From the NCBI GenBank assembly GCA_017548065.1, contig JAFYNQ010000096.1, positions 1 through 43,053 on the forward strand: 43,053 nucleotides of DNA, read 5' to 3'. How positions within the stretch are numbered: the stretch's first letter is position 1; every line of letters starts with the position of its first letter. This document shows positions 1 to 43,053 of the stretch, in pieces. The position numbers were made by a program, and so were the translations under genes. The notes below the pieces were generated by a model. The model searched no databases, had not been told where the DNA came from, and saw only the letters and a list, made by a program, of their open reading frames with translations. The stretch is from Oscillospiraceae bacterium. GTDB lineage: Bacteria > Bacillota > Clostridia > Oscillospirales > Oscillospiraceae.

Positions 1-873
<873 letters not shown>

Positions 874-876
874 TTA

Positions 877-1392
877 TCAGTTGGCCACCTGAACCATAGC
901 GAAGCGGATCACCTTGTCGCCCAGCTTAAAGCCACGCTGAAAAACCTGCGTAATGGTATTTTCCGGTGTTCCCTCTTCTTCTGTGTGCATCACGGCATTG
1001 TGCAGATTGGGGTCAAAGGTGTCACCCTTCTCGCCGAAGATCTCCACGCCCATGCCGCTGAAAATGCTTACCAGCTGGGTCATGGTCATTTCCACGCCCT
1101 TCTTGTAAGCAGCATCCTCTGTGGGCTGCTGCAAAGCACGCTCCAGGTTATCATATACCGGAAGCAACTTTTCAATGGCATCCGCCTTACCGTTGCCGTA
1201 GGACTGTTCTTTTTCCTTTACGGTACGCTTGCGGAAATTGTCATAGTCTGCCGCCAGGCGCAGGTGTGCGTCATGCTCGGCATTGTACTTCTCTTCCCAG
1301 GGATTTACCTCCGGCGCTGCCTCCTGGGCGGCTTCCTGCACCTGTGCTTCCTCGGTCACGTTCTTCTGTTCTTCCTTTTTCTTCTTCGCCAC
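877..1392 (-). CDS. grpE: Nucleotide exchange factor GrpE
   Basis: Cytoplasmic co-chaperone that releases ADP from DnaK. The protein has 171 residues, close to the family norm. The first 40 or so residues are charged and rich in Lys, Glu and Gln, as is usual for the disordered GrpE tail. A long helical segment follows (around NFRKRTVKEKEQSYGNG), and the C-terminal beta domain ends GFKLGDKVIRFAMVQVAN, a recognisable GrpE signature. The start is GTG at 1392, chosen because GGAGG lies 8 bases upstream; there is no suitable ATG. Only 3 bases separate it from the hrcA stop, and the ribosome binding site lies inside the end of hrcA, so translation is probably coupled. Confidence 0.97.
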   Translation of the reverse strand: MAKKKKEEQKNVTEEAQVQEAAQEAAPEVNPWEEKYNAEHDAHLRLAADYDNFRKRTVKEKEQSYGNGKADAIEKLLPVYDNLERALQQPTEDAAYKKGVEMTMTQLVSIFSGMGVEIFGEKGDTFDPNLHNAVMHTEEEGTPENTITQVFQRGFKLGDKVIRFAMVQVAN

Positions 1393-1395
1393 CGT

Positions 1396-2463
1396 TTATT
1401 CCTCCTCTTCAGTTTTCCCTGCCGGAAGCTCTGTATGCTCCGGCTTCGCAAACATTTTGGATAGGCTCTCGGCAAAGTAAGAAAGTCTTGCCGTTACCTT
1501 GGCATAATCCATTCTGGTGGGGCCTACCACACCGATCATACCCTGCATGCCGTCACCAATATCAAACTTGGTGATGACAACAGAGGTATCCTTCAGCTCC
1601 TGGGACACATTTTCAGGTCCCACAATGACCTTTGTGCCGCTTTGGTTCTGCATTACTGCAGGCAGGTTGGCAAGTGTCTCCTCATCCAGGGTGGTCAGCA
1701 CACGCTGTGCCTTATCCACATCCCGGTACTCCGGCTGACCCAGCAGCCGCAGCTGACCTGCCACCGCCATATTGGCGCTGCCCTGCTTCCGCAGAACCTC
1801 TGTGGTGAACTCCATAATGACGGGCACCAGGCTTGCTGCCTCACCGGCGCTGCTCATAACACGCTCCAGCAGCTCGGGAGTAAATTCCTCGGGCGCCAGG
1901 CCGGTCATGGTGGCATTGAGAACTGCAGAGAGGATTTTCAATTCACTCTCCCCTGCCAGCACCGGGAGCTTGATCAGCTTGTTGACTACTTCTTCGTTGG
2001 TTAACATAACAACAAGAATCACAGTTCCCTGTCCTGCCAGGATCAGCTCAAACCGCTTCACCGTTGCGCCTCTCTGACGGGATGCCACAGAGATCGCCGG
2101 AAGGTCGGTTGCCTGGGAAACCAGCTTTGCCACTCGCTCCATCATTTCGTCCACTCTCTGCATCTTGGCTTCAATGGCCTCGTTGATGGAATGGGCTTCG
2201 TCCATGCTCAGGCGGTAACCTGCCATCAGCTCATCCACATACAGCCGGTAGCCTGCCGCAGAGGGAATGCGACCTGCGCTGGTGTGGGGCTGCTCCAGGT
2301 AGCCCATGGTGGTAAGCTCTGCCATTTCATTGCGAATGGTTGCGGAAGAATACTTCATGTCCGGCAGCTCCGCAACAGCCTTTGAACCAACCGGTTCCGC
2401 TGTGCTGATATACAGCTCCACGATTGAGCGCAGAACTCTCTTTTTCCGTTCTGTCAGTTCCAT
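1396..2463 (-). CDS. hrcA: Heat-inducible transcription repressor HrcA
   Basis: DNA-binding repressor of the class I heat-shock genes; it binds CIRCE operators and is kept active by GroEL in studied Firmicutes. The protein has 355 residues, a normal length. The N-terminal winged helix includes SSATIRNEMAELTTMGYLEQ near residues 38-58 and the HrcA signature PHTSAGRIPS after it, followed by a GAF-like regulatory domain. It is the first gene of the operon with grpE and dnaK. The ATG at 2463 has GAGGAGGG 6-7 bases upstream. Its own promoter is overlaid by CIRCE (2485-2511), so it should repress itself. No dnaJ is visible because the window ends inside dnaK. Confidence 0.98.
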   Translation of the reverse strand: MELTERKKRVLRSIVELYISTAEPVGSKAVAELPDMKYSSATIRNEMAELTTMGYLEQPHTSAGRIPSAAGYRLYVDELMAGYRLSMDEAHSINEAIEAKMQRVDEMMERVAKLVSQATDLPAISVASRQRGATVKRFELILAGQGTVILVVMLTNEEVVNKLIKLPVLAGESELKILSAVLNATMTGLAPEEFTPELLERVMSSAGEAASLVPVIMEFTTEVLRKQGSANMAVAGQLRLLGQPEYRDVDKAQRVLTTLDEETLANLPAVMQNQSGTKVIVGPENVSQELKDTSVVITKFDIGDGMQGMIGVVGPTRMDYAKVTARLSYFAESLSKMFAKPEHTELPAGKTEEEE

Positions 2464-2484
2464 GTGTACCCTCCTCAGTTCCTT

Positions 2485-2511
2485 TTAGCACTCTTTCTCT
2501 CTGAGTGCTAA
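2485..2511 (-). promoter_or_regulatory. CIRCE operator, perfect copy
   Basis: Arms TTAGCACTC (2485-2493) and GAGTGCTAA (2503-2511) form a perfect inverted repeat with the canonical 9-base spacer. This is the consensus HrcA binding site. It lies just downstream of the predicted -10 box of the hrcA promoter, across or after the transcription start. Confidence 0.97.
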
Positions 2512-2535
2512 GCACACTATACTATAGAGTGCTAA
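2509..2535 (-). promoter_or_regulatory. Second CIRCE-like site overlapping the first
   Basis: A second perfect arm GAGTGCTAA lies at 2527-2535. Nine bases to its left, 2509-2517 reads TAAGCACAC, matching the other arm at 7 of 9 positions. The site shares its first 3 bases with the last arm of the perfect CIRCE and covers the promoter spacer and -10 box. It is probably a weaker HrcA site, giving two operators in tandem. The arm matches are seen; binding is inferred. Confidence 0.65.
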
Positions 2536-2544
2536 AAAAGTCAA
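2516..2544 (-). promoter_or_regulatory. Sigma-A type promoter of hrcA-grpE-dnaK
   Basis: Read on the minus strand: -35 TTGACT (2539-2544), 17-base spacer, -10 TATAGT (2516-2521). A second TATAGT overlaps it at 2521-2526 but with poorer spacing. The promoter is embedded in the double CIRCE region, as expected for HrcA repression. Confidence 0.85.
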
Positions 2545-2575
2545 GAGGAACAATTATAAATTATTTTTGAACGAC

Positions 2576-2618
2576 AAAAAAACCGCATTTACAGCGCCAA
2601 AATACGCTGCAAATGCGG
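2576..2618 (-). terminator. Rho-independent terminator of the amylase operon
   Basis: Arms 2583-2596 and 2605-2618 (CCGCATTT...AAATGCGG) form a 14-base stem with one mismatch and an 8-base loop. On the minus strand it is followed by seven Ts (2576-2582). It lies 23 bases after the stop of the small gene at 2641, between it and the hrcA promoter. Confidence 0.9.
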
Positions 2619-2640
2619 CTGTCGGTTTGTTGTCAGCGGT

Positions 2641-2820
2641 TCATTCCGCCTTTTCCAAAAACGCCCGGACACTTTGGGCAATGGGACAAGCCGGTGCGTA
2701 GGGACAGCTCTCGTAGAGGCAGTCCACCTCTGTAAGCGCATTCCCCTCTGCCTCCACCGCCACAGTGCGGGCGCCGTCCAGCTGGCGGCAATAGCCGCTG
2801 AAAAATGCTTCTCTTTCCAT
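2641..2820 (-). CDS. Small cysteine-containing protein of unknown function (59 aa)
   Basis: I do not recognise a named family. The 59-residue product starts MEREAFFSGYCRQLDG and carries a compact cysteine cluster, CLYESCPYAPACPIAQ, near residues 35-50, plus one earlier cysteine, which could bind a metal or Fe-S cluster or form disulfides. It has no signal peptide or membrane segment. The ATG at 2820 lies one base after the amylase stop codon and uses a GGAGG inside the end of the amylase gene, so translation is almost certainly coupled. A terminator follows it closely. Evidence that it is real: coupled start, good ribosome binding site, a terminator directly after, and a sensible protein only in this frame. 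Its position suggests co-expression with the amylase, but a shared function is not shown. Confidence 0.75.
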   Translation of the reverse strand: MEREAFFSGYCRQLDGARTVAVEAEGNALTEVDCLYESCPYAPACPIAQSVRAFLEKAE

Positions 2821-2821
2821 G

Positions 2822-4663
2822 TCAGTCCTCCAGTATACACCAGCCCATAGGCTGCAGAGTCACCGCATCCCCGGACACCTGCTGCAGGCTTTGTCCTATC
2901 AGCAACTTCCCCGTGGGAACTGTCCAGGGTTCCGGGTTTTGGTTTACATAAATCCGAATTTCTTCTCCACCCAGCTTCCGCAGGAAGCCGAGGCGACCGG
3001 CAGATGCCCGCAGAAAATCCACGCTGCCCCGGCGAAGCGCCGCATGGGTCTTCCGAAGGCCACCCAAGCTGCGGTAGTGGGCAAGCAGCGCCGCATTTTC
3101 CCTTCCCCAGGGGTAGGGTCTGCGGTTGAAGGGGTCTTTCCCTCCCTCCATGCCCACCTCGTCACCGTAGTACACCGAGGGGCAACCGGGCAGGGTGTAC
3201 TGCAGTACCGTTGCAATCTGCGCTCTTTCCAGCGCCAGCTGCAGCTGCGACGGGGACAAGCTGCGGTTTGCCAGTTCCTCACGACTGCCGTCAAAATCAT
3301 CCACCAGCGCCGTCAGCATTCGGGGTGTATCGTGGGTGCCCAGCAGGTTCATATTGCAGCACAGCACCTGGGCAGGATAGTTCTCTGCCACCGTCAGCAC
3401 CGTTTCCCGGAAGGCGCTTCCGTCATCACAGCCACGAACATAATCCAGGATCGCTTTTCGGAAGGGGTAATTCATCACACTGTCCAAAGTGCCGTCCACG
3501 AAGTAGCGGCGGCGGACATCGTAGGATATCTTATTGGAAGCATCCTCCCATACCTCGCCCATCAGAAGTCCGTCGGGGCGCAGGCTGCGGAGACGCTTTT
3601 TCAGCTTGTCCACAAATTCATTGGGTAGCTCATCTGCCACGTCCAGCCGGAAGCCGTCTGCCCCCAGGGCAAGCCAGTGGGCGATCACGGAATCCTCTGC
3701 TTCTATAATATATTGTAAGAAAGCAGGCTCCAGCTTTCTGACGGTGGGCAAGGTATCAAAGCCCCACCAACTGTCATAAACATCGGGGTAACGATGGAAG
3801 GTATACCAGCGGCGGTAAGGAGAATCCGGGTCACAGTAAGCGCCCTTGCCGCCAAAGCTGCCGTTTTTGTCAAAATAGAGGCTGTCTGCGCCCGTATGGG
3901 AATAGACACCGTCCAGGATCACCCGGATCCCACGGTCATGGGCGGCTTTGCACATGGCTTTAAAGTCCTCTTCCGTTCCCAGCATGGGATCGGGGGTCTT
4001 GTAGTCGCCGGTGTCATAGCGATGGCTGGAAAAGCTTTTGCTGATGGGATTCAGGTACAAAATCGTCGTACCCAGGGAAGCGATGTAGTCCATCTTCTCC
4101 GTGATACCTCGGAAATTGCCGCCGTAAAAATCATTGTTCAGCACTTTTCCGTTTTCGTCCGGCTGCCAGGACACCTCCTCGTCCCAGCTTTGGTGAAGGG
4201 TGTAGGGTGTCAGCTTGCCGGTGAGGTCACAGCTTCCTGATTTGTGAAAGCGGTCGGGGAAAACCTGGTAGATCACAGCGCCCTTTGCCCACTGGGGTGT
4301 GGTAAAGTCTGCAGGGATGCAGGACAGCTGCCAAAGTGCGCCGTCTTCCATGTTGGTATCGTCGCCGTATTTGAAAAGTCGGAAAGTTCCCGTGTGTCCC
4401 GTGATACGGAAATAGTAGAAAAACAGTCCCGTCACTTCCAAAGAGAAGCTGCACTGCCAGGTGCAATAGGCATCTGCCTGCTCCAGGAAGGAAAATGCCA
4501 CCTCACGGAAGCTCTCTCCGTTTTCCCGTTGCAGCACGCAGGTCACGGCGCTGGTACCTACACTTACCGGGATGCGCACACGCAGGCAGCAAGTCTCTCC
4601 GGGGGTAACGCACCCGAAGGGAGTCTTATATATTTCTTTTTTGGAATCAAACAAGATCCGCAT
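2822..4663 (-). CDS. GH13 alpha-glucan hydrolase, cyclomaltodextrinase/neopullulanase type
   Basis: Probable cytoplasmic alpha-amylase-family enzyme that hydrolyses maltodextrins, cyclodextrins or pullulan fragments. The 613-residue product has no signal peptide. An N-terminal beta domain of about 120 residues (CBM34-like) precedes the TIM barrel, which begins near GAVIYQVFPDRF. Catalytic residues are visible: the nucleophile Asp341 in DGFRLDVADE, the acid/base Glu370 in GEVWED, and the transition-state Asp445 in LGTHDTPR. The conserved DGVYSHTG region is near residue 251. The short C-terminal beta domain ends GWCILED. I start at ATG 4663 because AAAGGGG lies 9 bases upstream; an in-frame GTG at 4672 overlaps that ribosome binding site. 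It is the first gene of a two-gene operon with the 59-residue protein. The exact substrate cannot be assigned from sequence. Confidence 0.93.
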   Translation of the reverse strand: MRILFDSKKEIYKTPFGCVTPGETCCLRVRIPVSVGTSAVTCVLQRENGESFREVAFSFLEQADAYCTWQCSFSLEVTGLFFYYFRITGHTGTFRLFKYGDDTNMEDGALWQLSCIPADFTTPQWAKGAVIYQVFPDRFHKSGSCDLTGKLTPYTLHQSWDEEVSWQPDENGKVLNNDFYGGNFRGITEKMDYIASLGTTILYLNPISKSFSSHRYDTGDYKTPDPMLGTEEDFKAMCKAAHDRGIRVILDGVYSHTGADSLYFDKNGSFGGKGAYCDPDSPYRRWYTFHRYPDVYDSWWGFDTLPTVRKLEPAFLQYIIEAEDSVIAHWLALGADGFRLDVADELPNEFVDKLKKRLRSLRPDGLLMGEVWEDASNKISYDVRRRYFVDGTLDSVMNYPFRKAILDYVRGCDDGSAFRETVLTVAENYPAQVLCCNMNLLGTHDTPRMLTALVDDFDGSREELANRSLSPSQLQLALERAQIATVLQYTLPGCPSVYYGDEVGMEGGKDPFNRRPYPWGRENAALLAHYRSLGGLRKTHAALRRGSVDFLRASAGRLGFLRKLGGEEIRIYVNQNPEPWTVPTGKLLIGQSLQQVSGDAVTLQPMGWCILED

Positions 4664-4691
4664 ATTGCGCACCCCCTTTCTTAATGTGCCT

Positions 4692-4721
4692 ATTATAGCA
4701 GATGCGCACCGGCAAAAGCAA
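4692..4721 (-). promoter_or_regulatory. Promoter of the amylase operon
   Basis: Minus strand: -35 TTGCTT (4716-4721), 18-base spacer, perfect -10 TATAAT (4692-4697). It is divergent from the promoter of the ceramidase-like gene. Confidence 0.65.
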
Positions 4722-4743
4722 GTAAGCAGCTTCTATTTTCTCA

Positions 4744-4772
4744 TTGTATATTTTCTTTATTCATGTTATAAT
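4744..4772 (+). promoter_or_regulatory. Promoter of the ceramidase-like gene
   Basis: -35 TTGTAT (4744-4749), 17-base spacer, perfect -10 TATAAT (4767-4772). The AAGGAGG ribosome binding site at 4783-4789 follows. Confidence 0.7.
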
Positions 4773-4797
4773 AGCAAAAAACAAGGAGGTACTTACC

Positions 4798-6201
4798 ATG
4801 AAAAAATTCATTTGTTTTCTCCTGACCGTTGTTTTGGCGCTGGGACTTTGCGCCTGCGGTGAAAGCGGCGGCGCAGCCAAGGGGCTGCAGGCAGGCTTCG
4901 GACGCGCCAACATCACCCCGGAATACGAGGTGCAGCTGTCCGGCGGTGCTGCCACCCGTAACTCCGAAGGCTACCAGGACTATCTGTACATTACCTTCAT
5001 TGCCCTGCAGGAAAACGGTAAGACCTTCCTGGTCGGCACCATGGACTTTATTACCGCTGACGATCTGTTCTGCGATCCTGCCAAGGCCGCCATCAGCGAT
5101 GCCACCGGCATCCCCAAGGATAACATTCTCCTGGCAGCTACCCACTCCCACTCCTCTGCTGCCATCCGTTCCGACGGTACTACCAATGTGGATCAGTACC
5201 GAAAGGATTTCTTTGACCTGGCAGTCCAGGCTGCCAAGGACGCTGTGGCAGATCTGGCGCCCACAGAGGTCTGGTACGGCAGCGCAGAAGCCGAGGGCAT
5301 GGCCTGGGTTCGTCACTACAAACTGGATAACGGCACTTTTGCCGGCTCTAACTTTGGCAATTTCAGTTCCGGCAACATCGTCGGTCACGCCGCTGAGGCA
5401 GATACTGAATTGCAGCTGATCAAATTTGCCCGTGCCGCAGAGGACAAGAAGGACATCGTTATGATGAACTTCCCTGCCCACGCTACCATGAATCAGTCCA
5501 ACACCGTGCTTTCCGCTGACTTCCCCGCTCCTGCCCGTGACTACATTGAGGCAAACACCGACTCTCTGGTGGCTTACTTTATTGCCGCTGCCGGTGACCA
5601 GGTGCCCAGCAGCCGTGTGCTGTCCGAGACCTTCAGCAGCGATTACCTGGTATACGGCGAGGAACTGGGTCGCATTGCCGTGGAAACCATGGATTCTCTT
5701 ACCAAGATTGAAAATTCCGGCATCCGCTTCTCCGAAAAGACCTACACCGGCAACTACAACAAGGCCGGCATTGAGCGCCTGCCCGAAGCGAACCAGGTGA
5801 AGCTGATCTGGGATCAGGTGGGCAGAGGCACCACCGAAGGCAAAAATGCCGCCAAGGAGTACGGCTTTGCCAGCGTGTACGAGGTCAGCGCCATCATTAA
5901 CAATTCCAAGGCGCCGGAGACCAACTCCATGCAGCTGCGTACGCTTGCCGTGGGCGATGTCAGCTTTATCTTTGCGCCCTACGAAATGTTCGGCGCCCAG
6001 GGCATGTATGTGAAGGAGAACTCCCCCTACCCCATGACCTTTGTGATCACCTGCGCCCAGGGTGCAGAGGGTTATCTTCCTAACGAGCTGGGTTGGGAGA
6101 TCGGCAGCTACGAGTCCCACGTTACCAAGTATGAGCGTGGCACTGCAGAAAAGATTGCCAGTGAATATGTCTCCATGCTGGAAGACTTGAAGGCACAGTA
6201 A
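4798..6201 (+). CDS. Neutral/alkaline ceramidase-like lipoprotein
   Basis: Predicted surface lipoprotein of 467 residues related to the N-terminal catalytic domain of neutral/alkaline ceramidases, zinc amidases that split ceramide into sphingosine and fatty acid. The signal peptide MKKFICFLLTVVLALG is followed by lipobox LCAC with lipidated Cys20. Mature sequence starts with GFGRANITPE, the family's characteristic opening. ATHSHSSAA gives the zinc-type HxH pair at His116/His118, and NFPAHATMNQ supplies a further histidine. Characterised ceramidases are about 650-750 residues; this one lacks their C-terminal Ig-like domain. The ATG at 4798 has AAGGAGG 8 bases upstream. It is monocistronic, with its own promoter and terminator. 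Related proteins of this fold in gut bacteria are often only called 'neutral/alkaline non-lysosomal ceramidase domain' proteins, so the substrate may differ. Confidence 0.85.
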   Translation: MKKFICFLLTVVLALGLCACGESGGAAKGLQAGFGRANITPEYEVQLSGGAATRNSEGYQDYLYITFIALQENGKTFLVGTMDFITADDLFCDPAKAAISDATGIPKDNILLAATHSHSSAAIRSDGTTNVDQYRKDFFDLAVQAAKDAVADLAPTEVWYGSAEAEGMAWVRHYKLDNGTFAGSNFGNFSSGNIVGHAAEADTELQLIKFARAAEDKKDIVMMNFPAHATMNQSNTVLSADFPAPARDYIEANTDSLVAYFIAAAGDQVPSSRVLSETFSSDYLVYGEELGRIAVETMDSLTKIENSGIRFSEKTYTGNYNKAGIERLPEANQVKLIWDQVGRGTTEGKNAAKEYGFASVYEVSAIINNSKAPETNSMQLRTLAVGDVSFIFAPYEMFGAQGMYVKENSPYPMTFVITCAQGAEGYLPNELGWEIGSYESHVTKYERGTAEKIASEYVSMLEDLKAQ

Positions 6202-6208
6202 ATCAATA

Positions 6209-6246
6209 CCGGGTGTTGCAGCTGCAGCACCCGGCTTTATTTTATT
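6209..6246 (+). terminator. Rho-independent terminator of the ceramidase-like gene
   Basis: Near-perfect inverted repeat 6209-6234 with arms starting CCGGGTG and ending CACCCGG and one G-T pair, followed by CTTTATTTTATTT. It lies 8 bases after the stop codon and just before the 3' end of the convergent AraC-family gene. Confidence 0.85.
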
Positions 6247-7000
6247 TCATTCTGCGGCTGGGCGGATAGCCATAGTGCTTTTTAAAGACCTTGCTGAAAT
6301 ACAAGGGGTCTTCAAAGCCGGACAGCTGCGCCGCCTGGGTAATGGAATCGTACTCTCCGCTGTCCAGGAGGGTTTTTGCATGGGTCAGTCTTCTGCCTAA
6401 AACATATTTTTTCGGTGTGACACCGTAGCATTCCATAAAAAGCGCACGGAAATAGGTATCGGACATGCCACACAAGCCCGGCAGACGGGAGATCCGCAGC
6501 TGGGGATCAAATACCGATTCCTGCAGCACCGTTATGGCAGGCATAAGCAGCTGCATACGGGCATCGGCGCCGTCCTTCCTGCCGTGGCTTTCGCAGGCAC
6601 CGGCGATCAGCTCATAAAACAGCGCCATCACGCGGTACCGCTCCCCGTCAGTGGTCAGCACACGCAGCTTCTGCAGCTGGGCGCAGATCCTGTCGGTATC
6701 CGGCTGTGCCCCAAGAGAAAACACCGTAGGCTTTCCCCGGGGGATATCCGCATCAAAATTGATAAGGCAATACATCTGCTCCCACTCCCCCACACGGCGC
6801 ACTGTGTAGTTACTGCCCTTGGGAATGAAGAGCATCTCCCCTACGCCCAGGGTCATATAGGTGCCGTCAAAATCATAGCGGCTCTCTCCGTCCGGGCGCA
6901 GCACCAGGGCATGGCTGGTGCGGTTTTCGTAGCGGCGGCATCGGGAGGCAGGTGCGCAGATCACGCTTTGAATTTTTAAATTTTCCATATGTGAAAACAT
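6242..7000 (-). CDS. AraC-family transcriptional regulator
   Basis: Predicted cytoplasmic DNA-binding regulator of 252 residues. The N-terminal half (about residues 30-100) looks like the cupin sensing domain, with VGEMLFIPKGSNYTV. The C-terminal 95 residues carry two helix-turn-helix motifs: the first around LPGLCGMSDTYFRALFMECYG, the second around ITQAAQLSGFEDPLYFSKVFKK, followed by the family's typical GYPPSRRMK ending. The ATG at 7000 has GGTGAT 3-5 bases upstream. It is convergent with the ceramidase-like gene and divergent from the AEC transporter, sharing a 128-base intergenic region with the latter. Regulators of this kind commonly control a neighbouring gene, so the transporter and the ceramidase-like lipoprotein are its first candidate targets. 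The ligand is unknown, but the cupin domain suggests a small molecule, often a sugar. Confidence 0.93.
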   Translation of the reverse strand: MFSHMENLKIQSVICAPASRCRRYENRTSHALVLRPDGESRYDFDGTYMTLGVGEMLFIPKGSNYTVRRVGEWEQMYCLINFDADIPRGKPTVFSLGAQPDTDRICAQLQKLRVLTTDGERYRVMALFYELIAGACESHGRKDGADARMQLLMPAITVLQESVFDPQLRISRLPGLCGMSDTYFRALFMECYGVTPKKYVLGRRLTHAKTLLDSGEYDSITQAAQLSGFEDPLYFSKVFKKHYGYPPSRRMK

Positions 7001-7015
7001 AACATCACCGTTTTA

Positions 7016-7044
7016 AGTGTAGCATATCAAAGAAAAAAGTGCAA
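7016..7044 (-). promoter_or_regulatory. Promoter of the AraC-family gene
   Basis: Minus strand: -35 TTGCAC (7039-7044), 17-base spacer, -10 TACACT (7016-7021), 16 bases before the ATG. Confidence 0.6.
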
Positions 7045-7082
7045 TACTGTTATGAAAATTCCATGCAGCGTGAATATTTCCA

Positions 7083-7110
7083 TTTACTTTTTTTCATCTT
7101 GTGCTACAAT
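7083..7110 (+). promoter_or_regulatory. Promoter of the AEC transporter gene
   Basis: -35 TTTACT (7083-7088), 16-base spacer, -10 TACAAT (7105-7110). Moderate match; the ATG follows at 7129 after AGGGTGA. Confidence 0.5.
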
Positions 7111-7128
7111 CATGCAGGGTGATTTATT

Positions 7129-8100
7129 ATGAGTGCTGTATTTGTACAAATTCTTTTATTATTGCTTTTCATTTCCCTGGGCTATATTATGTCCAAGCTG
7201 GGCAAGGTGGACAACCGCCACAGCAAGCTGCTCTCTTCCCTGGGCTTTTACATTTTCCTGCCTGCCAACGTGTTCAAGACCTTCTCCAACAATTTTACTG
7301 TGGAGTACCTGACCCAAAAATACCCCCTGGTGCTGATCTCTGCGGTGTTTGTGGTGGTCATGTTTATCGCAGGCAAGTTTATTGCCAAGGCGCTGACCAA
7401 GGACCCCTACACCCGTCGTGTGTATGAGTATTCCATGATCTCCTCCAACTATGGCTACGTGGGCTATACCCTTGCCCAGGCCATTTTCGGCGATACCATG
7501 CTGCTGAACGTTATGATGTTCGCCGTCCCTCTGTCCATTTACACCTATTCCATGGGCTACTGCTCCCTGACGAAGAACAAGATGTCCCTGAAAAAACTGA
7601 TGGGTCCGGTGAACATCGCCCTGGTGGCAGGTGCGTTGGTAGGTCTGCTGAAGCCCTACACTGTTTCCTTCTTTGTCAACTATCTCCCCGGCTTTGTGGA
7701 ATTTATCAAACCGGTAGGCCAGCCGCTGCTGGCGCTGATTGAAAGCTTCCTGAACAAAGCCCAGGGCGCTATGGGTCCCATCAGCATGCTGCTGACGGGC
7801 ATGGTGATCTCCGAGTACAGCCTCAAGGATATGCTGAGTCAGAAATCTGTGTATATCATTTCTTTCCTGCGCCTGATCGTGATCCCCTGCGCCGTCTGCG
7901 GACTGATGCTGCTCATAGGTCTCAAGGAGTTTGTCACACCGGTGCTGATCATACTGGCACTGCCCTGCGGACTGAACACCATCGTCTTCCCCAAGCTGAT
8001 CGGCGAGGACTGCCGCCCCGGTGCTGCTCTTGCCTGCGTCACCAGTGTGCTGTGCTGCGTGACCATTCCGCTGTGCCTCTGGCTCTTCGGTGCATATTAA
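7129..8100 (+). CDS. AEC-family (auxin efflux carrier-like) membrane transporter
   Basis: Predicted inner-membrane secondary transporter of 323 residues, the usual length for bacterial AEC proteins, which have about ten membrane helices. The first helix (ILLLLLFISLGYIMSKLG) and the conserved LGFYIFLPANVFKTF stretch are typical. Hydrophobic helices recur through the protein, ending with a segment rich in Leu and Cys. Known bacterial members carry organic acids such as malate or related anions; the substrate here cannot be assigned. The ATG at 7129 has AGGGTGA 7-8 bases upstream. It is divergent from the AraC-family gene, which may regulate it. A bidirectional terminator follows. Confidence 0.9.
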   Translation: MSAVFVQILLLLLFISLGYIMSKLGKVDNRHSKLLSSLGFYIFLPANVFKTFSNNFTVEYLTQKYPLVLISAVFVVVMFIAGKFIAKALTKDPYTRRVYEYSMISSNYGYVGYTLAQAIFGDTMLLNVMMFAVPLSIYTYSMGYCSLTKNKMSLKKLMGPVNIALVAGALVGLLKPYTVSFFVNYLPGFVEFIKPVGQPLLALIESFLNKAQGAMGPISMLLTGMVISEYSLKDMLSQKSVYIISFLRLIVIPCAVCGLMLLIGLKEFVTPVLIILALPCGLNTIVFPKLIGEDCRPGAALACVTSVLCCVTIPLCLWLFGAY

Positions 8101-8118
8101 GATAATGAAATTCAAACG

Positions 8119-8149
8119 AAAAAGCGCTGCCATTGTGGCAGCGCTTTTT
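8119..8149. terminator. Bidirectional terminator between AEC transporter and paralog A
   Basis: Perfect stem with arms AAAAAGCGCTGCC and GGCAGCGCTTTTT and a 5-base loop, with As on the left and Ts on the right. It can stop transcription from both strands. Its arms match the terminators of paralogs B, C, D and E. Confidence 0.93.
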
Positions 8150-8156
8150 GTTATGC

Positions 8157-11100
8157 TTATTCTGATTCTTCCTCGTCGTCTTCACCTACGGGAACGTCCT
8201 CCAAGGCTTCGGTGCGGCTGGTTTCATAGGTCATGACACCGTCTGCGCCGGAGGCAATATGGATATGTCCCTTGGTGGTATCCTGCAGGAGGGTAATACC
8301 TGCGGTATCAAAACGAGTGTATACCGCCGCAGGAGATTCAATGTAGCCGGTGGCTACCGCATACTCGGGAGATACCGCCTCCAGGAAATCCAGAGCGGAG
8401 GAGGTGTTGTGCGCATGGTGGGGGACCTTCAAAAGATCTGTATCCAACAATTCAGGATCTGTCCACTGCATCAATCTTGCCTCACCGGTGCTGCTGTACA
8501 GATCGCCTACAAACAGAGAGCTATGCTCGCCGTAGTCAAAGCGTACCACGATGGAGTTATCGTTGATATCCAGGCCGCCGGTGATCTGCACATCGCCAAC
8601 ACCGGGCAGCGGCCACAGACAAGTCATCTTTACCTCACCAAAGTACATCACGTCGCCTCTGTTGATGGTGCGGTAAGGAATACCAAACTCCTCGCAGGCC
8701 ACGGGTACACGGTAAGCGCTGAAGGACTCGGGATCGTTGCCGCCACGGTAGATGACCTCACCGATGGTAATGGTCTGCATAAAGCCGGAAGCCATCAGGG
8801 ATGCCTCGTGGAAAATACCGTTTTGGTGATCCTCATGGGGATGGCTGATCATAACGTAGTCCAGGTAGGAAATGCCCATGCGCTGCAGATTCTGTACCAG
8901 GATCTTTGCGCTGTACACCCAGGAGGAGTCAATGAGCATGGTCTGTCCGTTGGGGAACACCACCAGGCAACAATCACCGGATTTCTTGGGGTACTTGGAG
9001 GTGGGCTTAAATACATAACCCTCGCTGGAAAGGAAATAATAGTGGATCTTGCCATCTGCCTTTGCCGCCTCTACCACATCGTAGTTCCAGGCATTGGCAT
9101 ATTTGTCGTTATCCTCTGTATCATAACGATCCAGCACATCAGCGCTGGTAGCAACACGGGTGGTTTCCCAATTTACCATAACCGTACGGTAGGCACGGTA
9201 CATTTCTGTGTAAGCCAGCTTCTGGGGTGTGGAAAGATTGTACCACTCTACATCAATGGCAGCTGCCTGCGCCTTCATGTCGGTGCTGACCACACCGCCC
9301 AGGAGCATGGTGCCGTCTGTCAATGTCACGTAAGCTGCGGCATAAACAGACGTTACGGCATTGGCTTCATTCTGCGCATCGGTGTTGTCCTTCTTCATGA
9401 CACCGGACAGCAGTGTACTGAAGCCGGTAGCGCCGTAAGGCTGTACTGTATAAAGGCTGGTGGTTTCAAAATTGTGGACAGTTGGTGCTTCCGCAGCATT
9501 CATAGCCACGCCCATTTTGTCCAGCATGGGGGTGATCAACTCGTCGCCCAGGACCTCTGCCTGGTAGTAGATACCGGCGCAGCTGGGACGCAGAACGGAA
9601 TTCACGATTTTCAGCTGCAGTCTGTGGAAGGAGATACCGGCTTCCTCCTGCAGCATGATGTAGTGATCCTCTGCCTGGGGAACATCCGGGGTAGCGCCGG
9701 CGACCTTGCAGGTCACAGTGCCGGTGAGCTTGCCGTATTTACCGTCGGCAACGGTGAAATCATCTGTTGCGTTGTCAGCGCAGACCAGTGTGCCGGTGCC
9801 GTCAATGTTGCCGGAAACGGTATAGCCGTTCAGTTCCACATACACCGTGCCGGTAACGGTGGCAGCATCTGCCACATCCTGCAGAAGCACCAGCTTGTCG
9901 CCGGCAGTATATGCCGCCACAGCTGCGCCAAAGCCGGCATACGCTGCAGAAGTGCCGTCTTCCTTCAGGCAGACCACCTGCGCACCCTCACCGGTAGCCA
10001 CCAGGCGGCCGTCAACAGCGTGCCACTTGTCGGCGCCGGAGTTGGAAATGGTAATACCCTTTGTCACATTGCCGTAACCAATGGTGTAAGCGCCATTAAA
10101 GGAGGGCGTGGTGATGCGCGCAGTGCCGCAAAAATCATCTGCCACTGTGACACGTTCTGCATAGGCAGGAGAGTAATCCGTGTTGCCAAAGCGGATATTT
10201 GTCACCTTACTCTCACCGCCCAGGGTGATGGTTGCGCAAGCCAGAATACAGGGGCCGGTGGTGGAGGTACCGTCAGGAATGGCGATACTGCTGCCCACCT
10301 CGCCGCCGTAAAGACCAATGTGGGACACACCGCCGGAAACTGCAGCGCCGTAAATATTTGCGCCACGCTTGGCAGCGCCGCCGTAGACTTTGCCACCGTA
10401 CATATTAAAGGTACCGATTACGTACAAAACGCCGCCGTAATTCACGCAGGCACGTCCGTCGGTGGGATATTCATAGGTCAATGTGCCGCTGTAAAGGTTT
10501 ACGGTGTTGCCGCCGTAAATATACAACGTGCCGCCATGCTTGGAGGACGTACTCACCGGGCCATGACCCACGATCTTGCCGTTACCCACAGTGTCCATCA
10601 GGTTCAGCGTACCGTCACTGACCACGAAGGCGCGGTCGGCAGTCACGGTCTTGCCATACATATCAAAGCAGACATAATCGCTGCCGCTGAGGCTCTTAAC
10701 AGACATGTAGGCGCTGTCGCCTTCAAAGGCTGCACGGTGGTGACCGAAGCTCATACGGGTAGCTGTTGCCAGTCTTTCCTCGTCCCACAGCTCCCACAAA
10801 ACCTCTGTTTTACAAACCGGGCAATAACCGGCTTCGTACTCCTTGGGAACGATGTCACCGATCAGGCTGCAGCGCAGTGCATCACCACGGACACACAGCT
10901 TCATATCATCTGCATCCACCTTGATCTTTGCGCCGGAGAGGTCTGCATTGTCGGAAACACCCACCTCATAGCCGTCCACAAGATATTTGGAGCTGCCGGC
11001 TGCCAGGGTGAAGCTGCCGGTGTAAGCGCCGGAAATCTTCAGGGGCTTTGCGGAAAGGTTATTAAACTTCACTGTGCCCAGCACCGCAGAGCCGGAGAGG

Positions 11101-11963
11101 TTCATGGTGCTACCGGTTTCCAGGTAAATGCCGGAGGCTGCGCCGTCAATGACCGTACCGCCGGAGATATTCAGCACAGACGGTGATGTGACGTGAATGC
11201 TGTCACCGGTCTTGGCGCTGCCGCCATTGATGGTGCCAGAGACAACATTCAGTGTATTGCCCGATGCAACAACGATCGTACCGCCCTTACTGACTGCCGA
11301 ACCGGCAAGAATGGTAGCGCCGTCAATGGTCATGGTAGATTTGGTGCTCAAAACAATGGTACCGCCGTCCGCATCAGATATGCCGCCGCCGATCTCACCG
11401 CCATACAGACAGCCTGTACTGCTGCGCAGATACAGCGTACCGCCACTACCGGAAGAATGACCTCCCAGGATCGCACCGCTGTACACATTGACAGTACCGC
11501 CGGAGCAATAGACCACACCGCCACTGGCAGCATAGCACTTATCGTCCTTTGCTTTCACAGTGGTACCATAAAGGTTAAACTGACCTTTATTCACATATAC
11601 AACACCGCCTGTGGCAGTGGAGCTGCTACTATATCCACCGCTCATAGCGGTACCCTCGCCCATCAGGTTCAACTGACCGGTGATGGAGAAAATACGTTTA
11701 TCGCCAATGAGTGTCTTGCCGTTCATGTAAAGGCACACGTTGCCCTTGATATTCCAGGCGCCTGATTCCAGGGTATCCCCTTCAAAGGCCAGGTAATAAT
11801 GCCCGTCCTCTTCCATATTCTGGATATGCTCTGTTACGGGCTGCCAGGTTACGGGTGTATTACAATGCTCACACACCTCCGGCAATTCCGCTGCCGATGC
11901 CGCCGCCGTGAAGCAGCACACCAGGCACAAAAGGGCAATGCAAATAAGTAATCCTTTTTTCAT
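8157..11963 (-). CDS. Paralog A: giant secreted beta-helix protein with C-terminal metallo-beta-lactamase domain
   Basis: Secreted protein of 1268 residues; function unknown. Signal peptide 1-24 (LLICIALLCLVCC...ASA). CEHC at Cys31/Cys34 is followed by DGHYYL; a second pair CPVC lies at Cys381/384. Glycine-rich repeats of the type GGTI(Y/V)...G fill residues 100-345 and 395-700, as in right-handed beta-helices. The shared module with FHRL and LRPSCAGIYY lies near 750-950. The last 300 residues are a metallo-beta-lactamase fold of the ComEC-like secreted type: HPHEDH at 1041-1046, FVGD with Asp1154, and VPHHAHNTSS at His1182/1183. The tail is acidic (EDDEEESE). There is no anchor motif. Start chosen at ATG 11963, with GGAGG 5-6 bases upstream; the in-frame GTG at 11978 overlaps that site. 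This is the only paralog without DUF4886. Confidence 0.88.
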   Translation of the reverse strand: MKKGLLICIALLCLVCCFTAAASAAELPEVCEHCNTPVTWQPVTEHIQNMEEDGHYYLAFEGDTLESGAWNIKGNVCLYMNGKTLIGDKRIFSITGQLNLMGEGTAMSGGYSSSSTATGGVVYVNKGQFNLYGTTVKAKDDKCYAASGGVVYCSGGTVNVYSGAILGGHSSGSGGTLYLRSSTGCLYGGEIGGGISDADGGTIVLSTKSTMTIDGATILAGSAVSKGGTIVVASGNTLNVVSGTINGGSAKTGDSIHVTSPSVLNISGGTVIDGAASGIYLETGSTMNLSGSAVLGTVKFNNLSAKPLKISGAYTGSFTLAAGSSKYLVDGYEVGVSDNADLSGAKIKVDADDMKLCVRGDALRCSLIGDIVPKEYEAGYCPVCKTEVLWELWDEERLATATRMSFGHHRAAFEGDSAYMSVKSLSGSDYVCFDMYGKTVTADRAFVVSDGTLNLMDTVGNGKIVGHGPVSTSSKHGGTLYIYGGNTVNLYSGTLTYEYPTDGRACVNYGGVLYVIGTFNMYGGKVYGGAAKRGANIYGAAVSGGVSHIGLYGGEVGSSIAIPDGTSTTGPCILACATITLGGESKVTNIRFGNTDYSPAYAERVTVADDFCGTARITTPSFNGAYTIGYGNVTKGITISNSGADKWHAVDGRLVATGEGAQVVCLKEDGTSAAYAGFGAAVAAYTAGDKLVLLQDVADAATVTGTVYVELNGYTVSGNIDGTGTLVCADNATDDFTVADGKYGKLTGTVTCKVAGATPDVPQAEDHYIMLQEEAGISFHRLQLKIVNSVLRPSCAGIYYQAEVLGDELITPMLDKMGVAMNAAEAPTVHNFETTSLYTVQPYGATGFSTLLSGVMKKDNTDAQNEANAVTSVYAAAYVTLTDGTMLLGGVVSTDMKAQAAAIDVEWYNLSTPQKLAYTEMYRAYRTVMVNWETTRVATSADVLDRYDTEDNDKYANAWNYDVVEAAKADGKIHYYFLSSEGYVFKPTSKYPKKSGDCCLVVFPNGQTMLIDSSWVYSAKILVQNLQRMGISYLDYVMISHPHEDHQNGIFHEASLMASGFMQTITIGEVIYRGGNDPESFSAYRVPVACEEFGIPYRTINRGDVMYFGEVKMTCLWPLPGVGDVQITGGLDINDNSIVVRFDYGEHSSLFVGDLYSSTGEARLMQWTDPELLDTDLLKVPHHAHNTSSALDFLEAVSPEYAVATGYIESPAAVYTRFDTAGITLLQDTTKGHIHIASGADGVMTYETSRTEALEDVPVGEDDEEESE

Positions 11964-11989
11964 ACTGCACCTCCGCACTTTTTTCTATT

Positions 11990-12017
11990 AGTGTAACATA
12001 CCACGTCTTTTTGTCAA
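11990..12017 (-). promoter_or_regulatory. Promoter of paralog A
   Basis: Minus strand: consensus -35 TTGACA (12012-12017), 16-base spacer, -10 TACACT (11990-11995). AAAAAGTGCG occurs both just upstream of the ribosome binding site and again upstream of the promoter (12045-12060 area). Confidence 0.65.
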
Positions 12018-12085
12018 TAGTGTTTTATTTATTGGTGCTTATTTCGCACTTTTTCGTAAAAAAAGACGAATCCGGGATGTATGGC

Positions 12086-12117
12086 AAAAAGCGCTGCCCG
12101 GGTGGGCAGCGCTTTTT
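12086..12117. terminator. Terminator of paralog B
   Basis: Arms GCGCTGCCC (12091-12099) and GGGCAGCGC (12104-12112) with loop GGGT, flanked by five As and five Ts. It lies just after the stop of the gene at 12126 on the minus strand. Confidence 0.93.
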
Positions 12118-12125
12118 GTATGTAT

Positions 12126-15100
12126 TCAGGGAGCCACGGTGTACTGAGATTGGGTGATCTCCAGGGGATTTGCCAGGGCATTGTTCACAGACTCCAGGAT
12201 GATAGCCTTTTCCGCATCTGTAATGGGACGGTCTGTGTCACTCTTGGTAGTACGGAAAAAGGCTACCGGAATGGCATCCAGCTTGATCTCCTCCAGGCGG
12301 TCAACACCTGCAATGGTGCAGTACCATACATAGGCAGCGATGACTCTTCCCAAATCCGTATTGTGGTAGTAGTCACGGTGCAGATCCTTTTGGGTCAGGT
12401 AGCTGGTGTCTGCATTGAGCATTGCTGTACCGGCAGGGATAATGTAGGTAAAGCTGTTGTCTGTAAAGACATATTTCCCCGTATTTTCCAGAACAGCATT
12501 GAAGAAAGGCACACGGCCGCCGTGGCGCTCAATGGCAGAAACATAGCCGTTTGACTTATTGGGATAGGTGCTGAGCAGATCCGGGTCATCCGGGTTTACC
12601 CAGGGTATATGCCAACCGAACACTGCTTCGGGATTGCGCTTATTTTGGTTTACATAATTTTGCACAAACTGGATATTGCCGTTGGTAAAGTAGGTTTCCT
12701 TATCCGAACGCAGATCATCCTCATGCAAGACAATAATATCCCAATCTGTATATTGCAGACCCTCGTACATGGTGGTACCGGGATAGCGGACAGCCGGCAC
12801 ATCCGGGGTCAAGGTGCTGCTGATATACAGTGCGTAAGCATCGGTATTATTCTGAATGAAGTCCACATGTTGGTTCATTTTGCAGCCTGAGTAGTACAAA
12901 ATGCCAATGACCAGTTCCTGATCGTAGCCTTCCGCTGCAGCGATCAGGTTCAGCATATGGATAGCATCCACATCTGTGGAGTTACCGATGGACAGCACCT
13001 TCAAGGGGCGGACAGAAGGCGTACCGTTGATATCTGCCATCAGGTTGTACAGGCTCCAGTTCTTCATGGTATCCGGGTCCATATTGTACAGCTCCTTCAT
13101 CAGGGTCTTTTGTCCCTCTGTCAGTCTGGGCCAAATGTGATCCACATTCCTCAGAACATCTGCCATGCTGTAGCCCACGTTCTGATTGCCCATGATGACA
13201 GTGCCTTCTTCCGTTCCGTCATCCAGCACAGCATAGGCTGCTGCATAGATGGACTGCAGACCACGCTCCCAGTTATCCCCATCCTTCCGCAGGATGTTTT
13301 CAATCATTACGCCGGTCTTCGCCTCGCCACTGACGAAGCTGTCGGCAGCAAAGGCGGTGTACAAAGTATCCTCGTCGGAGGCAAAGTCACTTCCGGGCAT
13401 ATCCTGAACACTGACCGCCACACCGCAGGACATGATCTTTTCCTGCAAAACCGGATCGCATTCCCACACTGCACGGTAATAAATACCGGCGCAGGCGGTA
13501 CGCACAGAGGCATGGGTGATACCAATGCCCAAACGGTGGAAAGAAATACCGTTATCATTTTCAATTGTGATGTACTGATTGCCGTTGGGCGCAAGGAACG
13601 CAGGCGCCACCGCAGGTCCGTTGACAACTGCGCTGCCGAAGCTCTCATAGGTATCGTTTGCGCTGTCAAAGCCATAGAGCTTGCCGCTGCCGCCGGCAGT
13701 CAGTACAGAGCCGTTGAGATCCACCACAACATCATCTGTGATTTCAACGGTATTTTCCGGCGCATAAAGGCGGATATAGTAGTCTTCCGTGTAGGCATCC
13801 ACCGCCCCCTGGGCAACCGGGTACCAGGTAGGCTCACCGGTGGCACGGTCTATCAAGGCAGCGCCTGCCAGTGTCAGGGTGTCCTTCTCCGACTGCACCA
13901 ACATGGCCATATTGTAATTTCTTACGTAGAGCTTGCCGTTCAGTTCAGTACAGAAGGTATTGAGCAGCTCCCGATTTACTTCCAGCTGGGCAAGCCGCAC
14001 ACCCGACAGACTCATTACCAAGGTGCTGTCAAAGGCAGGTTCCACCGTCATATATGCCAAGTCACCCAACTGCAGGTCATCGTCTCCGTTTTTCACCTTG
14101 CCGCCGGCAATGTGGCATTTCCCCAGCTTCAGATTGCCGGTGGCGTAAATATTGCCGCCGTTGGTGGTTGCTCTGCCGCCAATGATCTGGGGCGCAGCAA
14201 TGGCATCGGTGAGATCGTTATCGCCGATGTAGGTATAGTTCTTATCTATATTTTCCTCTTTTTCAATATAGTATTTTCCGGCATTGGCATGGATGTTGCC
14301 GCCATCGGCGCTGTTGGCAACACCGGCATACAGCTTACCGCCATACACATTGAAAACACCGTTATTGATATAGCCATTGCCACCGCTTTTACCCACGCCA
14401 TTATACAGCAGACCATCATACATGGTGGTTTTACTATTGGTTGCCGAATGGTACAGATTGCCACCGAAGTTGGCTGCTGTACCCTGGGAGATAATGCCGC
14501 CTCGAATGGTCAGCAGTGAGCTTGTGCCGCCGTCATTGTAGAGATTCGCGCCGTTATTTGCCTTGCCGTTCAAAACAAGGCCGTTTTCAATATTGACCTT
14601 TGCGTATTCCATAATGATGTTGCCACCACCGCCGGTGGCTACGCCATCACGGATCACACCGCTAAACATATTCAGCTGCGCCTGGGGGCTGGCTTTGGTG
14701 CCCTGCAGGACGATCGTGCCGCCCTTGGCAGCGGTTGCGCCCATAATCAGACCGCCGTAAACATTGACCTTTCCGTTATCGGCATAGATAACGCCGCCTT
14801 CACCGGTGGTTACAGTATCGGTATTGGCAGCCGGCCCCAGAACACCGTCATACAGATTCAAAGTGCCGGTCACATAGAAAGTCGCACCGTTTGCTTCCGT
14901 GGCAGTTGCCGTGGTGAACATGCGCTTGGCAGAAGACACAGAAGATAGAATGGACAGCTTACCTGCCACCTGATAAGGTGTTGCCGGCTTGATGCCGCCG
15001 GAGATCAGATTTAAAACGATATCCACGCCGGTGCCAATGGTCAGACCGGCAGAACCCTCCGGCAGTTCGGTGGTAGAGGAGGTATAGTAGTGGCCGGAGC

Positions 15101-16406
15101 TTGCAGTTGATGGAGTATACCGACTCCATATCACCTCTTGCCCACAGTGCGGACAATAGCCGTTGCCGTCCGTTGTGCCAACAAGAGCGCCCTCTTCCAC
15201 CTTCAGTCCATAGCGGCTGGCAGGGGTCAGGTAGCCTTTTTCCAGGTACTCCGACACATTGGGAGATACACTGGCATCGGTCATGACACCGTCGCCCTGC
15301 AGAATGATATCTGCACCCTCGGTCAGATCCTTGACCGTCAGGATGTTCTCCTTCACCAAGGTCAAGCCTTCATAGTCGCAGTGGTTAATGACCGGTGCGC
15401 CGGAGAGAGTGGCGTCCGTCTTGAAATAGACATTTCCCCGGATGGTGCCGCCGGTGATCTCAACGCTGCCGTTATAGGCCGCAATGTTGCCGCCGGAGCT
15501 ATCCGCCTGACCGTTTTCAATGATACCGCCGGTAATCAAAAGCTGGGCGACATCGCCGGAGGAATAGATATTGCCGCCACGTCCCTTGGGCGCATAGCCG
15601 CCGGTGATCAGGCCACCGGATACGTGCAGTTTACCCAGGTTATAGATGCTGCCACCGTGGGATACGCTGGTACCGCCCATAACCGTGCCGCCGAACACAT
15701 TCACAACGCCGGTCTCCGACACATAGAAAGTGCCGCCGAAATTAGCACTGCCGCCTAAAATCATACCGTCATAGATGTTAACGTTGCCTGCGCAGTAAAT
15801 GGCAGAGCCGTTTTTCGTATAATCTGTCTGCACAGTAACGCCGGAGCCATCCACAATGCCGCCACGCATTTCAAATGTGCCGCCATTTTCCACAAAGATA
15901 ACGCCGCCGTCTCTCAGTCTGTTTTTCTGCGCATTGACAAGAGCGCCACTGTGCAGCTGCAAAACACCATTGGTACGGACATAGATCGTGCCACCGTCAT
16001 CGCCTCTTGCCGTGCCGACGATCTGACCGCCGCCTACCGTATCCATAACAGCAAAGGTGCAGTGGTCAAACACATAGAAGGCACGGGTATTGGAGGTTGT
16101 CTGTGTCATACTGTAGCCACGCAGGTCAATACACACATCCACCGCCAGTTCCTGCCCCTGGCCTTTGGCAGTACCGATCTTATATCGGGCTGTCATATCC
16201 AGTTCCTCGTCCAGGTAGTAGTGACCGCTGAGGACAGAGTTTTCCGTATCCTCTGCCACCCAGGGTGTCCAGTTACAAGCATCCCAGGCAGTATTACAGT
16301 GAGGACATACCTTGGGTGTCTCCACCACTTCTTCCGCAGAGGCAGGCAGCACGATCATACCCATGACCATTGCCACTACCAGCAGAAACGAAAAGAAACG
16401 CTTCAT
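12126..16406 (-). CDS. Paralog B: giant secreted beta-helix protein with divergent DUF4886 (SGNH-like) domain
   Basis: Secreted protein of 1426 residues; function unknown. Signal peptide 1-24 (MKRFFSFLLV...LPASA). CPHC at Cys34/37 plus Cys44, then SGHYYL; a second CPHC at Cys418/421, then SGHYY. Both are followed by beta-helix-like repeats with GGNIYSSG, GGSIYNLG and similar turns. The shared FHRL module (about 930-1130) precedes the C-terminal DUF4886 domain at 1133-1426. Block I is GNSTDVDAI with Ser1143; block V is DYYH with Asp1345/His1348. The central block reads VLHEDDLRSD where the other four DUF4886 paralogs have MQGG, so activity or specificity may differ. The C-terminus is TQSQYTVAP. 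ATG 16406 is chosen because AAGGAG lies 7 bases upstream; the ATG two codons earlier is too close to it. It pairs most closely with paralog C, next door. Confidence 0.88.
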   Translation of the reverse strand: MKRFFSFLLVVAMVMGMIVLPASAEEVVETPKVCPHCNTAWDACNWTPWVAEDTENSVLSGHYYLDEELDMTARYKIGTAKGQGQELAVDVCIDLRGYSMTQTTSNTRAFYVFDHCTFAVMDTVGGGQIVGTARGDDGGTIYVRTNGVLQLHSGALVNAQKNRLRDGGVIFVENGGTFEMRGGIVDGSGVTVQTDYTKNGSAIYCAGNVNIYDGMILGGSANFGGTFYVSETGVVNVFGGTVMGGTSVSHGGSIYNLGKLHVSGGLITGGYAPKGRGGNIYSSGDVAQLLITGGIIENGQADSSGGNIAAYNGSVEITGGTIRGNVYFKTDATLSGAPVINHCDYEGLTLVKENILTVKDLTEGADIILQGDGVMTDASVSPNVSEYLEKGYLTPASRYGLKVEEGALVGTTDGNGYCPHCGQEVIWSRYTPSTASSGHYYTSSTTELPEGSAGLTIGTGVDIVLNLISGGIKPATPYQVAGKLSILSSVSSAKRMFTTATATEANGATFYVTGTLNLYDGVLGPAANTDTVTTGEGGVIYADNGKVNVYGGLIMGATAAKGGTIVLQGTKASPQAQLNMFSGVIRDGVATGGGGNIIMEYAKVNIENGLVLNGKANNGANLYNDGGTSSLLTIRGGIISQGTAANFGGNLYHSATNSKTTMYDGLLYNGVGKSGGNGYINNGVFNVYGGKLYAGVANSADGGNIHANAGKYYIEKEENIDKNYTYIGDNDLTDAIAAPQIIGGRATTNGGNIYATGNLKLGKCHIAGGKVKNGDDDLQLGDLAYMTVEPAFDSTLVMSLSGVRLAQLEVNRELLNTFCTELNGKLYVRNYNMAMLVQSEKDTLTLAGAALIDRATGEPTWYPVAQGAVDAYTEDYYIRLYAPENTVEITDDVVVDLNGSVLTAGGSGKLYGFDSANDTYESFGSAVVNGPAVAPAFLAPNGNQYITIENDNGISFHRLGIGITHASVRTACAGIYYRAVWECDPVLQEKIMSCGVAVSVQDMPGSDFASDEDTLYTAFAADSFVSGEAKTGVMIENILRKDGDNWERGLQSIYAAAYAVLDDGTEEGTVIMGNQNVGYSMADVLRNVDHIWPRLTEGQKTLMKELYNMDPDTMKNWSLYNLMADINGTPSVRPLKVLSIGNSTDVDAIHMLNLIAAAEGYDQELVIGILYYSGCKMNQHVDFIQNNTDAYALYISSTLTPDVPAVRYPGTTMYEGLQYTDWDIIVLHEDDLRSDKETYFTNGNIQFVQNYVNQNKRNPEAVFGWHIPWVNPDDPDLLSTYPNKSNGYVSAIERHGGRVPFFNAVLENTGKYVFTDNSFTYIIPAGTAMLNADTSYLTQKDLHRDYYHNTDLGRVIAAYVWYCTIAGVDRLEEIKLDAIPVAFFRTTKSDTDRPITDAEKAIILESVNNALANPLEITQSQYTVAP

Positions 16407-16458
16407 AAACATTCTCCTTCCGCACAGTTTTTAAACAAACTGCAACATTACAGGATTC

Positions 16459-16487
16459 ATTATAGAACAGAAATTATCAAATTGCAA
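16459..16487 (-). promoter_or_regulatory. Promoter of paralog B
   Basis: Minus strand: -35 TTGCAA (16482-16487), 17-base spacer, perfect -10 TATAAT (16459-16464). Same pair of boxes and spacing as paralogs C and D. Confidence 0.75.
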
Positions 16488-16523
16488 TCTTTCGTCAAAT
16501 TCGTTTTTGCGACTCCCCACGAA

Positions 16524-16545
16524 AAGCTGATTCCCCGGTCAGCTT
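16524..16545 (-). terminator. Possible second, weak terminator hairpin after paralog C
   Basis: Arms AAGCTGA and TCAGCTT with an 8-base loop, followed on the minus strand by only two further Ts. It lies 10 bases beyond the main terminator of paralog C and upstream of the paralog B promoter. Role uncertain. Confidence 0.3.
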
Positions 16546-16555
16546 ACCGCCAAAC

Positions 16556-16587
16556 AAAAAAGCGCTGCCCGGGCGGACAGCGCTTTT
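16556..16587. terminator. Terminator of paralog C
   Basis: Stem GCGCTGCCC / GGACAGCGC with one mismatch and loop GGGC, flanked by six As (Ts on the minus strand) and four Ts. It is a variant of the hairpin after paralogs B, D and E. Confidence 0.88.
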
Positions 16588-16596
16588 GGGGTTATT

Positions 16597-19500
16597 TCAG
16601 GGCTTTACCGTGTACTGGGACTGGGTGACTTCCAGGGGATTTGCCAGGGCGTTGTTCACAGATTCCAGAATGATAGCCTTTTCCATATCGGTCAGGACTC
16701 TGTCCTCTGTAGCCTTGGTGGACTTGAAGAAGGCCACGGGGATGGCATCCAGTTTGATTTCATCCAAATGGTCAATACCTGCCAGGGTGCAGTACCAGGT
16801 GTAGGAGATCATCACACGGGACAAGTCAGTTGCGTGGACATAGTCACGGTGAATGTCCTTCTCCTCCCAGTAGGAAGTCAGCGCATTTTCCATAGCGGTG
16901 CAGGAGGGGATCAGGTAGACGAAGCTATCGTCGGTGACGATGTGATCCTCCAGACACTGGGTGATGGCATTGTACATGGTAGTACGGTCATGGTTATATG
17001 CCTCATAGCTGGTGTAGTAGCTATTGTCAGCATAGGGGTACTTATCACGCAGATCGTTGTCTGTGGGAGGCGCCCAAGGAGAGTTCCATGCAAAGATGGC
17101 ATCGGGATTGGTCTTGTGCTGGTTGACATAATCCTGAATAATCTGGATGTTGCCATCGGTGTACTTGCTGCTCTTGGCGATCTCAAACACACCGCCCTGC
17201 ATGATGATAATGTCCCAATCATCGTACTCAATGCCGTACTTCATGGTAACACTCTTGGTAATGGTGGGCACTTTATCGGGGGTATTGGAGCTGCTGACGT
17301 AGAGGCTGTATTCCGGCAGGTCATTCTGCAGGTGGTTCACGTGCTTGTACAGAGGACAACCGGAGTAGTACAGTGTGCCGATGGTCAGGTCAGAGAAGCC
17401 TTCTGTTGCTGCCACCAGATTCAGCATATGACAGGCATCCAAAGACAGAGAGTGACCCAGGGTCAGAATCTTGAGAGGACGGTGCGCAGGTGTGCCTTCA
17501 ATAGCAGCCTTGATGTTATACAGATCCCAGGATTCCATGGTCTCTGTATCCACACCGTACATTGCCTTTACCTGTTCCTGCTGCGCATCGGTGACCTTGG
17601 GCCAGCGACGGTTCACGTTCTGGAACACCTCAAACATGCTGTAGGACACACCGCCGGCAACCACAGAATTGTCATCACCAACGACCACAGCACCGTCTGC
17701 CATCACAGCATAAGTTGCGGCATAAATATCGGTACGACCGTTTGTATCATTGTCACCGTTTTCTGTGATGATATTTTCAATGATTGCGCTGGGCTGTGCC
17801 ACACCGCTGGTGAAGTTCTCGCCGGAGAGAGTGGTATACAGCGTATCGCTGTCTGTAGCGAAATTCTCGCCAGGCATATTCTCAAGGCTCACTGCGATAC
17901 CGTAGGAAGCAATCTGTGCAGAGAGGACTTCGTCACATTCCCACAGACCCTTGTAGTACAGACCTGCAGAAGAGGGACGCAGTGCCACATGGCTGACGCA
18001 CATACCCAGACGGTGGAAGGAAGTACCTTCCTCGTTGGTCACTGCCACATAGCGGCGGTTGTTGGGTGCCATGTACATAGGCTCAACGGTTACACCGCTG
18101 ACGGTGGCAACACCGTAGGTTTCGTAGTTATCATTTGCGGTATCAAAGGCATAGAGCTTACCGCTACCGGACACATTCAGCTTTGTGCCGCCCAAGTCCA
18201 GCACCAGATCCTTATTCATGACCAGTGTGCTTTCAGGGGCATACAAGCGTACATACTGGGTAGCAGTGCAATCATCAGCTGCGGTCTGTGCGTTCATGTA
18301 CCAGGTCAGCTTGCCGGTGGCAACCTCCACCAGCGCTGCGCCGCCCAGACCCAAAGCGCCGTCTTCCGTAGGCACAAGGGATGCCATGTCATAGTTGATG
18401 GCATAAACTTCGCCGTTGAGCTTTGCGCATTTGGTATTTGCCAAGGCGCGGTCGTTATTCAGCTGCTTGATGCGGTCTGTTGCCAGATCCATAGTCAGCG
18501 TTCCGGTAAAGGTCTCCTCCACAGACAGGTAGCCGTTTTTATGCAGATACATATTGGCGCCGGCGCTTTCTGCGCGGCCACCGATAACGGTGCAGTCGCC
18601 TACATAGACAGTGCCATCCGCATAGATATTACCGCCATAGGTCTTGGCTCTGCCGCCGATGATCTGGGGTGCGGGGATATCGTCGTTGGGGTTGGTATCG
18701 CCGATCTTGATAAAGTTCTTTGTCCAGGGATCGCCGTTACCTGCGCCGCTACCGGCAATGTAATAGTTACCGCAATGGCCGTAGAGGTTACCGCTGGTGC
18801 CGGTGGTGGCTACGCCGTTTACAAGGCTGCCGCCGGTCATGGTGAACTTACCGTTATTGGGATATGCGTTACCGCCGGAGGGTGCAACACCTGCATACAT
18901 CATACCACCGGTCATATTTGTGACACAAGAGGTGGATGCGTGACGCAGGTTGCCGCCGGAGTCGGTAGCTGTACCATAGGCAATAATACCACCATTGATA
19001 TTCACAGTTGCGCCCTGATAGTTATAGATATTGCCGGCACTCTTTGCGCTACCGTTCAAAAGCAGGCCGCCGTTCATATGGAACTTGCCCTTGTACATAT
19101 AGACGTTACCGCCGCCGCTGGTGGCAGCACCGCCGATGATGACACCATTGTTCATGGTGATGACAGAAGAAGTAGAGTCGCCGGTAGCCACTGCACCGCC
19201 GTTTGCTGCTGTTTCGCCGTCGATCCAGCCGCCATACATATTCAGCTTACCGCCATTTACGTAAACAACGCCGCCGTTACCGGTGGTGGTAACTGCTGTA
19301 TTACCACTTGCGCCCAGAATGCCATCGTACAGGTTCAGTGTGCCGGTAACGCTCATGGTTGCACCGTTGGCTTCGCTGGAGGTTGCCGTTGTGGCAATAC
19401 GACCAACAGAGCCTGCGGTGGACAGAACGCTGAGTGTACCTGCCACCTGATAGGGGGTTGCAGGCTTGGCGCTGCCGTGTGCCAGGTTCAGCACAATATC

Positions 19501-20919
19501 CACACCCTTAGCAATGGTAAGACCTGCAGAGCCTGCGGGCAGGCTGACACCGCTGGCAAGGTAATAGTGACCGGAGGTGTTAATATCCGCTGCGTAAGGC
19601 TCCCAGGTAATTTCCTTCTGGCAGTGGGGGCAATAGCCGTTATTGTCCAAGCTGACAACCAATGCGCCGTCAACTACCTGCAGATCATAACGGGTACCGG
19701 GCAGCAGCCAGCCATTATCCAAGCAGGCCTGAACATTGGTAGAGACCGCAGCATCGGTAATAACAGGAGAATTGGTAGCGGTAGCGCCGGAAATATAAAT
19801 ACGTGCGCCCTCTGTCAGGCCGCTGACATCCAGCTTGCCACCTGCTACCTGCAGACCTTCGTAACCATTGTTGTCAATCACAGGTGCACCGAAGAAAGTA
19901 CCGCCTGCGGAGGTATAGAAATTACCACGGACAGTACCGCCGGAAACTGTCAGCTTGCCGCCGTAGACAGATACGTTACCGCCGCCGCTGGAGCACTGAC
20001 CGTTCTCAATCATGCCACCGGAGATCACCAGCTCTGCGGTGCTGCCGGAGGAGTAGATATTACCGCCACGGCCGCCGGTGGAATAACCGCCGGTGATCAG
20101 GCCGCCGGAAACGCTCACATAGCCCTGAGAGTAAATGCTACCGCCATAGCTACTGGATTTACCGCCCATAATGGTACCGCCGGAGATATACAGCTTACCG
20201 CTGGTGTGGACACCAATGGTGCCGCCCTGATAACATTCGCCGCCGACCACCATACCGCCGGAGATGTTTACAGTACCGGAAATAAACATTGCAGGACCAC
20301 GGGCCGTAGTAGATGCAGCCGCATGGGTAACTTCAGAAGCATCCACGATACCGCCGTACATATTAAAGACGGCATCGGTATTTATGTACAAAACGCCACC
20401 GCTGGAGGTGCGGTCCTTCTGGGCGTTGACCAAAGTGCCGCTATACAGATCCACCTGACCGTTCTTGCAGGTATAGATCGTACCGCCGGCGCCACCGGAA
20501 TTGTCCTTATAGCCGGTACCGATGACCTTACCGCCGCCAACGGAGTCCATAATAGACAGGCGGCAGTAGTTGTAGACATAGAAGGCTCTCTTATTGGCCT
20601 CGGTCTGGGTCAGGTCAAAGCCACGCAGGTCAAGACACACGTCTTCCGCCAGATCAGCTGTCTGACCGTCGGTAGTACCGATCTTATAGCGGGTATGGAT
20701 AGGAAGATCCTGATCCAAATAATAGTGACCGCTGGGGATGGTTTTGTCGGGTTCTTCGATCAACAGAACCTGCCAGTTACAATCATTCCATGCCACACCG
20801 CAGTGGGGGCAGGTAGTCTGTTCTGTGGGTTCTGCGCCGGTTTTTTCTGCGGATGCAGGCAGCACGATCATACCCATGACCATGGCCACAGCCAGCAGAA
20901 ACGCAAAGAAACGCTTCAT
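16597..20919 (-). CDS. Paralog C: giant secreted beta-helix protein with DUF4886 (SGNH-like) domain
   Basis: Secreted protein of 1440 residues; function unknown. The signal peptide (MKRFFAFLLAVAMVMGMIVL...ASA) is nearly identical to that of paralog B. CPHC at Cys37/40 plus Cys47, then SGHYYL; a second CPHC at Cys430/433, then SGHYYL. Beta-helix-like repeats (GGNIYSSG, GGNVYMYKG, GGNLRHAS) lie at about 140-370 and 470-800. The shared FHRL module follows, then DUF4886 at 1147-1440: block I GHSLSLDA with Ser1157, central MQGGVFE, block V DYVH with Asp1359/His1362. The C-terminus is TQSQYTVKP. ATG 20919 is chosen because AAGGAG lies 7 bases upstream; longer in-frame starts lack a ribosome binding site. 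It has its own promoter and terminator. B and C look like a tandem duplication. Confidence 0.88.
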   Translation of the reverse strand: MKRFFAFLLAVAMVMGMIVLPASAEKTGAEPTEQTTCPHCGVAWNDCNWQVLLIEEPDKTIPSGHYYLDQDLPIHTRYKIGTTDGQTADLAEDVCLDLRGFDLTQTEANKRAFYVYNYCRLSIMDSVGGGKVIGTGYKDNSGGAGGTIYTCKNGQVDLYSGTLVNAQKDRTSSGGVLYINTDAVFNMYGGIVDASEVTHAAASTTARGPAMFISGTVNISGGMVVGGECYQGGTIGVHTSGKLYISGGTIMGGKSSSYGGSIYSQGYVSVSGGLITGGYSTGGRGGNIYSSGSTAELVISGGMIENGQCSSGGGNVSVYGGKLTVSGGTVRGNFYTSAGGTFFGAPVIDNNGYEGLQVAGGKLDVSGLTEGARIYISGATATNSPVITDAAVSTNVQACLDNGWLLPGTRYDLQVVDGALVVSLDNNGYCPHCQKEITWEPYAADINTSGHYYLASGVSLPAGSAGLTIAKGVDIVLNLAHGSAKPATPYQVAGTLSVLSTAGSVGRIATTATSSEANGATMSVTGTLNLYDGILGASGNTAVTTTGNGGVVYVNGGKLNMYGGWIDGETAANGGAVATGDSTSSVITMNNGVIIGGAATSGGGNVYMYKGKFHMNGGLLLNGSAKSAGNIYNYQGATVNINGGIIAYGTATDSGGNLRHASTSCVTNMTGGMMYAGVAPSGGNAYPNNGKFTMTGGSLVNGVATTGTSGNLYGHCGNYYIAGSGAGNGDPWTKNFIKIGDTNPNDDIPAPQIIGGRAKTYGGNIYADGTVYVGDCTVIGGRAESAGANMYLHKNGYLSVEETFTGTLTMDLATDRIKQLNNDRALANTKCAKLNGEVYAINYDMASLVPTEDGALGLGGAALVEVATGKLTWYMNAQTAADDCTATQYVRLYAPESTLVMNKDLVLDLGGTKLNVSGSGKLYAFDTANDNYETYGVATVSGVTVEPMYMAPNNRRYVAVTNEEGTSFHRLGMCVSHVALRPSSAGLYYKGLWECDEVLSAQIASYGIAVSLENMPGENFATDSDTLYTTLSGENFTSGVAQPSAIIENIITENGDNDTNGRTDIYAATYAVMADGAVVVGDDNSVVAGGVSYSMFEVFQNVNRRWPKVTDAQQEQVKAMYGVDTETMESWDLYNIKAAIEGTPAHRPLKILTLGHSLSLDACHMLNLVAATEGFSDLTIGTLYYSGCPLYKHVNHLQNDLPEYSLYVSSSNTPDKVPTITKSVTMKYGIEYDDWDIIIMQGGVFEIAKSSKYTDGNIQIIQDYVNQHKTNPDAIFAWNSPWAPPTDNDLRDKYPYADNSYYTSYEAYNHDRTTMYNAITQCLEDHIVTDDSFVYLIPSCTAMENALTSYWEEKDIHRDYVHATDLSRVMISYTWYCTLAGIDHLDEIKLDAIPVAFFKSTKATEDRVLTDMEKAIILESVNNALANPLEVTQSQYTVKP

Positions 20920-20970
20920 AAACATTCTCCTTCCACGCAGTTTTATGCAAACTGCTCTATTACGCAATTT

Positions 20971-20999
20971 ATTATAAAGTATATGCAGTCAATTTGCAA
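20971..20999 (-). promoter_or_regulatory. Promoter of paralog C
   Basis: Minus strand: -35 TTGCAA (20994-20999), 17-base spacer, perfect -10 TATAAT (20971-20976). A TTGACT lies in the spacer but is badly spaced. Confidence 0.75.
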
Positions 21000-21056
21000 C
21001 AGTTTTTCTGTTCACGTGCAAAGTCATAACTTCGCTCCGGGAAGGAAAAAGGAAAG

Positions 21057-21088
21057 AAAAAGCGCTGCCCGGGTGGGCAGCGCTTTTT
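21057..21088. terminator. Terminator of paralog D
   Basis: Arms GCGCTGCCC (21062-21070) and GGGCAGCGC (21075-21083), loop GGGT, flanked by five As and five Ts. The stem and loop are identical to those after paralogs B and E. Confidence 0.93.
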
Positions 21089-21098
21089 GGGGGTTGTA

Positions 21099-24000
21099 TC
21101 AGGGAGCCACAGTATACTGGGACTGGGTCATCTGCAAGGGATTTGCCAGTGCGTTGTTCACGGACTCCAGTACGATTGCCTTTTCAGCCTCGGTGAGGAC
21201 TCTGTCCTGGGTCTTGTCAGAGGTGGACTTCAGGAATGCCTTGGGAATGGCATCCAACTGAATCTCCTCCAGGTGGTCAATACCTGCCAGGGTGCAGTAC
21301 CAGGTGTAGGATGCGATCACACGGCCCAGGTCGGACACATGGACATAGTCACGGTGCAGATCCTTTTCAACCAGGTAAGAGGACAGTGCGTTCTCAATGG
21401 CTGTGCCGGAGGGGATCAGGTAGAGGAAGCTGTCATCGGTGACGATGTTTCTGCTCACAGCGCCGGTGATGGCATTGTACATGGTAGTACGGTCGTCATT
21501 AAAAGCTTCGTAGCTGGTGTAGTAGCTGTTGGGGCTGTAGGGATACTTGTCACGCAGCTCGTTATCGGTGGGGCAAGCCCAAGCCATGTGCCATGCGTAG
21601 ATAGCATTGGGGTTGGTCTTGATGGAATCCACGTAGTTCTGAATGAACTGGATGTTGCCATCCTGGTACTTATCATCGTAAGCGATCTCAAAGACACCGC
21701 CCTGCATGATGATAATATCCCAATCCATGTACTTCACACCATACTCCATGGTGACACTCTTGGTAATCACGGGTGCCTTGCCGGGAGTGGTGGTGGAGCT
21801 GACATACAGATCGTACACAGCGGAATTGTTCTTGATGTAGTTCACGTGCTTGTACAGAGGACAACCGGAGTAGTACAGCGTTGCGATCTCCATGGGCTGG
21901 TCATAGCCTTCTGCATCTGCCACCAGGTTCAGCATGTGACCGGAGTCAACAGCCAGGGAGTGACCCAGGGTCAGAACCTTCAGAGGACGAATTGCAGGAG
22001 TACCCTCAATTGCAGCCGTGATGTTGTACAGATCCCAGGTTGCCATCACTTCACTGTCAAGAGCATACAGTGCGCGAATGCCGTCCTTCTGGGTTGATGC
22101 CAGCTTGTGCCATGCACGGTCAATGCTCTGCAGCACGGTCTTCATACTGTAGATCACGCCGCCCATGGTGGGAGCGTTGTCATCGCCAATAACCGTGTTG
22201 CCGTTGATCACTGCGTAGGGTGCTGCGTAGATGGGCATATTGCCACGGGTCTGGTTGTCATCGCCGGTCTTGATGATATTGGAAATCAGAGCGCCGGTAA
22301 CAGCCTGGCCGCTGACAAAGTTTTCCTTTGCCACAGTGGTGTACAGAGTATCTGCATCGGTGGCAAAATCAAGGCCGGGCATATTCTCGGTGCTGACGGC
22401 AATACCGAAGGACTCAATGCTCTCCTTCAGCAGGTCATCGCACTCCCAGGTAGCCTTGTAGTAAACACCGGCTGCAGAGGGACGGAGGGACACACCGGTA
22501 ATGGCAAGACCCAGTCTGTGGAAGGATACGCCGGTCTCGGTCTCCAGGGCAATGTAACGTCTGCCGTTGGGAGCAGTATGCACGGAGGTGTACTCCACGC
22601 CTTCGCCCACAGTCATGTTGCCGAAGGTTTCGTAAGTATCGTTCTTGCTGTCAAAGCCGTAAACAGTGCCGTTGCCGGTGACAGCCAGGTTCTTGCCGTT
22701 CAGGTCAATGGCGATGTCCTTAGTGATCTGGGCAGCGTTTTCTGCCTTGTACAGCTTCAGATAAGCATTCTCTGCAGTGTTTGCAGCAGCAGTATTGATA
22801 TCTCTGTACCAAGTGACCGCATCCTCCACGGGATCAATGACAGCGATAGCTGCCACGTGCAGGAGGTTGCTGCCCTCTTCTGCGAAGATAGCAGGCAGAC
22901 CGTAATCCACGTCTTTGTGACCGTCCAGGTAGAGCTTACCGGTGAACAGGCCGTTGGTGGTGTTCTGCTCAGCCAAAGTGCTGCCCTGAGGTTCGTTGGC
23001 ATCTGCATAGTGGTAGTCTGCAAAAGAAATGGCCACTTCGCCGCAGAAGGATGCATCCACAGTCAGCTTGCCTTCGGTGAGGCGGACGCAATCGTCTTTT
23101 TCCTCGTTGGTCACAACCGTGTTACCCTTCAGGATCAGTTCGCCTTCGGCATAAATACCGTTACCGGCGTTGCCGTTGGCCTTGATACCACGGATCTGCG
23201 TATCCTCAAGGCTCATAACAGTACCTGTACGGCCGTACAGGTTATCGCCGTTAACACTGCCGGTTTTGTTGCCGGTATCGCCGTTGCCGTCTTCAATGAT
23301 GGCGCCTATGATCGTTGCCTTGGAGTTCTTGCCAATGGTGATGTTGCCGCCCATGGAAGAGCTGGTGCCGTTGGAAATGATCGGCGCAGGCTTGCCCTCG
23401 GTTGCTTCAATGTGCAGGTAGTTGTAAGCAGGCTCCTTGCCTTCTTCAATGGTGGTTTCATAGACGAAGATGTTACCGCCGTTAGAGTTGGTGGAAGTAC
23501 CGCCGGTAACAACGCCACCGTACATGGTCAGACCGCTGCAGTACAGGTTGCCGCCGTAGTTCTTGGTACGGCCGCCGGAAATAATACCGCTATAGAGTCT
23601 CATATCTACGCCGCCGGGTCCGAAGACGTTGCCGCCGTGACCCAATGCATAGCCGTTGCCCAGAATGGAATCATGCATATCGCACTTACCGGAGCTGGAT
23701 ATATACAGGTTACCGCCACGGCCGTCATCGCCGGTTTCAACACCGGCAATACCGCCGGTAAGCAGGGTGTCGTTCAGAGTCAGCTTGCCGTAGGTAACAT
23801 AGATATTACCGCCATGCTCACGGGAAGTGCCGTTTACCATCAGTGTGTCGGTCAAGGTCACATCCTGAGGCTTGGAAGTTGTACCGGTAATGAAGATATT
23901 ACCGCCACGCATACCCAAATCAACAGTTGCATCGATCAGACCTTCTGTTTCGTTTGCCACACCGTCACGGATGGAGGCATCAGTGATGGTCACCTCTGCG

Positions 24001-26096
24001 CCGGTGGTGATGTGGATATTACCGCCCTGTGTTGCATTACCGCCCACAATGTGGCCGCCGGTAATATTGGCAGTGCCGCCAAGGAACAGGTTACCGCCAT
24101 AGCCGTAAGCAACAACGATCTTTCCGTTTTTATCCAGAATGGGATTTTCTGTGTTATTATTTTTATAAGTAGTGGTGTAAGCCTTACCGCCGATCAGTGC
24201 GCCGGCAGTCATGTTGAACTCACCCATGGCATCAATGTTACCGCCCTTGGGATAGTTTGTGCCATCGGAGCTGGCTGCAGAGATGCCGTCACGGATAATG
24301 CCGCCGTAAATATTGGTAACAGAACCGGAGGGTGCGTACAGAATGCCGCCCAGAAGAACGTTCTTGTGTTCTTCACCAGACTTCACAGTACGGCTCAAAG
24401 TGCCGGAGTACATATTGAACTTACCGCTGGCAGTACCCATGATGACACCGCCGTTTGCACCGCCATGACCGGTGCTGGTGATGTAGCCGCCACCCACAGA
24501 GTCCATCAGAGACAGATTACTGTACAGATTGAACGCCTTTTTATCCGTGACAGTCAGGCTTTTGCTAGCCATATCAATAACCACATCATTGTTCTTTACA
24601 TCCTTGGTGCCAATGGAGAAAAGACCCTTCTTGGTGTAATTGGCAGTAAAATAGTAGTGGCCGGTTGCGGTCTTGTTCGTGACACTGGTAGTTGTTGCGC
24701 TGCCATTATCCCACTCTTCCCAGGTAGCCTCTGCGCCGCTTTCCCAGCAGTGGGGGCAGTAACCGGTGCTGCCCTGGGCAACCTGCAGTTCATTGTTTTC
24801 GGTCAGGGTAATGTCAGCGCGGATGGCATCTTTAAAATAAGAAAGAATGGTTTCGCCATTTTCCAAAGCGCCGGTAAATGTCTGATCCACGCCGTCCAGG
24901 TAGATTTCTGCGCCCTGGGTCAGCCCGGAGACATCAATCTTGGCTTCATTTGTAGATTGCAGACGCAGACCGTTGCCCAGACCCATGTAGATCTTGGGAG
25001 CGCCGGAAAGTGTCATGGATTTGAATACACCAACGGACAGGTCGCCGTAGATCTCGCCACCGGAAATGTTAACGGTAACATTGGCGTTGTTTACAAACAG
25101 GTTGCCGCCACGGGTTTTGCAAACGCCGTTCTTCAGCACGCCGCCGCTGATGTTCAGGGTTGCCGTTCCGGTAGCATACAGGTTGCCGGCTGCGCCCTCG
25201 GAGAAGCCGCCAACGACCTCACCGCTTTTCAGGTTCAAGGTAGAATCCTTGAAGGTGATGTTACCGCCGTAGGTCTCGGAGTAGCCGTTTTCCAGTGTGC
25301 CACCATCAATGGTAATCACGGACTTGGACTGGGCATAGATGTTACCGCCGGTAGCTTCATAGCTGGTAGTTGTACCATCAACAGTCAGACTGCCGTCCTT
25401 GGAAATACCGCCGGTGACAACGCCGCCGTACAGGTTGATGTAAGATGCAGTACAGTAGATGGTACCGCCCATGGGAGCAACCTTCTTATTCTCGGAGGTA
25501 AGCTTAGGCTTGACCTCGCCGCCGATGAGCTTGCCGCCGTAGACATTCAGGGTTGCACCGGTCGCTATGTAGATCAGGCCGCCGTATGCAACGGTGTAAG
25601 CGTCATCAGAGACACGACGAATGGTACCGCCGTAGACGTTCAGCTCACCTGCGCCGTCAATACAGCCATCCTTCTTGCCCATCTGCGCAAAAGCGCCGTT
25701 GGCGTTGTTTGCGCCGGTGACAACGATCTCACCGTTGCCAACGGAGTCCATGATGGAGAAGATACCGTAGATCAGGAAGGGGCGCAGACCGGTAACGGTG
25801 TAGCTGCGGCCACGAAGATCCAAACAGATCTTATTACGTGCCAGATCGTCATCCAGGTTGATGGTGATCTGCTTTTCCTGGTCAGCAATATCATTGGCCA
25901 GGTAATAGTGACCCGTACGAGGGCCTACGTTGGTAGTATCCCAGGGAAGCCACTGTTCTTCGGGCACTACGGTCTTACAGTGCTGGCAGTAGCCAACCTC
26001 TGTAGTCTGCGTTTCTTCTTCGGCATAGGTGGGGAATACCAGCATGGACATCACCATCACCACAGCCAGAAGCGCAGAAAGCAAACGCTTTGTCAT
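21099..26096 (-). CDS. Paralog D: giant secreted beta-helix protein with DUF4886 (SGNH-like) domain
   Basis: Secreted protein of 1665 residues; function unknown. Signal peptide 1-25 (MTKRLLSALL...FPTYA). CQHC at Cys37/40, then TGHYYL; a second module CPHC at Cys447/450, then TGHYYF. Glycine-rich repeats (GGNIYAQS, GGNLFVNN, GGNIYVTYG, GGNIFVYE) fill about 120-400 and 500-1050, the longest helix region together with paralog E. The shared module with FHRL and LRPSAAGVYYKATWECD precedes DUF4886 at 1370-1665: GHSLAVDS with Ser1380, MQGGVFE, DYVH with Asp1583/His1586. The C-terminus is TQSQYTVAP. ATG 26096 is chosen because AAAGGAGG lies 8 bases upstream; the longer in-frame extension lacks such a site. 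Paralog E is its closest relative. Confidence 0.88.
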   Translation of the reverse strand: MTKRLLSALLAVVMVMSMLVFPTYAEEETQTTEVGYCQHCKTVVPEEQWLPWDTTNVGPRTGHYYLANDIADQEKQITINLDDDLARNKICLDLRGRSYTVTGLRPFLIYGIFSIMDSVGNGEIVVTGANNANGAFAQMGKKDGCIDGAGELNVYGGTIRRVSDDAYTVAYGGLIYIATGATLNVYGGKLIGGEVKPKLTSENKKVAPMGGTIYCTASYINLYGGVVTGGISKDGSLTVDGTTTSYEATGGNIYAQSKSVITIDGGTLENGYSETYGGNITFKDSTLNLKSGEVVGGFSEGAAGNLYATGTATLNISGGVLKNGVCKTRGGNLFVNNANVTVNISGGEIYGDLSVGVFKSMTLSGAPKIYMGLGNGLRLQSTNEAKIDVSGLTQGAEIYLDGVDQTFTGALENGETILSYFKDAIRADITLTENNELQVAQGSTGYCPHCWESGAEATWEEWDNGSATTTSVTNKTATGHYYFTANYTKKGLFSIGTKDVKNNDVVIDMASKSLTVTDKKAFNLYSNLSLMDSVGGGYITSTGHGGANGGVIMGTASGKFNMYSGTLSRTVKSGEEHKNVLLGGILYAPSGSVTNIYGGIIRDGISAASSDGTNYPKGGNIDAMGEFNMTAGALIGGKAYTTTYKNNNTENPILDKNGKIVVAYGYGGNLFLGGTANITGGHIVGGNATQGGNIHITTGAEVTITDASIRDGVANETEGLIDATVDLGMRGGNIFITGTTSKPQDVTLTDTLMVNGTSREHGGNIYVTYGKLTLNDTLLTGGIAGVETGDDGRGGNLYISSSGKCDMHDSILGNGYALGHGGNVFGPGGVDMRLYSGIISGGRTKNYGGNLYCSGLTMYGGVVTGGTSTNSNGGNIFVYETTIEEGKEPAYNYLHIEATEGKPAPIISNGTSSSMGGNITIGKNSKATIIGAIIEDGNGDTGNKTGSVNGDNLYGRTGTVMSLEDTQIRGIKANGNAGNGIYAEGELILKGNTVVTNEEKDDCVRLTEGKLTVDASFCGEVAISFADYHYADANEPQGSTLAEQNTTNGLFTGKLYLDGHKDVDYGLPAIFAEEGSNLLHVAAIAVIDPVEDAVTWYRDINTAAANTAENAYLKLYKAENAAQITKDIAIDLNGKNLAVTGNGTVYGFDSKNDTYETFGNMTVGEGVEYTSVHTAPNGRRYIALETETGVSFHRLGLAITGVSLRPSAAGVYYKATWECDDLLKESIESFGIAVSTENMPGLDFATDADTLYTTVAKENFVSGQAVTGALISNIIKTGDDNQTRGNMPIYAAPYAVINGNTVIGDDNAPTMGGVIYSMKTVLQSIDRAWHKLASTQKDGIRALYALDSEVMATWDLYNITAAIEGTPAIRPLKVLTLGHSLAVDSGHMLNLVADAEGYDQPMEIATLYYSGCPLYKHVNYIKNNSAVYDLYVSSTTTPGKAPVITKSVTMEYGVKYMDWDIIIMQGGVFEIAYDDKYQDGNIQFIQNYVDSIKTNPNAIYAWHMAWACPTDNELRDKYPYSPNSYYTSYEAFNDDRTTMYNAITGAVSRNIVTDDSFLYLIPSGTAIENALSSYLVEKDLHRDYVHVSDLGRVIASYTWYCTLAGIDHLEEIQLDAIPKAFLKSTSDKTQDRVLTEAEKAIVLESVNNALANPLQMTQSQYTVAP

Positions 26097-26149
26097 AGTG
26101 TGTTCCTCCTTTAAATTTCCAGGCATAAAGCCCACATTTTGACAGATAT

Positions 26150-26178
26150 ATTATATAACAAAACTTTGCAAATTGCAA
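26150..26178 (-). promoter_or_regulatory. Promoter of paralog D
   Basis: Minus strand: -35 TTGCAA (26173-26178), 17-base spacer, perfect -10 TATAAT (26150-26155). A second TTGCAA lies within the spacer (26166-26171). Confidence 0.75.
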
Positions 26179-26193
26179 TTGTTTTATTAAAAC

Positions 26194-26250
26194 ATCCGTC
26201 CTTGGCTCTCCCTCCGGGAGAGCTGGCACGCGAAGCGTGACTGAGAGGGT
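26194..26250. repeat. Intergenic palindromic element
   Basis: Two adjacent small hairpins: GCTCTCCC (26205-26212) with GGGAGAGC (26216-26223), and CACGC (26227-26231) with GCGTG (26235-26239), followed by CTGAGAGGG. This hairpin pair with the words GGCACGCGAAGCGTGACTGA resembles a dispersed repeat that I recall from intergenic regions of gut Clostridia. Only one copy is in the window, so the repeat status rests on recall, not on the sequence here. Confidence 0.5.
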
Positions 26251-26287
26251 GCAGTATCGGCAAGGGGTGCGGCTATTTAATCAAGCG

Positions 26288-26318
26288 AAAAAGCGCTGCC
26301 CGGGTGGGCAGCGCTTTT
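26288..26318. terminator. Terminator of paralog E
   Basis: Arms GCGCTGCCC and GGGCAGCGC, loop GGGT, flanked by five As (Ts on the minus strand) and four Ts. It follows the stop of the gene at 26330. Confidence 0.92.
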
Positions 26319-26329
26319 GGGAGGTTGTA

Positions 26330-29300
26330 TCAGGGAGCCACAGTATACTGGGACTGGGTCATCTGGAGGGGATTTGCAAGGGCATTGTTCACAGATTCCA
26401 AAATGATAGCCTTTTCCATATCGGTCAGCACACGGTCGGCAGTACCGGTAGTGGACTTGAAGAACTGTGCGGGGATCGCATCCAGCTTGATCTCGTCCAG
26501 GTGGTCAATACCTGCCAGTGTGCAGTACCAGGTGTAGGAAGAGATCACACGACCCAGATCAGACACATGGACATAGTCACGGTGCAGATCTGTCTCTTCC
26601 AGGTAAGAGGACAACGCGTTTTCAATAGCCGTACCGGAAGCGATCAGGTAAACAAAGCTATCATCGGTAACGATATTATTACCAACGCACTTTACCAGTT
26701 CGTTATACATGGTAGTACGGTCATCGCCAAAAGCTTCATAGCTGGTATAGTAGGTATTGGGGCTGTAGGGGTACTGATCACGAAGACTCTTGTCCGTGGG
26801 GCAAGCCCAAGGCATATGCCATGCAAAAACTGCGTTGGGATTGGTCTTATGCTGGTTGACATAATCCTGGATAAACTGGATATTGCCATCCTTGTAGGTC
26901 TCGTCATGGGCGATCTCAAAGACGCCGCCCTGCATGACGATCACATCCCAATCCATGTACTCAAGGGCATACTTCATGTTCACGCCCTTGATAATCACAG
27001 GAGGCTTGTCGGGTGTGGTAGTGGAGCTGACGTACAGCTGGTAAACACCGGCATTCTCCTTGATGTAGTTCACATGCTTGTAGAGAGGACAGCCGGAGTA
27101 GTACAGCGTTGCGATCTCCATAGGTTGGTTATAACCTTCTGCATCTGCAACCAGGTTCAGCATATGGCCGGAGTCCACTGCCAGGGAGTGACCCAGAGTC
27201 AGCACCTTCAGGGGACGGACGGCAGGTGTGCCGTTGATATCTGCGGTGATATTGTACAGATCCCAGGTGTCCAGCACATCAGCATCCAGGGCATACAGCT
27301 GACGGATGCTCTCCTGCTGGCTGTCATTCAGCTTGGGCCACACACGGTTGATGCCTTGCAGCACCATCTTCAGGCTGTAGATCACACCGCCCATGGTGGG
27401 TGCGTTGTCATCACCGACAACAATCAGGTCGCCGATAACGGCATAAGGTGCAGCGTAGATGGGCATTGTGCCACGGGTCTGATTGTCCTCACCAGACTTC
27501 AGGATATTTTCAATCAATGCGCTGTTTGCAGCAACGCCGCTTTCAAAGCTTTCCTTTGCCAGGGTGGTATACAGAGTATCGCTATCGGCTGCAAAGTCAG
27601 CGCCGGGCATATCTACAGTACTGACGGCAATGCCGTAAGAATCAATTTTCTCCTGCAGCACAGCATCGCATTCCCAAGTAGCTTTGTAGTAAACACCGGA
27701 GGTTGCAGGACGGAGGGAAACGCCGGTAATGGCAAGACCCAATCTGTGGAAGGAAATGCCGGTCTCGGTTTCCAAGGCAATGTAACGTCTGCCGTTGGGA
27801 GCGACGTGCATGGGCGCTACTTCCACAGTATCTGCAACGGTCATGTTGCCGAAAGCAGTATAGTCATCGTTCTTGGTATCAAAGCCGCAAACTGTGCCGC
27901 TGCCGGTGACGTTCAGGTTGTTACCGTTCAGGTCCACCACTACGTCACCTGCAACTGTCAGTTCGTTTTCGTTCTTGAACAGCTTCATGTAGCTGCTGGG
28001 GGTAAGGGCAGCGGCAGCCACATTGTTGTCCTTATACCAGACAGTGGTATCCTTTGCAGGGTCAACAACAGCCACAGAGGCAATATACAGCTTACTGTCG
28101 CCGGATTCTGCAAAGATAGCAGGATAACCGTAGTCATAGTAGTCAGAGCCGTTGAAGCCGTCCAGCAGAAGTGTGCCGGAGAACACACCGGTAGCGGTGT
28201 CCTTCTCTGCCAGGGTAGTACCCTGAGGCTCTGCCACATCGGCAAAGTGATCCTTGTGGAACGCAACAGCAAAAACGCCGCTGAAGCTCTCGTCTACGAT
28301 CAGACTGCCGGCAGCGCCGATGTAAGCGCAGGCTTTCTTCTCATCATTGACAACATTGGTATTACCCTTCAGGGTCAGTTCGCCGTAGCTGACCACGCCG
28401 TTGCCATAAATCGTGTCCGCCTCAATGCCGCTGACGGTACAGTTATCCAAGGTCACTTTCGTGCCGCTTTCTGCGTAAAGGTTGTCGTAATTGGTGGCGC
28501 TGTTGGTGTTCAGGGTATCGCCGGTACCGTTGCAGATAATTGCGCCGGTAAAAGTAGCAGAGGCATTTTTATCCACATAGATGTTACCGCCCATCTTACC
28601 AGCAGTGCCACCAGCAATGACAGCAGGAGTGCCGTTAGCTGCAGGCTCAACGATCAGATAGTCGGCGCTATTTGCAGGAACGTAGATATTACCTGCCACA
28701 TGTTTCTTGGAAGTACCACCCACCACACGTCCACCGATCATGTGGAAAGCCGTGAGGTAAAGGCTGCCGCCGAAGCCGGTTTCTGTTGTGCCGCAGGAAA
28801 CGAGGCCGCCGTTCATCTGAACCAAAGAGCCGCGCTCAGAATAGATATTACCACCGTACTGATATGCCCAACCGTTGCTGACGATAGTATTGTTCAGGTA
28901 CAGCTTAGAGGTTGCGTTCACATAGATATTACCGCCACGACCGTTGCTGCCATCAATGCCGGCAATGCCGTCAGCGATATAAGAATCAGTGATGGTCAGG
29001 GTACTATTGTAAAGATTGATGTTGCCGCCCAGATTGGGGGTCTTACCACCACGGATGATGGCATTTTCAATGGTAGCATCCTTTGCACCGGTGTAGTAGA
29101 CGTTGCCGCCCCAGTCGTTGCTGTTAAGCTCATCGTTAACAACGCCGTCAAAGATCACGCCGCCGGTGATGGCAAGATTGGTAGTCGTGTAGACATTGCC
29201 GCCATAGGCAGCAGAACCGCCGATAATATGACCGCCGCTGATGGTGGCAGTGCCGGAGACATACAGATTACCGCCACGACCCAGATAGGTCTTATCCGCA

Positions 29301-31285
29301 TTGGCTACTGTGCTACCGTTGCTATCACTGAAGTAGCCGTTGGTGCTTTTGGCTTTGCCGCCCAGCAGCACACCGCCTTCCATGTTGAACACACCGGCAC
29401 TGTAGATATTGCCGCCGCAGGGTTCAACGGGAGAACTCTTGTAGGACTTGGCAGCAATACCGTCACGGATGATACCGCCATAAATATTGGTGACAGAACC
29501 GGCAGGAGCATAGAGAACACCGCCGTCCAGCACGCTCTTATCCTCTTCGCCGGACTTGACGGTACGGCTCAGCGTGCCGGAGTACATATTGAACACACCG
29601 GTCGCTGTACCCATGATAACACCACCATTGGCCATAAGGTGACCGGTGCCGGTGATGCAGCCACCGCCGATTGCATCCATAATAGACAACGTGCCATAGA
29701 GGTTCGCAAACTTATAGCCGGTGACGGTCAGCGTGTAACCGTTGGTATCCATGACATAGTCAACACCCGCATTGATAACCAAGAGTCTGGTACGGTTGGT
29801 AGTGCCTGTCAGATATGTGTGCCGGCTGTCAGCAATGGTAATATTGGCATTGGGGGCAGAGTTGTCAAATGCTGTCCAGGTCGCCTCTGCGCCGGACTCC
29901 CAGCAGTGGGGGCAGTAGCCGGTAGTACCCTGCTCTACCTTCAAAGCGCCGCTTTCGTCCACGGAAATATCGGCACGGACAGCATCCTTAAAGTAACCCA
30001 GGTACGCCTCGGGATTCTCAAGGACTTCGGTAAAGACGGGATCATGACGGTTGCCGTCAAGGTAAATTTCAGCGCCTTCTGTCAAGCCGGAAATATTGAT
30101 CACTTTATCATATTTCTGGTTGGCATCGGTAGCTCTTTGCAGACGCAGACCGTTGCCGTTACCCATGAGGATCTTGGGCGCACCGGAAAGCGTGAAGGAC
30201 TTAAAAAGGCCAATGGACATATCACCGTCAATGGTGCCGCCGGAGATATCCACCGCAACATTGGTGGCATTTACGAAAAGGTTGCCGCCACGGGTCTTGC
30301 ACGTACCGCCGGTGATATAGCCACCGGACATTGCAAAGGAGCCGGAGGTGCCGAAGCATACATTGCCGGAGGCACCGGCAGAGGCACCGCCCCGGATCGT
30401 ACCGCCGGAGATATTCACATTGGATGCCAATGCGTAGATATTGCCGCCATAAACATCCGCATAGCCGTTTTCAATGACACCGCCGGAAATGTTCAGGGTA
30501 CTGGACTTTTCCAGGTAGATGTTACCACCGGTGCCTTCAAAGTTCTGGTACTCGGTGGTGCTGCCTACTTTTAAGAGCTTGCCGCTGCGAGAAATACCGC
30601 CGGTGATGGTACCACCATAGACATTCACATTCGCTGCAGTCGCAAAAATCGTGCCGCCAAGGGGCGCATAGTTGGTCTTGCTCACAAGATGGGGAACCAC
30701 ATCGCCGCCGATAAGCTTACCGCCATGCACATTCAGCGTTGCGCCATTGGACAGGTAGATCAGGCCGCCGTAGGACACGAGGTCGGTAGTGGTCACAATA
30801 CGGCGCAGTGTGCCGCTGTAAACATTCAGCTCACCGGAGCCGTCCTTGGAATTTGCATTTTTACCCATCATGGCAAATGCGCCGTGGGCATTGGATGCGC
30901 CGGTCACAGCAAACTCACCGCCGCCAACGCTGTCCATAATGGAGAAAATACCGTAGATCAGGAAGGGGCGCAGACCGGTAACGGTATACGTACGTCCACG
31001 CAGATCCAGACAGATCACGTTACGCATCAGGTCATCATCCAGGTTGATGTTGATCTGTGCAGACTGATCCGGAATGTCTTCTGTCAGGTAATAGTGACCG
31101 GTACGAGGGCCGGTACTCATAGGATCCCAGGGCAGCCACTGGCTCTCGGGGATCATCTGCTTACAGTGCTGGCAATAACCAGTTTCCACTGCAGCCTCTG
31201 CCTCTTCCTGGGCATAGGTGGGGAATACCATCATGGATACCACCATCACCACAGCAAGAAGCGCTGCGAGCAAACGCTTTTTCAT
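26330..31285 (-). CDS. Paralog E: giant secreted beta-helix protein with DUF4886 (SGNH-like) domain
   Basis: Secreted protein of 1651 residues; function unknown. Signal peptide 1-25 (MKKRLLAALL...FPTYA). CQHC at Cys38/41, then TGHYYL; a second CPHC at Cys458/461. Beta-helix-like repeats (GGNIYLEK, GGNIYALA, GGNLFVNA, GGNIYVNA) occupy about 120-370 and 530-1040. The shared module of about 200 residues (FHRLGLAITGVSLRP, YYKATWECD, RGTMPIYAAPYAV) precedes DUF4886 at 1357-1651: GHSLAVDS with Ser1367, MQGGVFE, DYVH with Asp1570/His1573. The C-terminus is TQSQYTVAP. ATG 31285 follows AGGAGG by 8 bases. Long stretches are identical or nearly so to paralog D, including the last 30 or more bases of the gene, which points to recent duplication or gene conversion. 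Confidence 0.88.
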   Translation of the reverse strand: MKKRLLAALLAVVMVVSMMVFPTYAQEEAEAAVETGYCQHCKQMIPESQWLPWDPMSTGPRTGHYYLTEDIPDQSAQININLDDDLMRNVICLDLRGRTYTVTGLRPFLIYGIFSIMDSVGGGEFAVTGASNAHGAFAMMGKNANSKDGSGELNVYSGTLRRIVTTTDLVSYGGLIYLSNGATLNVHGGKLIGGDVVPHLVSKTNYAPLGGTIFATAANVNVYGGTITGGISRSGKLLKVGSTTEYQNFEGTGGNIYLEKSSTLNISGGVIENGYADVYGGNIYALASNVNISGGTIRGGASAGASGNVCFGTSGSFAMSGGYITGGTCKTRGGNLFVNATNVAVDISGGTIDGDMSIGLFKSFTLSGAPKILMGNGNGLRLQRATDANQKYDKVINISGLTEGAEIYLDGNRHDPVFTEVLENPEAYLGYFKDAVRADISVDESGALKVEQGTTGYCPHCWESGAEATWTAFDNSAPNANITIADSRHTYLTGTTNRTRLLVINAGVDYVMDTNGYTLTVTGYKFANLYGTLSIMDAIGGGCITGTGHLMANGGVIMGTATGVFNMYSGTLSRTVKSGEEDKSVLDGGVLYAPAGSVTNIYGGIIRDGIAAKSYKSSPVEPCGGNIYSAGVFNMEGGVLLGGKAKSTNGYFSDSNGSTVANADKTYLGRGGNLYVSGTATISGGHIIGGSAAYGGNVYTTTNLAITGGVIFDGVVNDELNSNDWGGNVYYTGAKDATIENAIIRGGKTPNLGGNINLYNSTLTITDSYIADGIAGIDGSNGRGGNIYVNATSKLYLNNTIVSNGWAYQYGGNIYSERGSLVQMNGGLVSCGTTETGFGGSLYLTAFHMIGGRVVGGTSKKHVAGNIYVPANSADYLIVEPAANGTPAVIAGGTAGKMGGNIYVDKNASATFTGAIICNGTGDTLNTNSATNYDNLYAESGTKVTLDNCTVSGIEADTIYGNGVVSYGELTLKGNTNVVNDEKKACAYIGAAGSLIVDESFSGVFAVAFHKDHFADVAEPQGTTLAEKDTATGVFSGTLLLDGFNGSDYYDYGYPAIFAESGDSKLYIASVAVVDPAKDTTVWYKDNNVAAAALTPSSYMKLFKNENELTVAGDVVVDLNGNNLNVTGSGTVCGFDTKNDDYTAFGNMTVADTVEVAPMHVAPNGRRYIALETETGISFHRLGLAITGVSLRPATSGVYYKATWECDAVLQEKIDSYGIAVSTVDMPGADFAADSDTLYTTLAKESFESGVAANSALIENILKSGEDNQTRGTMPIYAAPYAVIGDLIVVGDDNAPTMGGVIYSLKMVLQGINRVWPKLNDSQQESIRQLYALDADVLDTWDLYNITADINGTPAVRPLKVLTLGHSLAVDSGHMLNLVADAEGYNQPMEIATLYYSGCPLYKHVNYIKENAGVYQLYVSSTTTPDKPPVIIKGVNMKYALEYMDWDVIVMQGGVFEIAHDETYKDGNIQFIQDYVNQHKTNPNAVFAWHMPWACPTDKSLRDQYPYSPNTYYTSYEAFGDDRTTMYNELVKCVGNNIVTDDSFVYLIASGTAIENALSSYLEETDLHRDYVHVSDLGRVISSYTWYCTLAGIDHLDEIKLDAIPAQFFKSTTGTADRVLTDMEKAIILESVNNALANPLQMTQSQYTVAP

Positions 31286-31326
31286 AGTGTTTTCCTCCTG
31301 TTAAAAACAGATTTTTATACAGTATA

Positions 31327-31355
31327 ATTATATCGTTTCCCCTGTCATTTGTCAA
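31327..31355 (-). promoter_or_regulatory. Promoter of paralog E
   Basis: Minus strand: consensus -35 TTGACA (31350-31355), 17-base spacer, perfect -10 TATAAT (31327-31332). This is the strongest-looking promoter of the array. Confidence 0.85.
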
Positions 31356-31378
31356 CAAAATCGGCAATTTTAGCATTG

Positions 31379-31396
31379 ATTTTTTGCGCAAAAAAT
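31379..31396. promoter_or_regulatory. Candidate operator: 18-base perfect palindrome
   Basis: ATTTTTTGCGCAAAAAAT is a perfect palindrome 38 bases before the DUF4838 start and just upstream of a possible -10 box TATAAA (31405-31410). TAGCAT and ATGCTA also flank it imperfectly. A central CG with A/T arms resembles LacI-family operators, but no regulator is visible nearby, so the assignment is speculative. Confidence 0.4.
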
Positions 31397-31433
31397 GCTA
31401 TGCTTATAAAATAATAATCAGGAGGTAGCAGAC

Positions 31434-33374
31434 ATGGTTATTTATAAGATGCACTGCGATCACACCATTGATTTTGCAGCCGAAGAACTAAAAAAATATC
31501 TGCGTATGATGACGCCGGATATTGGCGATATTGCCATTGAAAGCAAGGCGGATGCAGCAGACGGCTTCCGTCTGGGTCTGCTGTCAGATTTCGGCATTCC
31601 TTTTGAAGGAAAAGATCCCAAGCTTGACGATATCGTCCATATTGAAGCAGATGCAGAAGGCGGCATTCTGGCCGGCTCTAATCCCCGAAGCGTACTGTTT
31701 GCGGTGTATCGCCTTTTAAAACTAAATGGCTGCCGCTTTTTCTTCTCCGGCCCAGAGGGTGAATACATCCCTATGCAGCCCCTTGCGCCTACCAGCTATC
31801 ACAAGCTGGCAGATCACCGTCTTCGTGGACATACCATTGAGGGCTGCCCCTCCATGGAAGAGGTTCTGCACTATATTGATTTCCACGCCAAAGAGGAACT
31901 GAACACCTTTGGTCTTTACGGCATTGACATCTATCACCGTCGCAACTATGCCCACTGGCACAACGAAGCCAACCGTCCGGCAGAGGCCTATGACGGTGAC
32001 CTGGCCGAAACTCAATGGCGCGCTTTGTATGAGAGCGAACTCAAAAAGCGTGGAATGCTTATTTGCAGCGGTGAGCATGATATTGTTCCCCTTGCCATGG
32101 GCTTTGATTTGGCTGCCCGGCATCTGTATATTTCCGGTGAAAAGACGATTGACGAGGCTTCCCTCCCCTATCTTGCCATGCACGACGGAAAGCGTGGTCT
32201 TTATGAAACCAACGACATTCTCTGGTCGCAGCTTTGCTACTCCAACCCCAAGGTACGTACCCTGCTGGCGGAGCAGGCGGTAAAAATGGTTCGTGAGCGC
32301 CCGAGCCTTGACTATTTCGGTGTCGTCTTTGCCGACGGCAGCAAGAACCATTGCGAGTGTGAGGAATGTCAAAAGAAGCGCCCCAGTGATTGGTACATCA
32401 TGCTTCTGAACGAGATCGATGCCAAGTTTACAGAAAATAACATCTCCACAAAGATCCTGTTCAGTTTCTATGTAGATACCATGTTTGCGCCCACCACAGA
32501 AAAGCTGAACGATCCTGACCGTTTTCTTTTCCAGTTCTGTCCCATTGCCCGTTCCTATCTGGAGAGCATTACCGAGGATATGGTCATTCCCGAACCCCTT
32601 CCCTTCCGCTACAACGACTGGGATCGCCCCAAGAACACCAGGGAAGCTTACTCTCTGTTCTGCGAGTGGAAAAAGATGTTCCCCGGACCTTATTCCGTAT
32701 TTGAGTATCACTTCTGGAAGCATCAGTACCGGGATCCCGGTTCTATGGACTTTGCCCGTCGGGTCTACGAGGACACCGTGTCCCACCGTTTCATGGAGAC
32801 CTGCGGCTGCATGCAGGACGGCTCTGTAAAGAGCTTCTTCCCCAACGGCTTTGCCGAGTACATCTATGCCGAGACTCTGATCAACCGGGAGCTGGACTAC
32901 CAAAAGGCGCTGGAGGATTATTACACTGCCCTTTACGGCGATGACCGGGATACAGTGCTCACCTATCTTACCGCCATCACCGAAGCATTTTCCTTTGCTT
33001 ACATGGAGGGTGAATTGTCCACCAAGCCTCAGCATGGCACCCACTACAACCCGGAACGGGAAGCCCATTTCCAAAAAGTTCCCCAGTTGTGCCGGCAAAT
33101 GCGTGATTATATTGAAAAGCGCAGCCCCGAAAAGCGTCGCACCCGTGGCGTTGCATGGCAGCTGCTGCTGCGGCACACCCAATACTGCGAGGGTCTGGCT
33201 GCGGTCATGGCAGAAAAGTGCGTAGGCAATGATCCGATTGCCCTGGAGAAGCTTATGGCATTCCTCCAGGACTTCGGCAAATACGATTACGAGATCGGCC
33301 GCTATTTTGACATCAGCCTCATGGCCTATTCCCACATTCCCGTTATCAAGCAGATGCCCGCCATTGAACAATAA
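31434..33374 (+). CDS. DUF4838 domain protein, glycosidase-like
   Basis: Cytoplasmic protein of 646 residues with no signal peptide. The first 100 residues (FAAEELKKYLRMMT...LAGSNPRSVLFAVYRLLKLNGCRFF) resemble the non-catalytic N-terminal domain seen before TIM barrels of GH20/GH67-type enzymes. The middle carries the DUF4838 hallmark ADGSKNHCECEECQKKR near 300-320, a CxCxxC cluster, followed by DWYIMLLNEID. The C-terminal 150 residues are helical. From family knowledge, some DUF4838 proteins were reclassified as GH163, endo-beta-N-acetylglucosaminidases on complex N-glycans; whether this member shares that activity is inference. GGAGG at 31421-31425 precedes the ATG by 8 bases. It is the only plus-strand gene inside the paralog array and is divergent from paralog E. 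A bidirectional terminator separates it from paralog F. Confidence 0.82.
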   Translation: MVIYKMHCDHTIDFAAEELKKYLRMMTPDIGDIAIESKADAADGFRLGLLSDFGIPFEGKDPKLDDIVHIEADAEGGILAGSNPRSVLFAVYRLLKLNGCRFFFSGPEGEYIPMQPLAPTSYHKLADHRLRGHTIEGCPSMEEVLHYIDFHAKEELNTFGLYGIDIYHRRNYAHWHNEANRPAEAYDGDLAETQWRALYESELKKRGMLICSGEHDIVPLAMGFDLAARHLYISGEKTIDEASLPYLAMHDGKRGLYETNDILWSQLCYSNPKVRTLLAEQAVKMVRERPSLDYFGVVFADGSKNHCECEECQKKRPSDWYIMLLNEIDAKFTENNISTKILFSFYVDTMFAPTTEKLNDPDRFLFQFCPIARSYLESITEDMVIPEPLPFRYNDWDRPKNTREAYSLFCEWKKMFPGPYSVFEYHFWKHQYRDPGSMDFARRVYEDTVSHRFMETCGCMQDGSVKSFFPNGFAEYIYAETLINRELDYQKALEDYYTALYGDDRDTVLTYLTAITEAFSFAYMEGELSTKPQHGTHYNPEREAHFQKVPQLCRQMRDYIEKRSPEKRRTRGVAWQLLLRHTQYCEGLAAVMAEKCVGNDPIALEKLMAFLQDFGKYDYEIGRYFDISLMAYSHIPVIKQMPAIEQ

Positions 33375-33382
33375 AAAGGTAT

Positions 33383-33416
33383 AAAAAAGACAGCGCCACG
33401 TAGCGCTGTCTTTTTT
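33383..33416. terminator. Bidirectional terminator between DUF4838 gene and paralog F
   Basis: Stem GACAGCGC (33389-33396) and GCGCTGTC (33403-33410) with a 6-base loop, six As to the left and six Ts to the right. It serves both convergent genes. Its stem differs from the GCGCTGCCC type found after paralogs A to E. Confidence 0.93.
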
Positions 33417-33419
33417 ATG

Positions 33420-36400
33420 TTACTTTTCGTATTGGAAGGACACGGGAACGAAGATCTCGCCGTTGGGAGCAGTGACCTCCACGGTGACGTTATAGTCACC
33501 CAGCCTCAATGCCTCAAAAGCTGCCAGGATAGCGTCACTTTCGGCAGAAAAACTGTACTTTCTTGCCTTGCCGGACTTTACATCCGCACGGTCAAAATAC
33601 ATGGTGTACAGCTCGGCGGTCTTTCCGTCGGCACGCTCTGCCTTGATCTTCACCATGCTCATAGGGTAGTTACACTGCACAGTGCCTGCCACCAGGGTGT
33701 TTACATCGTCGCAGCTCTTTTGGGAGAAGCTGACAGTGGTCTTTGCATAAGACTCCAGTCCTGCAAACTCTGCAGTGGTCACGGGGATATATGCCATATC
33801 ATACAGCTGCTTGAAGGTGAATTTCTGATGGATGCGGCCGCTGTAGTAATAGGTTTTGCCGTCCTCTCCCACCACCTCGTAGAACTTGCTCTCTGTGGCA
33901 CTTGTACCTGCAGCCTGATCCTGAATATACACATAGCTCTTGGAGGCATTGATGGTGCCGTCTGCATTTCGTTCCACCACCGGCTCTTCAATTACCATCA
34001 TGGCATGCTCCTTTTTGGAGGAGGTCACGGCATCTGCAGGCAGCATCTGTGCGTAGCACGCATAGATGGTCTCTGCGCCGTTAAGTTCGCAGATATCAAC
34101 TGTGCTGATATCGTAGTAGGAGCTGATGGCCTCCATATTGGGGAAGGTATAATTACCCACGGGAATGCAGCCGTACTTATAGACCATGTTGCTATTGATG
34201 AAGCTGCCAGTGAGGGAGTCGCACACCGTACTCCATGCCCACATCAGGCTGCCTGCGCAGGTGTTGCCCAGGGTATCGTTAAGCCACTGTCCGTCACCTG
34301 CCATACGCAGACGTCCGGTCTCAAAATCATAATACTCCAGCCAAACGAACAGATTTGTCTGTCCGTCGGCATAGGGCAGACCGCAATAGGTAGTGTCTGC
34401 ATCGTAGTGATAGTCCTTGTCGCTGACGGCGCCCTGTTTATTGTAGTTGATCTCGGTGGGATTGCTCCACTGAATGCTCAGCATATCCCGCATAGCCTGC
34501 ACAGCTGTCTGCCGCAGCTGTGTTGTGGTGGCATTCTCTGCCAGCGCATAGTTCGGGCGGCTTGTCATAGGCTGAGAAACCACAAATTCCGTTTCGGTGG
34601 TATAGGCAGACTGGGTCAGTTCTGTGGGTGTTTGCAGCGCATTGTTCACTGCTTCCAGGATCACGGCCTTTTCTCTTTCCGTGATCACTCTGTCCTGGGT
34701 CTTGTCAGAGGTGGAACGGAGGAATGCCATAGGGATAGCATCCAGCTTCACCTCCTCCAGCTGCTGAATGCCGGTGAGGGTGCAGTACCAGGTGTAAGCG
34801 GCAATGACACGTCCCAGGTCTGTTGCGTGGGCATAGTCACGGTGCAGGTCATACTCCGTCATGTAGCTGCTCATGGCATTTTCAAAGGCAGTGCCGGAGG
34901 GGATCAGATACACAAAGCTGTCATCTGTGAGGATGTACTTCTCCACACGCTGCTGAATTGCCTCATAAAGCGCAATTCTGTCGTTGTTAAAGTTCTTGTA
35001 GCCGTTTTTATAGCCGTTGTCTGCCTCGCTCTTGCCGGTCTGTGTCTCGTAAGAGGTCTGCAGATCGTACTCTGTAGCAAATGCCCAGGGGGTGTGCCAT
35101 GCAAAAATTGCTTTGGGATTTGTCTTATGCTGGTTTACATAATCTTGAATCTTCTGAATATCGCCATTGGTGAAGGTGGCATCCTCCGCCAGTTCCCAAA
35201 CACCGCCCTGCATGACGATAATGTCCCAATCGTCATAGACGATGGCATCCTTCATGGTGACGTCATCCAAAATAACGGGAGGCTGGTCAGGTGTCTTGGA
35301 GCTGCTGATATACAGGCTGTAGTCAATGCGGTCTCCCTCCAGGTTATCCACATGACGGTACAGCGGACAGCCGGAATGGTACAGCGTACCGACGATCATT
35401 TCCTCAGTGTAGCCCTCTGCGCCGGCAACCAGGTTCAGCATGTGGTTGGAGTCCACTGCCAGGGAGTGACCCAGGGTCAGCACCTTCAGGGGACGGTCGG
35501 AGACAGTGCCGTAAAATTCCGCTGTCATGTTGGGCAGCTGCCAGCAGCGGAAGGTCTCTGTATCCAGCTGATACAGTTCCGCAACCCCTGCCTTTTGGGT
35601 GTCGCTGAGCTGCGGCCAGATGCGGTCAATGCTCTGCAGGATATCGATCAAAGAGCAAGCGGCATTGTCGCCCATCAGGGTAGTGCCGTCCGTCAACACT
35701 GCATAGGTCGCTGCGTAAATGGGCATTTCTCCACGGGCAGCGTTGTTTTCCCCTGCCTTCAGGATCTCCTGCACCAGCGCACCGTTGACCGTTTCACCGC
35801 TGATGACAGCATTGGAAGCCGTGTACAACACAGTTTCGTCACTGGCAAAGCCGCTGTCGGGGGCATGGGCAAGGCTTACTGCCATGCCGTAGGAAGCGAT
35901 CTTTGCTGCCAGCACCCGGTCGCACTGCCAGACAGCCTTATAGTACACACCGGCTGCGGAGGGACGGAGGGACACGTTTGTCAGCTCCATGTCCAGTCTG
36001 TGGAGGGTGGTAACATCATTTTCCCTTACGGCAACGTACTGACCGCCGTTGGGCGCTGCGCAGGTAGCTTCCACATTTCCGCTGGTAACAGTGCCGTTGC
36101 CTGCGTAGTCATCATTTTCCGTATCAAAACCTGTCAGCTTGCCGCTGCCGGTGACCGTCAGGTTCTTACCGTTGATATCCACAACCGCATTCTTCTCAAG
36201 ATTCACTGTGCTGTCAGCAAACAGCTTGACATACTGTGTATTTTCACAAGCTGCCAAAGCCGCCTGGGCATCGGCAAACCAGGTAAGGCTCTCCCCTTCT
36301 GCCACAGCCGCAGTGCCGGGGAACAGCATCCCCTCTGCATCGGCAAAGAGCTGTGCGCCATCCAGGTTTTCCATGCGCAGTGTGCCGTTCACAGCACCTG

Positions 36401-38936
36401 CTGCGGTAAAGAGACTATAGATCGGTGCGCCGTAGGTATCCAGTGTATAGGCAGTCAGCGCATTGCCGTTGTTGGCATGACCGAAATAGATGCTCACATC
36501 CCCGGTAAAGTCCTCTTTCACCGTAAATACCGGGGTGTTACTTGCGCCGGTCTTGCCAATATAAATATCCTCGCCGTAGCCACGGGCGCCGAAGCCGCCG
36601 TAGATCTCTGCCGCACCAAGCTCCATGTGACCGAAGAGGGCAATGTTGCCGCCGACACCGGAGTAGGAATAGGTGTTTGAGGTCTCCCGGCTGTAGCCGT
36701 CAGCGATCACAAGCTGGGCGCCGTTTTTCGCACCCACCTCCAGGATATTGCCTGCATATTTCTTTGCCACCGTACCGGCTGTTGCATCGGCTGCATAGTA
36801 ACCGGTGTTGACATACAGGTTACCGCCGCCCCATTTTGCAATGCCGTCGGTGATCTTGCCGCCGTAGATATAGGATTTGCCGTTATTAAAATAGATATTG
36901 CCGCCCCACTCGCCGGACACACCGCCGGTGATCCAACCGCCGTTGATGGTCTGCGTGGAGCTGGTAGAGCCTGCGTAAAGGTTACCGCCACGGGTCTCGG
37001 CCTTGCCACCGTAAATAACGCCGTCATTCATCACAAAGGTGGTGCCGGTACCGGGGTAGATGTTGCCGCCCAAGGCAGAAGAGCCCTTCATGACGATACC
37101 GCCGTTCATGTTCATAGTGCCTTTGTAGATCTCAATATTACCGCCGTTTTTCACGGAGCTGCCGCCGGTGATCAGGCCGCCGTACATGTTCAAAGTCGCC
37201 TTATCACCGATGTACATAGAGCCGCCGGTATAGGTGTCTGCAGTATCGGTGCAAGCGCCGTCACGGAGACAGCCGTTATAGAGATTGACTGTGCCGCCGC
37301 CATAGAGGTCTATAACACCGCCGCGTCCGGTGGTGGCCGTTCCGCTGAAGCTGCCGCCGTAAATATTCAGGGTGCCGTTGCCACGCAGCAGAGGGCCGTC
37401 ATTGGTGGAACTTGTTGCCACACGGTCCAGCACACCGCCGCCGGTGACGGAGGAAATAAAGGTAAGTGTGCCGGCATAGACCATACGGGCGGTGGTATCC
37501 ACCTTGCCGCAAAGGTCAATGACCACATCACTACCCTCTTCCACGGTTCCGGGATTAACACCGGTCAAATCCTGGGCATAGTAGTGACCACTGGTAACCG
37601 TACCGGCCGTATAGGCCGTCCAGGTGACGGTCTCATCACAGTGGGGGCAGTAGCCGGTATCGGTGGCTGTGCCTGTGAGGACACCGTCGGTAACTGCCAA
37701 TGCAGTACGGGTGCAGGGCAGGATCATGCCGGAGGCCAGCTCTGCGGACACGTCTGCGGTGGACAGCGCACCCTCACCTGCCACCACGATGCTTGCGCCC
37801 TCTGTCAGGTTGAACTGTGCAGCCTCTGACAGCTTTACACCCTGGTAGTCATAGCTGTTGACCACGGCTGCGCCGTTAAAGGTCGCCTTGCCGAGGCAAC
37901 AGAAGCCGCCGGTGATCTTACCGCCGTTGACGGTAATAGGGCCACCGTTCACAAACATATTGTCACTGTCGCCCAGGGCAAAACCGTTTTCAATCACGCA
38001 GTCCGTCAGCGTCACCGGCTTTGCCTGGAAATAGATGTTGCCGCCGGCATCTCCTGCCGTACCGCCCATGACCTTACAACGGGTCATCACCGTGGGACCC
38101 ATGGTAAAAATATTACCGCCACGGCCGGTAGCCTTACCTCCCATGATCACTGTATCGGTGATGGTGTACTCGGTGGAGGCGCTACCATAGATGCTGCCGC
38201 CACGACGGGCGCTACCACCCTTGAGCACAGAATTTTCAATTCTGGCAGAACAAGCGCCGGAGAGGAACAAAATACCGCCCTCATCCACGCTGCCTGCTGT
38301 CTTTTCCAGCTCGGAGTTGATAATTGTCAGCTTTGTGCCGGCAGCCCCGTTGTACATACCGCCGTCGGTGGGAGACGACACTGTCTCACGGTCACCGGCA
38401 TCGTTGGACACAAAACGTACACCGTCCAATGTCACATCGGTTTTGCCGGATGTAAAAATAGTGCCACCGGTGCTTTTGTAAGTACCGTTTGCAAAGATAG
38501 CGCCGTTGGTGATCACCAGCTTACTGCCGGCATAAACACCGAACATACGGTTATTGGAACTGGTGTCGGTAATGGTGTGACCGTTCAGGTCCAGCACCAC
38601 GCTTACCGGAAACTGCTCCGACTGCGTTTCGCTGTAGTGACCCACATAGAACACCGCATACTGATTGCTTTTTCCGTCAGCCTTGATGTTCATATCTGCC
38701 ATAACACGAACACCCACAGTTTTGCCGATGTACTCGGTTCTGTTGATGCTCTTACCGTTGGTGCTCACCCGGTTTGTAAAATAGGCAAGCAGCTGCTCGG
38801 GGGTATTGGCCTCCAGCCAGATGTCTGCTTGGTATTTTTCCGCAGGTGCGATCGCCTTCTCTGCAGACACCGGCAGAACGACCATACCCATGACCATAGC
38901 CAACGTCAGCAACAGCGCAAGAATCCTTTTTTTCAT
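33420..38936 (-). CDS. Paralog F: giant secreted beta-helix protein with DUF4886 and papain-like C-terminal domains
   Basis: Largest paralog, 1838 residues, secreted; function unknown. Signal peptide 1-25 (MKKRILALLL...LPVSA). Unlike the others it lacks the first CxxC module and begins with a different segment (about 26-100) before the first beta-helix (about 110-400). CPHC at Cys430/433, then SGHYY, opens the second helix (about 500-830). The shared FHRL module follows, then DUF4886 at 1148-1453: GHSLAVDS with Ser1158, MQGGVWE, DYAH with Asp1367/His1370. After TQSAYTTETE comes an extra domain of about 385 residues with a papain-fold-like pattern: NTCAGSLMWAW (Cys1560), KEHAMMVI (His1644), YVYIQDQ (Asp1673). 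It ends in a beta-rich stretch without an anchor. ATG 38936 is chosen because AAGGAGG lies 9 bases upstream. Confidence 0.85.
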   Translation of the reverse strand: MKKRILALLLTLAMVMGMVVLPVSAEKAIAPAEKYQADIWLEANTPEQLLAYFTNRVSTNGKSINRTEYIGKTVGVRVMADMNIKADGKSNQYAVFYVGHYSETQSEQFPVSVVLDLNGHTITDTSSNNRMFGVYAGSKLVITNGAIFANGTYKSTGGTIFTSGKTDVTLDGVRFVSNDAGDRETVSSPTDGGMYNGAAGTKLTIINSELEKTAGSVDEGGILFLSGACSARIENSVLKGGSARRGGSIYGSASTEYTITDTVIMGGKATGRGGNIFTMGPTVMTRCKVMGGTAGDAGGNIYFQAKPVTLTDCVIENGFALGDSDNMFVNGGPITVNGGKITGGFCCLGKATFNGAAVVNSYDYQGVKLSEAAQFNLTEGASIVVAGEGALSTADVSAELASGMILPCTRTALAVTDGVLTGTATDTGYCPHCDETVTWTAYTAGTVTSGHYYAQDLTGVNPGTVEEGSDVVIDLCGKVDTTARMVYAGTLTFISSVTGGGVLDRVATSSTNDGPLLRGNGTLNIYGGSFSGTATTGRGGVIDLYGGGTVNLYNGCLRDGACTDTADTYTGGSMYIGDKATLNMYGGLITGGSSVKNGGNIEIYKGTMNMNGGIVMKGSSALGGNIYPGTGTTFVMNDGVIYGGKAETRGGNLYAGSTSSTQTINGGWITGGVSGEWGGNIYFNNGKSYIYGGKITDGIAKWGGGNLYVNTGYYAADATAGTVAKKYAGNILEVGAKNGAQLVIADGYSRETSNTYSYSGVGGNIALFGHMELGAAEIYGGFGARGYGEDIYIGKTGASNTPVFTVKEDFTGDVSIYFGHANNGNALTAYTLDTYGAPIYSLFTAAGAVNGTLRMENLDGAQLFADAEGMLFPGTAAVAEGESLTWFADAQAALAACENTQYVKLFADSTVNLEKNAVVDINGKNLTVTGSGKLTGFDTENDDYAGNGTVTSGNVEATCAAPNGGQYVAVRENDVTTLHRLDMELTNVSLRPSAAGVYYKAVWQCDRVLAAKIASYGMAVSLAHAPDSGFASDETVLYTASNAVISGETVNGALVQEILKAGENNAARGEMPIYAATYAVLTDGTTLMGDNAACSLIDILQSIDRIWPQLSDTQKAGVAELYQLDTETFRCWQLPNMTAEFYGTVSDRPLKVLTLGHSLAVDSNHMLNLVAGAEGYTEEMIVGTLYHSGCPLYRHVDNLEGDRIDYSLYISSSKTPDQPPVILDDVTMKDAIVYDDWDIIVMQGGVWELAEDATFTNGDIQKIQDYVNQHKTNPKAIFAWHTPWAFATEYDLQTSYETQTGKSEADNGYKNGYKNFNNDRIALYEAIQQRVEKYILTDDSFVYLIPSGTAFENAMSSYMTEYDLHRDYAHATDLGRVIAAYTWYCTLTGIQQLEEVKLDAIPMAFLRSTSDKTQDRVITEREKAVILEAVNNALQTPTELTQSAYTTETEFVVSQPMTSRPNYALAENATTTQLRQTAVQAMRDMLSIQWSNPTEINYNKQGAVSDKDYHYDADTTYCGLPYADGQTNLFVWLEYYDFETGRLRMAGDGQWLNDTLGNTCAGSLMWAWSTVCDSLTGSFINSNMVYKYGCIPVGNYTFPNMEAISSYYDISTVDICELNGAETIYACYAQMLPADAVTSSKKEHAMMVIEEPVVERNADGTINASKSYVYIQDQAAGTSATESKFYEVVGEDGKTYYYSGRIHQKFTFKQLYDMAYIPVTTAEFAGLESYAKTTVSFSQKSCDDVNTLVAGTVQCNYPMSMVKIKAERADGKTAELYTMYFDRADVKSGKARKYSFSAESDAILAAFEALRLGDYNVTVEVTAPNGEIFVPVSFQYEK

Positions 38937-38989
38937 ATGCAACATCCTCCTTACAAAATGCACAGACCATGCATTTTATATCCATATTT

Positions 38990-39017
38990 ATTATAATATA
39001 CCAACCCAAAAAAGCAA
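38990..39017 (-). promoter_or_regulatory. Promoter of paralog F
   Basis: Minus strand: -35 TTGCTT (39012-39017), 16-base spacer, perfect -10 TATAAT (38990-38995). It starts right after the terminator of the GH20 gene. Confidence 0.6.
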
Positions 39018-39054
39018 GAAAAATTCCCGGAACATGGTGTTCCGGGAATTTTTT
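39017..39054. terminator. Terminator of the cyuA-like/GH20 operon
   Basis: Stem TTCCCGGAACA / TGTTCCGGGAA with a 3-base loop, five As on the left and six Ts on the right. It overlaps the stop codon of the GH20 gene by two bases. Confidence 0.92.
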
Positions 39055-40747
39055 ACATTGCTTCGCAGGCACGGAAGAAATTCGTAAGCTTGTACAGCTC
39101 GCTTTCCTTGTTGGTTGCCAGCCAGTTTTCTTCGTAGGTGGCAAGGAATTTTTCCGTATCGGTAACACGCTCCACCTGCATGCCGTCCAGCTTGGCGGTC
39201 AGCTCTGCCACAACGCAGATGGCTTCTGCCGCAGAGAGGATCTCCTTGCGGTAATTGTCCAGCTCCCAGGTCTCTGTCAGCTGTGCCTTCAGTGCCAGGT
39301 AGTCCTTCTGGATCTTTTGGATCGCCTGGACAGTGGTGGTGGAGAACTCCGGAGCCTTTCCTTCCTTCTTCAGGTAGTAGTTACGGACAAAATCACGCCA
39401 CACAATGGATTTGTGCATCTTGCAGAGCTTCTTCAGGCAGCCGATGCCGTCCTCGCCGTTATACAGAAGGCTGTTCACTGCACCGTAGAAATCATCATCC
39501 ACCTGGGTGTTCACACTCCAGGACTTAGCAGCGCCCAGCACCATGCCGTACATACCCAGCTCCATGCTGCAGGGGTTGCCCCAGTCGCCCCAGTTGGTGT
39601 TCAGCACACCCACTGCGCCGTATTTATAGCCGTATTCTGCCATTTTGCAGATATTTTCCTCTTCCACATCCACATCCTCGCAGAAGCGGTTCCAGGTGGT
39701 GGTTCCGGGACAGACGATCTGCTTTCTGCCCAGCTTTGCAAGCTTGGAGATATTCTCCTCCGGCACGGGCACACGGTAGAACCAGTTAAGGAATACAGTC
39801 TCTTCGGGAATGTCCTCAATGACCTCGGGGTGCTTCAGCAGGATATCTGCCCACATCATCACATCCTTGCCGCTGTCCCGGACGATGCCGATGATCTTCT
39901 TAACGAAATCCGCATAGACCTTGCCGGGGTCTTCGCACTCCAGGTAGCGATCCAGGTCAAAGGTCTCGTCACAGCAGATATTGAAGAAATTGTGCTTGAA
40001 CAGCGGCAGGTACTGACCGATCAGGCTTCTGACCACCGCCAGGCTCTCTTCCTTCAAGGGGTTGATGGTATGGTGCGCCATACGATCTGCCCAGAAGTTG
40101 GGCGCTGCTTCGTAGGTATCCAGCACTGCCAGGTGCTTGTACTCCGGCAGGTTCAGAAGCTCAAACATGTGACCGAAGGTGGAGAGGCTGGGGATGAAAT
40201 CAATAAAATTCTCCTCACAGTAGCTTTCCAGTTCCTTCATTTCCTCCGGGGTCATGTAGCCGGTGGTCTCAATGAGCTTTTCTGTCTCCTTGAAGGGGAA
40301 CACATGCTCCACGTAAAGCTGCAGAGAGTTCAGCTTGTAGTAAGCCATATCGTCCACCAGCTTTTTCAGCGTCTCCATGGTGGGGATTCTGCCACGGGTC
40401 ACGTCATGATAGAAGCCACGGTGGGCAAAGTCAGGGGCATCTTCAATATACACGCAAGGTACGCTTTCCTCACAGAACAGCTGGCGCAGTGTCTGGATAC
40501 CCCAGAAAGCACCGGCTGCAGTCTGTGCAGTCAGGGTGATCTTTTCTGCCTCCACACGCAGGTTGTAGCCCTCACCCTCGCCGCCGGTGATGACAACGGT
40601 AACGGGTACGCCGTCTGCTGCGCAGGGCAGAAGCGCCAGCGCTTTATCCAAACGGATATCTTCTGTTTTTTCGGGATTTACAGTATTTTTATTCAGGGGG
40701 CCTCCTAAAAGCGCCAACTTCTTAACTTCGGGAATTAACTGTAACAT
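39053..40747 (-). CDS. GH20 beta-N-acetylhexosaminidase-family protein
   Basis: Glycoside hydrolase of 564 residues that would remove terminal beta-linked GlcNAc or GalNAc by substrate-assisted catalysis. It has no signal peptide, so it probably acts in the cytoplasm on imported oligosaccharides. Residues 1-105 form the N-terminal alpha/beta domain (TAQTAAGAFWGIQTLRQL is typical). The barrel opens with RGFYHDVTRGRIPTMETLKKLVD. The catalytic Asp-Glu pair is Asp260/Glu261 in FNICCDETFDL. The barrel continues to about residue 420, followed by a helical tail. AAGGAG precedes the ATG at 40747 by 7 bases. It lies 11 bases after the cyuA-like gene, so the two are co-transcribed. Related DNA in gut Clostridia often acts on host or dietary glycans; substrate unknown here. 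Confidence 0.9.
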   Translation of the reverse strand: MLQLIPEVKKLALLGGPLNKNTVNPEKTEDIRLDKALALLPCAADGVPVTVVITGGEGEGYNLRVEAEKITLTAQTAAGAFWGIQTLRQLFCEESVPCVYIEDAPDFAHRGFYHDVTRGRIPTMETLKKLVDDMAYYKLNSLQLYVEHVFPFKETEKLIETTGYMTPEEMKELESYCEENFIDFIPSLSTFGHMFELLNLPEYKHLAVLDTYEAAPNFWADRMAHHTINPLKEESLAVVRSLIGQYLPLFKHNFFNICCDETFDLDRYLECEDPGKVYADFVKKIIGIVRDSGKDVMMWADILLKHPEVIEDIPEETVFLNWFYRVPVPEENISKLAKLGRKQIVCPGTTTWNRFCEDVDVEEENICKMAEYGYKYGAVGVLNTNWGDWGNPCSMELGMYGMVLGAAKSWSVNTQVDDDFYGAVNSLLYNGEDGIGCLKKLCKMHKSIVWRDFVRNYYLKKEGKAPEFSTTTVQAIQKIQKDYLALKAQLTETWELDNYRKEILSAAEAICVVAELTAKLDGMQVERVTDTEKFLATYEENWLATNKESELYKLTNFFRACEAM

Positions 40748-40758
40748 GCCTTTTCTCC

Positions 40759-42027
40759 TTATTTCAGCATTATCTTGATGATCTCTGCGTCGGTCTTTCT
40801 CATACCCTGGCTAGCCAAGCGGCTGACGTTATCAATGGTGTTTTCCACACCCTTACTGACAATGCCGTCACCGCCGTAGAACTGGCTGCCCTGGCGGAAC
40901 ATCTCCATGCCCAAAAGACCAGCCTCCACAGCGGAAGCGATCTTGGCAGCACAGCTTGCCTTGGCGCCGTCACAGATCACACCGGAGTTAATGGCAATGG
41001 CATTGACCACGGTGTGGGCGATCTCACGGAACTTGCCGCCGTAAAGATAAGTAACACCGGCAGCTGCGCCGCAGCCTGCGCTGATGGCGCCGCAGTAGGC
41101 GCTGAGCGGACCGATGCCGGTCTTCAGGTGCAGGGTGATCAAGTTGGAGACCGTCAGCGCACGGTAGAGCATTTCCTCACTTGCGCCCAGCTCTTTTGCG
41201 TAAATAATAACGGGAACGGAAGCGGTAATACCCTGGTTGCCGGAGCCGGAGTTAATGACCACCGGCTTCTCACAGCCGCCCATACGGGCATCCGATGCAG
41301 CCGCCGCCCATGCCTTGGCACGGGTCACCACATCATCCCCACGGGTCTTCAGCAGCACCTGACCGATGCGGGCACCGTAGTTATTTTCCAGACCCTCTCT
41401 GGCAATGTCCATATTACACTTGATCTGTCTGTCCAGAATGGGCTTTACGTCTTCAATATTCACGCAGTCAGCAAAGGCAACGATGTTTTCCACCGTAAGG
41501 AGGCGCTTGTCGCTATTGTCCTCCCCTTCTTCCATGGGAACTTCCCGTTCAAACACCGTCTGTCCGTCATTTTCAATGTGAACGATGTTGGTATGCTCGC
41601 CGGTGATGCGGCAGGATGCTTTGCGCTCGCCGCTCCACAGCATAATATGAATATCAAACAGCGCACCGGAATCCGACTCCTCCACCGTGAATGCTGCCTC
41701 CTGCAAATAGGAAGCAATGCGCTGCTGCTCCTGCTGGGTAACGCAGGAGATCACCAGCAGCTTCTTATCCGGATCACCGGCAATGATGCCGGCAGCGGCT
41801 GCTGCTTCCAGACCGTGGAGTCCGCCGGTATTGGGGACGATGACGCTTTTCACATTCTTGATAATATTGCCGCTGACCACGATCTCCACCTTATCGGGAA
41901 TGCAACACAGCTCACGCTTTGCCACCGCTGCGGCATAGGCCACGGCGATGGGCTCGGTACAGCCCATGGCAGGCACAAGCTCCTGGGTCAGGACACGTAT
42001 GTATGCATTATAGGTTTCCATTTCCAT
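40759..42027 (-). CDS. cyuA: UPF0597 family protein, CyuA-type L-cysteine desulfidase / serine dehydratase-like
   Basis: Predicted cytoplasmic Fe-S enzyme of 422 residues. Characterised relatives (archaeal CyuA-type cysteine desulfidase, E. coli YhaM) break L-cysteine into pyruvate, sulfide and ammonia. The signature VPAMGCTEPIAVAYA places Cys23 as a likely cluster ligand; later conserved cysteines lie in YCGAISAGCGAAAG and GVICDGAKASCAAKI. GGLHGLEAAAAAG and SGSGNQGI are further family motifs. I start at ATG 42027, with AGAGGTG 6 bases upstream; the in-frame GTG at 42036 lies inside that site. It is first in an operon with the GH20 gene. The reaction is inferred from the family; several UPF0597 members are only loosely characterised. 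Confidence 0.85.
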   Translation of the reverse strand: MEMETYNAYIRVLTQELVPAMGCTEPIAVAYAAAVAKRELCCIPDKVEIVVSGNIIKNVKSVIVPNTGGLHGLEAAAAAGIIAGDPDKKLLVISCVTQQEQQRIASYLQEAAFTVEESDSGALFDIHIMLWSGERKASCRITGEHTNIVHIENDGQTVFEREVPMEEGEDNSDKRLLTVENIVAFADCVNIEDVKPILDRQIKCNMDIAREGLENNYGARIGQVLLKTRGDDVVTRAKAWAAAASDARMGGCEKPVVINSGSGNQGITASVPVIIYAKELGASEEMLYRALTVSNLITLHLKTGIGPLSAYCGAISAGCGAAAGVTYLYGGKFREIAHTVVNAIAINSGVICDGAKASCAAKIASAVEAGLLGMEMFRQGSQFYGGDGIVSKGVENTIDNVSRLASQGMRKTDAEIIKIMLK

Positions 42028-42055
42028 AGAAAACACCTCTTTCTTTCCATTCTAC

Positions 42056-42064
42056 AGTATAACA
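42056..42064 (-). promoter_or_regulatory. Extended -10 box of the cyuA-like/GH20 operon
   Basis: Minus strand TGTTATACT: -10 TATACT (42056-42061) with an upstream TG. The -35 region (TTTTCT at 17 bases) is weak, so the extended -10 may matter. Confidence 0.5.
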
Positions 42065-42087
42065 GATGGCGGTGAAAAAGAAAAGCG

Positions 42088-42101
42088 TTAATATTTATGC
42101 A
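42088..42101. promoter_or_regulatory. ARG-box-like site 1
   Basis: TTAATATTTATGCA matches the ArgR core TGNATWWWWATNCA at all but one of its fixed positions. It shares ATATTTATGCA with site 3, and its centre is 31 bases from site 2, about three helical turns. ArgR binding is inferred. Confidence 0.5.
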
Positions 42102-42118
42102 GTATATACCGTATATTA

Positions 42119-42132
42119 TGCATATTTCTGCA
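42119..42132. promoter_or_regulatory. ARG-box-like site 2
   Basis: TGCATATTTCTGCA matches the ArgR core with one deviation and is itself a near-palindrome, with ATGCA and TGCAT arms at 42118-42133. It lies midway between sites 1 and 3. Confidence 0.5.
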
Positions 42133-42288
42133 TCAACCCATTTCCCTGCTCCCTCTGTTTTTCCACAGAACTTTTCCCGAACGTCTATTATTATATAGGT
42201 ATCCGCCCTATTCCGCCCCTATTTCTGTGTCATTTTGTCCAAAAGCCGCAGGCGCGTTGCAGCCATTGTGTATAAAGTTCACAAAGGC

Positions 42289-42302
42289 TGGATATTTATG
42301 CA
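42289..42302. promoter_or_regulatory. ARG-box-like site 3, next to the argG promoter
   Basis: TGGATATTTATGCA fits the ArgR core TGNATWWWWATNCA at every fixed position. It ends 7 bases before the -35 box of argG, a suitable place for repression. Confidence 0.6.
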
Positions 42303-42309
42303 AATACTG

Positions 42310-42338
42310 TTGACATTCCGCCCTTTTGGGTGTATAAT
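42310..42338 (+). promoter_or_regulatory. Consensus promoter of argG
   Basis: Perfect -35 TTGACA (42310-42315), 17-base spacer, perfect -10 TATAAT (42333-42338). The GGAGG ribosome binding site is at 42366-42370. Confidence 0.93.
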
Positions 42339-42378
42339 CCGTGGCATATTACAAAACACCTTTTTGGAGGAATACATT

Positions 42379-43053
42379 ATGAATAAAGAAAACATCAAAA
42401 AAGTTGTTCTGGCATACTCCGGTGGTCTGGACACTTCCATCATCATCCCCTGGCTGAAGGAGAACTACAACGACCCCGAGATCATCGCCGTGGCCGGCAA
42501 CGTGGGCCAGGCTGACGAGCTGGAGGGTCTGGAAGAGAAGGCTCTGAAGACCGGCGCTTCCAAGCTGATCGTTGCTGACCTGGTGGACGAGATGGTAGAC
42601 GAGATCATCATCCCCGCTATGAAGATGGATGCCAAGTACGAGACCTACCTGCTGGGTACTGCTTTTGCCCGTCCCGTGATCGGCAAGAAGCTGGCAGAGA
42701 TCGCTCTGGCTGAAGGCGCTGATGCCATCTGCCACGGCGCTACCGGCAAGGGCAACGACCAGGTTCGTTTTGAGCTGGCTATCAAGCGTTTCGCTCCCGG
42801 CATGAAGATCATCGCCCCCTGGCGTGAGTGGGATATCAAGTCCCGTGACGAAGAGATCGACTACGCAGAGGCTCACAATGTGCCCCTGAAGATCAGCCGT
42901 GAAACCAACTACTCCAAGGACAAGAACCTGTGGCACCTGAGCCATGAGGGCCTGGATCTGGAAGATCCTGCCAACGAGCCCCAGTACGAAAAGCCCGGTT
43001 TCCTGGAAATGGGCGTTTCCCCCATGCAGGCTCCCGATGAACCTACATACGTA
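42379..43053 (+). CDS. argG: Argininosuccinate synthase, 3' end beyond the window
   Basis: Cytoplasmic arginine-biosynthesis enzyme that joins citrulline and aspartate using ATP. The 225 visible residues are the N-terminal nucleotide-binding domain and the start of the synthase domain; the family is about 400 residues long. The PP-loop AYSGGLDTS lies at residues 11-19. Other family motifs are [14 protein letters not shown] and the APWREWD segment, which is conserved around the citrulline/aspartate site. The ATG at 42379 follows GGAGG by 8 bases. It has a consensus promoter and ARG-box-like sites upstream, which suggests ArgR repression when arginine is plentiful. It may be followed by argH, but the window ends first. 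No frameshift is seen. Confidence 0.98.

What the first reader, a model, noticed from the sequence alone, without database searches (positions are those of the whole stretch)
8157..38936. Array of six giant paralogous secreted proteins with interchangeable C-terminal effectors
Six minus-strand genes (1268, 1426, 1440, 1665, 1651 and 1838 residues) share one plan: signal peptide, CxxC/GHYY module(s), glycine-rich beta-helix repeats, a common module of about 200 residues, then a catalytic-looking C-terminus. Together they take about 65% of the window. Four end in DUF4886, one in a metallo-beta-lactamase fold, one in DUF4886 plus a papain-like domain. Such a run of duplicated scaffolds with swapped enzymes suggests a diversifying surface system, for binding and processing a complex polymer or a host or rival cell surface. 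I know of no named system with this layout.
Basis: partly seen in the sequence, partly recalled or inferred. Interest (0 to 1): 0.9.

Follow-up and report, generated by a model that had tools for sequence, protein, structure and literature searches.

The report
Duplicated secreted enzymes sharing one module
Six giant secreted proteins in an uncultured, probably gut-dwelling bacterium turn out to be one cluster of a family of about 45 genes, roughly 8% of its draft genome, that all carry the same undescribed protein module, mostly joined to degrading enzymes of different kinds.

Summary
The array is real: six minus-strand genes fill 65% of the window with the lengths and domains described. Five carry DUF4886 (an uncharacterised SGNH-hydrolase family), one a ComEC-like metallo-beta-lactamase fold. 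The "common module" (CM, about 180 aa, no credible Pfam or PDB match) occurs in 49 ORFs of this draft genome (my estimate: 46-47 genes; 8.2% of the assembly). By Pfam it is joined to five unrelated hydrolase types (DUF4886, M14, MBL fold, metallophosphatase, Exo_endo_phos), by weaker evidence to three more (ceramidase-like, PHP-like, Cys-His tail). CM was found in 14 of 136 genomes of its genus (Oscillospiraceae by nearest named relatives); outside the genus only one borderline match appeared in the samples searched. Two other species hold large sets, with CM also on GH43, GH95, GH123, GDSL and M23 enzymes. On the CM tree five window genes are local duplicates, the sixth is another lineage, and enzyme swaps occurred elsewhere. 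No sortase, SLH, cohesin or dockerin match was found in this 89%-complete genome. Best reading: a secreted enzyme set held by CM at a common place (envelope, matrix or substrate).

The parts
8157..11978 (-). Giant gene 1 (1268 aa from the Met at the Shine-Dalgarno): signal peptide, two CxxC modules, Gly-rich repeats, CM, MBL-fold domain
9141..9671 (-). Common module (CM) of gene 1, a different CM group from the other five
8346..9029 (-). Metallo-beta-lactamase-fold domain with HPHEDH motif, most similar in PDB to ComEC domains
12126..16412 (-). Giant gene 2 (1426 aa): two CxxC/GHYY modules, repeats, CM, DUF4886
13029..13583 (-). CM of gene 2
12159..13010 (-). DUF4886 (SGNH hydrolase superfamily) of gene 2; GNST where the other four have GHSL
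16597..20967 (-). Giant gene 3 (1440 aa): same plan, DUF4886
17500..18060 (-). CM of gene 3
16630..17481 (-). DUF4886 of gene 3
21099..26135 (-). Giant gene 4 (1665 aa): same plan, DUF4886
22008..22565 (-). CM of gene 4
21132..21989 (-). DUF4886 of gene 4
26330..31285 (-). Giant gene 5 (1651 aa): same plan, DUF4886; nearest paralogue of gene 4
27236..27793 (-). CM of gene 5
26363..27217 (-). DUF4886 of gene 5
33420..38963 (-). Giant gene 6 (1838 aa): degenerate first module without CxxC, second module, repeats, CM, DUF4886, extra C-terminal tail
35514..36047 (-). CM of gene 6
34620..35495 (-). DUF4886 of gene 6
33423..34619 (-). C-terminal tail with candidate Cys-His hydrolase (NlpC/P60-like by motif, recalled), shared with two proteins elsewhere in the genome
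   Evidence: no family match
31434..33374 (+). DUF4838 gene on the opposite strand that interrupts the array
39053..40747 (-). Flanking GH20 beta-hexosaminidase-like gene, not among the CM matches

Best explanation
The array is one tandem cluster of a genome-wide set of secreted modular proteins defined by an undescribed module of about 180 aa (CM). Shown by sequence: nearly all CM proteins with an intact start have a Sec-type signal; each has one CM; CM is joined to five unrelated hydrolase families by Pfam and to three more by weaker evidence; the family grew mainly by duplication with some exchange of catalytic domains. Inferred: the Gly-rich repeats are a beta-helical stalk, and CM retains the enzymes at a common place (cell envelope, secreted matrix or substrate). 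There DUF4886, MBL-fold, phosphoesterase and peptidase domains strip esters, phosphodiesters and peptides from complex gut polymers (mucin-like glycans, plant polysaccharide or bacterial wall) that the organism then uses. It would work like a dockerin-tagged or surface-tethered enzyme set, but it is not one by the tests made here.
For: 49 CM ORFs (read stop to stop) total 201,123 bp, 8.2% of the assembly. Labels of the 49: DUF4886 18, M14 9, ceramidase-like 5, MBL 3, PHP-like 2, Cys-His tail 2 (gene 6 is counted under DUF4886), calcineurin-like 2, Exo_endo_phos 1, LRR 2, no enzyme found 3, fragments 2. In G033, 11 of the 21 fetched CM ORFs were scanned and 8 had families: GH43, GH95, GDSL, metallophos, M23, LamG, LRR, propeller. 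In G888, 6 of 21 printed were scanned and 6 had families: GH123, GDSL, metallophos, LRR. The plan modules-CM-DUF4886 recurs in G857. Sec-type signal in 45 of 47 ORFs with an intact start; 0 of 49 with LPxTG or a strongly hydrophobic C-terminal segment. No sortase, SLH, cohesin or dockerin match in G000. Partner labels need 13 changes on the CM tree (minimum 9, shuffled mean 23.9), with two well-supported sister pairs of unlike architecture. dN/dS below 1 in 12 of 12 segments.
Against: No binding or localisation evidence exists. CM lies in the middle (26), at the C-terminus (19) or near the N-terminus (2) of 47 ORFs, which suits a binding module or spacer as well as an anchor. No receptor or scaffold was identified. 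Three whole giants with CxxC modules lack a CM match (L170-L172), and G864 has 24 CxxC-module matches without being among the CM genomes. G033 has CM together with 7 cohesin and 4 dockerin matches. Carriers are mostly incomplete drafts: among genus genomes at least 90% complete and at most 5% contaminated only 1 of 40 has CM, and the three rich genomes are 89, 82 and 71% complete, so absence of sortase or cohesin in G000 is not final. No structure could be predicted. Several labels are weak: PHP (E 0.029, and motif), calcineurin in L067 (motif only; no Pfam), ceramidase-like (via a protein itself under the Pfam cut-off; no Pfam), 6 of 9 M14 (own profile) and one of the three M14 scanned is under the cut-off.
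Confidence: 0.55

Rival explanations
1. CM is a glycan-binding (CBM-like) module that targets each enzyme to its substrate, with no common anchoring site.
For: CM occurs in proteins with GH43, GH95, GH123, LamG, F5/8 and a sub-cut-off CBM35 match in other species. Its position in the protein is free. The CM tree partly follows enzyme type.
Against: CM also sits on esterase, nuclease and peptidase types that would need different ligands. No CBM family matched CM itself (32 CM scanned).
Confidence: 0.3
2. CM is only a structural spacer or processing domain between the repeats and the catalytic domain, and its abundance follows from gene duplication.
For: It sits between repeats and DUF4886 or MBL in the six window genes. 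Local duplication explains five of the six.
Against: 19 of 47 CM lie at the C-terminus with at most 40 residues behind them. CM occurs with LRR, M14 and ceramidase-like partners. dN/dS over CM is 0.14-0.27 in three pairs.
Confidence: 0.15
3. The giants are adhesins comparable to the adhesin-like proteins of gut methanogens, and the C-terminal domains are secondary.
For: Gly-rich repeats, giant size and 8.2% of the assembly. The abstract of PMC11532034 reports more than 40 such proteins and over 10% of the genome in each of two methanogens.
Against: Catalytic motifs are mostly kept: the block-I serine in 11 of 18 DUF4886 segments by pattern and in the other 7 by eye (GSS, GGS, GQS or TSS), DxxH in 16 of 18, HxHxDH in 3 of 3 MBL. 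DUF4886 has the lowest dN/dS of the four segments in one of three pairs, CM in the other two. No C-terminal hydrophobic anchor.
Confidence: 0.2
4. A polymorphic-toxin-like system with exchangeable C-terminal toxins against rival cells.
For: Exchanged catalytic domains around shared modules. L078, a giant with CM near its N-terminus, has a sub-cut-off Hint_2 match near its C-terminus (E 0.03); Hint domains are known from such systems (recalled).
Against: Four gaps of 131-194 bp leave no room for immunity genes. The domains are esterase, phosphoesterase and peptidase types that also occur N-terminal to CM. No toxin family was among the Pfam matches of the own-genome proteins scanned.
Confidence: 0.03

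Closest known systems
Cellulosomal dockerin proteins of Ruminococcus flavefaciens FD-1 (PMC2930009; abstract and section list read)
   Same: One non-catalytic module shared by a very large secreted set (222 proteins there) that includes carbohydrate-active enzymes and peptidases, in a herbivore-gut bacterium.
   Different: CM is about 180 aa without paired DxNxDG loops (0 of 45 by pattern). This genome gave no cohesin and no dockerin match. CM is mid-protein in 26 of 47 ORFs.
Adhesin-like proteins of Methanobrevibacter smithii and Methanosphaera stadtmanae (PMC11532034; abstract and section list read)
   Same: Dozens of repetitive secreted proteins taking about a tenth of the genome; the paper has a section on a right-handed beta-helical domain.
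   Different: Those are archaeal and the paper has a section on a membrane-anchoring domain; these have no C-terminal hydrophobic helix and carry catalytic-type domains and CM.
DUF4886 (PF16227), SGNH hydrolase superfamily, PDB 4i8i
   Same: Catalytic-type domain of five window genes, 104-108 bits; phmmer of gene 2 gives E 2.7e-12 to 4i8i; block-I serine and DxxH kept in 5 of 5.
   Different: The review PMC9487903 (passages read) lists no known activity for this family. Here it ends, or nearly ends, proteins of 1400-1850 aa.
ComEC metallo-beta-lactamase domain; CbpE phosphorylcholine esterase
   Same: MBL domain of gene 1 matches ComEC chains (E 5e-9) and weakly CbpE (E 0.02) in PDB; HPHEDH kept.
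   Different: Fused to repeats and CM instead of a membrane transporter; scores far below the ComEC equivalog cut-offs.
Polymorphic toxin systems (PMC3482391; search listing with abstract start only)
   Same: Shared scaffolds with different C-terminal domains.
   Different: No room for immunity genes in the window array, hydrolase types common in nutrition, enzymes on both sides of CM.

Membership tests
DUF4886 / SGNH hydrolase superfamily (five window genes) | Profile match over the curated cut-off | tested here: met
   104-108 bits against 26.7 in 5 of 6
DUF4886 / SGNH hydrolase superfamily (five window genes) | Catalytic serine (block I) and DxxH (block V) | tested here: met
   5 of 5 window genes: G[NH]S and DY[VYA]H; the block names are recalled
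DUF4886 / SGNH hydrolase superfamily (five window genes) | Esterase or transferase activity | not testable with these tools
   PMC9487903 lists no known activity for DUF4886 (passages)
Metallo-beta-lactamase fold (gene 1) | HxHxDH motif and profile match | tested here: met
   HPHEDH; Lactamase_B 25.8 bits, cut-off 22.7
Right-handed beta-helix | Predicted or matched beta-helical fold | tested here: inconclusive
   Structure prediction switched off; no PDB profile match; sequence periodicity only, and not significant in gene 1
Papain-like / NlpC-P60 cysteine peptidase (tail of gene 6) | Profile match to the family | tested here: not met
   Two unrelated weak Pfam matches only, up to E 0.5; no PDB match up to E 1
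Papain-like / NlpC-P60 cysteine peptidase (tail of gene 6) | Conserved Cys and His | tested here: met
   C106 and H190 of the aligned tail invariant in the 3 aligned proteins
Cellulosome (cohesin-dockerin) | Dockerin modules on the enzymes | tested here: not met
   0 matches in G000; 0 of 45 CM with two DxNxDG loops
Cellulosome (cohesin-dockerin) | Cohesin scaffold in the genome | tested here: not met
   0 matches in G000, 7 in G033; G000 is 89% complete
Sortase- or SLH-anchored surface proteins | LPxTG plus sortase, or SLH domains | tested here: not met
   0 of 49 LPxTG; no sortase or SLH match in G000; one sortase match in G033
Polymorphic toxin system | Immunity gene downstream of each toxin | tested here: not met
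   Gaps of 147, 184, 131 and 194 bp between genes 1 to 5

The most novel reading that the evidence does not exclude
CM is the docking module of a previously undescribed multi-enzyme surface complex of Oscillospiraceae: a cellulosome-like system that needs no cohesin and dockerin, in which dozens of esterases, phosphoesterases, peptidases and glycosidases assemble through one new module on an unknown receptor.
Probability: 0.25. Interest if true: 0.88.

Novelty: new variant of a known kind. Interest (0 to 1): 0.62.

Why it matters
A module without a Pfam entry, sporadic within one genus and yet present on about 45 secreted proteins of one species, points to a large unexamined part of polymer digestion by uncultured Oscillospiraceae. 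If CM binds a common site, it gives a new protein-tethering principle and a handle on enzymes of unknown function such as DUF4886. It also shows how a lineage can build much of its secretome by duplicating and swapping enzyme domains around one module.

Tried and rejected
Scan of named genomes for CM: one peptide pattern only, 26 stretches matched, none confirmed. Viral contigs: 12 stretches matched, none confirmed. The PDB profile of CM gave only designed repeat proteins and an antibody at E 0.04-0.8, taken as chance; a Pfam scan of 32 CM gave 23 scattered weak families, the most frequent in 2 of 32, taken as chance. Shared regulatory motif upstream of 47 CM ORFs: no 8-, 9- or 10-mer exceeded the maximum of 20 dinucleotide shuffles. 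Recombination within the array: genes 2 and 3 are closest in the N-terminal parts (51-52% identity; 79/89 and 97/98), but the DUF4886 of gene 3 is closer to genes 4 and 5 (72-73%) than to gene 2 (54%); the conflicting split has only 60/56 support, so unequal rates are not excluded. Considered and rejected: six genes as one swap series, a polymorphic toxin system, a classical cellulosome. One CM match (C66:4697-4819, in a 64-aa frame) is not among the 49 ORFs because frames under 100 aa were dropped.

Full report
Observation. By eye, each has its own -10-like and ribosome-binding sequence upstream (sequences printed; no promoter scan was run). Pfam finds DUF4886 in five and an MBL fold in the sixth. 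The MBL domain is closest in PDB to ComEC and keeps HPHEDH. The gene 6 tail matches no cysteine-peptidase profile, but it is shared with L065 and L076 at 25-28% identity, with an invariant Cys (in NDCSG or NTCAG) and His. A plus-strand DUF4838 gene splits the array. Flanking genes are a GH13, a ceramidase-like protein, an AraC regulator, a transporter, a GH20 and a serine-dehydratase-like gene, and hrcA, grpE, dnaK and argG as recognised by eye, so the array looks chromosomal.

The real unit is genome-wide. A profile of the six common modules (A2) gives 50 matches in the window's genome (G000, 2.46 Mb, 126 contigs, 88.9% complete, 3.5% contamination). I fetched these places and found 49 ORFs of at least 100 aa with one CM each, totalling 201,123 bp read stop to stop, 8.2% of the assembly. 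Five are pieces at contig ends, so 46-47 genes is my estimate. Of 47 ORFs, two short fragments left out, 43 have at least 1000 residues. Other clusters exist: five CM genes on C43, four of them with a ceramidase-like N-terminal part, and three M14 genes on C52.

Partners. The 49 ORFs carry: DUF4886 18, M14 9, ceramidase-like 5, MBL 3, PHP-like 2, Cys-His tail 2 (gene 6 counted under DUF4886), calcineurin-like 2, Exo_endo_phos 1, LRR 2, CM near the N-terminus with no enzyme found 2, modules and CM only 1, fragments 2. Strength varies. Over Pfam cut-offs: DUF4886, MBL (3 of 3), Metallophos in L083, Exo_endo_phos in L068, M14 in 2 of 3 scanned; the other six M14 are by my own profile. PHP-like: HGELHDH motif and PDB E 0.029. 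L067: calcineurin-type motifs only. Ceramidase-like: phmmer from the window protein 4744-6201, E 8.5e-18 to 1.5e-6 for five proteins, that protein being itself under the Pfam cut-off (30.1 against 32.1). CM lies in the middle in 26, C-terminal in 19 and N-terminal in 2 of 47.

Distribution. With A2: 4 of 60 relatives including own. With A3, 43 rows: 1 of 391 class genomes (own) and 2 of 400 family genomes (own, and one borderline match at E 6e-4). With A10, which adds CM from G033, G016 and G014: 1 of 400 family genomes (own) and 14 of 136 genus genomes, but only 1 of 40 genus genomes of high quality. Large sets: G000, G033 and G888 had 63, 59 and 78 first-look candidates, of which 26 each were scored and matched; G885 had 8, G857 7, the other nine 1-3. 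The CxxC modules are found in 18 of 136 genus genomes, 10 of which are also among the 14 with CM. In G033, 11 of 21 fetched CM ORFs were scanned: 8 had families (GH43 twice, GH95 with F5/8, GDSL twice, metallophos, M23, LamG, LRR, a propeller), 3 had none. In G888, 6 of 21 printed CM ORFs were scanned: GH123 twice, metallophos, GDSL, LRR twice, one of these with DUF2927. G857 has the plan of the window genes, modules-CM-DUF4886 (L168). CM itself has no Pfam or PDB relative that I would trust. The nearest named genomes by HrcA are Oscillospiraceae/Clostridiales MAGs.

History. On the tree of 43 CM the five DUF4886 genes of the window group together (93/91); the MBL gene of the window joins the MBL gene of contig C93 (100/100) on the other side of a 100/99 branch. 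The partner label changes at least 13 times (minimum 9; shuffled mean 23.9), so most spread is by duplication with some exchange; M14 and PHP each form one group. The clearest exchanges are L067 (calcineurin-like) beside L068 (Exo_endo_phos), 100/100, and L066 (MBL plus DUF4886) beside L071 (DUF4886), 99/94. dN/dS is 0.13-0.51 in 12 segments of three window pairs, with dS up to 2.8 and so only rough; the repeats diverge most in two of the three pairs. A possible mosaic between genes 2 and 3-5 is suggestive only.

Mechanism. Shown: Sec-type signal in 45 of 47 ORFs with intact starts by a simple hydrophobicity rule; 0 of 49 with LPxTG or a strongly hydrophobic C-terminal segment. No sortase, SLH, cohesin or dockerin match in G000, so none of these anchors explains retention; other wall-binding domains were only tested through the Pfam scans cited. 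Inferred: repeats as stalk, CM as retention or targeting module, catalytic domains acting on esters, phosphoesters and peptides of gut polymers; GH20 and DUF4838 at the array, and GH43, GH95 and GH123 on CM in relatives, point to complex glycans. Against this: CM position is free, some giants lack CM (L170-L172), and G033 has both CM and cohesin-dockerin modules.

Known systems. Searches for DUF4886; dockerin with Oscillospiraceae; beta-helix adhesins; Faecousia; giant proteins; conserved C-terminal domains; type IX secretion with Oscillospiraceae; and lineage-specific expansion listed no paper whose title or abstract start describes this family. Four of the lists were capped (15 of 62, 15 of 42, 12 of 15, 10 of 20), and beyond listings I saw only PMC9487903 (passages), PMC2930009 and PMC11532034 (abstract and section list). 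The nearest kinds are dockerin-tagged enzyme sets and the adhesin-like proteins of methanogens. Verdict: a real, large, lineage-restricted family of secreted proteins around a new module; kind known, module and combination new as far as searched; role of the module open.

Noticed in passing
L063 and L064 (G000 contig C43, about 5600-27260): A second CM array: five CM genes in tandem, four with a ceramidase-like N-terminal part and CM at the C-terminus. The fifth (L064 2056-4251) follows a ceramidase-like frame (1-2052) after a single in-frame stop.
   Followed up: partly
L169-L173 (G000 contigs C17, C87, C69, C36): Giant ORFs (three whole ones of 2153, 2295 and 2872 aa, others cut) without a CM match: roughly 900 residues first, then several CxxC modules; no credible Pfam match in the three scanned. 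A parallel giant family in the same genome.
   Followed up: partly
G000 contigs C52, C66, C92, C76, C80 (ends): Contigs break at nearly the same CM positions (about 38-46), three of them at the end of an M14 gene, which suggests almost identical repeats among recent copies.
   Followed up: no
G000:C34:20452-24471: Four DUF4886 matches in a row in open frames of 347-361 residues, apart from the giants.
   Followed up: no
G033 contigs C11, C17, C54: Cohesin and dockerin matches lie close together in G033; one cohesin match lies in a 440-aa open frame as does a CM match beside it.
   Followed up: no
16768-21261, 22107-26114, 26237-30574 (+ strand): Antisense ORFs of 1335-1497 aa lie opposite the giants; probably a by-product of composition, since the sense frames show dN/dS below 1.
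   Followed up: partly
4744-6201 (+ strand): A secreted-looking ceramidase-like protein stands in the window without CM; it is a free-standing relative of the N-terminal part of the C43 array proteins.
   Followed up: partly
L077 and L078 (G000 contig C96): Two giants with CM near the N-terminus are almost identical over CM (end branches 0 and 0.05) but differ further on: L077 (cut) runs into CxxC modules, L078 has a sub-cut-off Hint_2 match near its C-terminus.
   Followed up: no
G864 (genus genome): Has 24 matches to the CxxC module but is not among the 14 genomes with CM, so the two modules can spread apart from each other.
   Followed up: no
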